Assembly: GCA_040755095.1 (NCBI GenBank)
Contig: JBFMBH010000013.1
Location: 1-50,062, forward strand
DNA length: 50,062 bases
Reading direction: 5' to 3'
Source: Thermodesulfobacteriota bacterium
Lineage (GTDB): Bacteria; Desulfobacterota; Desulfobulbia; Desulfobulbales; JBFMBH01
The notes under the pieces were generated by a model, which was not told where the DNA came from, did not search any database, and saw only the letters and a list, made by a program, of their open reading frames with translations. Shown here piece by piece: positions 1 to 50,062 of this stretch. Position 1 is the first letter of the stretch; every line of letters starts with the position of its first letter. A program made the translations under genes and the position numbers.

Positions 1-34
1 GCGCACGGCGTGGGCGTTTGCGGCCTAGTGGGCG

Positions 35-3000
35 GTGCCCTTCGGCGGGGCGCGCACCGCCGTGGTGGTGGGGGTGAGCGGCGCTGGCGACCTGGCCCAG
101 CTCTACGGCTTCCGCACCATGCTGCCGCTCTTCTTTGGCGAGGCGGCGGACCGCATCGCCGCCCACTTCGGTGACACCCTCCCGGAGTGGACCGAGGATT
201 CCTTCCCCGGCATCCTCATGAATGTCGCCGCCGGCCGCATCGCCAACCGCTTCGATCTCGGCGGCATGAACGCCCTGGTGGATGCCGCCTGCGCCTCTTC
301 TTTGGCTGCCCTCTACCTGGGGGTGAAGGAGCTTGCCAGCGGCGCCAGCGACATGGTGGTGGTGGGCGGGGCCGACTCCATGCAGAGCCCCTTCACCTAC
401 ATGTGCTTTGCCCAGACCCATGCCCTCTCCCCCCGGGGCCGCACCACCCCCTTCGATGCCGGCGCGGACGGCATCGTCATCGGCGAGGCGGTGGCCTTCT
501 GCGTGCTCAAGAGGCTGGCCGACGCCGAGCGGGACGGGGATCGCATCTACGCGGTGGTCAAGGGCATGGGCGCCTCCAGCGACGGCCGGGACCGCAGCCT
601 GACCGCGCCCGGCGTCGCCGGCCAGGAGCGGGCCCTGGCCCGGGCCTATCGCCAGGCCGGGGTGTCGCCCGCCGCGGTGGGGCTGGTGGAGGCCCATGCC
701 ACCAGCACGGTGGAAGGGGATCGGGTGGAGGTGGAGTCCCTGACCCGGTTCTTCACCGCCGCCGGTGCAGCGCCGGCCAGCTGCGCCCTGGGCTCGGTCA
801 AGTCCATGATCGGCCACACCAAGTCGGCAGCCGGGCTGTCCAGCCTCATCAAGGCCGCCCTCGCCGTCTTCCACGGCGTCCTGCCACCCACCCTGGGGGT
901 GGAGACCCCCAACCAGGGCCTGGCCAGCCCCACCTCGCCTTTCTTCCTGCCCCAGGAGGCGCGGCCCTGGCTGCCCCGGCGGCCAGGCCCCCCCCGGCTG
1001 GCCGGGGTTTCTGCCTTCGGCTTCGGCGGCACCAACTTCCACACGGTGCTGGCCGAGCACCAGGGCCGCTTCCAGGAGGCCGAGGTGCCGGCCCCCTGGC
1101 AGCGCTGGCCCACGGAGCTTTTCGTCTGGCGGGCCGCCTCCCGGCAGGCCCTGGCCGCCGAGGTCGCCGCCGCGGCCGCCCGGCTGGCCGGGGTCGCCGG
1201 CGTGGACCTCTTCGCCCTGGCCTGGCAGACCCGGACCCGGGAGGTGCGGCTGCGGCCGCGGCTGCCGGCCGGCTCCCCGGTCCTGGCCGTGGTGGCGGAG
1301 GACGTGGCGGATCTTGCCGCCAAGCTGGCGGTGGCCGGAAGCTTTCTGGCCGGCGCCGAGGAAAGCCTGCGGGATCCCCGGGGCATCTATTGCACCAGGC
1401 AGCCCCTGGCCGCCGGGGGCAGCATCGCCTTCCTGTTTCCGGGCCAGGGCTCCCAGTACCCCGGCATGCTGGCCGACCTGGCGGTGCAGCTTTCGCCGGT
1501 CCGGGAGCGCTTTGCGGCCAGCGATGCCCTTCTCCTGGAGCGGCTGGGCGCTCGCCTGAGCGACTTCATCTTCCCGCCCCCGGCCTACAGCGAGGAGGGG
1601 CGCCGGGCCCAGGCGAAGCTGCTCGCCCGCACCGACATCGCCCAGCCGGCCATGGGCACCGCTGACCTGGCCTTGTGCGACCTCCTGGCCGGCCTCGGCA
1701 TCACGCCCGCCATGACCGCCGGCCACAGCTACGGCGAGTATGTGGCCCTGGCCGCGGCCGGCGCCATCGACCCCGGCGACCTCATCCTCCTCTCCGAGGC
1801 CCGGGGCCGCTTCATCCGCCAGGGTGCAGGCGAGGAGCCGGGCACCATGGCGGCAGTGGAGGCGGAGGCGACCCGGGTGGCGGCGCTTCTCGATGGCCTG
1901 GCCCAGGTCTGGGTGGCGAATCGCAACTCCCCCCGGCAGACCGTGATCTCAGGGGCCCGGGAGGCGGTGGCGCTGGCCGCCGCCCGTCTGGAGGCGGCGG
2001 GCATCAAGGCCCGGCCCATCCCGGTGGCGGCCGCCTTCCATTCCCCGGTCATGGCGCCGGCCGGGACCAGGCTGGCGGATTATCTGGCCACCGTGCCCCT
2101 GGCGGCGCCCCGGGTGCCGGTGTACTCCAACACCACCGGCTGTCCCTATCCCGAGGAGCCGGCGGCGATCCGCACCCTGCTCGGGCGGCATCTTCTGGAG
2201 GGCATCGACTTCATCGGCGAGATCCTGGCCATGCACGAGGCCGGGGCCCGGATCTTCATCGAGGTCGGACCGGGCCGGGTGCTCACCGGCCTGGCCGAGC
2301 AGATCCTGGCCGGCCGGCCGCACCTGGCCGTGGCCAGCTGCCTGCGGGACCGGTCCGGACTGACCGGACTGCAGCATCTGGCCGCCGAGCTCCTCGCCCA
2401 GGGGGTGCCGGTGGACTGGGCCGGCCTCGATCAGGGACGGCTGCCCCCGGAGCGGCCGCCGGAGCCGGCCGCTGTTGCCAGCGAGCGCCCGGCCTGCCAT
2501 GGCCTCTGGCTGGTGAGCGGCGCCGGGGTGCGGCCGGCTCCCGCCTCCCCATGGGGCTCGGCACCGGTGCGGGCCATCACCCCCTATCCGGTGGGATCGG
2601 CGGCCACGGCTGCGCCCGCCGGCGGGCCGCCGGCGGGCGCAGCGGGGCTGCTCGTGCGGCACCATGAGCTGATGGCGGCCCTGGCCCAGGGCCAAGAGGA
2701 GCTGATGCTCCGCTACCTCGGCCCGCCGGCCGGGGCCCGCCAGGATGCGGCGCCGCGGCTGGTCCGGCATCATCGGCTCATGGAGCATTTGGCCGGCGGC
2801 CAAGGGGCCCTGATGCGCCGTTTTCTTCAGGGGCAGGACCCGGCGGTGCCCGAGGAGGAGGCCGCCACCGAGCCGGCAGCCGTGCCGGCGGTGCCCCGCT
2901 GTGTGCCCAAAATCCTGCCGGCACCGGCGGTCTGGCCCAAGGCCCCTTTGCCGGCCGGCCGGGTGGTGCTGATCACCGACGACGGCCGGGGGGTGGCGGC

Positions 3001-5431
3001 CGGCCTGGCGGCGACTCTGGCCGAGCAGGGCCTGCCCCCCGTTCTTCTTCAGGTCAGCGATCAGGGGCTGGCCCGGGCCGACCGGGAAGGGGCGGCTGCC
3101 GCGGCTCTCACCCCGGAAGCCGTGGCCGCCCTGATCGCCGGCATCGCGGCGGAGCTGGGGCTGGTGGGGGCGGTGGTGCATCTGGCACCCCTGGCGGCGG
3201 CCGAGCCCTTGCCGGCCCTGGATCTGGCGGCCTGGCGCCGGCTGGTCGGCCGGGAGACCGTATCCCTGTTCCTGCTGCTCCAGGCCTGCCAGGAGGGGCT
3301 GAGCGCTCCCGGCGCCCTTGGCCGTCCCACGGTGCTGGCCGCCACCGGGCTGGGCGGCGCCTTTGGTCTGGACGGCAGCCTGGCGTCCGAAGCGGCGCGG
3401 CCCAGTCATGGCGGGGTGGCGGGTCTGGTCAAGACCGTGGCCCTGGAGTGGCCGCAGGCTCGGGTCAAGGTGGTGGATCTCGATCCCGCCGGCAGCGTCC
3501 CCGAGCTGACGGCAGTGCTGCGCACCGAGCTGGCGGCCGATGACGGCCTGGTGGAGGTGGGCTGGCGGGCCGGGGTGCGCTGCACGGTGGGGCTGGTCGA
3601 GACCCCGGACCTGGCCGGCCGGCCGGCGGCCTGGGAGCCGGATGCCTCGTCGGTGCTGCTCGTCACCGGCGGCGGCCGGGGAATCGCCGCCCGAGCGGCC
3701 CGGGAGCTGGCGGCCCGCTTCCGGCCCACCCTGGTGCTGGTGGGCCGCACCCCGTTGGCCGCTGGTCCCGAGGAGACGGCTTGCGCCGGCCTGGCTGAGC
3801 CGGCGGCGCTGCGCCAGGCCCTGACCGCCCGCTTGGCGGCCCAGGGGCAGGCCGTGACCCCGGCCCAGGTGGAGCGGGCGGCCCGGGAGGTGCTGGCCCG
3901 CCGGGAGATCCGGGCCAACCTCGCCAGGCTGCAGGAGCTGGGCAGCCAGGCTGTCTACCGGGAGGCGGATGTCCGTAACGAGGCCGCCCTCGGCCAGCTC
4001 TTGGCCGGCATCTACCGGGATTTCGGCCGCCTGGACGGTGTCATCCATGCGGCCGGCGTCATCGAGGATGCCGTGCTGGCCAACAAATCCCTGGCGTCCT
4101 TTGAGCGGGTCTTTGGCACCAAGGTGGAGAGCGCCTTTCTCCTGGCCCGGCTGCTGCGCCTGCCGGACCTCAAGCTGCTGGCCTTCTTCTCCTCGGTGGC
4201 GGGCCGCTTCGGCAATGCCGGCCAGGCGGACTACACCGCGGCCAACGATCTTGTCAACAAGCTGGCCCTGTACCTGGATGCCCGGATGCCGGGCCGGGTG
4301 GCCGCTCTCAACTGGGGACCCTGGGCCGGCGGCGGCATGGCCTCCCCGGCGGTGCAGGCAGCCTTTGCCCGCCGCGGCGTCGGCCTCATCGATCCGGCTG
4401 CCGGTGCCGCTGCCTGCCGGCAGGAGCTGGTGCAGGGCGCCAAGGGCGAGGTGGAGGTGGTGCTGGGGGCCGGGCCCTGGCAGGACCTGGGCCCACTGGC
4501 CGCGGACCTGGGTCGCCTGCCGCTCCTGGCCGATGCCCGCCTCGAGGCTGCCGGCCAGGCCTTCCGCCGCACCCTTTCTCCGGCCCACGACCTCTTTCTC
4601 GACCACCACCGCCTGGACGGCCGGCCGGTGCTGCCGGCGGCCTTTGCTGTCGAGCTCATGGCCGAGGCGGCCGCGGCCGGCCGGCCGGACTGGGTGCTTC
4701 AAGCCGTGGAGGAGGTGCGGGTCCTGAAGGGCATCGTGCTGGATGGCGAGGAGCGGGAGATCCGGATCGCGGTGGCGCCGGCTGCCGGCGGCAAGGAGGG
4801 CGAGATGCTGCGGCTGGCCGCCAGCATCGCCGATGACCCGCCGCCGGCGCCGCCCCTCTACACCGCCACCGTGGTGCTGGGGCGCCGGCCGGCCCCGGCT
4901 CCGGCCTGGCCGGCCCTGCCCGCCCCAGGCAGTCTGCCCCCTTTCCCCCTCACCGTGGCCGAGGCGTACCAGGAGCGTCTCTTCCACGGCCCGCTCCTGC
5001 AGGGGCTGACCGCTGTCGACGGCGTCTCGGAGACGGCCATGCTGGCCAGGCTTTTCAGCTCGCCCCCCCGGGACTGCCTGGCCACCAGGCCTGCGGCCTC
5101 CTGGCTCATCGATCCGGTGGTCATGGACATCGGCCTGCAGATGGCCCTGCTCTGGGCCCGCCAGCACCTGGACTGTACGGTGCTGCCGTCCCGGTTCGCG
5201 GCCCTGCGGGTCTATGCCCCGTTTCCGGCGGACAGGGCCATCTCCTGCCATCTGGAGGTGCAAGACGTCCTGGACCGCCAGTCGGTGCGCTACACCATGC
5301 GGTTCGCCGACGATTGCGGCCGGCCCCTGGGGCTGATCGACTCCGTGGAGGCCACCGGCAGCCCGGCCCTCAACCGGCTGGCCGGGCACGTCGCGTACAC
5401 CGGCCTGGGCAGAGGGAGGGTGCAGCCATGA
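35..5431 (+). CDS. Type I polyketide/long-chain lipid synthase, KS(truncated)-AT-KR-DH
   Basis: Multidomain iterative synthase subunit of the PUFA-synthase/heterocyst-glycolipid (HglE) style. The ketosynthase has Cys86 (DAACASS), His221 (EAHATST) and His261 (KSMIGH), but about 130 N-terminal residues of the fold are missing compared with the KS of the next gene. The acyltransferase lies at about 460-780 with Ser565 in GHSYG. Two similar helical segments follow near residues 870 and 908. The ketoreductase (about 1200-1470) has TGGGRGIA and a YTAAN active-site motif. The dehydratase has HxxxGxxxxP at 1525-1534 and a later DxxxQ. I see no carrier protein, so the ACP must come from the next genes. 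The GTG at 35 has no clear ribosome site; an in-frame TAG at 26-28 blocks extension. It ends in an ATGA overlap with the next gene. Start and completeness are uncertain. Confidence 0.85.
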   Translation: MPFGGARTAVVVGVSGAGDLAQLYGFRTMLPLFFGEAADRIAAHFGDTLPEWTEDSFPGILMNVAAGRIANRFDLGGMNALVDAACASSLAALYLGVKELASGASDMVVVGGADSMQSPFTYMCFAQTHALSPRGRTTPFDAGADGIVIGEAVAFCVLKRLADAERDGDRIYAVVKGMGASSDGRDRSLTAPGVAGQERALARAYRQAGVSPAAVGLVEAHATSTVEGDRVEVESLTRFFTAAGAAPASCALGSVKSMIGHTKSAAGLSSLIKAALAVFHGVLPPTLGVETPNQGLASPTSPFFLPQEARPWLPRRPGPPRLAGVSAFGFGGTNFHTVLAEHQGRFQEAEVPAPWQRWPTELFVWRAASRQALAAEVAAAAARLAGVAGVDLFALAWQTRTREVRLRPRLPAGSPVLAVVAEDVADLAAKLAVAGSFLAGAEESLRDPRGIYCTRQPLAAGGSIAFLFPGQGSQYPGMLADLAVQLSPVRERFAASDALLLERLGARLSDFIFPPPAYSEEGRRAQAKLLARTDIAQPAMGTADLALCDLLAGLGITPAMTAGHSYGEYVALAAAGAIDPGDLILLSEARGRFIRQGAGEEPGTMAAVEAEATRVAALLDGLAQVWVANRNSPRQTVISGAREAVALAAARLEAAGIKARPIPVAAAFHSPVMAPAGTRLADYLATVPLAAPRVPVYSNTTGCPYPEEPAAIRTLLGRHLLEGIDFIGEILAMHEAGARIFIEVGPGRVLTGLAEQILAGRPHLAVASCLRDRSGLTGLQHLAAELLAQGVPVDWAGLDQGRLPPERPPEPAAVASERPACHGLWLVSGAGVRPAPASPWGSAPVRAITPYPVGSAATAAPAGGPPAGAAGLLVRHHELMAALAQGQEELMLRYLGPPAGARQDAAPRLVRHHRLMEHLAGGQGALMRRFLQGQDPAVPEEEAATEPAAVPAVPRCVPKILPAPAVWPKAPLPAGRVVLITDDGRGVAAGLAATLAEQGLPPVLLQVSDQGLARADREGAAAAALTPEAVAALIAGIAAELGLVGAVVHLAPLAAAEPLPALDLAAWRRLVGRETVSLFLLLQACQEGLSAPGALGRPTVLAATGLGGAFGLDGSLASEAARPSHGGVAGLVKTVALEWPQARVKVVDLDPAGSVPELTAVLRTELAADDGLVEVGWRAGVRCTVGLVETPDLAGRPAAWEPDASSVLLVTGGGRGIAARAARELAARFRPTLVLVGRTPLAAGPEETACAGLAEPAALRQALTARLAAQGQAVTPAQVERAAREVLARREIRANLARLQELGSQAVYREADVRNEAALGQLLAGIYRDFGRLDGVIHAAGVIEDAVLANKSLASFERVFGTKVESAFLLARLLRLPDLKLLAFFSSVAGRFGNAGQADYTAANDLVNKLALYLDARMPGRVAALNWGPWAGGGMASPAVQAAFARRGVGLIDPAAGAAACRQELVQGAKGEVEVVLGAGPWQDLGPLAADLGRLPLLADARLEAAGQAFRRTLSPAHDLFLDHHRLDGRPVLPAAFAVELMAEAAAAGRPDWVLQAVEEVRVLKGIVLDGEEREIRIAVAPAAGGKEGEMLRLAASIADDPPPAPPLYTATVVLGRRPAPAPAWPALPAPGSLPPFPLTVAEAYQERLFHGPLLQGLTAVDGVSETAMLARLFSSPPRDCLATRPAASWLIDPVVMDIGLQMALLWARQHLDCTVLPSRFAALRVYAPFPADRAISCHLEVQDVLDRQSVRYTMRFADDCGRPLGLIDSVEATGSPALNRLAGHVAYTGLGRGRVQP

Positions 5432-8400
5432 GCAGCCAGCCGTCCGCCGCGTTGCAGCCCCGGCGGGACGTGGCCATCGTCGGCATGGCCGGCCTCTTTC
5501 CCCAGGCTCCGGACCTCAAAGCCTTCTGGCACAACATCGTCGCCGGCCGGGACTGCATCACCGATCCGTTGCCGAGCTCGCTGGTGGCCCAGGTCTATGA
5601 CCCGGACAGCCGGGAGTCCAACCGCATTGCCTGCCGGCGGGGCGGCTATCTGCACGAGCTGCCCCCCTTCGTGCCTGCCCGCTACGGGGTGATGCCCCGG
5701 GCGGTGGACGGCGCCGAGCCGGAGCATTTCGTGGCCCTGGTGGTGGCCCACGCGGCCCTGGCCGACGCCGGCCTTCTGGACCGGCCCTTCAACCGGGCCG
5801 CCACCGAGGTGATCCTGGGCCGGGGCACCTTTGTCAACCGGGGCTTCATGTCCGCCATGCAGCATGCCCTGGTGGTGGACCAGACCGAGGACCTCTTGCG
5901 GGATCTTGATCCGGACCTGGCGCCGGAGACCCTGGCCCGGATCCGGGCCGCCCTCCTGGCCCAGCTGCCGCCCTTTTCACCGGAGACCGCACCAGGCCTG
6001 TGCCACAACGTCATGGCCGGCCTCATCGCCAACCGGCTCGACCTCCAGGGCCGGACCCTGGTGGTGGACGCCGCCTGCGCCTCCGCTCTCCTGGCCCTGG
6101 AGATCGCTCGGGACGATTTGGCTCTCGGCAAGTGCGAGGTGGCCCTGGTGGGCGGCGTCCAGATCTCCACTCCGGCGCCCATCCACATGCTCTTCACCCA
6201 GCTGGGCGCCCTGTCCCGGAGCGAGCACCTCAAGCCCTTCGACCGGCGGGCCGACGGCACCATGCTGGGCGAGGGAGCCGGGATGCTGGTGCTGACCCGC
6301 CTGGAGGACGCCCTGGCGCAGGGCCTGCGGGTCTACGCCGTGGTGAAAGGGGTGGGCTCGGCCAGTGACGGCAAGGGGGCCGGCCTCTTGGCCCCCCGAT
6401 TGGAGGGGGAGGAGCTGGCCTTGCGCCGGGCCTACCAGGACGGCGGCGTCGACCCGGCGACCGTGGGGCTCATCGAGGCCCATGGCACCGGCATCCCTCT
6501 GGGGGACCGCACCGAGGTCATGGCCCTGCGCCAAGTCCTGGGACCGCGCCGGGGCGAGCTGCCCTCCGTGGCCCTTGGCACGGTCAAGTCCATGATCGGC
6601 CATCTCATCCCGGCGGCCGGGGCCGCCGGCATGATCAAGGCCGCGCTGGCCATCTACCACAAGGTGCTGCCGCCCACCATTGCCTGCGACGAGGAGAATC
6701 CGGAGCTGGAGCTGGAGAAAACCGGGCTCTACCTCAACCGCCGGGCCAGGCCCTGGATCCATGGCGCTGCCGCCACCCCCCGCCGGGCCGGGGTGAATGC
6801 CTTCGGCTTTGGTGGCATCAACGCCCACGTCATCCTGGAGGAGGGACCGGCGGCGGCGGACGGCGCCTGGCGGCACGGCGACTGGGAGAGCGAGGTCCTG
6901 GTGGTGTCGGCCGCCTCCCGGCTGGACCTCGCCCAGCGCTGCCAGGATCTGGCCCAGGCCTGGCACGAGGAGCCGGCGGTGCCGCTGGCCCGCCGCGCCG
7001 CCGGTCTGGCCGCCGGCCCCGGGCCGGCCGGCTGCCGTCTCGCCCTGGTGGCCGGCACCGTGGAGGAGGCGGCCAGGAAGCTTGCCCGCAGCGCCCAGAA
7101 GCTCCAAGAGGAAGGTCGCACCCAGATCCAGGACAAGAGCGGCATCTTCTACTTCGACCAGCCCCTGGCCCAAGAGGGCGGGCTCGCCTTCCTGTTCCCC
7201 GGGGAGGGATCCCAGTACCTGGACATGCTGGCCGATCTGTGCCTGCACTTCCCCGGGGTGCGGGCCTGCTTCGATCTCCTGGACCGGGCCTACGCCGATC
7301 ATCCCCGGGGGCTTCTTCCCAGCCAGTTCATCTTCCCGCCGCCGGGCAGCGACCGGGCCCAGGCCGAGGAGCTGCTTCTGGCCATGGACGGGGCGGTGGA
7401 TGCGGTCTCCACCGCCAATCGGGCCCTGGCCGGCCTGTTTGCCGAGCTGGGCATCGCGGCCCAGGCGATGGCCGGCCACAGCTCCGGCGAGCTGGCGGCC
7501 CTGGAGGCGGCCGGCGCGGTGCCGCTTGCCGGCGAGGAGGATGTGATCGGCTATATCCGCACCGGCAACGCCATCATCGAGCGGCTGGAAAGGGCGGCCA
7601 CGGTGGCTGCCGGCCGGCTGCTGGCCGTGGGCGGGGTGGAGCGGGCTGCGGTGGACCAAGTCCTGGCGGCGAGCCCCGGCTTTCTGGTCCGGGCCATGGA
7701 CAACTGCCCCCACCAGTCGGTGCTGTGCGGCGACGAGGCCGTGCTGGCCGCCGCGGCCCGGACGCTCCGGGACAAAGGAGCGGTCTGCCAGCCGCTGCCC
7801 TTCCACCGGCCCTACCACACCGAGCGCTTCCTGCCGGCCCTGGCGCTCCTGGCCGAGCTTTATGACGAGGCCCGCTTCCAGGCCCCCCGGGTGCGCCTCT
7901 ACTCGGCCATGACCGCCGCCCCCTACCCCGAGGATGCGCAAGGGGTGCGGGATACTGCCCTGGCCCAGTGGGCGCAGCCGGTCCGGTTCCGGGAGACGGT
8001 GGAGCGGATGCATGACGACGGCATCCGGCTGTTCGTGGAGATCGGCCCCCGGGCCAACCTGACCAGCTTTGTCCGGGACACCTTGAAGGGCCGGCGGTTC
8101 GCAGCCGTGGCCGCCAATGTCCACCACCGGGGCGGCATTGCCCAGCTCGGCCATGCCCTGGCCCTTCTGGCGGCCCACGGCGTGGCCATGGACCTCGCTC
8201 CCCTTTTTCGCCGGCGGGTGGAGAAGGAGATCTTGGCGATGCCCGCCGGCGGGCTTGAGATCCGGCGGGAGCTGCCGATCCTGCGGTTGTCTGGCGTCAG
8301 CCTGGCCGGGGCGCGGCCAGACCAGGGGAGCCCAACGACAGGGGAGAAGGCTATGCCGCCGACCAGTGACGAGCGTCCGGCCCGGCCCGGGCTGCCGCCC

Positions 8401-8862
8401 GGGGCCGACCAGGTGATGGACGCCTACCTGGCCTCCGTGGAGGCCATCCTGACGACCCAGTTCCAGGTGATGACCGCCTATCTGGCCGGCGGCCCGCTGC
8501 CGGCCGAGGCGGTGGCGCCACCGGTCCCGCTGCCGCCACGGCCGGCGCCGGCACCCACCCCGGACCCGGCGGCAGAGCGACCAGAGCCAAGGCCGGTGCC
8601 GGCCGTGCCGGCTGGCATCGAGGCCATGCTTTTCGCCCTGGTCAGCGACAAGACCGGCTATCCCCAGGAGATCCTGGGCCGGGATCAGGCCCTGGAGGCG
8701 GATCTGGGCATCGACTCCATCAAGCGGGTGGAGATCCTGGCCGCCCTGGCCCGGCAGCTGGGCGGGCTCGACGAGGAGAAGACCGCCGCCCTGACCCGGC
8801 TGCGCACCCTGGGAGAGATCATCGATCTGTTGGCCGATGGGGCCAAAGGGGAGCGGTCGTGA
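5428..8862 (+). CDS. Polyketide/long-chain lipid synthase, KS-AT-ACP
   Basis: Second synthase subunit, 1144 residues. A complete ketosynthase begins at about residue 14 (VAIVGMAGLFP), with Cys217, His352 (EAHGTG) and His392 (KSMIGH). An acyltransferase follows at about 585-930 with Ser685 in GHSSG and a PFHRPYH histidine motif. A proline-rich linker leads to one acyl carrier domain whose attachment serine (about residue 1097) sits in LGIDSIKRVEIL, the form typical of PUFA-synthase carrier domains. PUFA synthases usually carry several tandem ACPs; here there is only one. The ATG at 5428 overlaps the previous stop (ATGA) and the stop overlaps the next start (GTGA), so all three synthase genes look translationally coupled. 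A longer open frame reaches 5314, but its extra N-terminus is low-complexity and overlaps the upstream DH region. Confidence 0.9.
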   Translation: MSSQPSAALQPRRDVAIVGMAGLFPQAPDLKAFWHNIVAGRDCITDPLPSSLVAQVYDPDSRESNRIACRRGGYLHELPPFVPARYGVMPRAVDGAEPEHFVALVVAHAALADAGLLDRPFNRAATEVILGRGTFVNRGFMSAMQHALVVDQTEDLLRDLDPDLAPETLARIRAALLAQLPPFSPETAPGLCHNVMAGLIANRLDLQGRTLVVDAACASALLALEIARDDLALGKCEVALVGGVQISTPAPIHMLFTQLGALSRSEHLKPFDRRADGTMLGEGAGMLVLTRLEDALAQGLRVYAVVKGVGSASDGKGAGLLAPRLEGEELALRRAYQDGGVDPATVGLIEAHGTGIPLGDRTEVMALRQVLGPRRGELPSVALGTVKSMIGHLIPAAGAAGMIKAALAIYHKVLPPTIACDEENPELELEKTGLYLNRRARPWIHGAAATPRRAGVNAFGFGGINAHVILEEGPAAADGAWRHGDWESEVLVVSAASRLDLAQRCQDLAQAWHEEPAVPLARRAAGLAAGPGPAGCRLALVAGTVEEAARKLARSAQKLQEEGRTQIQDKSGIFYFDQPLAQEGGLAFLFPGEGSQYLDMLADLCLHFPGVRACFDLLDRAYADHPRGLLPSQFIFPPPGSDRAQAEELLLAMDGAVDAVSTANRALAGLFAELGIAAQAMAGHSSGELAALEAAGAVPLAGEEDVIGYIRTGNAIIERLERAATVAAGRLLAVGGVERAAVDQVLAASPGFLVRAMDNCPHQSVLCGDEAVLAAAARTLRDKGAVCQPLPFHRPYHTERFLPALALLAELYDEARFQAPRVRLYSAMTAAPYPEDAQGVRDTALAQWAQPVRFRETVERMHDDGIRLFVEIGPRANLTSFVRDTLKGRRFAAVAANVHHRGGIAQLGHALALLAAHGVAMDLAPLFRRRVEKEILAMPAGGLEIRRELPILRLSGVSLAGARPDQGSPTTGEKAMPPTSDERPARPGLPPGADQVMDAYLASVEAILTTQFQVMTAYLAGGPLPAEAVAPPVPLPPRPAPAPTPDPAAERPEPRPVPAVPAGIEAMLFALVSDKTGYPQEILGRDQALEADLGIDSIKRVEILAALARQLGGLDEEKTAALTRLRTLGEIIDLLADGAKGERS

Positions 8863-10613
8863 GCCGCCCGGTTGCCGCCAGCCCGGGGGCGTTGCCCCTT
8901 TTGGCCGGCGCGACCGTGGCGGCGCAGGGTCACATGATCGTGGTCCAGCGGCGGCTTTCCCTGGCCGCCGACCCCTGGCTTCAAGATCACACCCTGGGCG
9001 GAGCTGTCTCCCGGGAGGATCCCGGGCTCTGTGCCCTGCCGGTGCTGCCCCTGGCCATGGCCCTGGAGCTGATGGCCGAGGCGGCGGCGCTCCTGAGCCC
9101 TGGCCAGCTGCTGGTGCGGATCGCGGCGGTGCGGGCCATGGGCTGGCTGCCTTGCCCGGACGACGGCGTGCTTCTCACCGTCCAGGCCCGGTGGCAGGGG
9201 GAGGAGGTCCAGGCTCTGCTTCTGGCCGGGGACCAGCCGAAGGTCACCGCGACCATGGCCTTCAGCGACCGGCCGCCGGCCCTGGCAGCGGCAGCCGAGG
9301 GACCGGCGGCCGCGGGGCCGCTGCTGGTGAGCCGGGAGGCGCTGTATCCGGACGCCCTTTTCCATGGCCCGGCCTTTCGCATCCTGGCGGGGGTGCGGGC
9401 CTGGGACCAGGGAGGCATCGAGACAATGCTGGCGCCGCCGCCGGCGTCCCTGGCCATCCCGGCGGCGGCCCGCCTGCTGGCTGCCCCTTTGCAGCTGGAT
9501 GCGGCCGGCCAGAGCGCCGGCCTCTGGGCGCAACAGTTTCTGGCCGAGGGGTTTGTCATCTTCCCGACCGGGGTGGAGGAGATCGAGCTGGCGGCGCCAG
9601 CCGGGGAGGCCCCCCTGGCCGGCAGCTGCCGGGTGTCGATCCACGCCGCCGGGGACCAGGGCCTGTTGGCGGACGGCACGCTCCGGGATGCGGCCGGCCG
9701 GCCCTGGTGCCGGATCCGGGGCCTCCGGCACCGCCGGGTGCCCATGCCGGCGGTGCTGCACCGGTTCCGCGGCCGGCGTCAGGTGCTGTTGACCTCTGCC
9801 CTGCCCATGCCGCCGCTGGTGGCTGCTGGCCGGGCGCTGCCGGCAGCTCTGGCCGGTGGCGACTGGCAGGACCTGGGCCTGACCGGTGCGGATGGCGCCA
9901 TGCTGGAGGCGGTGATCGCCCACATCGTGCTCAGCCGGCAGGAGCGGCGCCTCTGGCAGGGGATGGCGGGCGAGCCGGGCCGCCGCGCCTGGCTCCTGGA
10001 CCGGCTGGCGGTCAAGGAGGCGGTGCGGCGGCTGGTGCGGCAGGAGGCCAGGCTTGACCCCTGGTCGGCGGACCTGGCGGTCGATCTCGGCCCGGACGGC
10101 CAGGCAACGGTCCGGAGCCGGCAGCTGGCCGATCTGGGCTGGCAGCCAGCGGTGGCAATCGGCCGGTTGCGCGACCGGACTTTGGCTCTGGCGGTGCGGC
10201 TGCCGGGCCCAGGCTGGGGGGTGCGCTTGAGGCCGGCCCCGGGCACACGCGGGCGGTGGCATTGGCGCAACGAGGATGCAATCGGTGGTATGGAGATCGA
10301 GATCGAGGAGCCGAATGGCATGAGTGATTCCGGTTTGTCGCAAGGCGAGATCGAAGCGGCCGTGGTGGCCATTGTCCAGGACATGACCCGGGACTGGGAC
10401 CTGGACTTCACCGGCGAGATCGGTCCCAAGACCAGACTGGTGGGCGATTTGGCCTTCGAATCCATCGACATCGTCCAGTTTATCGTCGCCATGGAGGAGC
10501 GGTTCCAGCGCCGGGGCCTGCCCTGGGAGGAGATCCTCATGCAGGACGGCCGCTATGTGGATGAGATCCGGGTGGGCGACGCCGTAGGCCTGCTGGCCAA
10601 GCACCTCGCGTAA
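8859..10613 (+). CDS. Dehydratase - phosphopantetheinyl transferase-like - ACP fusion
   Basis: 584 residues with three parts. Residues 30-310 look like a hot-dog dehydratase: a WLQDHTLGG motif is followed by LPVLPLAMALELMAEAA, the helix style of PUFA/PKS product-template and DH domains. Residues about 330-460 resemble an Sfp/AcpS-type phosphopantetheinyl transferase: an LSRQERRLW stretch, then the W..DRLAVKEA motif with Lys386-Glu387-Ala388. Residues about 495-584 form an acyl carrier domain with the attachment serine at 535 in AFESIDIV. Such a fusion would modify its own ACP and the upstream one, but this is inferred. The GTG start at 8859 overlaps the previous stop. An internal ATG at 10320 could also start a free ACP. 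The PPTase call rests on the KEA region; the N-terminal metal-binding motif is poorly conserved. Confidence 0.75.
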   Translation: MSRPVAASPGALPLLAGATVAAQGHMIVVQRRLSLAADPWLQDHTLGGAVSREDPGLCALPVLPLAMALELMAEAAALLSPGQLLVRIAAVRAMGWLPCPDDGVLLTVQARWQGEEVQALLLAGDQPKVTATMAFSDRPPALAAAAEGPAAAGPLLVSREALYPDALFHGPAFRILAGVRAWDQGGIETMLAPPPASLAIPAAARLLAAPLQLDAAGQSAGLWAQQFLAEGFVIFPTGVEEIELAAPAGEAPLAGSCRVSIHAAGDQGLLADGTLRDAAGRPWCRIRGLRHRRVPMPAVLHRFRGRRQVLLTSALPMPPLVAAGRALPAALAGGDWQDLGLTGADGAMLEAVIAHIVLSRQERRLWQGMAGEPGRRAWLLDRLAVKEAVRRLVRQEARLDPWSADLAVDLGPDGQATVRSRQLADLGWQPAVAIGRLRDRTLALAVRLPGPGWGVRLRPAPGTRGRWHWRNEDAIGGMEIEIEEPNGMSDSGLSQGEIEAAVVAIVQDMTRDWDLDFTGEIGPKTRLVGDLAFESIDIVQFIVAMEERFQRRGLPWEEILMQDGRYVDEIRVGDAVGLLAKHLA

Positions 10614-10638
10614 GCCGGCCTGCCTGGGCTCGGACAAC

Positions 10639-10738
10639 ATGGACAGCATGGACTGTATGGACAGCATGGACACCATGGACGATCGGGCCCCCCCGGTCCG
10701 TGCCGGTCCATACTGTCCATAGTGTCCATCCAGTCCAT
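10639..10738. repeat. 9-base tandem units in inverted arms (element 1)
   Basis: The gap between the synthase genes and the phosphodiesterase holds units of ATGGACNNN at 10639, 10648, 10657, 10666 and 10675, then a GC-rich 25-base spacer, then GTCCATNNN units at 10706, 10715, 10724 and 10733. GTCCAT is the reverse complement of ATGGAC, so the two arms can pair over about 33 bases in RNA or single-stranded DNA, the hexamers exactly and the trinucleotides loosely. Related elements lie at 22816-22930 and 43748-43837. Function unknown: processing or stability hairpin, terminator, or selfish repeat are all possible. Confidence 0.85.
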
Positions 10739-10771
10739 CCACCACCTCCCTCCATCAAAAACGGTCTTCCC

Positions 10772-12373
10772 ATGCACCCGACCCTGTTCATCGGCCTGGA
10801 CGGCGCCACCTTCACCATCCTTGACCCGTTGATGGAAGCGGGCGTCATGCCCTTCCTCCGGGAGACGGTGGCCAAAGGGGTGCGGGCTCGGCTGCTGTCC
10901 ACCGCCAACCCCCTGACCCCGCCGGCCTGGACCACCATGATGACCGGCCGCCATCCCGGCAGCCACGGCATCATCGATTTCATCTGGGCCGAGCAGCGAG
11001 CCACCGAGCACTACTTCACCCTGTACAACTTCCGGGACATCCGGACCGAGACGATCTGGTCCATGGTGTCCCGGCAGGGCGGCCGGATCGCGGCCCTCAA
11101 CTTTCCCATCATGGCGCCGCCGCCGGCGGTGAACGGCTTCGTGGTGCCGGGCCTGGTCTCCTGGAAGCACCTGCGCCGGAACATCCACCCGCCGGGGCTC
11201 TATGAGGAGCTTCAGGCCATGCCTGGCTTCGAGCCCCGGGAGTTTGCCTGGGACTTCGGGCTGGAGAAGAAGGCGGCCCGCGGGGTGCCGGCCGAGGAGA
11301 TGGAGTCCTGGGTGGAGTTCCACCGGCGGCGGGAGCGGCATTGGCACGCCATCGCCCGGCAGCTTATCGGCCGGGGCGGCCTGGATCTGGCCGCGGTGCT
11401 CTTCGACGGCATGGACAAGATGCTCCATATCGGCTGGCGCCTCCTGGACCCCGCCTGCCAGCAGGAAGGGCCCAGCGCGGCCGACCAGCGGCTGCGGGTC
11501 ATGATCCTGGCCTATTTCCGGGAGCTGGACAGCTTTGTGGCCGAGCTTTACGCCCTGGCCGGGGAGGAGGCGCGGCTGGTTGTGGCCTCGGATCACGGCT
11601 TCGGCCCGGCCTTCGAGGTCTTCCGGGTCAATTCCTGGCTGGCGGAGCAGGGCTACCTGGTCTGGAAGGAGACGGAGGAGGCGGACGAGGCCACCCGGCG
11701 GGGGGTGGAGCGGCTGGTGAACGAGCACTTTGTGCTTCTCGATTGGGAGAAGACCCTGGCCTATGCCCGCACCACCACTGCCAACGGCATCTACATCGCC
11801 CGGGCGAAGGCGCTGGGTCAGCCCGGGGTGCCGGAGCGGGACTACGAGGCCTTCCGCCATCGTCTCAAGGAGCAGCTCCTGGCGCTGGCCAGCCCGGAGA
11901 CCGGCCTGCCGGTGGTGCAGGCGGTGCTGACCCGGGAGGAGGCCTATCCCGGGGCCCACAACCAGCAGGCCCCGGATCTCACCCTGGTGCTGCGGGACCA
12001 CAGCTTTGTCTCCATCCTGCGGCGGCAGCCGGTGGTTTGCCGCCGGCCCCAGGTGGAGGGTACCCACCACCCGGAGGGGGTCTTCATCGCCCGGGGACCG
12101 GGCTTCTTCGCCGGTCGGCAGGCGGACACCTTCTCCATCGCCAATATCACCCCCGTCCTGCTCCACGCCCTGGGTCTTGCCATCCCGGAGGATCTGGAGG
12201 GTGAGGTGCCGGCCGGGGTCTTTGCCGAGGATTTCCTGCAGGCGAGCCCGGTGCGGAGAGGGCCCCCCACCATGGCGCCGGACTCCTACGCGGTGCAGCC
12301 CCCGGCCCGCAGCGCTGCCGAGGAGAAGGCGTTCGTGCTGCGCCAGATGCAGGCCCTGGGGTATATCGAATAG
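10772..12373 (+). CDS. Type I phosphodiesterase/nucleotide pyrophosphatase family protein
   Basis: 533-residue metal hydrolase of the alkaline phosphatase superfamily (Phosphodiest family). Seen: an early metal-binding Asp in FIGLDGAT, the nucleophile region TPPAWTTMMTG, an internal DGMDK motif, ASDHGFG with metal ligands, and a C-terminal GTHHPEG histidine motif. These are the usual landmarks of the family, which cleaves phosphodiester or pyrophosphate bonds. No signal peptide is visible, so it is probably cytoplasmic. In a lipid/polyketide cluster it could act on a phospho-linked or CoA/nucleotide-linked intermediate; this is inference. The start at 10772 is chosen because the upstream extension is translated from the 9-base repeat element. 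Confidence 0.85.
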   Translation: MHPTLFIGLDGATFTILDPLMEAGVMPFLRETVAKGVRARLLSTANPLTPPAWTTMMTGRHPGSHGIIDFIWAEQRATEHYFTLYNFRDIRTETIWSMVSRQGGRIAALNFPIMAPPPAVNGFVVPGLVSWKHLRRNIHPPGLYEELQAMPGFEPREFAWDFGLEKKAARGVPAEEMESWVEFHRRRERHWHAIARQLIGRGGLDLAAVLFDGMDKMLHIGWRLLDPACQQEGPSAADQRLRVMILAYFRELDSFVAELYALAGEEARLVVASDHGFGPAFEVFRVNSWLAEQGYLVWKETEEADEATRRGVERLVNEHFVLLDWEKTLAYARTTTANGIYIARAKALGQPGVPERDYEAFRHRLKEQLLALASPETGLPVVQAVLTREEAYPGAHNQQAPDLTLVLRDHSFVSILRRQPVVCRRPQVEGTHHPEGVFIARGPGFFAGRQADTFSIANITPVLLHALGLAIPEDLEGEVPAGVFAEDFLQASPVRRGPPTMAPDSYAVQPPARSAAEEKAFVLRQMQALGYIE

Positions 12374-12391
12374 GAAGAGGACAGATCCTCC

Positions 12392-13552
12392 ATGGGCATC
12401 GTCCAGTGCAAAGGGGTTGGCATCCACTACACGGTCATGGGCCGGGGCCGGAACATCGTCCTGGTCCATGGCCTGGGGGCCAACCACGGCTTCTGGGGGC
12501 CGCGCATCCTCCTGCCTCTGGCCCGGCGCTTCCGGGTCATTCTGGTGGATCTCCGGGGGCACGGCCGGAGCGCCATGCCCCAGGTGGGCTACCGGGTGCG
12601 GGATTTTGCCGAGGATCTCTTGTGCCTGCTCGATCATCTGCGGGTGCAGCAGGCGGATCTGGTGGGCCACAGCTTTGGCGGGGTCGTGTCCCTCCAGTGC
12701 GCCATCATGGCCCCGGAGCGGGTGCGCAGCCTCTTTCTTGCCGACACCCGGGTGCGGAGCCTGGAAGGCCTGCGGGACTTTCGGGACGTCCGGGAGAGTG
12801 AGGTCATCGTCCGCCGCCTCAGTGAGGTGGGGCTGGTGATCCCGGAGGATGAGCGGGAGGCCGGCCTCTGGCTGCTGGAGCAGTTCGCCTCGCCGGGACA
12901 GGATCGCACCCGCCGGCAGCTGGAGCAAAGCGAGCCCTTCATCCCCTTTGCCACCGGCGGCCACGGCAACCGCTCCGCCCGGCGCTGGCTGGAGCTGTTG
13001 CAGAAGACCTCGCTCCGAGACGAGATCGCCCGCTTCGACGAGCCCAAGCCGGAGCGCTTGCGGGGCATCCGCCAGCCGGTCATGGCCATGGGCGGCGAGT
13101 CGGCCCTCACCCGGCAGTCCATCGCCGGCCTGGTCGAGCTGATCCCGTCGTTCGAGTCCCTGATCTTGCCCGGCGCCGGCCATTTCTTCCCCCTGACCCA
13201 TACCGAGGTCTTCCTGGCCAACCTGTTCCGCTTCCTGGGTGCGGTGCGGGAGCTGCGCCGGGAGGAGCGCCTGCTGGTGCGGTGGCCGGTGGAGGTGGCG
13301 GCCAACGGCCACGCCCTGGTATCGGCCCGCACCGTGAACGTCTCCAGCCGCGGCCTGCTGCTGGAGGCCTGCCACCCCCTGGAACTGGGCGAGGCCGTGG
13401 AGGTGCGGGCACCGCAGCTGTCCCTCCGGGGCCGGGTGGTGCGTCAGGACCGGGAGATGGCCGGCCCGGGCTTCCGCTTCGGCATCGAGCTGGGCGCGCT
13501 CCTGGCGCCGGACTGGGACTGGGAGGCGCTCCTCCTGGCGGGGGCGCCATGA
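12392..13552 (+). CDS. Alpha/beta hydrolase fused to a C-terminal PilZ domain
   Basis: 386 residues. Residues 1-285 are an alpha/beta hydrolase: oxyanion HGLGANHGFW, nucleophile elbow GHSFGG with Ser94, and a late catalytic histidine in GAGHFFP. Residues about 286-380 have the two PilZ signatures that bind cyclic di-GMP: RxxxR (Arg289/Arg293/Arg297 region) and NxSxxG at 316-321. The hydrolase could act as thioesterase or lipase on the synthase product, and the PilZ domain could gate it. The PilZ match is by motif only. It follows the phosphodiesterase by 18 bases and ends in an ATGA overlap with the first SDR. A second PilZ domain occurs in the TPR protein at 25425-26840. Confidence 0.85.
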   Translation: MGIVQCKGVGIHYTVMGRGRNIVLVHGLGANHGFWGPRILLPLARRFRVILVDLRGHGRSAMPQVGYRVRDFAEDLLCLLDHLRVQQADLVGHSFGGVVSLQCAIMAPERVRSLFLADTRVRSLEGLRDFRDVRESEVIVRRLSEVGLVIPEDEREAGLWLLEQFASPGQDRTRRQLEQSEPFIPFATGGHGNRSARRWLELLQKTSLRDEIARFDEPKPERLRGIRQPVMAMGGESALTRQSIAGLVELIPSFESLILPGAGHFFPLTHTEVFLANLFRFLGAVRELRREERLLVRWPVEVAANGHALVSARTVNVSSRGLLLEACHPLELGEAVEVRAPQLSLRGRVVRQDREMAGPGFRFGIELGALLAPDWDWEALLLAGAP

Positions 13553-14331
13553 CCCTCCCCCTGGCCGGTCGGTCCGCCATTGTCACCGGCGGCAGTGCCG
13601 GCATCGGCCTTGTCACCGCCCGGGCCCTGGCCCAGGCCGGGGCCGGGGTGGCGATCGTCTCCCGGGACCAGGACCGGGTGGTGCAGGCGGCCGGGGAGCT
13701 GCAGGAGGCGGTGCCCGGGGGCGAGATCCTGGGCCTGGCCCTGGATGTGCGGCAGGAGGCGGCGATGGATGCCATGGCCAGCGCCATCCTGGACCGGTTC
13801 GGCCGCATCGACATCCTGGTCACCGCTGCCGGGGTCTTGCGGGCCGGAAGCGGCCTGCCCCGGACCCTGGCCCGGATGCCGGAGGCCGACTGGGACGAGG
13901 TGATGGCCACCAATCTCAAGGGCGTCTATCTGGCCAACCGGGCGGTGATCCCGGCCATGCTCCACCAGGGTGCCGGCCAGATCGTCAACCTGTCCTCCAC
14001 CTCGGGCCTGAGGGGGCTCGCCTTTGATGCTGCGTATTGCGCCAGCAAGTTCGGGGTCATCGGCCTTTCCAGCGCCCTGGCGGCGGAGCTGGCACCTGCG
14101 GGCATCCGGGTCCAGGCCCTGTTGCCCGGCGCCATTGATACCGGGATGTGGGACCAGAACGGCCCCCTGTTGCCGCCGCCGGATATCCTGCCGCCCGAGC
14201 GGGTGGCGGCAGCGATCCTGGAGCTTCTGTTGCTGCCGGAGGACACCGTGCTGGACCAGCCGATCATCGAGCCCCTGAAGCGGCATGGGCCCCTGGTGGG
14301 CCCAGGAGGAAGAGGAGGATCGACCCCATGA
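13549..14331 (+). CDS. Short-chain dehydrogenase/reductase 1
   Basis: 260-residue classical SDR. The NAD(P) motif TGGSAGIG is near residue 12, the AAGV motif stands for the NNAG element, a serine-rich strand NLSSTSG follows, and the active site is YCASK. The family reduces keto groups or oxidises alcohols. The next gene is a close paralog with the same order of motifs (SSTSGL, YCASKFG, IDT/VDT, QNGP), so the pair arose by tandem duplication and may act on related oxygens of the product. The ATG at 13549 overlaps the previous stop. The C-terminus carries a short Gly/Arg-rich tail read from the junction to the next gene. Confidence 0.9.
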   Translation: MTLPLAGRSAIVTGGSAGIGLVTARALAQAGAGVAIVSRDQDRVVQAAGELQEAVPGGEILGLALDVRQEAAMDAMASAILDRFGRIDILVTAAGVLRAGSGLPRTLARMPEADWDEVMATNLKGVYLANRAVIPAMLHQGAGQIVNLSSTSGLRGLAFDAAYCASKFGVIGLSSALAAELAPAGIRVQALLPGAIDTGMWDQNGPLLPPPDILPPERVAAAILELLLLPEDTVLDQPIIEPLKRHGPLVGPGGRGGSTP

Positions 14332-15107
14332 GTCTCGCCGGCCAGGTTGTCATCGTCACGGGCGGGGCCAGCGGCATCGGCCGGGCCACCTGCTTGGCCC
14401 TGGCCGCGGCCGGGGCGAGTGTTGCCGCGGTGGACCTCAATGCCCCGGGCCTCGCCGCCCTCCTGGACGAGATCGCGGCCCGGTATCCGGCCTGCCAGGC
14501 CGTGGCCATTGCCGCCGACGTCGCGGACGCCCAGGCGGTGGAGGCCATGGTGGCGCAGGTCCAGGAGCGCTGCGGCCGCATCGATCTCCTGGTCCATGCT
14601 GCCGGCATTCTGCGGGCGGGTGGCGGTGGGCCCCGGCTGCTGCACCAGACCGGGGTGGCGGATTTCGACCGGGTGATCGCCGTCAACCTCAAGGGCACCT
14701 TTCTCGTCAACCGGGCGGTGGTGGCGGTGATGCTCCGCCAGCGCCGGGGGCAGATCATCAACATCTCCTCCACCTCCGGCCTCAAGGGCCGGGCCTTCGA
14801 TGCGGTGTACTGCGCCTCCAAGTTCGGCATCATCGGCCTGTCCGAGGCCCTGGCCGAGGAGGTGAAAAGCGCCGGCATCCGGGTGCACGTGCTGCTGCCT
14901 GATGCGGTGGACACCCCCATCTGGCAGCAGAACGGCCCCATCCAGCCGCCGGAGGAGACCCTGTCGCCGGAGCGGGTGGCGGGCCTCATCGTCTATCTGG
15001 CCGGTCTGCCTGAGGACACGGTCCTCGATCACCTGGTCATCCGCGCCTTCCGGGGCCGGCGCAAGCGCCGCCCAGCGCCGGCCCGGCCGGGAGACGCCCA
15101 TGGCTGA
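14328..15107 (+). CDS. Short-chain dehydrogenase/reductase 2
   Basis: 259-residue classical SDR, paralog of the preceding gene. It has TGGASGIG, HAAGI, NISSTSG and YCASK. The C-terminal tail is basic (GRRKRR). Its ATG overlaps the previous TGA and its own stop lies inside the first codons of the next methyltransferase, so the unit is tightly coupled. A role in reducing or oxidising a tailoring position of the cluster product fits the context, but the substrate cannot be read from the sequence. Confidence 0.9.
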   Translation: MSLAGQVVIVTGGASGIGRATCLALAAAGASVAAVDLNAPGLAALLDEIAARYPACQAVAIAADVADAQAVEAMVAQVQERCGRIDLLVHAAGILRAGGGGPRLLHQTGVADFDRVIAVNLKGTFLVNRAVVAVMLRQRRGQIINISSTSGLKGRAFDAVYCASKFGIIGLSEALAEEVKSAGIRVHVLLPDAVDTPIWQQNGPIQPPEETLSPERVAGLIVYLAGLPEDTVLDHLVIRAFRGRRKRRPAPARPGDAHG

Positions 15108-15906
15108 GGCGGCTGCCGATACCCAGGCTTTGAACCGGCTGTACGACGAGCGCCTCTTCAACAGCCTGGTGGACGAGTACTACGGCGGCAGCCGCTTTCT
15201 GAACTTCGGCTACTGGGATGAGGGCGTGGAGACGCCGGCCCAGGCCAGCCAACGGCTCCTGGCCAGGCTTGCCGATCTTGTGCCGGCCAGGAGCGGTCGC
15301 ATCCTGGACGTGGCCTGCGGCGCCGGCGCCAGCAGCCGCTTCCTTCTGGGCCTGGCGCCCCCCCGCCAGGTGCTGGGCATCAACATCGCGGCCCGCCAGC
15401 TGGCGGCCTGCCGCCAGCTGGCGCCGGGCGCTCTGTTCCTGGCCATGGACGCCGCCCGGCTCGGCTTTGCCGGCGAAAGCTTCGACGCCATCCTGTGCGT
15501 CGAGGCGGCCTTCCACTTCCGCACCCGGGAGGGGTTCCTGAAAGAGGCCCATCGGGTGCTCCGGGAGGGCGGGGTGCTCGTCCTGTCCGATGCCCTGATC
15601 AGTGCGGCCGGCCGGCCGGCGCGGCCCCACTTTCCGCCGGAGAATTTCGTGGAGGATCTGGACCAGTACCGGGAGGTCTTTCGCCGGGCCGGCTTCGGCG
15701 AGATTCTTCTGGAAGATGCCACTGCCCGCAGCTGGCAGGCCTCCTACTGGCAGGTGGTGCGCTTCGCCTACGGCAAGCTTCTGGCCGGGCTGGTGAGCGC
15801 CGACCAGCTCTATGCCTTTCTCGACCGCATCTATCGCCTGACCGCGGATCTGAGGCACTACGTGCTGGTGCGGGCCGTGAAAGGGGGAGGGCCGCCGCAG
15901 CCATGA
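15100..15906 (+). CDS. SAM-dependent methyltransferase 1 of a tandem set
   Basis: 268-residue class I methyltransferase. A conserved N-terminal motif EYYGGSRFLNFGYW (about 26-39) precedes SAM motif I, ILDVACGAGAS. Then come MDAARLGF and a CVEAAFHF acidic/aromatic loop typical of Methyltransf_11 small-molecule enzymes. The next two genes share the same blocks, so this is one of three tandem paralogs. Substrate unknown; O- or C-methylation of the cluster product is the natural guess. The start at 15100 overlaps the end of the second SDR by 8 bases. Confidence 0.88.
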   Translation: MAEAAADTQALNRLYDERLFNSLVDEYYGGSRFLNFGYWDEGVETPAQASQRLLARLADLVPARSGRILDVACGAGASSRFLLGLAPPRQVLGINIAARQLAACRQLAPGALFLAMDAARLGFAGESFDAILCVEAAFHFRTREGFLKEAHRVLREGGVLVLSDALISAAGRPARPHFPPENFVEDLDQYREVFRRAGFGEILLEDATARSWQASYWQVVRFAYGKLLAGLVSADQLYAFLDRIYRLTADLRHYVLVRAVKGGGPPQP

Positions 15907-16712
15907 CCACCACCGCCCCCGCCCCTGGCCCGACGGCCGCCGCCATCGCGGCCCATTACGACGCCACCATGTACCAGCCGGTGTTCCTGGACTATTTCGG
16001 CGGCAGCCAGTTTGCCAACTTCGGCTACTGGGATCGGGAAGATCTCACCCAGAAGGAGGCCTGCCAGGCGCTCATGGACCGGCTTTTCGACCTTTATGCC
16101 GGCCACCCGCCCGCCCGGGCCCTGGATGTGGCCTGCGGCAAGGGCGCCTCCACCCGGGCCCTGGCCGACCGCTTCCCGGCCGCCCAGGTGCACGGGGTGA
16201 ACATCTCTGTGAAGCAGCTGGCCACCGCCACCACCGTGGCGCCGGGCTGCGGCCTTGCCGCCATGGATGCGGTGGCCCTGGGCTTTGCCGGCGCCAGCTT
16301 CGACCTCGTGGTGGCGGTGGAAGCGGCCTTCCATTTCCAGACCCGGGAGCGGTTCTTCCGGGAGGCCTGGCGGGTCCTGGCACCGGGCGGCACCCTGCTT
16401 CTCACCGACATCCTCATGAACCGGGAGGCCGAGAGCACCTTGCCCTTCCGCAGTGCGGCCAACTTCCTGCCCGACCCCGCGGCCTACCAGGCGCTCCTGG
16501 CCCGCACCGGCTTTGGCCGCATCGACGTCTTGGACCGCACCCGGGAATGCTGGCACGGCTGCTACTGGAACATGGTGCGGCAGGCCCACGCCAGCTTTCT
16601 GGCCCGGCGGATCGACCGCCCCAAGCTGGCCGCCTACCTGGAGAAGGCCTACCGGATGGTGGGCCAGGTGGAGTGCTACCTCCTGGCCGCGGCGAGGAAG
16701 GAGGGGGCATGA
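15903..16712 (+). CDS. SAM-dependent methyltransferase 2 of a tandem set
   Basis: 269 residues. The shared N-terminal block YFGGSQFANFGYW (31-43) is followed by SAM motif ALDVACGKGAST, then GVNISVKQL, MDAVALGF and VEAAFHFQTRERFF. It is closest to methyltransferase 3: both have CGKGAST, NFLPDPAAYQALLA and the RERFFREAWRVL helix. That suggests two rounds of duplication. ATGA overlaps join it to both neighbours. Three paralogs kept side by side imply three different methylation sites, or successive methylations, on one molecule. Confidence 0.88.
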   Translation: MTTTAPAPGPTAAAIAAHYDATMYQPVFLDYFGGSQFANFGYWDREDLTQKEACQALMDRLFDLYAGHPPARALDVACGKGASTRALADRFPAAQVHGVNISVKQLATATTVAPGCGLAAMDAVALGFAGASFDLVVAVEAAFHFQTRERFFREAWRVLAPGGTLLLTDILMNREAESTLPFRSAANFLPDPAAYQALLARTGFGRIDVLDRTRECWHGCYWNMVRQAHASFLARRIDRPKLAAYLEKAYRMVGQVECYLLAAARKEGA

Positions 16713-17542
16713 GCACGGCCGGAAGCCCTTCGGTCTTCGCCATCGCCGACGACTGCCAGCCCAACCGGGATGGCTACGACAGCCTCATGTACTGGCCGCC
16801 GTTGGAGGAGTATTACGGCGGCAGCGACTTCGTCAACTACGGCTACTGGCTGCCCGGCACCCCGGACGCCCGGGCCGCGGCGGAAAACCTCATGGAGCGG
16901 CTCCTGGCCTGGGTGCCGGCCAAAGAGGGTCTCATCCTGGACGTGGCCTGTGGCAAGGGGGCGTCCACCCGGCATCTGCTCCGCCACTACCCGGCGGCCG
17001 CCGTAACCGGCATCAACATCTCCGCCAAGCAGCTGGCCACCTGCCAGGCGCGGGTGCCCGGCCCCCGGTTCCTGCTCATGGATGCCGTGGCCCTGGGCTT
17101 TGCCGATGAGACCTTCGACACCGTTCTCTGTGTCGAGGCGGCCTTCCATTTCTGCACCCGGGAGCGGTTCTTCCGGGAGGCTTGGCGGGTGCTCAAGCCC
17201 GGCGGCCGGCTGGTGGTCTCGGACATCCTGCTCACCCGGGAGGCCGAGGAGCGCCGCCGCTTCCGGCACGTGCAAAACTTCCTGCCCGACCCGGCCGCCT
17301 ACCAGGCGCTCCTGGCGCAATGCGGCTTTGCCGGCGTGCGGCTGGAGGATGCCACCGGCCCCTCCTTCCACGGCGCCTACTGGCACCTGGTGCAGTTCAG
17401 CCACGCGAAGCTCCTGCGGGGCGAGATGACCGTGGCCTCCCTCAAGAATTTCCTGAAACGGGTTCTGGCCTTCGTGCCGGAGATCCGCTACTACCTCCTG
17501 GCCTGCGGCACCAGGCCGGCTGGCACCGGAGGGCGGCCATGA
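16709..17542 (+). CDS. SAM-dependent methyltransferase 3 of a tandem set
   Basis: 277 residues with the same block order as the two upstream genes: EYYGGSDFVNYGYW (34-47), ILDVACGKGAST, GINISAKQL, MDAVALGF and CVEAAFHFCTRERFF. The C-terminal half ends in a helix-rich lid, as in its paralogs. ATGA overlap with the previous and next genes. The beta-propeller fusion protein at 22957-25419 carries a divergent form of the same N-terminal block, linking a fifth enzyme to this set. Confidence 0.88.
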   Translation: MSTAGSPSVFAIADDCQPNRDGYDSLMYWPPLEEYYGGSDFVNYGYWLPGTPDARAAAENLMERLLAWVPAKEGLILDVACGKGASTRHLLRHYPAAAVTGINISAKQLATCQARVPGPRFLLMDAVALGFADETFDTVLCVEAAFHFCTRERFFREAWRVLKPGGRLVVSDILLTREAEERRRFRHVQNFLPDPAAYQALLAQCGFAGVRLEDATGPSFHGAYWHLVQFSHAKLLRGEMTVASLKNFLKRVLAFVPEIRYYLLACGTRPAGTGGRP

Positions 17543-18330
17543 GCTTCTTGCCGGTCAACATGACCTACGAGCCCTTTGCCAAGGAGCCCGAGTACATCGC
17601 CGCCAACCAGGCCTTTGTGGCCGCGATGCCCCTGGCCGGCTGTCGCCGGCTTCTGGATCTGGCCTGCGGCATCGGCACCATGACCCGGCTTCTCCGGGAG
17701 CGCCAGCCGGGGCTGGCGATCATTGGTCTCGATCTGTCCGCCGAGTCCCTGGCCATTGCCCGGGATGGCCTGGCCTGCCTGGTCCGGGGGACCGCCGACC
17801 GGCTGCCCTTTCCGGACCGGGTCTTCGACGCGGTGGTCATGGGCAACGCCATCCACATGCTGCCCGACCCGGACCGCCTGCTGGCCGAGGTGCGCCGGGT
17901 GCTGGTCCCGGGCGGCTTCTTTGCCTTCAACAGCTCTTTTTATGCCGGCACCATGCCCAAGGGCACCGAGGCCTTCCACCACGAATGGATGCGCCAGGCC
18001 CTGGCCTGTCTGGCGGCCCGGCCCGGCCTGACCCGGAAGCGGGGCACCCGGCCGGCTGCCTTCTCTCGGCCGTGGCCCAGCCCCCAGGAGTGGGCGGCCG
18101 TCCTGGCCCGGCACGGCCTGGGGGTGGTGTACCGCTTTGAGCGCCCGGTGCTGATGACCCGCCGCAGCTTCGAGACCATCGGCGCCTACGGCGGCTTTGC
18201 CCAGGTGATCCTGAGCGGCTATCCGGTGGCCGAGGCCAGCTTTGCCTTGCAGTCCACCGCGGCGCCAGCCCTGGCCGCCGTGGCCATGACCGAGGTGCCC
18301 CGGTTGTGGCTGGAGGTGATTGCCTCATGA
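17539..18330 (+). CDS. Class I SAM-dependent methyltransferase, different subfamily
   Basis: 263 residues. SAM motif LLDLACGIGTMTRLL, then IIGLDLSAESL, the acidic motif FDAVVMGNAIHML, and VLVPGGFFAFN. It lacks the YYGGS...GYW block of the three upstream enzymes and so is not a recent duplicate. The C-terminal region differs from common Methyltransf_11 proteins and may bind a larger substrate. ATGA overlaps on both sides place it in the same translational chain. Confidence 0.85.
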   Translation: MSFLPVNMTYEPFAKEPEYIAANQAFVAAMPLAGCRRLLDLACGIGTMTRLLRERQPGLAIIGLDLSAESLAIARDGLACLVRGTADRLPFPDRVFDAVVMGNAIHMLPDPDRLLAEVRRVLVPGGFFAFNSSFYAGTMPKGTEAFHHEWMRQALACLAARPGLTRKRGTRPAAFSRPWPSPQEWAAVLARHGLGVVYRFERPVLMTRRSFETIGAYGGFAQVILSGYPVAEASFALQSTAAPALAAVAMTEVPRLWLEVIAS

Positions 18331-18674
18331 CCGGCGTGGCCCGGGCCAGCCTGGAGGAGCTGCTGGAGGACTACCGGGACTTCCTGCGGCTGCGGGATCT
18401 GCCGCTCTGGGCCAAGGACAGTCCCGAGGCGCAGTACGTCCGGCGGCTTGGCATGGCGAAGCCGCTGTCCTTCGAGGCCTTCCGGGAATTCGTGGCGACC
18501 CGGCCAGCCGAGGTGGTGGCCAACATGACCATCTGTCTTATCCACCAGACCAACTTTCTCCTGGACCGGCAGCTGGCTGCCCTGGAAGATCGGTTCCTGC
18601 AGGACGGCGGGCTCCGGGAGCGGATGACCCGGGCTCGGCTTGCGGCCCGGGAGCAACAAAAGAGAGGGAAGTAG
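18327..18674 (+). CDS. Four-helix-bundle suffix-type small protein
   Basis: 115 residues, mostly helical. The pattern LLEDYRDFLRLRDLPLW, later ANMTICLIHQTNFLLDRQL, then a basic C-terminus, matches what I remember of the 'four helix bundle suffix' family. In many genomes that family follows a separate four-helix domain; here it is free-standing and has no such partner in the window. Its function is not known. It overlaps the previous methyltransferase by ATGA and is followed after a 4-base gap by the radical SAM gene, so it is an integral member of the operon. A scaffold or RNA-binding role are both conceivable. Confidence 0.65.
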   Translation: MTGVARASLEELLEDYRDFLRLRDLPLWAKDSPEAQYVRRLGMAKPLSFEAFREFVATRPAEVVANMTICLIHQTNFLLDRQLAALEDRFLQDGGLRERMTRARLAAREQQKRGK

Positions 18675-18678
18675 CTCC

Positions 18679-20307
18679 ATGACGAATCCTCTGGACATCC
18701 TCTTCATCGGCGCGGTCATGAATTACGACGGCCGCACCGGCTCCCTGGCCAACTACATCCGCCAGGACGGCAAGTGGATTGCGCCTTTCCAGTACATCTA
18801 CCGCCAGCATCCGCAGCTGTTCCGTTCCGAGGCGGAGGCCTGCGTCTACGACATCCCCAACCTGTCCATCTGCGAGCTGGTGGACTACCTGGCCCGCCAG
18901 GGCGAGCTTTCTTTCCACATCGTCTGGCACTTCGATTACCACCGGGAGGAGATTGTGGACATCCTCCGTTCCCGGCCGCCGCGGCTGGTGGCGGTGTCCA
19001 GCACCCTGGCCTTCTTCCCCGAGTATCTGAAGGCGGCCGTCCGCTGGCTCAACGAGCACAAGGCGCCCGAGACCCGGGTGGTGGTGGGCGGCAAGTGGCT
19101 GTACGCCAACTGGAGCACCCTGGCGGCCTCGGCGCGGCTGGAGCGGCTCCTGGCCGAGGTGGACGCCGACTTCTATGTCATCAACCGTTACGGTCAGGAG
19201 ACCCTGCACCGGCTGCTCCAGGCGGCACGGGCCGGGGACGGGGCAGCCATGGCCGGGCTGCCCAATCTGGCCTGGCGCCGGCGGCTGGACCTGGGGCCGG
19301 TGCGGCCGGATGCCGCCCTGGCCGGGCCGGATTATGTCATCAATCCGGTGGTCATGGAGACCCAGGTGGAGGGCGCCAATCTGGTGGATTTCGGCCGCAT
19401 CGGCCAGCGCTTTCTGGGGGAGATCGTCCATGTGCGCACCGCCAGCTCCTGCCCCTTCCGCTGCCGGTTCTGCACCTTCCCGGCCCTGGCCGGTGACTAC
19501 GTGGCCTTCGATCTCGATGGGGTGATGGCCCAGCTGCGGCAATTGAAAGGCCTGGGGGTGCGCTACCTCTTTTTCATCGACGACACCTTCAACGTGCCCC
19601 TGAAGCGGTTCGAGGATCTTCTGGACCGGATGATCGCCGCGGATCTGGGCATGGAGTGGGTGTCGTTCTTCCGGCCCCAGTTCGCCAACGCCCAGGTGGT
19701 GGCCAAGATGCGGGACGCCGGCTGCCGCATGGTCTTCTGCGGCATCGAGTCGGGCAACGACCGGATCCTGGCGGCCATGAACAAGAAGGTGACCGTGGCG
19801 GACTTTCTGCGCGGCTTTGCATTCCTGGACCGGGCCGGCATCACCATCGCCGCCTCCTATTTCGTCGGCTATCCAGGGGAGACATACCAGACCGCCATGG
19901 ACACCCTGGCCCTGGTGAGTGACCCCCGCATCGCCTTCTCCCGGGGCTCGGTCTTCTACTACGACCCCAATGCGCCGGTGGGACGGATGGCCGAGGAGTA
20001 TGGCCTTTCCGGCTTCGGCGCCGAGTGGCGCCACAAGACCATGACCAGCCGGGAGGCGGCCCAGATCCATCTGGAGATGGTGGACCGGATGGAAAGCGTC
20101 AATGTGCAGATCTCCGACGGCGCGGGCTGGAGTGTGTTCCACCTCTACGCCAAAGGGCTGTCCATCGAACAGCTCAAGGCCCTCTATGCCGAGTTCAATG
20201 CCCTCCAGAAGGAGCAGATCCGGGCCGCCGGCCGCCTGGCCCTGTCCCAGTACCGGGTCTTCGGCCGGAAGCGGCCGGAGGCGCAGGCGACCGAGGAGGG
20301 CCCATGA
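18679..20307 (+). CDS. Radical SAM protein with N-terminal B12-binding-like domain
   Basis: 542 residues. The 4Fe-4S motif CxxxCxxC is at Cys258, Cys262 and Cys265. The barrel continues with FFIDDTFNV and FCGIESGNDRIL, both typical of B12-dependent radical SAM enzymes (B12-binding/Elp3-like fold). Residues 1-230 resemble the cobalamin-binding Rossmann domain, but I do not find the usual DxHxxG base-on motif, so cobalamin binding may be base-off or lost. Such enzymes methylate unactivated carbons or rearrange carbon skeletons. A purine-rich ribosome site (agagagggaag) precedes the ATG at 18679; the frame upstream to 18640 is less likely to be used. Confidence 0.85.
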   Translation: MTNPLDILFIGAVMNYDGRTGSLANYIRQDGKWIAPFQYIYRQHPQLFRSEAEACVYDIPNLSICELVDYLARQGELSFHIVWHFDYHREEIVDILRSRPPRLVAVSSTLAFFPEYLKAAVRWLNEHKAPETRVVVGGKWLYANWSTLAASARLERLLAEVDADFYVINRYGQETLHRLLQAARAGDGAAMAGLPNLAWRRRLDLGPVRPDAALAGPDYVINPVVMETQVEGANLVDFGRIGQRFLGEIVHVRTASSCPFRCRFCTFPALAGDYVAFDLDGVMAQLRQLKGLGVRYLFFIDDTFNVPLKRFEDLLDRMIAADLGMEWVSFFRPQFANAQVVAKMRDAGCRMVFCGIESGNDRILAAMNKKVTVADFLRGFAFLDRAGITIAASYFVGYPGETYQTAMDTLALVSDPRIAFSRGSVFYYDPNAPVGRMAEEYGLSGFGAEWRHKTMTSREAAQIHLEMVDRMESVNVQISDGAGWSVFHLYAKGLSIEQLKALYAEFNALQKEQIRAAGRLALSQYRVFGRKRPEAQATEEGP

Positions 20308-22814
20308 CCGCCGCTGCCTTGGCCGGCCTCAAGGTGGTGGACCTCTCCGAGTTCCGGGCCGGGCCGTACTGCACCAAGCTCCTGGCGGGATTCGGCGCCC
20401 AGGTCATCAAGATCGAGCGGCCGGGGACCGGCGATCCGTTGCGGCAGCAGGGTCCCTTTGCCGGCGACCGGCCGGACCCGGAGCACTCCATCCCCTACCT
20501 GTGGCTGGGCACCGGCAAGCTGAGCCTGGCCCTGGACCTCACCGACCCCCGGGGCCAGGCCCTGGCCCGCCGGCTGTGCACCACCTGGGCCGATGTGGTG
20601 GTGGAAAGCTTTGCCCCCGGCGTTCTGGATCGCCTGGGCCTGGGCTGCCAGGCGTTGCGGGCCGAATCTCCGGGGCTGGTCTGGACCTCGATCACCGGCT
20701 TCGGCCAAACCGGCCCCTACCGGGATTACCAGGCCGAGGAGATGACCTTCTACGCCCTGAGCGGCCAGATGAACGCCACCGGCGATCCGGACCGGGAGCC
20801 CCTGGCCCCTGGCACGGCAATCAACCAGTACACCGCCGGGCTGCACGCCTACATCGGCACCCTTTTGGCCTTGCGCCATCGCGAGAAGACCGGCCTGGGC
20901 CAGCAGGTGGACATCGCCATCCTGGAAGGAGGGATCGATCACATCGAGATCGCGGTGGCCAACTGGCTCCACGAAGGGGTGGCGAGCCGGCGCTCCAAGC
21001 ACCTCATGGTGCCCTGGCGGGACTACCCCTGCCAGGACGGCCTGGCCACGGTGATCTGCGCCCCCTTCCGGAACTGGCTCAAAGGGGCCCAGCTCTTCGA
21101 GGCCCCGGAGCTTCTGGCCCCCCGCTTCCATCATGTGCGGGGCCGGCATCTGGCCCGGGAGGAGGTGGAGGCCCTCATCGCCCCCTGGCTGGCGACCAAG
21201 ACCCGGCAGGAGATCTTCCAGGCCGGCCAGGCCAGGGGCCTGGCCTTCGGCTACGTGGCCAGCCTGCCCGAGGTCCTGGCGCTGCCCCAGCTGGCGGCCC
21301 GGGGCTTCTTGACGCCCACACCGGACGGCCGCGGCGGCATCCCTCCGTACGCCGGCGCGCCCTTTGTCCTCTCCGCTACCCCCTGGCAGCAGGGCCGGGC
21401 GCCGTTTCTGGGCGAGCACACCCGGCCAGTGCTGGCCGGGATCCTGGGGCTGACCGCGGCCGAGATCGAGGCGCTGGTGGCGGCCGGGGTGGCGGCCGGG
21501 CCGGTGGGAACGGGGGGCTTCTCTCACCCCGGCCATCCCTCGCTGGCTCCTCCTTCCCCCAGCGGGGGGAGGTTGGGGAGGGGGGCTGCGCCATTGTCCC
21601 ATGTCACTGGCGGGCCCCTGGCCGGCATCCGCATCCTGGACCTCACCCACAGCTGGGCCGGCCCCCACGGCACCCGCATCCTGGCGGATTGCGGGGCCGA
21701 GGTGATCAAGATCGAGTACCTGCCCCGGCTCTGCCTCCTCCGGGGGGGCATCGTCGCGGGCGGGATGTACAACCAGCGGCCCATGTGGCGGCAGGTGAAC
21801 CGGGGCAAGCGCTCCATCACCCTGGATCTGGACGATCCCCGGGACCGGGCCAGCTTCCTCGACCTGGTGCGGCTGGCCGACGTGGTGGCCGAGAACAGCC
21901 GCGGCGGGGTACTGGCGCGCCGCGGCCTTGACTACACGGGCCTCGCCAGGGTAAAGCCGGATATCATCCTCCTGTCCATGGCGGCCTTCGGCCACAGCGG
22001 CCCCTGGGCCGGCTATGCCGGCTACGGCGCCACCATGGAGGCCCTGAGCGGGCTGGCGACGCTCACCGGCTACCGGGACGGCAGCGGCCCCAAGCGGATC
22101 CGGGAGCTGGACGTGGCCAACGGCATCTGCGGCGCGGCCGCGGTGCTGACCGCCCTGGCGCACCGGGACGCCACCGGTCGCGGCCAGTGGATCGATCTGT
22201 CGCAGCTGGAAACCGCAGCCCACGCCCTGGTGGGCGAGCATCTTCTGGAATACGCCATGACCGGCCGCCTGCCCGAGCCCCGCGGCAACCGCCACCGCTT
22301 CTTCGCCCCCAGCGGCTGCTATCCGTGCGCCGGCGAGGACCGCTGGGTGACGCTGGCGGTGCGCAGCGATGCGGAGTGGCAGCGTCTGGGTGAGGTCCTG
22401 GGGGAGGCGGCCTGGGCCGGCCAGGAGCACTTCGCCACCGCCGCCGGCCGCATGGCGCGGCACGACGAGATCGATCGCCGGCTTGCCGCCTGGACCAGGG
22501 CCCGCTCGCCGCGGGAGGCCATGACCATCCTCCAGCAGGCGGGGATTGCGGCCGGCGCCGTGTCATCAGTGGCGGATCTGGCCGCCGATCCCCACCTGGC
22601 AGCCCGGGGCTTTTTTGCCCCCGCCGCGGCAGGGGACGGCCAGCGCTACCCCGGCAATCCGATCCGGCTGGGCCGTGGCGGCAGCCCCATTTCCTGGCCG
22701 GGACCGGATCTCGGCCGCGACAATGCCCATGTCTTCGGCACCCTCCTGGGCCGCCCCCCGGCAGAGATCCCGGTGGTGCGCGAAGACCGCATCGGCACCG
22801 CCCTCGACCCCTGA
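20304..22814 (+). CDS. Double CaiB/BaiF family III CoA-transferase
   Basis: 836 residues, about twice the family length. Domain 1 (about 8-400) opens with LKVVDLSEFRAGPYCTKLLAGFGAQVIKIE split over its length; domain 2 (about 440-830) opens with IRILDLTHSWAGPHGTRILADCGAEV. Each has a GxGQ.(V/I)D strand. Family III enzymes form interlocked dimers and move CoA between acids through an aspartyl anhydride; a fused pair could be a built-in heterodimer. At the catalytic aspartate position I read Glu208 and Glu636, so either Glu substitutes or this lineage differs. The linker between the domains is translated from a C/G-rich hairpin (21552-21572). A role in CoA-activating or releasing the product is inference. 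Confidence 0.88.
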   Translation: MTAAALAGLKVVDLSEFRAGPYCTKLLAGFGAQVIKIERPGTGDPLRQQGPFAGDRPDPEHSIPYLWLGTGKLSLALDLTDPRGQALARRLCTTWADVVVESFAPGVLDRLGLGCQALRAESPGLVWTSITGFGQTGPYRDYQAEEMTFYALSGQMNATGDPDREPLAPGTAINQYTAGLHAYIGTLLALRHREKTGLGQQVDIAILEGGIDHIEIAVANWLHEGVASRRSKHLMVPWRDYPCQDGLATVICAPFRNWLKGAQLFEAPELLAPRFHHVRGRHLAREEVEALIAPWLATKTRQEIFQAGQARGLAFGYVASLPEVLALPQLAARGFLTPTPDGRGGIPPYAGAPFVLSATPWQQGRAPFLGEHTRPVLAGILGLTAAEIEALVAAGVAAGPVGTGGFSHPGHPSLAPPSPSGGRLGRGAAPLSHVTGGPLAGIRILDLTHSWAGPHGTRILADCGAEVIKIEYLPRLCLLRGGIVAGGMYNQRPMWRQVNRGKRSITLDLDDPRDRASFLDLVRLADVVAENSRGGVLARRGLDYTGLARVKPDIILLSMAAFGHSGPWAGYAGYGATMEALSGLATLTGYRDGSGPKRIRELDVANGICGAAAVLTALAHRDATGRGQWIDLSQLETAAHALVGEHLLEYAMTGRLPEPRGNRHRFFAPSGCYPCAGEDRWVTLAVRSDAEWQRLGEVLGEAAWAGQEHFATAAGRMARHDEIDRRLAAWTRARSPREAMTILQQAGIAAGAVSSVADLAADPHLAARGFFAPAAAGDGQRYPGNPIRLGRGGSPISWPGPDLGRDNAHVFGTLLGRPPAEIPVVREDRIGTALDP
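21552..21572. repeat. C/G-rich hairpin inside the CoA-transferase linker
   Basis: Nine-base arms 21552-21560 and 21564-21572 with one wobble pair surround an AGC loop, followed by a G-rich run (ggttggggaggggg). It reads like the C-run/G-run intergenic repeats common in GC-rich genomes, but here it is read in frame as the Pro/Ser/Gly linker (about residues 405-440). This points to a gene fusion through an intergenic repeat, or insertion of the repeat into the linker. Confidence 0.6.
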
Positions 22815-22815
22815 C

Positions 22816-22930
22816 CATGACTCCCATTCCCATTCTTCCCATAACTCCCATGCTTCCCATGCTTCCCATGGCCAGGGGCCAAGAACCTGGGAGCTATGAG
22901 ACTTCTGGGAATTATGGGAAGAATGGGAAG
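22816..22930. repeat. 9-base tandem units in inverted arms (element 2)
   Basis: Left arm: CATNNNTCC-type units at 22816, 22831, 22840, 22849 and 22858, with one shortened 6-base unit at 22825. Right arm: GGGANNNAT-type units at 22889, 22907, 22916 and 22925, with a diverged unit at 22898. The right arm is the complement of the left, e.g. CATTCTTCC against GGAAGAATG. It fills the gap between the CoA transferase and the beta-propeller gene. The unit, read on the other strand as ATGGGANNN, is a relative of element 1 but not the same sequence, so the two arose by separate local expansion or conversion. Confidence 0.85.
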
Positions 22931-22956
22931 AGAACAACCCGCTTGCGAGGCCTGGC

Positions 22957-25419
22957 ATGGAACTGGCGCTCCGGGAAGACCTGACAGCGGCCAGCCCGAC
23001 ACTGCCGCTCCGGAGGCGGCATTTCGCCCCCGTCGTGGTAGGCGGCTGGGGGGATGCCCAGAACACCTATGTCCACGCCATGGCCTGGTTTCAGGACCAT
23101 CTCTATGCCGGCGTGACCAGGAACGCCTTGAACGGCGTGCGGCCATACCCCCGCAGCGAGGCGATGGCCATCTACCCGGTGAAGGTCCCGGACATCCAGT
23201 GGGACCTGGACTGGCGGGCGCCGATCTGGCGCTATGCGCCGGCAGCCGGCACCTGGGAGCGGGTCTTTGTCTCGCCCATGGCCATGGGTAGCCGGGGCTT
23301 TCCGGTGCCCCGCCAGTGGGGCTACCGGAACATGGCGGTGTTCCAGGGCAGAAGCGATCCGGCGCCGGCCCTCTACGCCGTGTCCTGGGGCTCGCACATG
23401 GGGCCCGGGCCCCACGTGCTCCGCTCCCTGGACGGCTGCCAGTTCGACGAGGTGGGGGACGAGGCCCTGAAGAGGATCGGCGCCACCACCCTGCGGGGCC
23501 TGGTGTCCTTCAAGGGCCGCCTGTTCACCTCGCCGGCTGCCCGCTGCGGCGGCACCGACACCGGCACCCACGACGTGCCCATCATCCTGGTCAGCGAGGA
23601 CCCGGCGTGCGGCGCCTGGCACCAGGCCTGCCCGCCCTGCTTCGGCGATCCCAACAACATCGCCGTCTCGGTGATGGCGGCCAATGGCCATTATCTGTAC
23701 GCCGGCACCATGAATCCGGTGGCTGGCTACCAGATCTGGCGCACCGCGGCGGAGGGCCCGCCGCCGTACCGCTGGGAGCCGGTGATCATCCGGGGGGCCT
23801 TCCGGGGCAACCTCAACGAGGCGGCGGCCACCCTGTGTCCCTTCCGGGGCAGCCTGTACGTGGGCAGCGGCATCTACAACCTGGGCTTCGACCGCATCCA
23901 CGGGGTGGGACCGGGCATGCCGGAGCTTATCCGTATCCATCCGGACGGCTCCTGGGAGCTGGTGGCCGGCGAGCCCCGGAATACCCCCCAGGGGGTGAAG
24001 ACGCCATTGAGCGGCATGGGGGCCGGGTTCAACAACCCCTTCGTGGGCTACATCTGGAGCATGTGCGAGCACCAGGGCTGCCTGTATCTCGGCACCGCCA
24101 ACTGGTCGAGCTGGCTCCTGTTTACCCGGGACGAGATCTGGGACGAGCACATCGCCCGCCACTTGCCCTCCGTGGACCGGGACGCCCTGCTGGCCCATTT
24201 CGGGGGCTTCGAGCTGTGGCGCTCGCCGGATGGTGCGCGCTGGGAGGCCGTCACCCGCAACGGCTTCGGCAATCCGTACAACGTCGGGGTGCGCACCATG
24301 GTCTCCAGCCCGGCCGGGCTCTTCATCGGTGTCGTCAACCAGTTCGGCGAGGAGGTGGCGGTGCGGCGCACCGCCGGCTGGCGCTACGAGTCCAACCGGC
24401 AGGGCGGGGTGGAGGTCTGGCTGGGCCGCCACGACCGGCGGCCGGCGCGACCGGAGGTGGTGGTGCCTGGCCGGCAGGCGCTGCCCTGGCCGGAGGCGCA
24501 GCTGGACGACTACTGGCTCCTGCTGCCCGGGGTGAGCGAGCGCCATCTGGGCCTGGTGACCCGCTTCTACGAAGGCAGCGGCTGGCACGCCACCGGGTTC
24601 TGGCGCCCGGGTGGGCGCTCGGCCCGGGAGGCCTGCGAGAATCTCCTGGAGGAGCTGCTGGCGTTCTTCCGGCAGGAGCCGGAAGGCCGGGAGCCCCGCT
24701 ATCCCAAGCCGGAGGAGGTGGCGGCCTGGATGGCCGCCCGCTCCGCCCGGCCGTGGGAGGACTACCAGGCGGAGCGCACCGCCTTGAGCTGCGAGCGGGT
24801 TCTCGATGTGGGCTGCGGCCTGGGCAGCTCCACCGGTTATCTGAGCCGCTATTTTGCGGCGGACGGCCTGGTCGGCGTGGCCGCCGGCAAGAAGGCCGCG
24901 GCGGTGTGCCGCCGCCGGTTCCCGGGCTTGCGCTTCGTGGCCGGCCGCTGGCCCCGGCTGCCTTTTGGCCGGGATGCCTTTGACAAGGCGGTCTGCCTGG
25001 AGGGCCTGGCGGCCGGGGGCAGCCGCCGGCGGCTCCTGGCCGAGATTTGGCGGGTCTTGGCGCCCGGCGGCCTGCTGGCCTTGGCCGACCTGCTCCGGCC
25101 GGCCTCCGGCAACGAGCCCCGGTCTGCCGAGGAGCTGGCCGCCCTTCTCGAGGAGATGGGCTTCCAGGAGGTGCGGGTGGCCGACGTCACCAGCCGGACC
25201 AGCGAGCGCCTGCGGGTCCAGGCATTGCGCTTTTTCCATCTGGAGGCCGTGCTCAAGGGTGCCACCGGGGACGAGGTGGCGGATTTTCTCGCCGGTCTGC
25301 CGGGGGGGAGCGGCGAGACCCGCCGCTTTCTCATCGGCTGCGGCCGGAAGGGGGAGGCTGCGCCGGGCGGCCGGCCAGGCCCGGGCTCCGTCATCCGCGG
25401 GCTGTTCGGAAGGGGGTAA
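22957..25419 (+). CDS. Beta-propeller-like protein fused to a SAM methyltransferase
   Basis: 820 residues. Residues about 20-500 hold repeated blade-like segments (e.g. MAWFQDHLYAGV, VSFKGRLFTSP, LCPFRGSLYVGSG, MCEHQGCLYLGTA), the look of a Kelch-like beta-propeller. Residues about 530-800 are a class I methyltransferase: FYEGSGWHATGFW at 537-549, which echoes the YYGGS...GYW block of methyltransferases 1-3, then VLDVGCGLGSS at 615-625. No signal peptide is visible. Propeller-methyltransferase fusions are unusual; the propeller may dock the substrate carrier. The start at 22957 follows the repeat element, and the next gene begins 5 bases after its stop. Confidence 0.8.
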   Translation: MELALREDLTAASPTLPLRRRHFAPVVVGGWGDAQNTYVHAMAWFQDHLYAGVTRNALNGVRPYPRSEAMAIYPVKVPDIQWDLDWRAPIWRYAPAAGTWERVFVSPMAMGSRGFPVPRQWGYRNMAVFQGRSDPAPALYAVSWGSHMGPGPHVLRSLDGCQFDEVGDEALKRIGATTLRGLVSFKGRLFTSPAARCGGTDTGTHDVPIILVSEDPACGAWHQACPPCFGDPNNIAVSVMAANGHYLYAGTMNPVAGYQIWRTAAEGPPPYRWEPVIIRGAFRGNLNEAAATLCPFRGSLYVGSGIYNLGFDRIHGVGPGMPELIRIHPDGSWELVAGEPRNTPQGVKTPLSGMGAGFNNPFVGYIWSMCEHQGCLYLGTANWSSWLLFTRDEIWDEHIARHLPSVDRDALLAHFGGFELWRSPDGARWEAVTRNGFGNPYNVGVRTMVSSPAGLFIGVVNQFGEEVAVRRTAGWRYESNRQGGVEVWLGRHDRRPARPEVVVPGRQALPWPEAQLDDYWLLLPGVSERHLGLVTRFYEGSGWHATGFWRPGGRSAREACENLLEELLAFFRQEPEGREPRYPKPEEVAAWMAARSARPWEDYQAERTALSCERVLDVGCGLGSSTGYLSRYFAADGLVGVAAGKKAAAVCRRRFPGLRFVAGRWPRLPFGRDAFDKAVCLEGLAAGGSRRRLLAEIWRVLAPGGLLALADLLRPASGNEPRSAEELAALLEEMGFQEVRVADVTSRTSERLRVQALRFFHLEAVLKGATGDEVADFLAGLPGGSGETRRFLIGCGRKGEAAPGGRPGPGSVIRGLFGRG

Positions 25420-25424
25420 CGACC

Positions 25425-26840
25425 ATGGACGAGACCTTTCTGCCCCGCATCAAGCGGCTAGGCCACGGCCCCCAGACCCGCCTTGCCCTGGCGGTCGCCC
25501 TGGTGGAGCAGGGGGATGCCGCGGCGGCCATGGCGGAATGCCAGGCGGTGCTGCGCTGGAGCGACCGGTATGCCCTGGCCCATTTCGTGCTGGCCGGCAT
25601 CTACTCCGATCTGGGCCGCTATGACGAGGCCCTGACCAGCTCTGCCCGGGCCCTGGCCTTCGACCAGGGCATCACCGAGGCGCACCGCCTGCGCTCGTAC
25701 ATCCTGGCCGAGACCGGTCACTACCCCGAGGCCCTGGCCGAGCGCCAGGCGGCCCTGGCCCTGGACCCGGAGAACGCCCTGGACCACCACCGGCTGGGGG
25801 AACTGCAGTTGGCGATGGGCCAGAACAAGGCGGCCCTGGCCAGCTTCCGGGAGGCCGCCCGCTTGAACCCGCAGATGGCCGTGGCCTACTTCGGCATCGC
25901 CAACGCCCATCTGCGCCACGAGGAGGAGGAGGCCATCGCCGCCCTGGAGACGGCTCTGCGCATCAGCCCCGGCTTTCCCAAGGCCCATCTGCTCCTGGGC
26001 GACATCGCGGCAAGCCGTGGCGATCATGGGGGCGCCATCCGCCATTACCGGGACGCCCTCAGCCTCAACCAGCGCCAGGCCGAGCCCCACTTCCGCCTTG
26101 GCGAGCTGCACTTCCACCTGGGCCGCTTTCCCACCGCCCTGGTGGAGTACCGGCTGGCCCTGGTCATCAAGCCCCGCTACGCCCCGGCCCACCACCGCCT
26201 GGGGAATGTCTACTTCCGCCTCGGCCACTACGATCTGGCCATCCGCCAGTACGAGGCAGCCCTGACCCACAACCCCAACCTGGCCGCGGCCCGGGCCGAC
26301 ACCGGCGATGCCCTCCTGGCCCTGGGCCGCTGGCAGGAGGCCATCGACCACTACCGGCGGGCCCTGGCCCAGGTGGATCTGGCCTGCCCCGAGGGCGAGA
26401 CGGCGCTGGGCGAGGAGCGCTTCCTGGAGGCGATCCGCGCCTTCCGCGGCCGGCTGGGCCTGGACCCGGCCCTGATCGTGCCGGCGGCCGTGGAGGGGGG
26501 AGGGCTGCCCCCGGAGACCCTGGGCCACGACGAGCGCCGGGCGGATCAGCGGCTGGCCCTGGCCATGCCGGTGGACGTCCGGGCCCGGCCGGGCAGCTAC
26601 CTGGGCGCCACCCTGGTCAATGTCTCCAAGCACGGCCTGCTGCTCGACAGCCCGGAGCCGGTGGCCCTGGGCAGCGAGATCGAGGTGATCACCGGCCTGG
26701 AACTGGGGGGCCAGAAGCTGGCTGCCCGGGGCCGGATCGTCCGCCAGGAGGACTGGACGGCTGGCCTGCCGTACCGCTACGGCGTGGCCCTCCTGGAGCG
26801 GAACGAGGCATGGGAGCAGTATCTGGCCGAAACAGCGTGA
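25425..26840 (+). CDS. TPR protein with C-terminal PilZ domain
   Basis: 471 residues. At least nine tetratricopeptide-like helical repeats span about 15-330 (e.g. GRYDEALTSSARALAFD, GRFPTALVEYRLALVIKP, GHYDLAIRQYEAALTHNP). The last 100 residues form a PilZ domain with RxxxR (Arg372/Arg376) and NxSxxG (399-404). TPRs bind partner proteins; the PilZ domain would bind cyclic di-GMP. This is the second PilZ fusion in the cluster. A GGGGG-containing ribosome site precedes the ATG at 25425. Confidence 0.85.
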   Translation: MDETFLPRIKRLGHGPQTRLALAVALVEQGDAAAAMAECQAVLRWSDRYALAHFVLAGIYSDLGRYDEALTSSARALAFDQGITEAHRLRSYILAETGHYPEALAERQAALALDPENALDHHRLGELQLAMGQNKAALASFREAARLNPQMAVAYFGIANAHLRHEEEEAIAALETALRISPGFPKAHLLLGDIAASRGDHGGAIRHYRDALSLNQRQAEPHFRLGELHFHLGRFPTALVEYRLALVIKPRYAPAHHRLGNVYFRLGHYDLAIRQYEAALTHNPNLAAARADTGDALLALGRWQEAIDHYRRALAQVDLACPEGETALGEERFLEAIRAFRGRLGLDPALIVPAAVEGGGLPPETLGHDERRADQRLALAMPVDVRARPGSYLGATLVNVSKHGLLLDSPEPVALGSEIEVITGLELGGQKLAARGRIVRQEDWTAGLPYRYGVALLERNEAWEQYLAETA

Positions 26841-26859
26841 GACCAACCGGAGGCAATCC

Positions 26860-29151
26860 ATGGCTGCACCAAGACCCGTGCTGCGCCAGGACCTGGTGAT
26901 CCTGCCGCGCCTGGACGGCGAGGGCTCGTTCCGCTACCTGGTCCGGGACCCCAGAAGCGGCGAGCTGTTTGATCTCGGGGAGGAGGAGATTTTCCTGTGC
27001 CAGCAGCTGGATGGCTCCCGGGAGCGGGCGGCGGTGGGCGCGGCCTTTGCCGAGCGCTTCGGCAAGCCGATCAGCGATGACAGCCTGGGGGCCTTCATCC
27101 GCCACCTGGGCAGCCTGGGCCTTCTGGCGCAACGTACCGGCGAAGAGACCCTGGTGGGGGCCGACGAGGGCACGAAGCACCGGCTGGGCAATCCGGATCG
27201 GCTGTTGACCTTCCTCAAGGGGCAGCTGGGCTGGTGCTTTTCATCTTTCGGCCTGGGGCTGGTGGCGGCTCTGGCCTGTCTGGCCCTGGGAGTGGCCGCG
27301 GCCCACGGCGGCGACCTCCTGCACGAGCTGCGGATGATCGGCCGGCAACGGATCATGGTCGCCGTGCCGCTCTTCTGGATCTTCGGCATCATCCCGGCCG
27401 CCGAAGGGGTCAAGGCCCTGGCCTGTCAGGTGCGGGGCGGCCATGTCCACGAGATCTGCCTGGTCTGGGTCTACCGGGTGATTCCTCACATCTACGCCAA
27501 CCTGAGCGACGTGTTCTGGGTCATGGACAAGAAGGCCAGGCTGCGGGTGCTGCGGGCCGGCCTCATCTTCCGGCTGGTGCTGATCTCCCTTGGCCTTCTT
27601 GTCTGGGTCAACGTGGCGCCAGGCAGTACGCTGCGCACCTTTTCTGCCCTCTTTGTCTGCGCGGCGGTGATCAACCTCGTTCTGGAGGCCTTGCCCCTCC
27701 TGCAGCGGGACGGCTATCTCCTTTTTGCGGCCTGGACCGAGCAGCGGGACCTGTGGTACCGGGCCCGGACCCTGCTCAAGGCCCAGGTCTTGGGCCGGCC
27801 GCAGCCGGAGCCGCTGGCAGCCGGGGAAGGGCGGCGCTTCCTGGTCTTCGGCCTTCTGGCCTGGCTGGCCCAGTACGGGCTCCTTGCCCTGGTGCTGAGC
27901 GCCGTGGGCCTGGAGCTGGTGGAACGCTTCCAGGGGGTTGGTGCCGGGCTCTTCCTGATCATCCTCGGCCTGCGCTGCGAGCCCTTCCTCCGGGGCCAGC
28001 TGGAGCGGCTCCCGGGCCGGGCCTCGCTGCCGGTGCTGGCCAACCAGCACGGCCGGGTGTGGCTCTCCCGGCTGGTGTGGATCGTCCTTCTCCTGGGCTT
28101 CGCGGTGGTGCTGTTTCTGCCCTACCCCTACGAGGTGGGTGGCGAATTCCGCATCGTGCCGGGCACCCAGTACGGGGTGCGGGCGCCGGTGGCCGGGGAG
28201 GTGGAGACGGTCACGGTGGTGGAAGGGCAGGCGGTCAAGAAGGGCGATGTGGTCGCGGTCTTCCAGACCCGGGATGCCCGCATGCGGGTCGAGGCGGCCC
28301 AGGCCGCGGTGGACGACCTCAAGGCCCGGCTGCGCCTGTTGCGGGAAGGCGCCAAGCCCGAGGAGATCGCCCTGGCCGAGCAGCAGGTGAGCGCGGCGGC
28401 CAAGGCCGCGGAATACAGCCAGGCCCAGGCCCGGCGCTACGAGGAGATGGCCCGGGGCAAGGCGGCGTCGGCCGAGGAGCTGGAGACCGCCCTGCGCAGC
28501 CGGGATCTGGACCGGGAGCGCCTGGAGCTGGCCCGCCGCGGCTTGGCCCTGGCCAGAAGCGGCGCCCGCGGCGCCGAGATCCAGGCCGCCGAGGCGGAGC
28601 TGCGGCGCCAGGAGGTCCTGCTGGACCATGCCCGGGAGGACCTGCGCCTGACCACCGTGGTCAGCCCTGCGGACGGCCGCATCATCACCCCCCGGGTGGA
28701 GGAGACGCGGGGCCAATACCTGGCCGAGGGCGAGCTCTTCCTGGTGGTGGAATGCGACGGCCCCCTGCGGGCCGAGGTGGAGGTGCCCGAGGATGAGATC
28801 ACGGACGTCGTGCCGGGCGCCCGGGTGCGCCTGCGGACCTGGGCCGATCCCGACACCACCTACCTGGGCTCGGTGCGGGAGATCGCGCCGGTGGCCTACG
28901 ACAAGAGCCTGAAGAGGGTGCGCCGCACCCTGACCCAGCGGGAGGAGGCCGTGGAGCAGCGGGAGATCCTGCGGGATCAGGGCAAGGCGGTGCGCCTGGT
29001 CTGCGACCTGACGCTGCCCGAGGGCATGGTCCTTAGGAGCGACATGACCGGCTGGGCCAAGATCGAGAGCAGCACCCGGCCGGTGGCGGTGGCCTTCACC
29101 CGCTGGCTGGTACGGTTTGTGATGGTGGAGGTCTGGTCCTGGATTCCGTAG
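26860..29151 (+). CDS. PqqD-like / degenerate M50 / HlyD membrane fusion protein
   Basis: 763 residues. Residues 1-95 resemble the PqqD-like winged helix found in peptide-export adaptors (FRYLVRDPRSGELFDL, then LGAFIRHLGSLGLL). Several membrane segments follow from about 125 to 425. At the place of the M50 zinc motif HExxH the sequence reads AEGVK (181-185), so protease activity is probably lost. Residues about 430-740 are an HlyD/RND-type periplasmic adaptor with a lipoyl/barrel-sandwich start (VRAPVAGEVETV), a long coiled coil and a second lipoyl half (VVSPADGRI). With the TolC-like gene next door it should form an export conduit, but no ABC or RND pump is in the window. Confidence 0.82.
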   Translation: MAAPRPVLRQDLVILPRLDGEGSFRYLVRDPRSGELFDLGEEEIFLCQQLDGSRERAAVGAAFAERFGKPISDDSLGAFIRHLGSLGLLAQRTGEETLVGADEGTKHRLGNPDRLLTFLKGQLGWCFSSFGLGLVAALACLALGVAAAHGGDLLHELRMIGRQRIMVAVPLFWIFGIIPAAEGVKALACQVRGGHVHEICLVWVYRVIPHIYANLSDVFWVMDKKARLRVLRAGLIFRLVLISLGLLVWVNVAPGSTLRTFSALFVCAAVINLVLEALPLLQRDGYLLFAAWTEQRDLWYRARTLLKAQVLGRPQPEPLAAGEGRRFLVFGLLAWLAQYGLLALVLSAVGLELVERFQGVGAGLFLIILGLRCEPFLRGQLERLPGRASLPVLANQHGRVWLSRLVWIVLLLGFAVVLFLPYPYEVGGEFRIVPGTQYGVRAPVAGEVETVTVVEGQAVKKGDVVAVFQTRDARMRVEAAQAAVDDLKARLRLLREGAKPEEIALAEQQVSAAAKAAEYSQAQARRYEEMARGKAASAEELETALRSRDLDRERLELARRGLALARSGARGAEIQAAEAELRRQEVLLDHAREDLRLTTVVSPADGRIITPRVEETRGQYLAEGELFLVVECDGPLRAEVEVPEDEITDVVPGARVRLRTWADPDTTYLGSVREIAPVAYDKSLKRVRRTLTQREEAVEQREILRDQGKAVRLVCDLTLPEGMVLRSDMTGWAKIESSTRPVAVAFTRWLVRFVMVEVWSWIP

Positions 29152-29229
29152 CCGGGGATGGCGGAGCCGGGCAGAAAGCGCCGGGGCAGCGACGGCCCCA
29201 GCAGGCGTAGCGAAGGTCTGGGAGCGAAT

Positions 29230-30699
29230 ATGAAGCGCAGTGATGCCATGCGGGTGTTGGTTACGCCAGCTTGCCTCATCGCCCTGGCCGTGCTCGTGCC
29301 GGCTGCTGGCCGCAGCCAGGCCCCGGCCGCCAGCCTGGCTCTGGAGCAGGCCCTCGTGCTGCCGGTGGCCGGCGGCGTCACCCTGATGCCGCCGGTGGTG
29401 CTGTCCCTGGAGGAGGCGTACCACCTGGCGGGGGCCAGCCACGAGCAGATCGTCATCGCCCGCCAGGAGCTGGACAAGAGCCGGCTCAAGCCGGACCAGG
29501 CCAGGAGCATCATGCTGCCCCACGCCAAGGTGGACGGCGACTACCGGCATCTGGACGATGACATGACCCGCACCACCCAGAGTCACCTGGCGGTGCCCGG
29601 ACTGGGCATCGACCAGGACATCCTGGTCGGGCCGACCCTGGTGGCCCGGGAAGACCAGCTGTCCACCACCTTCTCGGTGCAGCAGGCCCTCTACCAGGGC
29701 GAGTATTTTCCTTTGCGCCGCGCCGCCGGCCACACCATCGACCACAGCCGGGAGGCCCTCCAGGAGACGGTCCAGGAGGTCCTGTTCAGCGTCGCCACCG
29801 TCTTCTACCGGTGCGTGACCGCCAAGGCCCTGGTGGCCACCGCTGGCCAGCTGCTGGATCTGGCCCGGAAGGACTTGGCGGTGGCCCAGACCAAGGTGCA
29901 GGCGGGCAAGCTCACCGAGGACGCGGCTTACCGGGCCCGGCTCAGCGTCACCCGCACCGAGGCCCAACGCCTGAGCGCCCAGCATCAGCTGGTCCTGGCC
30001 CGGGATCTCCTGGCCCGGCTGACCGGCCGGTCGACACCGGTGGCGGACGTGGTGGAGCCGGCGCCCCTCCTCCCCCGGGGGGATGACCTCGAAAGCCTCC
30101 TGGCCATCGCCCAGGCCAACCGCTACGATTTCCGCCGGGCAGCACTCCGGGTCCAGCTCGCCGAAGACGAGCTGGCCCTGGCCAAAGCGAAGAGCCACCC
30201 CTCCCTGGGCGCCGAGTGGCGCTACACCTGGTTCGACCGGGAGCCCCCCACCCTGGACAAGGAATTCTGGGCGGCCATGGTCCGGCTGTCCGTCCCCCTG
30301 GTCGAGGGCGGGGCCCGGCTGGCCGAGGAGGAGGAAAAGGCGATCAGCCTGCAACAGGCCCGGACAGCGCAACTCGATCTGGAAAAGCGCATCCGGCTGG
30401 AGGTGGTGGAGGCCTTCCTGGGGGTCGGCAACCAGGAGGCGGTTCTGGCCAACGCCCAGCAGCAGGTGGAGGCAGCGGCCAAGAGCCATGAGATCGTCAC
30501 CGCCCGCTACGACTTCGGCGCCGCCACCTCCCTGGATTACGACCAGGCCTACACCGCCCTGCAGGCAGCCAGGAACAGCCTGGTCACCGAGACCTATGCG
30601 TACCAGCTGGCCCTCCTCAAGCTGGAGAAGGCCATCGGCCTGTTCGGCCGGGACGAGGTCGAGGCGCTCATGGCGCAGCAGGGCGAGACGCGGCCATGA
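29230..30699 (+). CDS. TolC-like outer-membrane efflux protein
   Basis: 489 residues with an N-terminal signal peptide (about 1-25, hydrophobic LIALAVLVPAAG). Two outer-membrane efflux repeats are visible, with helical motifs such as VVLSLEEAYHLAGASHEQI near the start and YDFGAATSLDYDQAYTAL near the end. The family forms a trimeric channel across outer membrane and periplasm. Start 29230 is chosen for the signal peptide; the frame from 29158 adds a basic stretch without one. It pairs with the preceding adaptor and overlaps the following esterase by ATGA. Confidence 0.88.
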   Translation: MKRSDAMRVLVTPACLIALAVLVPAAGRSQAPAASLALEQALVLPVAGGVTLMPPVVLSLEEAYHLAGASHEQIVIARQELDKSRLKPDQARSIMLPHAKVDGDYRHLDDDMTRTTQSHLAVPGLGIDQDILVGPTLVAREDQLSTTFSVQQALYQGEYFPLRRAAGHTIDHSREALQETVQEVLFSVATVFYRCVTAKALVATAGQLLDLARKDLAVAQTKVQAGKLTEDAAYRARLSVTRTEAQRLSAQHQLVLARDLLARLTGRSTPVADVVEPAPLLPRGDDLESLLAIAQANRYDFRRAALRVQLAEDELALAKAKSHPSLGAEWRYTWFDREPPTLDKEFWAAMVRLSVPLVEGGARLAEEEEKAISLQQARTAQLDLEKRIRLEVVEAFLGVGNQEAVLANAQQQVEAAAKSHEIVTARYDFGAATSLDYDQAYTALQAARNSLVTETYAYQLALLKLEKAIGLFGRDEVEALMAQQGETRP

Positions 30700-31730
30700 G
30701 GACGGCCCTTTTGACCCTCTTGCTGATTCTGGGCGCCGGGGGACTGCAGCCACCGGTCCTGGCCGTGGACGGCGGCCGGGATCCCCAGCGGGACGGGGCG
30801 ATGACCATCTACCCGCTGGCCCACGGCGGCCGGGAGCGCACCTACGGCCTCTACCTGCCCAAAGGGTATGACCCGGGCCGGCCGCACGCCCTTCTCCTTG
30901 CCCTCCACGGCGGCACCGGCTCAGCCCGCAAATGGCCGCCCTATACAGACAACGGCTTCGAGCGCCTCGCCGACCAGGACCAGTTCCTGCTGGTGTATCC
31001 GGAGGGCGTGGACGGCCAGTGGAACGACCGGCGTGGGGTCCAGGATTTCGTGGCCCACCGGGAGAACGTGGACGATCTCGGCTTCCTGGCCGCCCTGCTG
31101 GACAGCCTGGTGGCCCGCTATCCGGTGGATCAGGACCGGATCTACGTGGCCGGCGCCTCCAACGGCGGCATGATGGCCCATTACGTGGGCTCGGAGCTGG
31201 GCGACCGGGTGGCGGCCATGGCGGCGGTCATCGCCGCCATCCCGGAGCGGCTTTTGCCCCTGCTCCAGCCGAAGGCGCCGCTGCCGGTGCTCATGATCAA
31301 CGGCAGCGACGACCCTCTGGTGCGCTGGCAGGGCGGGGTGGTGCGCTTCGCCGGCCGGGAGACCGGTACGGTCATCCCGGTGGAGGAGACCGTCCGGTTC
31401 TGGCTGCAGCACAACGGCATCTCCCAGCCACCCCTGGTCACCGAGCTGCCGGACCGGGATCCGGCCGACGGCACCCGGGTGGTGCAACACCTTTACAGCG
31501 GCGGCCGGGACAAGAGCGAGGTGGTGCTGTACCAGGTGCAGGGCGGCGGCCATACCTGGCCCGCCTTCCACGATCCCCGCGGCCTTCTCATGCGGCTGGT
31601 TGTGGATGAAATGGTGGGCACCAAGAGCCGGGACATCGACGCCTGCCAGCTGATCTGGGCCTTTTTCAAGGCTCATCCCAAGGCTCGGCCGTCCCGGGGT
31701 GACGGCTCCGGGCAGGCTTCTTCCCCATAA
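30696..31730 (+). CDS. Secreted esterase, PHB-depolymerase/LpqC-like
   Basis: 344 residues with a signal peptide (about 1-23). The alpha/beta hydrolase fold shows HGGTGS, nucleophile GASNGGMM, aspartate NGSDDP and histidine GGGHTWP, the layout of the polyhydroxybutyrate depolymerase/feruloyl esterase group. It would hydrolyse an ester outside the cytoplasm. As the last gene of the ATGA chain, behind the export genes, it may act on the exported product. The physiological substrate is not visible. Confidence 0.85.
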   Translation: MRTALLTLLLILGAGGLQPPVLAVDGGRDPQRDGAMTIYPLAHGGRERTYGLYLPKGYDPGRPHALLLALHGGTGSARKWPPYTDNGFERLADQDQFLLVYPEGVDGQWNDRRGVQDFVAHRENVDDLGFLAALLDSLVARYPVDQDRIYVAGASNGGMMAHYVGSELGDRVAAMAAVIAAIPERLLPLLQPKAPLPVLMINGSDDPLVRWQGGVVRFAGRETGTVIPVEETVRFWLQHNGISQPPLVTELPDRDPADGTRVVQHLYSGGRDKSEVVLYQVQGGGHTWPAFHDPRGLLMRLVVDEMVGTKSRDIDACQLIWAFFKAHPKARPSRGDGSGQASSP

Positions 31731-31741
31731 GCTCCTGGCAG

Positions 31742-31764
31742 TGCCGGTAGGCAGGCGGCATTTT
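31742..31764 (+). terminator. Weak stem-loop plus T-run after the cluster
   Basis: TGCCG (31742-31746) and CGGCA (31756-31760) form a five-base stem with a nine-base loop, followed by TTTT. It lies 12 bases after the esterase stop and just before a promoter-like sequence. It is short for a factor-independent terminator, so confidence is limited. Confidence 0.4.
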
Positions 31765-31767
31765 CTC

Positions 31768-31796
31768 TTGACACCCGGGCCGGCGTGGGCTTTGAT
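31768..31796 (+). promoter_or_regulatory. Sigma-70-like promoter
   Basis: A perfect TTGACA (31768-31773), a 17-base spacer and TTTGAT (31791-31796) precede the PEP-CTERM-like gene. The -35 matches consensus fully, the -10 in four of six bases. Confidence 0.55.
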
Positions 31797-31842
31797 GGCG
31801 GCATGGGTGAAAGGCCCAAAGAACGGCGCGGAGGAAATGCTG

Positions 31843-32472
31843 ATGAAGACGATGGCGGTTGCGGTTGCTGCGGGACTCCTCGCGGCCGGGCTTACGGTCA
31901 ACGCCTCGGCCGCCACCCTGGTCGATGACGGCACCGAGTGGTTCCGGCCCGGTCCGGCCCAGCTGCTTCTGGGCTGGGAGATCCAGGATGCCGGCCATGA
32001 TCGGGGCGCCACCGAGCTGGGCTTCTTTTTGGCCGGCACCGACCCGCGGCTGGCCACCAGCCGGATCCCCATCTTCGGTCCGGAGGATACCTGTCTTCTG
32101 GAGCTGGCCTCGGTCAACTTCGTCACCGGCCGGGTGGCGGATCTGGACGACCAGGAGGATCAGGCCTTCTTCACCCCGACCGGCGCGGCCATCGGCTTCT
32201 ACTATCGTCTGGACGCCGGCAGCGCCGGCTTTGTCGCCTACTCGGTGCCGGCGTTCAACGACGGCGGCCTGGATCTTGCCGCCACCTATCCGGCCGCCAA
32301 TCTGGTCAACACCTATCGCCTGGACTTTTTTTCGCCCCAGGGCGAGCGGATGACCGTCCATCTCATGACCGGTCTCCGGCCGGCGGCGGTGCCCATCCCG
32401 TCCGGCCTGGTGCTCCTGGGCTCCGGGCTCGCCGGGCTGCTGCCCCTGGCGCGTGGCCGGCGCCGGGCTTAG
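31843..32472 (+). CDS. Secreted protein with PEP-CTERM-like sorting tail
   Basis: 209 residues. A signal peptide (MKTMAVAVAAGLLAAGL...ASA) is followed by a beta-rich domain of unknown family. The C-terminus VPIPSGLVLLGSGLAGLL then ARGRRR matches the variant PEP-CTERM signal (motif, hydrophobic stretch, basic end) common in deltaproteobacteria, which an exosortase would cleave; no exosortase is in the window. Start 31843 gives a good distance from GGAGGAA; the in-frame ATG at 31837 touches the ribosome site. Confidence 0.8.
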   Translation: MKTMAVAVAAGLLAAGLTVNASAATLVDDGTEWFRPGPAQLLLGWEIQDAGHDRGATELGFFLAGTDPRLATSRIPIFGPEDTCLLELASVNFVTGRVADLDDQEDQAFFTPTGAAIGFYYRLDAGSAGFVAYSVPAFNDGGLDLAATYPAANLVNTYRLDFFSPQGERMTVHLMTGLRPAAVPIPSGLVLLGSGLAGLLPLARGRRRA

Positions 32473-32565
32473 GCGCTCTTTCCCTCCTTGTGAACGGTTG
32501 CGGATTCGCGTAAGGTTAGGCCCTGGCGCAGGGCCCGCTGGGGCCGGCCCAGGCCGAGCCTGATC

Positions 32566-34695
32566 ATGACCGTCCGCCGACTCCTTCTCCTCGCGCCGAT
32601 CCTCACCATCCTCTTCCTGGCCCAGTCCTATTTCTGGGTGCCCACCTACGAAGAGCAGACCCGGGGCAACCCGGAGCGTCTGGTCGAGTACATCACCGCC
32701 CTCACCGGTGACGCCACCATCCTCAATCCGGTGCTCTCCGCCGACGCCTCCAGCGCCAGCATCGAGAACCTGGTCTTCGAGGGCCTCATCGACCGGGACG
32801 AGGAGCTGCGCTTCCGGGGCCGGGTGGCCGAAGGCTGGGAGATCTTCGAGGAAGCCTATCTGGTGGTGAACGAGGCGGCGGCGATCCCGGGGCACGGCCA
32901 CCTGGGGCCGGCGGCCCTGCGGGATCTTCTGGCAGCGGCCCGGGATGGCCTGCTGCCGGTGCCGCCGGCTCTGGCCGCCAGCCTGGCCGGGGTGCGGGAC
33001 CTGGCGCTGGTGCCCCCCGAGACCCGCACCGAGACAGTGACCGAAAAGGGGGCGGAGGGGCCGGTGCGCCGCACGGTGCAGATCCAGGTGCCGGCCCGGA
33101 TCCGGCTCACCCTGGCGGCCGTGGACCAGGATCTTTTTGCCCGTCTCGCCCTCTTCCTGGGGCCCGACTATCTGACCTCCTGGGACCCCAGCGGCCGGGT
33201 CAGCGTCGAGCCGCCGGTGGCCGGCCAGGCGCTGGCCGCCTATGCGGAGCGCTTCCTGCCGGCGGCCGAGCACAACCCGGTGCTGGTCTTCCGCTTACGT
33301 CCCGGCGTGCGCTTCCACGACGGCCATCCCCTCACCGCCGAGGATGTGCGCTTCACCTTCGCCGCGATCATGGATCCGAAGAACCTCTCGCCCCGGCTGG
33401 CCGACTACGAGCCGGTCAAAGAGGTCGAGGCCGTTGATCCGCAGACGGTGCGGGTGGTCTACAAGCGCCTCTACTCGCCGGCCCTGGCCACCTGGGCCAT
33501 GGGCATCCTGCCTGAGCATCTGTTGTCCGACTCGGCCCTGGCTGCCGAGGCGGTGGCGCGGGGCGAGGATCCGGCCGATTTTTCCTTGCGGACCAGCCGC
33601 TTCAACCGGGCGCCGGTGGGCTCTGGCCCCTTTGTCTTCAGGGAGTGGCGCTCCGATGAGCAGGTCCGGCTGGTCCGCTTCGCCGGCTACTGGGAAGGGT
33701 CGCCCAACTACCAGCGCTATGTGGCCCGCATCATCCCCGATCCGCTGACCCAGGAGATGGAGTTCTACGCCGGCACCATCGACTCCTACGACGTCCAGCC
33801 CCACCAGGTGGCGCGCCTGGCTGCCGATCCCCGCTTCCAGGCCTTTTCCGGCCTCGCCCTCGGCTACACCTACATCGGCTACAACCAGCGGCGGCCGCCC
33901 TTCGACGACCCCCGGGTGCGCCGGGCTTTGGGCATGGCGGTGGATGTGGACAAGATCATCCGCTACGTCATCCAGGGCCAGGGCGAGCCGATCACCGGCC
34001 CCTTCCCCAAGCAGACCGAGTACTACGATCACGGGGTGGCGCCCTTGCCCTTCGATCCCCAGGCCGCCCTGGCCCTCCTGGCCGAGGCCGGCTTCACCCG
34101 CAACAGCGAAGGCATCCTCACCCGGGACGGCAAGCCCTTGCGCTTCACCCTCATCACCAACTCCGGCAACGACATCCGCAAGGCGATTCTCACCATCGTC
34201 CAGGACGCCTGGAAGCAGATCGGGGTCGATGTGGCCACCGACATCCTGGAGTGGTCGGTGTTCATCAAGGAGCGGGTGAACAAGCTCGATTTCGACGCCG
34301 TGATCCTGGGCTGGGCCATGGGTCTGGAGCCGGACCTCTACCAGATCTGGCACTCCTCCCAGGCCGGCCCCTTCCAGCTCAACTTCGTGGGCTTCAACAA
34401 TCCGGCTGCCGACGAGCTCATCGTCCGCATCCGCCAGGAGTACGACCATGAGCGCCAGAGGGACGCCTGCCGGGAGCTGCACCAGCTGATCGCCGCCGAG
34501 CAGCCCTACACCTTCCTTTATGTGGGCAAGTGGACCGCGGTCCTGGACCGCCGCATCGTCATCGCCGAGACCGCGGCGGACGGCACGTCTCGCTTCCGCC
34601 GCATCACCCCCACCAAAACCGGCAGCTACGCCTTCCACTTCAACCGCTGGCTGAAGCTGCCGGAGGTGCCGGTCTTCAGCCCGGACGACCGGTAG
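32566..34695 (+). CDS. Peptide-type ABC transporter substrate-binding protein
   Basis: 709 residues, longer than usual family 5 binding proteins. An N-terminal membrane anchor (LLLLAPILTILFLAQSYFWV) is followed by the family 5 core: DATILNPVL, VLVFRLRPGVRFHDGHPLTAEDVRF over its length, GSGPFVFREW, and PFDDPRVRRALGMAVD. About 100 extra residues (100-200) interrupt the N-terminal lobe. The following permease genes support a peptide or related import role. A hairpin ggccctg/cagggcc (32519-32535) lies in the leader. Confidence 0.88.
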   Translation: MTVRRLLLLAPILTILFLAQSYFWVPTYEEQTRGNPERLVEYITALTGDATILNPVLSADASSASIENLVFEGLIDRDEELRFRGRVAEGWEIFEEAYLVVNEAAAIPGHGHLGPAALRDLLAAARDGLLPVPPALAASLAGVRDLALVPPETRTETVTEKGAEGPVRRTVQIQVPARIRLTLAAVDQDLFARLALFLGPDYLTSWDPSGRVSVEPPVAGQALAAYAERFLPAAEHNPVLVFRLRPGVRFHDGHPLTAEDVRFTFAAIMDPKNLSPRLADYEPVKEVEAVDPQTVRVVYKRLYSPALATWAMGILPEHLLSDSALAAEAVARGEDPADFSLRTSRFNRAPVGSGPFVFREWRSDEQVRLVRFAGYWEGSPNYQRYVARIIPDPLTQEMEFYAGTIDSYDVQPHQVARLAADPRFQAFSGLALGYTYIGYNQRRPPFDDPRVRRALGMAVDVDKIIRYVIQGQGEPITGPFPKQTEYYDHGVAPLPFDPQAALALLAEAGFTRNSEGILTRDGKPLRFTLITNSGNDIRKAILTIVQDAWKQIGVDVATDILEWSVFIKERVNKLDFDAVILGWAMGLEPDLYQIWHSSQAGPFQLNFVGFNNPAADELIVRIRQEYDHERQRDACRELHQLIAAEQPYTFLYVGKWTAVLDRRIVIAETAADGTSRFRRITPTKTGSYAFHFNRWLKLPEVPVFSPDDR

Positions 34696-34706
34696 CGGAG
34701 GCCCCC

Positions 34707-35666
34707 ATGCTTGCCTTTCTCGGCCGCAGCCTCATCGAAAAGCTCATCACCCTGTTCTTTGTCTCGGTGGTGTCGTTCCTGATCGTCCACCTCGCTCCCG
34801 GCGAGCCGGGCCAGGTGGACCCGCTCAACCCCAAGTTCACACCGGAGATGGTGGAGCGGTTCCGGGCCCAGTTCCATCTGGACGAGCCGCTGCCTGTCCA
34901 GTATCTCCTGTATTATCAGGATCTGTTTCAGGACCGCCTGGTCTCCTGGAAGGACAGCCAGCCGGTGCTGGCCAGGATTGTCGACCGCTTCATGAACAGC
35001 CTGCCCCTCTTTGTGGTAGGCACCCTCATCACCTGGACCCTGTCCTTCCCGGTGGGCATCCGGGCTGCCTTGCACCGGGGTGGCCCCTACGACCGCAGCA
35101 CCACCTTCCTGAGCTACCTGCTTTTGTCCATCCCCGGCTTCTTCTTCGCCTATCTGCTCATCATCCTGGTGGTGACCCGGCTGGGCGTGCCGGTCATCGG
35201 CCGGGAGACCTTTGGGATAGCCGGCGCCCCGGCCGTGCAGATCTTCATGGACCGGGTCTGGCACCTGGTGCTGCCCAGCATCCTGGGCGCCACCGGCGGC
35301 ATCGCAGTCCTGTCCCGCTACGTGCGCAGCCAGATGCTGGAGGTGGCCGGTGCCGACTACGTGCGCACCGCCCGGGCCAAGGGCCTGCCGGAAGAGGTCG
35401 TCTCCTACCGCCACGCCTTGCGCAACGCCCTCCTGCCCTTTGTCACCATGTTCGGCCTGCTCATCCCCGGCCTCCTGGGCGGCTCGGTGATCATCGAGTC
35501 GATCTTCTCCTGGCCGGGCCTGGGCCGCATGGCCTACGAGGCGATCCTGGCCCGGGACTACCCGGTGATCCTCACCGTCAACTTCATCTCCGCGGTGCTG
35601 GTCCTGTTCGGCACCCTGGTGTCGGATATTCTGTATTCCCTGGTGGATCCGCGGATCCGGCTGTGA
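34707..35666 (+). CDS. ABC transporter permease, DppB/OppB type
   Basis: 319 residues with about six membrane segments. The cytoplasmic EAA loop reads ADYVRTARAKGLPEEVV, and the end VSDILYSLVDPRIRL is typical of DppB-type permeases. It starts 11 bases after the binding-protein stop. Its usual partner, the DppC-type permease, is displaced by about 1 kb by a decayed gene. Confidence 0.92.
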   Translation: MLAFLGRSLIEKLITLFFVSVVSFLIVHLAPGEPGQVDPLNPKFTPEMVERFRAQFHLDEPLPVQYLLYYQDLFQDRLVSWKDSQPVLARIVDRFMNSLPLFVVGTLITWTLSFPVGIRAALHRGGPYDRSTTFLSYLLLSIPGFFFAYLLIILVVTRLGVPVIGRETFGIAGAPAVQIFMDRVWHLVLPSILGATGGIAVLSRYVRSQMLEVAGADYVRTARAKGLPEEVVSYRHALRNALLPFVTMFGLLIPGLLGGSVIIESIFSWPGLGRMAYEAILARDYPVILTVNFISAVLVLFGTLVSDILYSLVDPRIRL

Positions 35667-35741
35667 GCAGCGAGCAGGGACGCGGCCGGGGAGCGCCGTC
35701 TGGCCGCGCCGCCGCCGAGATATGGCCGCCGGGGAATGCCC

Positions 35742-35790
35742 GCCGGGGGATGAATCCCCCGGCTATCGTTGGCTGCTCTCGCTCCGCGAG
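35742..35790. repeat. REP-like double hairpin
   Basis: A perfect 10-base inverted repeat GCCGGGGGAT/ATCCCCCGGC (35742-35751, 35754-35763) is followed by CTCGC-TCC-GCGAG (35778-35790). The 240 bases between the permease gene and the decayed gene otherwise contain no gene I can support. Such paired short hairpins are typical of repetitive intergenic palindromes. Confidence 0.7.
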
Positions 35791-35906
35791 GCGGAGGAAG
35801 AGACTTTCCAAGAGAGAGCCAGGGCGTGGCGTAGCACCAGGATCAGCCGGTCTTGTGGAGGCCGGCCGGCAGAATCGGAGCTTTGGGCGGTTGACGGATC
35901 CCCAGC

Positions 35907-36680
35907 ATGGAAGATCAGCACATCGAATGGAAAGAGTCGTGGCGGGACGAGTACCTGAAGTGGGTGTGCGCTTTTGCCAATGCCCAGGGCGGGGTGCTGG
36001 AGATCGGCCGGGACAGCAAGGGAAGGGTGGTCGGCCTGGCCAACGCGGCGTGTCTTCTGGGGCAGCCATCAGCTACGAGGGCGTGCAGCGGGTGGAAACG
36101 TATCCGGTCCCGGAGGGCGCGCTGCGGGAGGCGATTTTCCACCTCATACGCCGACCGGCTGCGCATCTGGAATCCTGGAGAATTGCCGGACAGTTGGTCT
36201 GTCGCCAAGCTGCTGGGACCGCATCCCTCCCGACCGTTCAACCCCTCCGTAGCCAACGCCTTCTTCCGGGCGGGTGAAATCGAAGCCTGGGGCCGGGGCA
36301 TCCAGAGGGTCTTCGAAGCGTGCCGCGAGGCAGGTGCGCCAGAGCCGCGTCTCCAGGTGGAGCCTGGAGAACTGTGGACCGAATTCCCCTTCTCGCCAAC
36401 GCACTCCACCGACGCTGCCTTCGCTGGCCCCCGTCCCCAGGAGGCGAAGCCTTCAAGGATGAGTGCCCAAGAAACTACCCAAGAAACTACCCAAGAACAG
36501 ATTGTGGCCATGCTGGGTCAGGACCCGACCCTCACCCGCGAGGCTCTGGCAAGCCGTATCGGGATTACTGCCGACGGCATCAAGGACCACCTTGGGAAAC
36601 TGAGGCAGGCCGGGCGGATTCGGCACGTCGGTTCGACGAAGAAGGGCCGCTGGGAGATACTGAGGACGGATGATGAGTAG
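35907..36680 (+). pseudogene. Decayed AlbA_2/RecG-like ATP-binding DNA-binding protein
   Basis: The first about 48 residues (EDQHIEWKESWRDEY, FANAQGGVLEIGR) match the start of AlbA_2-domain regulators often called RecG-like. The protein then jumps over what should be over 200 residues. The family block SYEGVQRVETYPVPEGALREAI is readable only in another frame (about 36070-36145). The original frame resumes with YADRLRIWNPGELPDSW, AWGRGIQRVFEACREAG and a C-terminal winged helix (ALASRIGITADGIKDHL). This shows an internal deletion plus frameshifts. It sits between two permease genes of one transporter, so it was probably inserted. The open frame runs on, so a short product may still be made. Confidence 0.85.
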
Positions 36681-37608
36681 AAGCTCCTTATGGCTGCTGA
36701 TCCGTGAAAACCGCCTGGCCCTGGCGGGCCTGGTGGTCTTTTGCCTGTTCTTCCTCCTGGCCGTCGCCGGCTACCTCCTCACCGCCGGCAGCACGCCGGT
36801 CCTGGACCCGGCCCTGGTGCGGCTGCCGGAGCGGCTGTTGCCGCCGCTTTCCCGGCCGCATCCGGAGCTGCTGGCCCCCGGCGAGCTGCCCCGGCTGGGG
36901 ATCTATCTCCTGGGCACCGACGAGCTGGGCCGGGACGTCTTGGCCCGCATGCTCCAGGGCGCCTGGGTGTCTTTGACCGTCGGCTTCGTGGCGGTGGGCA
37001 TCGCGGTGGCCATCGGCGTGGTCTACGGGGGCCTGGCCGGCTACTACGGCGACCGCCGCCTGCGCCTTCTGCCCTGGCTGGGCATCTCCCTGGACAGCCT
37101 TCTCATGCGCTTTGTCGATATCATGCTCTGCTTCCCGTCCTTCTTCCTGATCCTCACCGTGGTGGCGGTGCTGCCGGCCAGCATCTACAACATCATGGTG
37201 GTGATCGGGCTCACCAGCTGGATGGGCACGGCGCTCTTCGTGCGGGCGGAATTTCTGTCGCTGCGGGAGCAGGATTTCGTCACCGCGGTGCGGGCCCTGG
37301 GGCTGTCCGACCGCCGCATCATCTTCCGTCACATGCTGCCCAACGCCCTGGGGCCGGTGCTGGTTTCGGCCACCATCGGCATCGCCAGCGCCATCCTCAC
37401 CGAGGCCGGCCTGTCCTTCCTCGGTTTCGGGGTGCCGCCCCCCCACGCCACCTGGGGCAACATCCTCTCCGACGGCAAGCGCTTCCTCTTCGACGCCCCC
37501 TGGCTGACCCTCATCCCCGGGGTGGCGATCCTCATCGTCGTCCTGGCCTTCAACCTCTTTGGCGAGGGCCTGCGGGACGCCATCAACCCCAAGCTGCGGC
37601 AGCGGTGA
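36670..37608 (+). CDS. ABC transporter permease, DppC/OppC type
   Basis: 312 residues. An N-terminal membrane segment (LALAGLVVFCLFFLLAVAGY), LGTDELGRDVLARML and an EAA loop QDFVTAVRALGLSDRRI are signatures of the DppC family. The C-terminal SFLGFGVPPPHATWGNIL is also diagnostic. It overlaps the end of the decayed gene's frame and may borrow its translation. An ATPase of the same family is encoded apart from it at 45900-46889. Confidence 0.92.
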   Translation: MMSRSSLWLLIRENRLALAGLVVFCLFFLLAVAGYLLTAGSTPVLDPALVRLPERLLPPLSRPHPELLAPGELPRLGIYLLGTDELGRDVLARMLQGAWVSLTVGFVAVGIAVAIGVVYGGLAGYYGDRRLRLLPWLGISLDSLLMRFVDIMLCFPSFFLILTVVAVLPASIYNIMVVIGLTSWMGTALFVRAEFLSLREQDFVTAVRALGLSDRRIIFRHMLPNALGPVLVSATIGIASAILTEAGLSFLGFGVPPPHATWGNILSDGKRFLFDAPWLTLIPGVAILIVVLAFNLFGEGLRDAINPKLRQR

Positions 37609-37630
37609 GCGCCGGCACATTCCTCTGACC

Positions 37631-39997
37631 ATGGCTGCATCCAAGGAAGACCGGCGCAAGGCGCGCCGCAAGGAGAAGCAGAAGGAGGCCCGCCAGCACC
37701 GGGTCGCGGCCGCGGAGAAGGAAAGGGCCTTGCTCACCTGGGAGGATGCCTGCTGGTACATGCACCAGGGGGACTTCAAACAGGCCCTCACCCTGGTCGA
37801 GGGGATGCTTCGGAAGGACCCGGACCATGTCCCGGCGTTGCAGATGCTGGTGGACCTGGGCGTGTATCTGGATCGACCGGACCTGTGGCTGCGGGCCTCC
37901 TGGCCGCTGTTTCAGCTGAAGAAGATCAGGGACGAGCACCTGCAGCATCTGGTCATCGCGCTGGAGCACGTTGGCCGCGACCAGGATGCCCTGGCCGTGG
38001 CGGAGGCGGTGTTGGCCCTGTGCGAGGCGAAGAAGATCCGCAGGCCGGTGGCGGTCCGCAAGGAGGTCCTCAGAATGCAGGCCCGCTGCCAGGCTCGCTT
38101 GCAGTTTGCCCAGCAGATGCGGGAATGGTCGCAGCCTTCCGAGCCACGCCCGCGAAGGCCACTACTGGGGGATCAGCCCGGAGCGCGCCCGGCTCCGGCA
38201 CCGGCGAAGGCAGTGCCAGAGCCGTCCATGCCGGCCCCCCCCCCGGCGCCAGCTGCCGTCGCCGCACCGTCCCTGCCGGTGACCGTGGAACTGGCCACCC
38301 AAAGCCTCCGTGCGGCCCTGACCCGGGAGCGCCTGAACAGCCGCGCCCAGTACGATCTGGCCCTCTCGGCCCTGGGTATCCGGCTCCAGGATGCCTTCGA
38401 GGATCTCCTCTGTCTGGCCGGCCTTTCCGAGGTCCGCTCCTTCTGGTACCAGGAGGAGACGGCGAAGAAGGTTCTGAAGGGCTTCCGGGGCCGGGCCCTT
38501 CTGGCGGACGAGGTGGGGCTGGGCAAGACCATCGAGGCCTGCATCGTCCTCAAGGAGTACCTGCTGCGGGGCATGGTCAAGACCGGCCTCATCCTTACCC
38601 CGGCGCCCCTGGTCTCCCAGTGGCGGGACGAATTGGCGGCCAAGTTCGGCCTGGCTATGCCCTGCACCGATGACGCCGACTACCGGAGTGGCAGCGCGGC
38701 CTTCTGGCAGCAGCCCCTGGTGCTCGCCTCCCTCAACCAGGCCAAGTCGAAGCGGAACTTCGATCTGGTCGTCAGCCGGGAGTACGACATTGTCATCGTC
38801 GACGAGGCCCACCACCTCAAGAACCGCAACACCCTGAGCTGGAAGCTGGTGAATGCCCTCCAGAAGCGGTTCCTCCTGCTCCTGACCGCCACGCCGGTGG
38901 AAAACAACCTCATGGAGCTCTACAACCTGGTCACCCTCCTGAAGCCAGGGCAGCTCAAGACCGCCGCTGCCTTCCGCCAGGAGTTCATGAGCCGCTCGGA
39001 CCCCACCGACCCCCAGAACCGGGAGCGGCTGCGGGAGCTCCTGGGCCAGGTGATGATCAGAAACACCCGGGCGGTGGCCCGGCTGGAGATCCCGCCCCGC
39101 TTCGCCCACACCGTGCGGGTTACGCCCAGTCCCACGGAAAAGGAGCTTTACGACCGGGTGACCACCCTGGTCCGGACCATGAACAGCCGGGAGGGCCAGG
39201 GCCGGCGCCTGGTGCTGGAGAGCCTCCTGGCCGAGGCCGGCTCCTCGCCCCGGGCGGTGAGCCGGACCCTGACCCGGCTGGCCCGCCAGGAGGACTGGGA
39301 TCCGGATCTGAGGCAGGAGGTGGCCGCCCTGGCCAACATGGCCCGGGACGTGGAGATCAGCCGCAAGAACGAGGTGCTCCTCCAGCTCCTGGCCAAAAAC
39401 CCGGACAAGACCATCGTCTTCGTCAAGTTCACCGCCACCCTGGAGTACCTGGCCGAGCTGTTCGACTGGCACCGCATCCCCTTTGCCCGCTTCCACGGCG
39501 GCCTGTCCAACGAGGCCAAAGACCAGGAGCTGGCCCGCTTCCGGGCCGACGTGGATCTCCTGTTGGCCACCGAGGTGGGCGGCGAAGGCCGCAATCTCCA
39601 GTTCTGTCACCAGATGGTGAACTACGACCTGCCCTGGAACCCCATGAAGATCGAGCAACGGATCGGCCGCCTGCATCGCATCGGCCAGGAGCACCAGGTG
39701 CTGATCTGGAATCTCGCCGCCGTGGGCTCCATCGAGGACTACATCCTCGAGATCCTGGACAAGAAGATCAACATGTTCGAGCTGGTGATCGGCGAGATCG
39801 ACATGATCCTGGGCCGGACCGGCGGCGAGGAGGACTTCGCCGATCTGGTCTACGACATCTGGCTCCGTGCCGCCACGGAGGCCGACCGCACCCAGGCCTT
39901 CGACGAGCTGGCCCGGCAGCTCAAGCGCTCCAAGACCGCGTACCAGCGCTCCAAGGCCCTGGACGACAAGCTCTTCGGAGAGACCTATGAGATGTGA
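37631..39997 (+). CDS. SNF2-family helicase with TPR-like N-terminus
   Basis: 788 residues. A lysine-rich start (KEDRRKARRKEKQKEARQ) and a helical, TPR-like region (to about 160) precede a proline-rich linker. The SNF2 motor follows: Walker A DEVGLGKT (293-300), DEAHH (391-395), LTATPVENN, then FVKFTATLEYL and the arginine-finger motif QRIGRLHRIGQ. SNF2 motors remodel protein-DNA or protein-RNA complexes. Its 3' end overlaps the start of the following zinc-ribbon gene, so the two form a unit. It follows the permease gene by 22 bases but is unlikely to share its role. The family is broad; RapA-like or defence use are both possible. Confidence 0.88.
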   Translation: MAASKEDRRKARRKEKQKEARQHRVAAAEKERALLTWEDACWYMHQGDFKQALTLVEGMLRKDPDHVPALQMLVDLGVYLDRPDLWLRASWPLFQLKKIRDEHLQHLVIALEHVGRDQDALAVAEAVLALCEAKKIRRPVAVRKEVLRMQARCQARLQFAQQMREWSQPSEPRPRRPLLGDQPGARPAPAPAKAVPEPSMPAPPPAPAAVAAPSLPVTVELATQSLRAALTRERLNSRAQYDLALSALGIRLQDAFEDLLCLAGLSEVRSFWYQEETAKKVLKGFRGRALLADEVGLGKTIEACIVLKEYLLRGMVKTGLILTPAPLVSQWRDELAAKFGLAMPCTDDADYRSGSAAFWQQPLVLASLNQAKSKRNFDLVVSREYDIVIVDEAHHLKNRNTLSWKLVNALQKRFLLLLTATPVENNLMELYNLVTLLKPGQLKTAAAFRQEFMSRSDPTDPQNRERLRELLGQVMIRNTRAVARLEIPPRFAHTVRVTPSPTEKELYDRVTTLVRTMNSREGQGRRLVLESLLAEAGSSPRAVSRTLTRLARQEDWDPDLRQEVAALANMARDVEISRKNEVLLQLLAKNPDKTIVFVKFTATLEYLAELFDWHRIPFARFHGGLSNEAKDQELARFRADVDLLLATEVGGEGRNLQFCHQMVNYDLPWNPMKIEQRIGRLHRIGQEHQVLIWNLAAVGSIEDYILEILDKKINMFELVIGEIDMILGRTGGEEDFADLVYDIWLRAATEADRTQAFDELARQLKRSKTAYQRSKALDDKLFGETYEM

Positions 39998-41120
39998 GGC
40001 GCCGCCGGATCTGGCCGGTTTCGTGGCTACGTTCCTGGAACAGCAGGGGGCGGTGGTGGAGCGGCAGCCCGACTCCCTGGAGGCGATTTTGCCTGCCGCG
40101 CTGGCCACCACCCTGGGCACCAGCGAGCATCTGCAGCTGGCCGAGGGCGCGGGTGCTGGCCTGGGCTTTGGCTCGCTCCTCCTGGAGCGGCTGGTGACCG
40201 AGGCCCTGGCCGGCTTGCCGGTGGCCGGCTGCCGGCTGAGCTTCGAGTACGTCAAGACCCAGGGCTTCGATCGGCTGGTGGCTGAGCAGCTCTTCCTGAG
40301 CCGTGCCAAGGGGCAGGTGAAGGGCCAGGCCAGAGCCCTGGGGCAGTACCTGTGGCTGACGGCGCGCTATCTCGCTGCCAGCGACGAGCAGCGGGAGGGA
40401 CAGGTATCGGTCCTGGCCAATCTGGAGACCGGGGTCCCGGTGCCGGACATGGCGGAGCGTCTGCTCCAGACCCCCAAGGACTATGTGCTGGAGCCGGGAC
40501 CCACTGCCTGGACCGCCGGCCGGCTGGACCGCCTGCTGCCGATCCTGGATCGCCGGATCCACCAGGCGGTGACCGCTGCCATCGAGCCCTTTGTGGCCAG
40601 CATGACCCGGCGGCTGCACCGGGACCTGGCGAGCCTCAAGGAGTACTACACCAGCCTGGGCCGGGAGATGACCCGGGGCCTGGCCCGGGCCGGCTTGTCC
40701 GACGCATTGCGCCAGGACCGCCAGGCCAAGATCGAGGCCCTGCCCCAGGAGCTGGCCCGCAAAGAGGAGGATCTGGTGAAGAAGTACAGCCTGCGGGTGG
40801 CGGTGCAGCCTGCCGCGGTCATGCTCATCCAGATGCCGGTGGCCCGGGTGCTGTACGAGGTGGCGGTGGGACGAGCGAAAAAGGATCTGTCCCTCACCTA
40901 CAACCCCCTGACCAAGGCCCTGGAGCCCGTGGCCTGCGAGGGCTGCGGCGGCGGCCTTACCCGGGGCCAGCTCTGCCCGGCCATGCACCTCCTCTGCCCG
41001 GCCTGTGGCCCCCGCTGCCCCCGCTGCGCCGGTGATCCAGCCAGGCGGCCCCTTACCGTGAAAGACGAACCGCAGAATGTCCAACAAGGAACTGCGAAGG
41101 GAAAAGGGACCGGCAATTGA
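39987..41120 (+). CDS. Hypothetical zinc-ribbon protein paired with the SNF2 helicase
   Basis: 377 residues. The body is mostly helical with long charged stretches (e.g. MTRRLHRDLASLKEYYTS). The C-terminal part has two cysteine pairs and further cysteines, CEGCGGGL ... CPAMHLLCPACGPRCPRC, a zinc-ribbon arrangement. I do not recognise the family. The start at 39987 overlaps the helicase end by 11 bases. The last about 20 residues (VKDEPQNVQQ...) are encoded by the repeat at 41058-41169, so the native end was probably shorter or different. Confidence 0.7.
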   Translation: MRCEAPPDLAGFVATFLEQQGAVVERQPDSLEAILPAALATTLGTSEHLQLAEGAGAGLGFGSLLLERLVTEALAGLPVAGCRLSFEYVKTQGFDRLVAEQLFLSRAKGQVKGQARALGQYLWLTARYLAASDEQREGQVSVLANLETGVPVPDMAERLLQTPKDYVLEPGPTAWTAGRLDRLLPILDRRIHQAVTAAIEPFVASMTRRLHRDLASLKEYYTSLGREMTRGLARAGLSDALRQDRQAKIEALPQELARKEEDLVKKYSLRVAVQPAAVMLIQMPVARVLYEVAVGRAKKDLSLTYNPLTKALEPVACEGCGGGLTRGQLCPAMHLLCPACGPRCPRCAGDPARRPLTVKDEPQNVQQGTAKGKGTGN

Positions 41121-41169
41121 CGTTTCGGATCAGTCCGCCGGTCCCTCCCTGGACGCGGCTGGACATTCC
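41058..41169. repeat. Dispersed dyad element, copy A
   Basis: About 112 bases, a second copy of which is at 48043-48150. Of the first 34 bases 33 are identical, and TTTCGGATCAGT in the middle is identical. Near-terminal inverted arms GAATGTCCA (41075-41083) and TGGACATTC (41160-41168), with an inner ACCGGC/GCCGGT pair, give a nested hairpin. It reads like a MITE or repeated intergenic palindrome. Confidence 0.8.
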
Positions 41170-41219
41170 AGGGGTGGCCGGAAGAGACCGGTAGCCCTAC
41201 CGGGCCGCCGAGCGGTCGT

Positions 41220-41777
41220 CTACAGCCAGAGGGTCCCGAGATCGATGGCGACCTCCTGGAAAGGCGCCGCCCGCACCCGGTCGTCGTCGATCCAGGTGCC
41301 CATGAGGGCCCACACCCCCCCCCCCAGCTGGAAGCACTCCAGAGTCCGGTTGCCAGGGTCGAGATACCAGGCATAGGGCACTCCATGCCGGGCATAGATG
41401 GCCATCTTCGTGATCCGGTCCTTGCGGAAGGTGGAGGGGGAAAGGATCTCGCACACCCAGTCCGGAGCAACCGAGATCCAGTTGTCGGCCTCTTCCCTGG
41501 GAAAACGCTCCCTCTTCCAGCCGGCCAGATCCGGGACCAGGATGTCCTCACCCAGACCGAGCTCCGGCTCGACCAGGATCACCCAGCCGCCGGGACCGCC
41601 CCGGCCCAGGCCATAGGGTGGCACCAGGCCGCCGCCCAGATGCGAGGCGGCAAAGCTGTGCCGCCTCGATGGCCTGGGGGTGGCCACCAGCTCGCCGGCC
41701 AGGATCTCGCCGGTCACATGGTCGGGCAGGGCCTGCAGATCGTGGTAGGTGGCGTGGCGTGGCGCGGTCTCGGCCAT
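41220..41777 (-). CDS. Uma2-family (DUF820) PD-(D/E)xK protein
   Basis: 185 residues. The family pattern is clear: an N-terminal HDL-like TYHDLQALPD, VEPELGLG, VPDLAGW, then WVCEILSPSTFRKDRITKMAIYARHGVPYAWYLDP split over its length, with the acidic and lysine residues of a PD-(D/E)xK nuclease core. Uma2 genes are common and multicopy, of unknown role; many are thought to be remnants of mobile nuclease families. It is a lone minus-strand gene between plus-strand units. The stop is at 41220-41222. Confidence 0.88.
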   Translation of the reverse strand: MAETAPRHATYHDLQALPDHVTGEILAGELVATPRPSRRHSFAASHLGGGLVPPYGLGRGGPGGWVILVEPELGLGEDILVPDLAGWKRERFPREEADNWISVAPDWVCEILSPSTFRKDRITKMAIYARHGVPYAWYLDPGNRTLECFQLGGGVWALMGTWIDDDRVRAAPFQEVAIDLGTLWL

Positions 41778-41960
41778 ACTGGTCCTCCTGGCGGCCCAGG
41801 GAGGTCGGTCCTGGTGTTGGCAGCAGACCGCTTCTCCGGGCTGCTGTTGACCCGAAATCTGGGGTGCGCTGCCAGGCTCCCCAGTCCAGGCCTGCTTCTC
41901 GTCATCAGGCTAGCCAGACCGGGGGAGGGGTGTCAATGCCCCCCCCGCTCCAGCCCGGAA

Positions 41961-42004
41961 TGAACCAAGGGCTAACCGTGTCCTAACCGGCTCCAAACAG
42001 AACG
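41961..42004 (+). promoter_or_regulatory. Candidate Pho box, four 11-base-spaced repeats
   Basis: Repeats with an 11-base period start at 41961 (TGAACCA), 41972 (CTAACCG), 41983 (CTAACCG) and 41994 (CAAACAG). PhoB/PhoP sites are 7-base direct repeats spaced by 4 bases, the same geometry, and some lineages use CTTAACC-like units. It lies about 140 bases before the alkaline phosphatase start in a 365-base gap (41778-42142) that otherwise holds no gene I can see. No clear -10 was found behind it. Confidence 0.55.
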
Positions 42005-42142
42005 GATCCAAAAACAGCGCCAAGGGCAGCCGGAAAGAGCGACGGGCCGGGTGGCTCGCCGGTCAGAGAAGCCGGGGTGCCCGCACGGAAGTCGGCCAGG
42101 AGACAGGGGCTCGGAGCACGCAACCAGCGAAGGAGGACAGAC

Positions 42143-43657
42143 ATGAACGGAGCAGTCAGAGCAGGAAAGGTCATCATCACCGCCCTCGTGGTTACCGCCG
42201 GTTTGTGCTCGGCGGCGCAGGCCGGTGGCCAGGACGAGGCGTCAGGGGGCCGGGGGCCGCGGTCCAGGGAGGCCAAGAACATCATCCTCTTCATCGGCGA
42301 CGGCATGCAGCTCGAGCACGAGATCGCCGCCAGCCGCTACCTGCATGGCCGGGATTTCGGACTGGCCTGGCACGACCTGGGCTACCGAGCCGCGGTCACC
42401 ACCTGGGATGTCACCACCTACAACGCCCGCGCCGCGACGCTGGGGGCGGCCCCATACAGCCCGGAGAGCTTCGAGCCGACGATTGGCTACGATCCCGCCC
42501 TGGGCGGCAAGCGGCCCTTCCCTGCCGACACCACCGGGTCCGACGCCTATTTCCTGACCACCATGAAGGCCACTGACTCGGCCTCGGCCGCCACGGCCTG
42601 GGCGACCGGTCACAAGACCGATGACGGCAACATCGCCTGGCTGCCCGGTGACCCGGAGGGCGGCGCGCTCAGGACCATCGCCGAGCTGGTCCGGGAAGAC
42701 AAGCACCGCTCCATCGGCGTGGTGAGCACAGTGCCCTTCACCCATGCCACCCCGGCTGCCCATGTCAGTCACAACGTTTCCCGCAACAACTACCTGGCCA
42801 TTGCCGACGAGATCATCCGGGACGTCCAGCCCGAAGTGGTGATCGGCGGCGGCTTTCCCGCCAGCGGCAATTTCCGCTATCTGTCCGAATCCCTCTACCA
42901 GGAGGTCAAGGAAGGCATCGTCGACGAGTATGTCTTTGTCGAGCGGGCCGCCGGCGTGGACGGCGGTCTGATCCTCGCGGACGGCGCCGGCCAGGCCCTG
43001 GCCAGCGGCAAGAAGCTCTTCGGCCTTTTCGGCGGCGCCGACGGCAACCTCATCTCCCCGGTGCCCGCCGACTCGCCCCGATTTCCGGCCATCGCCCGGG
43101 GCGCGGTGGAGGATCCGCTGCTGGTGGACTCCACCCGGGCTGCCCTCAAGGTGCTGAGCGCCGATCGGGACGGCTTCTTCCTCATGGTGGAGCAGGGTGA
43201 TATCGACTGGGCCAACCATGCCAATGACTTCGCCCGCATGATCGGCTGCGTCTGGGACCTGGACCTGGCGGTCCGCTCGGCCATCGACTTCGTCAACCAG
43301 CCCGGGGACCGGGTGGACTGGAGCAACACCCTGCTCATCGTCACCTCGGACCACGGCAACAGCTACATGCGTCTGGTCCTGGACGACAGCGCCACCCCGC
43401 GGCTCGGCCTGGGCGATCTGCCGCGGCAGGTGGCCAACAGCGTACCGGTGGGCGGCTACACGCCGGGCTTTGTCTATCCCGAGGGCGAGATCACGTACGG
43501 CTCCGGCTCCCACACCAATGAGCTGGTGACCTTCTACGCCAGGGGCCAGGGGGTCAACCAGTTCGCCCGCCGCCAGGGCGCCTGGTATCCACGGACCCAG
43601 CTCCTCGACAACACCCAGCTCTTCGAGGCCATGGCCGCGGCCTCTGGTCTGCGCTAG
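42143..43657 (+). CDS. Secreted alkaline phosphatase, PhoA-like fold
   Basis: 504 residues with a signal peptide (AGKVIITALVVTAGLCSAAQA). Alkaline phosphatase landmarks: metal ligand NIILFIGDGM, nucleophile in TDSASAATAWATG (Ser146), VEQGDIDWANHANDF and VTSDHGNS, plus a late SGSHTNE histidine. It would hydrolyse phosphomonoesters in the periplasm. A strong ribosome site AAGGAGGAC lies just before the ATG. The Pho-box-like repeats upstream fit phosphate-starvation control. A perfect palindrome terminator follows. Confidence 0.9.
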   Translation: MNGAVRAGKVIITALVVTAGLCSAAQAGGQDEASGGRGPRSREAKNIILFIGDGMQLEHEIAASRYLHGRDFGLAWHDLGYRAAVTTWDVTTYNARAATLGAAPYSPESFEPTIGYDPALGGKRPFPADTTGSDAYFLTTMKATDSASAATAWATGHKTDDGNIAWLPGDPEGGALRTIAELVREDKHRSIGVVSTVPFTHATPAAHVSHNVSRNNYLAIADEIIRDVQPEVVIGGGFPASGNFRYLSESLYQEVKEGIVDEYVFVERAAGVDGGLILADGAGQALASGKKLFGLFGGADGNLISPVPADSPRFPAIARGAVEDPLLVDSTRAALKVLSADRDGFFLMVEQGDIDWANHANDFARMIGCVWDLDLAVRSAIDFVNQPGDRVDWSNTLLIVTSDHGNSYMRLVLDDSATPRLGLGDLPRQVANSVPVGGYTPGFVYPEGEITYGSGSHTNELVTFYARGQGVNQFARRQGAWYPRTQLLDNTQLFEAMAAASGLR

Positions 43658-43686
43658 CCGGCGACACCCCACCCTGGTCTGAACCG

Positions 43687-43723
43687 CCAAGGGGGCCGGC
43701 GGATGTTCCGCCGGCCCCCTTGG
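43687..43723 (+). terminator. Perfect 17-base palindromic stem after the phosphatase
   Basis: CCAAGGGGGCCGGCGGA (43687-43703) and its exact complement (43707-43723) flank a TGT loop. The stem is long and GC-rich, but only a weak T-run (TCTT) follows, so it may work as a terminator or an RNA end-protecting hairpin. Confidence 0.75.
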
Positions 43724-43747
43724 TCTTGCCACCGCAACCTGCAGGTC

Positions 43748-43837
43748 CCATGACTCCCATAGCTCCCATGGACCCATGGACCCATGGGACTTATAGGACC
43801 TATAGGACTTATGGGACCTATAGGTCCTATGGGAAAC
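43748..43837. repeat. 9-base tandem units (element 3)
   Basis: Left part: CCCATNNNT-type units at 43748, 43757 and 43766. Right part: AT(G/A)GGA(C)NNN units at 43784, 43793, 43802, 43811, 43820 and 43829. A perfect 14-base palindrome GGACCTATAGGTCC (43814-43827) lies within it. Same 9-base period and related core as elements 1 and 2. It lies after the phosphatase terminator, facing the end of a minus-strand gene. Confidence 0.85.
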
Positions 43838-43913
43838 CGCCACGGCGCACGTCCGGTGTTTCACCCCTTCGGGTGCGCCCGGCGGATAACCACCTGTTCG
43901 CCATTCCTTCTGG

Positions 43914-45725
43914 TCAATCCCCCACTCGGATTCCAGCCACCGTGCCGTTTAGGGGGGAGGGCGGCCTGAAGGTGCCGGTGGCATTGCTGAAGCTGATGGT
44001 GTAGCTGCCGGTGAGCCTGGTGGGCGCCAGCACGATGTCGGGGGTCATCAGGACGTCGAGGCGGTAGTCGGCGCTGCCGGACAGCGGGACAGGTATCGGC
44101 GCGCCGATCACCTGGCCGGCGGCAGTGGCACGCCCGGTCTCCACCAGGCGCACCTGGCCGGTGCCCGCGGCAGAAAGCTGCCGGCTGGCGGGCCGGCCGG
44201 TGACCGCGCCCTGGACGGTGTACCACTGGCCGTAGATCAGCTCTTCGCTCTCGATGTGGGTGGTCCAGTCCGGGGTGTGGATCGTGCCGTCAGGATCGAC
44301 GACGATCTGACCGGTCCAGCTGCCACCGCCGGTGGGGTCGGTGTAGCCCACCTGCCAGGTGCCGGTCATGGCGTCCAGAAGCGAGGCGGCCTGGGGTGCG
44401 AACGTCACCTGCAGGAAGTAGGCGCCGGTCCTCTGGGACGAGTAGTGGCGTACCGCGACATGCACCGTGGCCCGGGCCGGGAAGGCGCGCTGCAGCTGGA
44501 AGTTGGTGCCGGCGCCGGAGTCGTCGTCCGTGGCCATGTCGGCGCAGCTGGCGTCCTGCAGGGTGCCGAAGGTGTCGGTGCTGCCGGTGCTGGCAACGGT
44601 CAGGGTGCCGGGCCCGGGCAGCTCGATGCGGAAGACATCGGTGTCGCCGGCGGTCTCGATGCTGCCGGCCACGGTGTCGCCCGCCGCCACCGTTGTTGCC
44701 TGGCTGCAGGTGTTGCCGTGATCGTCGTCCTGGTTGGCGACCGACAGCTGCACGACATTGGACGGCGGGCTGAGGCCGGCCTGATTCCGGGCCAGCACCG
44801 CTGCTGCTACCGAGGTGCCGGCCGGGAACGACCGCTGGAAAGAGGTGGCGGTGCCCGCATCCGCCACCATGAGCTGGCCGCCCGCCGGCACCATGGCGAC
44901 GATGTAGCTGGTGGCGCCGGTCACCGCATTCCAGGAGAGGCTGATGCCGGTGGCGGTAGCGGTCCCGGTCAGGGCCGGGGCCGCGGGCTTGCCGCCCGCC
45001 CCCACCTGGACGGTGTTGCTGGCCGGCCCCACACCGGCGGCGTTGTAGGCCCGGATGGCGACGTTGGCGCTGATGCCGGCGGGAAGGGCAAAGGCGACGC
45101 CGGTGCGCAGCCCCAGATCCACCTCCTGCGGCGTCCAGGAGGCCGGGGCGACCGGGCCGGCCACGAGCCGGTAGCCGGTGGCGCCGGCCACCGCGCCCCA
45201 GGAGAGATTGACCCGGTTGCCGGTGGTGGTGCCGGTGAGCACCGGTGCTGCGGGCGGCTGGACCGCCGGGCAGGCACCCTGGCGGCTGGCGGTGACCTGG
45301 CCTACGATGGTGCAGTGGTTGGGGCCATACGCCTCGCTGTACTGGATGCTGTAGGTTCCGGTGCCGGCCTGGCAGGAGGAGAGGGCGAGCTGCACCTGGA
45401 TGAGGGTCGTCTCGCCCGGCCCATCGCTCTCGCTGGCGGCTGCGGTGTAGGTGGCGCCGCTCACCTGGCCGTTCAGAACGAGCCCCTCGTCCGGCACCAG
45501 CATGGTGACCGCAGCACCGCGCTGCTGGATGGTGGCAGCCACAGATCCGTCGGGATCCGGCTGGCACTCGGCGGGGATGTTGGTCGACACCACCCGTTCA
45601 CCGGAGGTGTGCAGAATCCAGTTGCCGGTGGCATCGAAGGTGGCGGCGCCGGCGTTGGCCGCCGCGACCAGAACGAGCATGATGCCAAGCCAGCCGATCC
45701 CCCATGCCTTGCCGCATCTACGCAT
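43914..45725 (-). CDS. Secreted fibronectin-type III domain protein
   Basis: 603 residues. Signal peptide (GWLGIMLVLVAAANAGA), a beta domain, then two fibronectin-III-like modules (NRVNLSWGAVAGATGYRLV, TGISLSWNAVTGATSYIVA) and a PPC-like domain (AGDTVAGSIETAGDTDVFRIEL ... YFLQVTF in order). A final beta domain ends with TGTFRPPSPL. Such proteins are extracellular binders. GGAGGG lies before the ATG at 45725; the longer frame upstream to 45815 has no signal peptide at its start. The substrate is unknown. Confidence 0.85.
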   Translation of the reverse strand: MRRCGKAWGIGWLGIMLVLVAAANAGAATFDATGNWILHTSGERVVSTNIPAECQPDPDGSVAATIQQRGAAVTMLVPDEGLVLNGQVSGATYTAAASESDGPGETTLIQVQLALSSCQAGTGTYSIQYSEAYGPNHCTIVGQVTASRQGACPAVQPPAAPVLTGTTTGNRVNLSWGAVAGATGYRLVAGPVAPASWTPQEVDLGLRTGVAFALPAGISANVAIRAYNAAGVGPASNTVQVGAGGKPAAPALTGTATATGISLSWNAVTGATSYIVAMVPAGGQLMVADAGTATSFQRSFPAGTSVAAAVLARNQAGLSPPSNVVQLSVANQDDDHGNTCSQATTVAAGDTVAGSIETAGDTDVFRIELPGPGTLTVASTGSTDTFGTLQDASCADMATDDDSGAGTNFQLQRAFPARATVHVAVRHYSSQRTGAYFLQVTFAPQAASLLDAMTGTWQVGYTDPTGGGSWTGQIVVDPDGTIHTPDWTTHIESEELIYGQWYTVQGAVTGRPASRQLSAAGTGQVRLVETGRATAAGQVIGAPIPVPLSGSADYRLDVLMTPDIVLAPTRLTGSYTISFSNATGTFRPPSPLNGTVAGIRVGD

Positions 45726-45899
45726 CTGTTTCCCTCCATTCCGGTTGTCTTCTTGTCCTTTTGGGCGGCCGGCCTGCCGAAGACGGCCCGGGGGCCTTGC
45801 CCGCCGGCCGGCCATTGGGTAAGCTCCCCCACACTGAGACCAACCGTATATAGCCGACCCGGCGGTCGGCCGTCAACCAATGTCCACCAGGAACAGACG

Positions 45900-46889
45900 A
45901 TGATGCCGGCAGCGCCGTTGCTCGCGGTCCAGGATTTGGCCATCGGCTTCCGGAGCCGGCACGGGCTGGTGCCCGTGGTGCTCGATGTCTCCCTGGCCAT
46001 CGCCCCGGGGGAGACCCTCTGCCTGGTTGGGGAGTCCGGCTGCGGCAAGACGGTCACTGCCCTGGCTCTCTTGGGCCTGTTGCCCAGACCCAGCGCCGGG
46101 ATCACCGGCGGCCGGATCTTTCTGGATGGCCAGGACCTGGTGGGGTTGTCCGAGGAGGAGTGGCGGGCGGTCCGCGGCCGGCGCATCGCCATGGTCTTCC
46201 AGGAGCCCATGACCAGCCTCAACCCGGTGTTCACCGTGGGGGACCAGATCGGCGAGGCGATCACCGTTCACGAGCGGCTGCCGGCGGCCGAGGTGCGGGC
46301 CCGGGTGATCTCCCTCCTGGCGGACGTCGGCATCCCGGCTCCGGAGGAGCGGCTGGGCGATTATCCCCACCAGCTGTCCGGCGGCCAGCGCCAACGGGTG
46401 ATGATCGCCATGGCGCTGGCCTGCCGGCCACAGCTGCTGGTGGCCGACGAGCCCACCACCGCCCTCGATGTCACGGTGCAGGCCCAGATCCTCGCTCTCT
46501 TCGCCGACCTCAAGGCCCGGCACCGCCAGGCCCTTCTCTACATCACCCACGACCTGGGGGTGGTGGCCCACATCGCCGACCGGGTGGCGGTGATGTACGC
46601 CGGCATCATCGTCGAGGAGGGCAGCCGGCCGCAGATCTTCCAGGCCCCGGCCCATCCCTACACCCGGGGCCTTCTGGCCTCCCGGCCGGACCGCTCCCTC
46701 CGTGGCCAGCGCCTGGTGACCATCCCGGGCAGCGTGCCCGACCCCGCCGAGCGGCCGGCCGGCTGCCCCTTCCACCCCCGCTGCCCCCACGCCATCACCA
46801 GCTGCCACACCGATTTCCCTTCCTGGTGCGACCGGGGGGCCGGCCACCGCCACCGCTGCCCGGTGCTGGCGGGCCAGAGGGAGGCCTGA
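45900..46889 (+). CDS. Peptide-type ABC transporter ATPase, DppD/OppD type
   Basis: 329 residues. Walker [10 protein letters not shown]-loop [11 protein letters not shown], signature LSGGQRQR, Walker [14 protein letters not shown]-loop THD, and the C-terminal oligopeptide ATPase motif [11 protein letters not shown]. This ATPase family powers Dpp/Opp permeases. The binding protein and permeases are 8 kb upstream, with no second ATPase (DppF) in the window, so the link is inferred. An earlier in-frame stretch from 44256 runs antisense to the fibronectin gene and is not real. The second ATG at 45903 is an equally possible start. Confidence 0.9.
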
Positions 46890-46925
46890 AGGGCGGCGGG
46901 TGGCCTGCCCCCCCCCGATGCCCGG

Positions 46926-47927
46926 TCAGGCATGCTTACGTCGGATCAGGGCCCGGTAGGCCTCGGTGAGGCGGATGAAGAGGTCATGGTCGCCGCCCTT
47001 GTCCGGGTGCAGGGCATGGGCGCGCTCCTTGTAGAGACGCTGCAGCTGGCGCCGGGAGAGGCGGGCCAGCTCGTCGCCGCTCACGCCGAACAGGCGCTCG
47101 GCCTCTTCCGCGGCCAGGGGCTTCGGCGCCGGCCGCAGCAACCGGCGGTGCCGGGCCATGAATTCCCGGATCAGCCGCGCCTCCGCGGCCTCGGCCGGAA
47201 ACTCGTAATCGAAGAACTGGATGGCGTGGCGGACCAGATAGGGATGGAGGAACGGGCCGGGCAGGGGACCCATCCAGAAGGCGGGATCCCGGTTCACGGC
47301 CGCCAGCTCGGCCAGGAAGACGGCGTCCAGCTCATCCGGGCTCAGGAGCTGGGGCTGGGTGCGGGCATAGGGGCTGGCAAAGAAGCGCTGCAGGTTGAAG
47401 GCGGCATAGACATAGGCCTTGTACTCCCGGACCGGCAGCCGCACCTCCTGGAACAGGAAGAACTGCTCCAGCTCGTCCCGGGATTTGTCGGCCAGCTGCC
47501 GGAAAGGCCCCATGGGCTCAAGGCCGATGCGGGAGAGGTCCAGCCGGCCGTGGCGGAGGAAGGCCAGCCGCCGGCGATCGAGCAGAAGGATGGCTGCCGC
47601 CAGCCGCTGCTCCTCGGCCGGGGTGAGCGCGGGGAGGGGCCGGCGCCGGTGCCGGAACGGGGCCAGGGCCCGTCGCACCTCCGGCCGCAGAAAGAGCCAG
47701 AGCAGGTTCTCCAGGGCCTCGTCGTCGGGCACGACACCGGCCGCCTCCAGGGCTGCGGTGAGCTCCGGCGCCAGAAGATAGCTGCGGCCGCCGGGGTAGA
47801 TGAGATGCCGGCCGGGATCCGGGCCCAGGTCCACCAGCTCCCGGAAGGTCCAGCCGCCGGCGGTGGGCACCGACTCCCGGAGGAGGTAATGGAGCTGGCC
47901 GGCAAGGGTGGCTTGCGCGAGATACAT
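46926..47927 (-). CDS. Protein with C-terminal J domain
   Basis: 333 residues. The last about 60 residues form a J domain with the HPD motif (RAHALHPDKGGDHDLF), which stimulates DnaK ATPase. The N-terminal 270 residues are helical and rich in Leu/Arg; I do not recognise a family. It may deliver a specific client to Hsp70. The start at 47927 (MYLAQATLAG) is preferred over 48011, whose extra 28 residues are low complexity. It converges with the ABC ATPase gene 36 bases away. Confidence 0.75.
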   Translation of the reverse strand: MYLAQATLAGQLHYLLRESVPTAGGWTFRELVDLGPDPGRHLIYPGGRSYLLAPELTAALEAAGVVPDDEALENLLWLFLRPEVRRALAPFRHRRRPLPALTPAEEQRLAAAILLLDRRRLAFLRHGRLDLSRIGLEPMGPFRQLADKSRDELEQFFLFQEVRLPVREYKAYVYAAFNLQRFFASPYARTQPQLLSPDELDAVFLAELAAVNRDPAFWMGPLPGPFLHPYLVRHAIQFFDYEFPAEAAEARLIREFMARHRRLLRPAPKPLAAEEAERLFGVSGDELARLSRRQLQRLYKERAHALHPDKGGDHDLFIRLTEAYRALIRRKHA

Positions 47928-48042
47928 GGCCGCTTCCCGCCCCACGGCGAAGGGTCTGGCAGGCCCCCAAAACGCCGGTGGCGCCCGAGGGCGCCCCCGG
48001 TCGCGAGCCATTCGGGGGGCCGATCTGCCCGATAGCCCTACT

Positions 48043-48171
48043 GTGAAACACGAACCGCAGAATGTCCAACAAGGAATTCCGAAGGCTGAAGGAACCGGCA
48101 GTGGACATTTCGGATCAGTGCTGCCGGTCCCTTCTGCGGTTGGATATTCCTTGCTCGATATTCGATATTCA
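48043..48171. repeat. Dispersed dyad element, copy B, with TCGATATTC tail
   Basis: 48043-48150 matches copy A (41058-41169). Arms AACCGCAGAA/TTCTGCGGTT lie outside and ACCGGCAG (48094-48101)/CTGCCGGT (48121-48128) inside. A tail with repeated TCGATATTC (48155-48170) reaches the stop codon of the carbonic anhydrase gene. It fills most of the 241-base gap 47928-48168, which has no gene. Confidence 0.8.
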
Positions 48172-48948
48172 GTGGGCCATCGCCTCCATGGCCCGGGCCG
48201 GGTTGGCCTCCACGTCCTTGAGGATGTCGATGGTCTTGGCCTCGGGCAGCCAGCTCACCTTGCCGGTGCCCACGTCGTAGATGGCGCCCACCACCTTGAC
48301 CTTGCCGCCGGTGACCATGTCCCGGGCCGCCGGGCTGGCCATGAACAGGTCCTGGATGCTCTGCCAGACATTCTCCTCGATGCCGAAGGGCACGATCTCG
48401 GCGTCCTTGGCCTCGGGATGGGCGGCCATCGCCCGCTTGACTGCCGGCTGGATGTTCTCCACCAGGGGCGGGATGTTGCGCTCCAGGGCATGGCCGTGGC
48501 CCAGCACCGCCTGGGTCACCGCGTTCACCGCCCCGCACTGGGTGTGGCCGAGCACCACCAGAACCGGGGTGTTGACATGGGCCAGGCCATACTCGATGGA
48601 GCCGGCCTCGTCGGTGTCCACCACGTTGCCGGCCACCCGGATGACGAAGATGTCCATGATCCCGGCGTCGAAGATCCGCTCCACCGGGACCCGGGAGTCG
48701 GAGCAGGAGATGACCGTGGCGTACGCGTGGTTGCCCTGATTCTCCGAGCCGGCCTGGGCGAGGCGGGCCGCGTCGGCATGGGGATGGGCGGCCTTGCCGT
48801 CCACGAACCGCTGGTTGCCATCTTTGAGCATCTGGATGATGGCGTCGGGGGCAGGCTTGCTGGCAGCGGGACCGCTGGCCAGGACCGGGGCAGCCGTCAT
48901 GACGAGGAAGGTACAGGCGGTGGCAGCAGCTTTCAGGATGCGCTTCAT
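48169..48948 (-). CDS. Secreted beta-carbonic anhydrase
   Basis: 259 residues with a signal peptide (MKRILKAAATACTFLVMTAAP). Zinc ligands of the beta class are seen in CSDSRV and HTQCGA, with the Asp-Arg pair. It converts CO2 and bicarbonate, here outside the cytoplasm, where it could buffer or supply CO2. Start 48948 has AGGAGA in front and keeps the signal peptide at the N-terminus. The stop TGA falls in the tail of repeat copy B. Confidence 0.9.
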   Translation of the reverse strand: MKRILKAAATACTFLVMTAAPVLASGPAASKPAPDAIIQMLKDGNQRFVDGKAAHPHADAARLAQAGSENQGNHAYATVISCSDSRVPVERIFDAGIMDIFVIRVAGNVVDTDEAGSIEYGLAHVNTPVLVVLGHTQCGAVNAVTQAVLGHGHALERNIPPLVENIQPAVKRAMAAHPEAKDAEIVPFGIEENVWQSIQDLFMASPAARDMVTGGKVKVVGAIYDVGTGKVSWLPEAKTIDILKDVEANPARAMEAMAH

Positions 48949-49006
48949 GACAGGTCTCCTTGTGCTTGGGAGAAGGGGAGAATGGTGCCGAGGCACGGGT
49001 CGTCTT

Positions 49007-49024
49007 TGAATGAATCGTCATTCA
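49007..49024 (-). promoter_or_regulatory. Operator TGAATGA-N4-TCATTCA
   Basis: A perfect 7-base inverted repeat with a 4-base spacer. It matches the operator form known for TetR-family regulators such as Bacillus FadR (TGAATGAnTAnTCATTCA). It lies at the -10/start region of the carbonic anhydrase promoter, a position that suits repression. Confidence 0.6.
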
Positions 49025-49051
49025 TATTGGCGAAAACCGGCTCTTTGTCAA
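49021..49051 (-). promoter_or_regulatory. Promoter of the carbonic anhydrase gene
   Basis: On the minus strand a perfect TTGACA is at 49051-49046 and a TATGAA -10-like box at 49026-49021, with 19 bases between. The -10 overlaps the operator above. The spacing is slightly long, so the exact -10 is uncertain. Confidence 0.5.
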
Positions 49052-49151
49052 CAAGAAATCAGGCCCCGGCTCTGCGATTGACAGGCCTCCCCGGCCTGGC
49101 TACATTCCTGCACCGGACGCCAAGCCGGCTGCGGCGGGCATCCCGGAAGCC

Positions 49152-50062
49152 ATGAGCTACTACACCCTCCTCAATCTGGAACGGGAGCCCTTCTCCAACT
49201 CCCCGGATCCCGGCTTCTTCTTCCAGTCCACCGGCCACCGCCGCTGCCTGCGGGAGGTGGAGCTGGCGGTGCTGCAGCGCCGGGGCCTGGTGATCGTGCT
49301 CGGCGAGGTGGGCACCGGCAAGACCACCGTCTGCCGGCAGCTCATCCGCCGTCTGGCCGAAGCCGAGCCGGGCGCAGTCGAGGTCTGTCTGGTTCTGGAT
49401 CCGGACTTTGTCTCGGCCCGGGACTTCCTGGTGGCGGTGTGCGGGATCCTGGGCCTGCCGGCGCCCGGGGAGGAGGTCTCGGAACGGGCGATCAAGGAGG
49501 GGATCAAGGGCCATCTCTTCCGGGTCGGCGTCGAGCAGGGCCGGACGGTGGCCCTGCTCTTCGACGAGGGACAGAAGCTGGCCGGCTTCTGCCTGGAGAT
49601 CCTCAGGGAGCTGCTCAACTACGAGACCAACGAGCACAAGCTGCTGCAGATCGTCATCTTCGCCCAGCCTGAGCTTTTGGCCGTTGTCCGGGAGCGGGAG
49701 AGCTTCGCCGACCGGGTGGCGGTCCTCATCCGCCTGGGACCCCTGTCCCTGGCCGAGACCAGGCGCATGATCCGCTTTCGCCTGGAGCAGGCGGGCGCGG
49801 CCGGCCGTGGCCTGGCCCTTTTCAGCTGGCCCGCCCTCCTGGCCATCCACCTGACCACCGGCGGCTATCCCCGCCGCATCGTCATGCTCGCCTCCCGGAT
49901 CCTCATGGCGATCATCGTCGGCAACCGGCGCCGGGCCGGTGCCTGGCTGGTGCTGCGCTGCGCCCGCCAGCAGGCTGGCCGGGCCCTGGCGCGACCCTTC
50001 GCAGCCTGGATCCTTCTGGGGCTGCTGGCCGTGCGGTTGGGGGGGGGAGTGTGGCTGGTCGG
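49152..50062 (+). CDS. ExeA/MshM-like AAA ATPase, cut by the window end
   Basis: At least 303 residues, still open at the edge. The start MSYYTLLNLEREPFSNSPDP is the classical N-terminus of the ExeA/MshM/GspA ATPase group. Walker A GEVGTGKTT, Walker B ALLFDEGQ and sensor IVIFAQPELL follow. A hydrophobic segment (AAWILLGLLAV) begins at the cut, so a membrane anchor and a C-terminal peptidoglycan-binding or TPR region may follow. These proteins help assemble secretins or pili across the cell wall. It is divergent from the carbonic anhydrase gene. Confidence 0.8.
   Translation, partial: MSYYTLLNLEREPFSNSPDPGFFFQSTGHRRCLREVELAVLQRRGLVIVLGEVGTGKTTVCRQLIRRLAEAEPGAVEVCLVLDPDFVSARDFLVAVCGILGLPAPGEEVSERAIKEGIKGHLFRVGVEQGRTVALLFDEGQKLAGFCLEILRELLNYETNEHKLLQIVIFAQPELLAVVRERESFADRVAVLIRLGPLSLAETRRMIRFRLEQAGAAGRGLALFSWPALLAIHLTTGGYPRRIVMLASRILMAIIVGNRRRAGAWLVLRCARQQAGRALARPFAAWILLGLLAVRLGGGVWLV

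Follow-up and report, generated by a model that had tools for sequence, protein, structure and literature searches.

A Pfa-like synthase cluster at one end of contig C13: gene content, relatives in other genomes and a proposed secondary-lipid product

The question raised by this locus is what its long run of synthase, tailoring and transport genes makes, and whether the product leaves the cell. The window, meaning the whole stretch of DNA analysed, is all of contig C13, 50,062 bases with a GC content of 70%, from a genome of 4.52 Mb in 255 contigs that probably belongs to the order Desulfobulbales. Gene calls with Pfam and NCBIfam scans gave 19 plus-strand genes within bases 1 to 31730, and exact 4-base overlaps were observed at 10 of the 18 gene junctions. 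A first-pass annotation had counted about 20 genes, most with such overlaps, and had set the start at base 35. The gene count agrees; the overlaps are limited to the 10 junctions, and base 35 is not a gene start because the window opens inside a KS at the end of contig C13. The parts then listed were all recovered by the scans, namely a split synthase, two SDRs, a radical SAM protein, a tandem CoA-transferase, HlyD, TolC, five methyltransferases (four free class I enzymes and one fused to a propeller), and two PilZ fusions (abhydrolase-PilZ and TPR-PilZ, by Pfam).

Synthase genes

Gene 1 (2..5431), whose 5′ end is missing, encodes the C-terminal part of a KS followed by AT, KR, and DH domains (Pfam), with the active-site motifs DAACAS, GHSYGE, YTAAN, and HRLDGRPVLP kept. 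The upstream part, an NMO/PfaD-like domain and the KS start, was found on contig C148 (L001:8301-10700), at the end of which an NMO domain (PF03060; FabK-like TIGR03151, 149 bits) precedes the first part of a KS. Compared with a single 2,602-residue ORF of the related genome G049, C148 corresponds to residues 17-805 and C13 starts from residue 814; C148 and C13 are therefore very probably adjacent, with a gap of about 8 residues, the join being by homology and not by reads. The full gene 1, as read from its domains, is NMO-KS-AT-KR-DH.

Gene 2 (5428..8862) encodes KS-AT-ACP (Pfam), with the motifs DAACAS and GHSSGE and, in the ACP, DSIK; its KS belongs to the KS2 clade. DAACAS is present in both KS domains and GHSxGE in both AT domains, and the motifs of the KR and the gene 1 DH are also kept. 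Since the KS cysteine of gene 2 is intact, the second KS is not of the chain-length-factor type. Gene 2 and gene 3 carry one ACP each, and relatives have one or two in gene 1. The best NCBIfam family of both synthase genes was PfaA (TIGR02813), with 920 bits for the truncated gene 1 and 629 bits for gene 2, both below the cut-off of 1010 bits for PfaA as curated by NCBI. With this reservation, the match fits the "PUFA/Hgl-style" synthase of the first-pass annotation. A second synthase in the same genome, NMO-KS-AT-ACP-KR plus KS-AT on contig C155 (L002 2-10233), is cut by both contig ends, and it scored above the TIGR02813 cut-off with 1106 bits.

Gene 3 (8859..10613) consists of a DH (Pfam PS-DH), a degenerate half of an Sfp-type PPTase, and an ACP; among PDB entries, its profile matched the PksJ dehydratase and AcpS. 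A PPTase fusion had been listed earlier, but a working enzyme is not supported: the remnant (window 9980-10420), fused in frame to the ACP, is catalytically empty. SHS has changed to GRL, GVDLE has changed to GVRLR, and the C-terminal half with WCAKEA is absent, so that all three Sfp-type motifs (SHS, GxDxE, and WxxKE) are lost in the window's gene 3. A functional PPTase fusion was rejected on these grounds, as was a frameshift hiding the motifs, none of which were present in other frames. In relatives, the PPTase is intact where readable (SHS, GIDIE, and WCAKEA) and the ACP is a separate gene; fusion of the remnant to the ACP could be an assembly artefact. With the gene 3 PPTase dead, holo-ACP formation must rely on another PPTase, e.g., the intact one encoded elsewhere in the genome, on contig C94.

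Putative tailoring and export genes

The gene at 10772..12373 encodes a type I phosphodiesterase/nucleotide pyrophosphatase of the alkaline-phosphatase (AP) superfamily (Pfam PF01663). Alignment of 13 clusters showed its residues D10, T13, D215, H219, D274, H275, and H432 to be invariant; these are the Asp, Thr, and His positions expected for a two-metal site in this family. An alpha/beta hydrolase with a C-terminal PilZ domain follows (12392..13552; Pfam; RxxxR and NxSxxG). The hydrolase is present in all relatives with flanking sequence, and its PilZ tail only in the window, G018, and G049. SDR 1 (13549..14331; TGGSAGIG, YCASK) and SDR 2 (14328..15107; TGGASGIG, YCASK) were both assigned to Pfam adh_short.

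Four free methyltransferases come next, all assigned by Pfam. Methyltransferases 1 (15100..15906; Methyltransf_11), 2 (15903..16712), and 3 (16709..17542) belong to alignment A7, and methyltransferase 4 (17539..18330) represents a separate subfamily with orthologues in G018, G068, G069, G501, and SZAS. The solved structures in the PDB nearest to the A7 profile were 3bus, MitM, and D-glucose O-methyltransferase, and they favour, without proving, O-methylation by the enzymes of the cluster. The product may be "heavily methylated", as the first-pass annotation put it, in that methyltransferases whose nearest solved structures are small-molecule O- and N-methyltransferases are present; the minimal clusters (see below) lack them, which places methylation outside the core.

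Between methyltransferase 4 and the radical SAM gene lies a gene for a 115-aa four-helix-bundle-suffix protein (18327..18674; TIGR04258). Its homologue was absent from all relatives examined, and the gene is probably outside the system. The radical SAM protein (18679..20307; Pfam and NCBIfam) carries the motif CPFRCRFC, gave a weak B12-binding match, and is probably cobalamin-dependent. The nearest NCBIfam family was the PhpK P-methyltransferase (354 bits, 600 needed), and the score against the ladderane-associated TIGR04072 was far below the cut-off (95.6 of 360 bits). Different radical SAM genes occupy this position in relatives. The tandem class III CoA-transferase (20304..22814; Pfam PF02515 and NCBIfam) is split into two genes in G049, G244, G068, and G069.

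The protein encoded at 22957..25419 combines a beta-propeller (about residues 20-495) with the fifth methyltransferase domain. Its AlphaFold model had a pLDDT of 84 and a pTM of 0.89. For the propeller, no Pfam family scored above the cut-off and no sequence relative was found in the PDB; a fold search with the model returned only generic propellers of the Kelch, PLL-lectin, and GH43 types, with TM-scores of at most 0.47 on the query. Identification as a known enzyme was rejected on this basis, and since the fold matches were generic, no function was given to the propeller. Distant homologues (26-32%) were observed in G632, G459, G290, G498, G332, and L035 (Hydrogenedentes), with no synthase genes in the fetched flanks, and by these sequences the propeller family has other settings besides synthase clusters.

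The TPR-PilZ protein (25425..26840; Pfam) has RxxxR and NxSxxG motifs that are invariant in 7 clusters. Because the PilZ receptor motifs RxxxR and (D/N)xSxxG are intact in the PilZ domains of the window, control by c-di-GMP is predicted. The next gene (26860..29151) encodes a multi-helix membrane domain fused to a HlyD/MacA-type adaptor (Pfam HlyD). The membrane domain gave a weak match to an intramembrane protease model (NF041824, 65 of 300 bits) and is only weakly assigned as distantly like M50 intramembrane proteases; the HExxH zinc motif of M50 site-2 proteases was absent in all nine HlyD-fusion sequences of alignment A5, and an active protease was therefore rejected. The structure model of the fusion matched MacA/EmrA, with only the HlyD half recovered in the fold search. 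The likeness to these periplasmic adaptors thus lies in that half, whereas the cluster protein is fused to a membrane domain of its own and the MacB/EmrB partner is absent from the cluster. A TolC-family outer-membrane channel (29230..30699; Pfam OEP, TIGR01844) and a secreted-type esterase resembling extracellular PHA depolymerases (30696..31730; NF050058, 145 bits with a cut-off of 150) complete the set, and homologues of the esterase occur in many clusters. Pfam and NCBIfam detected no transporter motor (ABC, RND, or MFS) encoded in the cluster. The product may be exported, as proposed earlier: HlyD and TolC are present, but the motor is absent.

Related clusters in other genomes

Carriers were sought with the propeller alignment, and their neighbourhoods were then fetched and compared. 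Co-occurrence of the genes, which had been suggested as a check, was strongly positive, with synteny in about 15 other genomes ranging from Desulfobulbales to Ca. Scalindua. The core shared by them comprises NMO-KS-AT-KR-DH, KS-AT, DH-PPTase, and ACP, together with the AP-superfamily enzyme, the alpha/beta hydrolase, the beta-propeller, and the HlyD-type protein. Among the 258 genomes of the order, 12 encode the propeller, 10 of them as close copies, and the carriers are patchy across four families. Exactly 9 of the 258 have the AP orthologue, and every one of these 9 also has a close propeller (hypergeometric probability about 8e-16, shared ancestry ignored). The tenth close-propeller genome, without the AP gene, is 79% complete, and its short contig starts just upstream. 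A chance neighbourhood was rejected on the basis of the synteny and this co-occurrence.

The long version was observed in G018, G049, G244, G068, and G069. It includes the synthase, ACP, AP enzyme, hydrolase, SDRs (in part of them), CoA transferases, and propeller(-methyltransferase), as well as methyltransferases, radical SAM, TPR-PilZ, HlyD, and TolC. The minimal version lacks CoA transferase, SDR, methyltransferase, PilZ, and TolC and was observed in G247, G130, G109 (a single-contig genome), G687, and G658; export through TolC is therefore, like methylation, not a core feature. Related versions occur in G585, G501, Ca. Scalindua sp. OFTM180, and Proteobacteria SZAS AMP-55, and no HlyD gene was found within the fetched 55 kb of SZAS. 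G282 and G540 have the synthase, AP, and hydrolase genes, with a propeller only about 31-33% identical.

In the KS tree, the KS domains of the first gene and those of the second grouped into one clade each, both distinct from the PfaA-like KS of other genomes in the phylum, and the KS of the C155 synthase was placed at the base of the two clades; the tree holds no named characterised reference KS and does not place the published types A-T. Within the second-gene clade, Scalindua is located among desulfobulbal copies, and the minimal type mixes genomes of Desulfobulbales and of the Scalindua class, to which G658 and G687 belong. This mixed placement suggests that the cluster spread by horizontal transfer.

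Sulfotransferase-family genes of varied lengths and subtypes were detected beside the clusters of relatives (L085 2073-3011, L093 11069-11989, L025 18533-19120, L048 64-687, and L090 7853-9040). Unlike several relatives, the window has no sulfotransferase gene.

Proposed product and comparison with known systems

Twenty types of secondary lipid synthases, A-T, have been described, with KS, ACP, and KR, at least one of each, as the minimum set (Shulse and Allen 2011, PMC3098273). The window cluster contains all three, and lacks the multiple tandem ACPs that are typical but not obligatory in such clusters. It resembles the Pfa synthases in its iterative KS-AT-KR, DH, ER-like, and PPTase parts and in the best match to TIGR02813, and differs in having NMO fused before the KS, KS-AT instead of KS-CLF, and a discrete ACP. 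AP, hydrolase, propeller, methyltransferase, and export genes go unmentioned for the Pfa cluster types described (PMC3098273).

The hgl islands of cyanobacteria share a Pfa-like synthase and lipid export by a membrane-fusion protein through TolC; the HExxH-less membrane domain fused to HlyD, the methyltransferases, and PilZ are features of the window cluster. According to a passage in PMC8064123 citing Staron et al. 2011, heterocyst glycolipid export requires DevBCA and TolC. Neither the hglT glycosyltransferase nor the hgd/dev ABC exporter was detected in the cluster by Pfam and NCBIfam, and the cluster is therefore not an hgl member. Ladderane-type FASII clusters, common to Kuenenia and Desulfotalea (Rattray et al. 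2009, PMC2649909), likewise contain many radical SAM and methyltransferase genes and are shared by an anammox and a desulfobulbal bacterium. They contain type II FAS and phytoene-desaturase-like genes, whereas the window has a type I synthase; type II FAS, phytoene-desaturase-like genes, and a TIGR04072 match above cut-off were all absent from the cluster, and the same paper reported no polyketide synthase in the Kuenenia or Desulfotalea genome. A description of the full gene set was not found in the open-access literature searched, in agreement with the earlier remark that no described pathway with this set was known. The cluster family, common to Desulfobulbales and anammox-class bacteria, is apparently undescribed so far.

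We consider it moderately probable that the cluster, most of which lies in the window, encodes a secondary-lipid pathway of the Pfa/Hgl type, with tailoring and export of its own. The sequence shows an iterative synthase of three subunits that includes an ER-like NMO, two KS-AT pairs whose catalytic cysteines and serines are intact, a KR, two DH domains, and ACPs; the phosphodiesterase, hydrolase, and propeller travel with it, as does a HlyD-type protein whose membrane domain is proteolytically empty, joined by TolC in the longer clusters. The recurrent sulfotransferase neighbours of relatives were also counted for the lipid reading. From these parts we infer the product, its methylation, the export route, and the c-di-GMP control. 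The synthase would iteratively make a long, partly reduced acyl chain, which would pass to the discrete ACP and be released by the alpha/beta hydrolase or, alternatively, be shifted to or from CoA by the CoA-transferase pair. The SDRs may set ketone and alcohol positions, the methyltransferases may cap hydroxyls (O-methylation being more likely than N-methylation), and the radical SAM enzyme may add a methyl group at an unactivated position. The product would exit via HlyD-TolC, possibly sulfated in relatives, with the PilZ domains making release or export responsive to c-di-GMP. Such a pathway would work like heterocyst glycolipid formation, with its synthase, adaptor, and TolC.

A membrane PUFA or long-chain lipid kept in the cell, with HlyD/TolC as a neighbouring efflux system, would agree with PfaA as the best match of the synthase genes, with tripartite parts being common, and with minimal clusters that have no TolC. 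A HlyD-type protein is nevertheless present in nearly all clusters, those of the minimal type and of Brocadiae included, and the AP, hydrolase, propeller, and tailoring genes have no mention among the Pfa types (PMC3098273); we regard such a retained lipid as quite unlikely. That the product is a diffusible bioactive polyketide, such as an inhibitor or a metal-binding metabolite, instead of a structural lipid, is also unlikely: the patchy distribution with likely horizontal transfer, the many tailoring enzymes, the efflux parts, and the secreted-type esterase are in its favour, but NRPS modules and modular PKS are absent, no resistance or immunity gene was seen, and an iterative synthase like PfaA, together with an esterase of the PHA type, suggests fatty-acyl chains.

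Division into two unrelated adjacent operons, one for biosynthesis and one for TPR/PilZ/HlyD/TolC, appears very improbable. Gaps of 158 and 142 bases do break the operon, and in G018 and G049 the PKS genes lie apart in inverted orientation; however, the order of both halves is kept in G018, G049, G244, G068, and G069, and Scalindua likewise keeps that of the TPR and HlyD genes, so that this division is largely refuted by synteny.

Returning to the secondary-lipid pathway, its fullest form can be put forward tentatively: a new class of exported secondary lipids, tailored by methylation and in relatives possibly by sulfation, made by a distinct type of Pfa-like synthase, a new propeller(-methyltransferase) family acting on the product, a new pumpless exporter design in which a catalytically empty M50-like membrane domain is fused to HlyD, c-di-GMP control, and exchange of the cluster by horizontal transfer among Desulfobulbales and bacteria of the anammox class. 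A recurring and apparently undescribed secondary-lipid cluster would matter in these ecologically important anaerobes, known for unusual lipids. The compact gene set, one carrier of which is the single-contig genome G109, offers a reference for seeking the lipid, and two of its relatives' and the window's parts, the pumpless HlyD fusion and the propeller-methyltransferase, are new and open to testing.

Several minor observations were made around the clusters. A PEP-CTERM-like protein is encoded immediately after the cluster (window 31795-32472), with a 38% identical homologue near the G049 cluster. Genes of a dipeptide-type ABC importer (SBP_bac_5, two permeases, and an ATPase) occupy window 32566-46889, broken up by AlbA/Schlafen-like, SNF2 helicase, Uma2, and alkaline phosphatase genes. 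L001 2304-6791, on the minus strand and upstream of the NMO gene, encodes a MopE-type copper-binding protein, and a protein with a similar repeat adjoins the NMO gene in G049. The intergenic stretches 10700-10770 and 22815-22900 of the window translate as VHTVHSVHPVHP and DHDSHSHSSHNSHASHASH and resemble short tandem repeats; similar-looking text, MDRMDRTDRMDR, is present on contig C94. A 927-codon frame on the minus strand of G000:C65 (17928-20645) matches both a relative's cluster sulfotransferase (37%) and the AP family, and is perhaps one fused sulfotransferase/AP protein.
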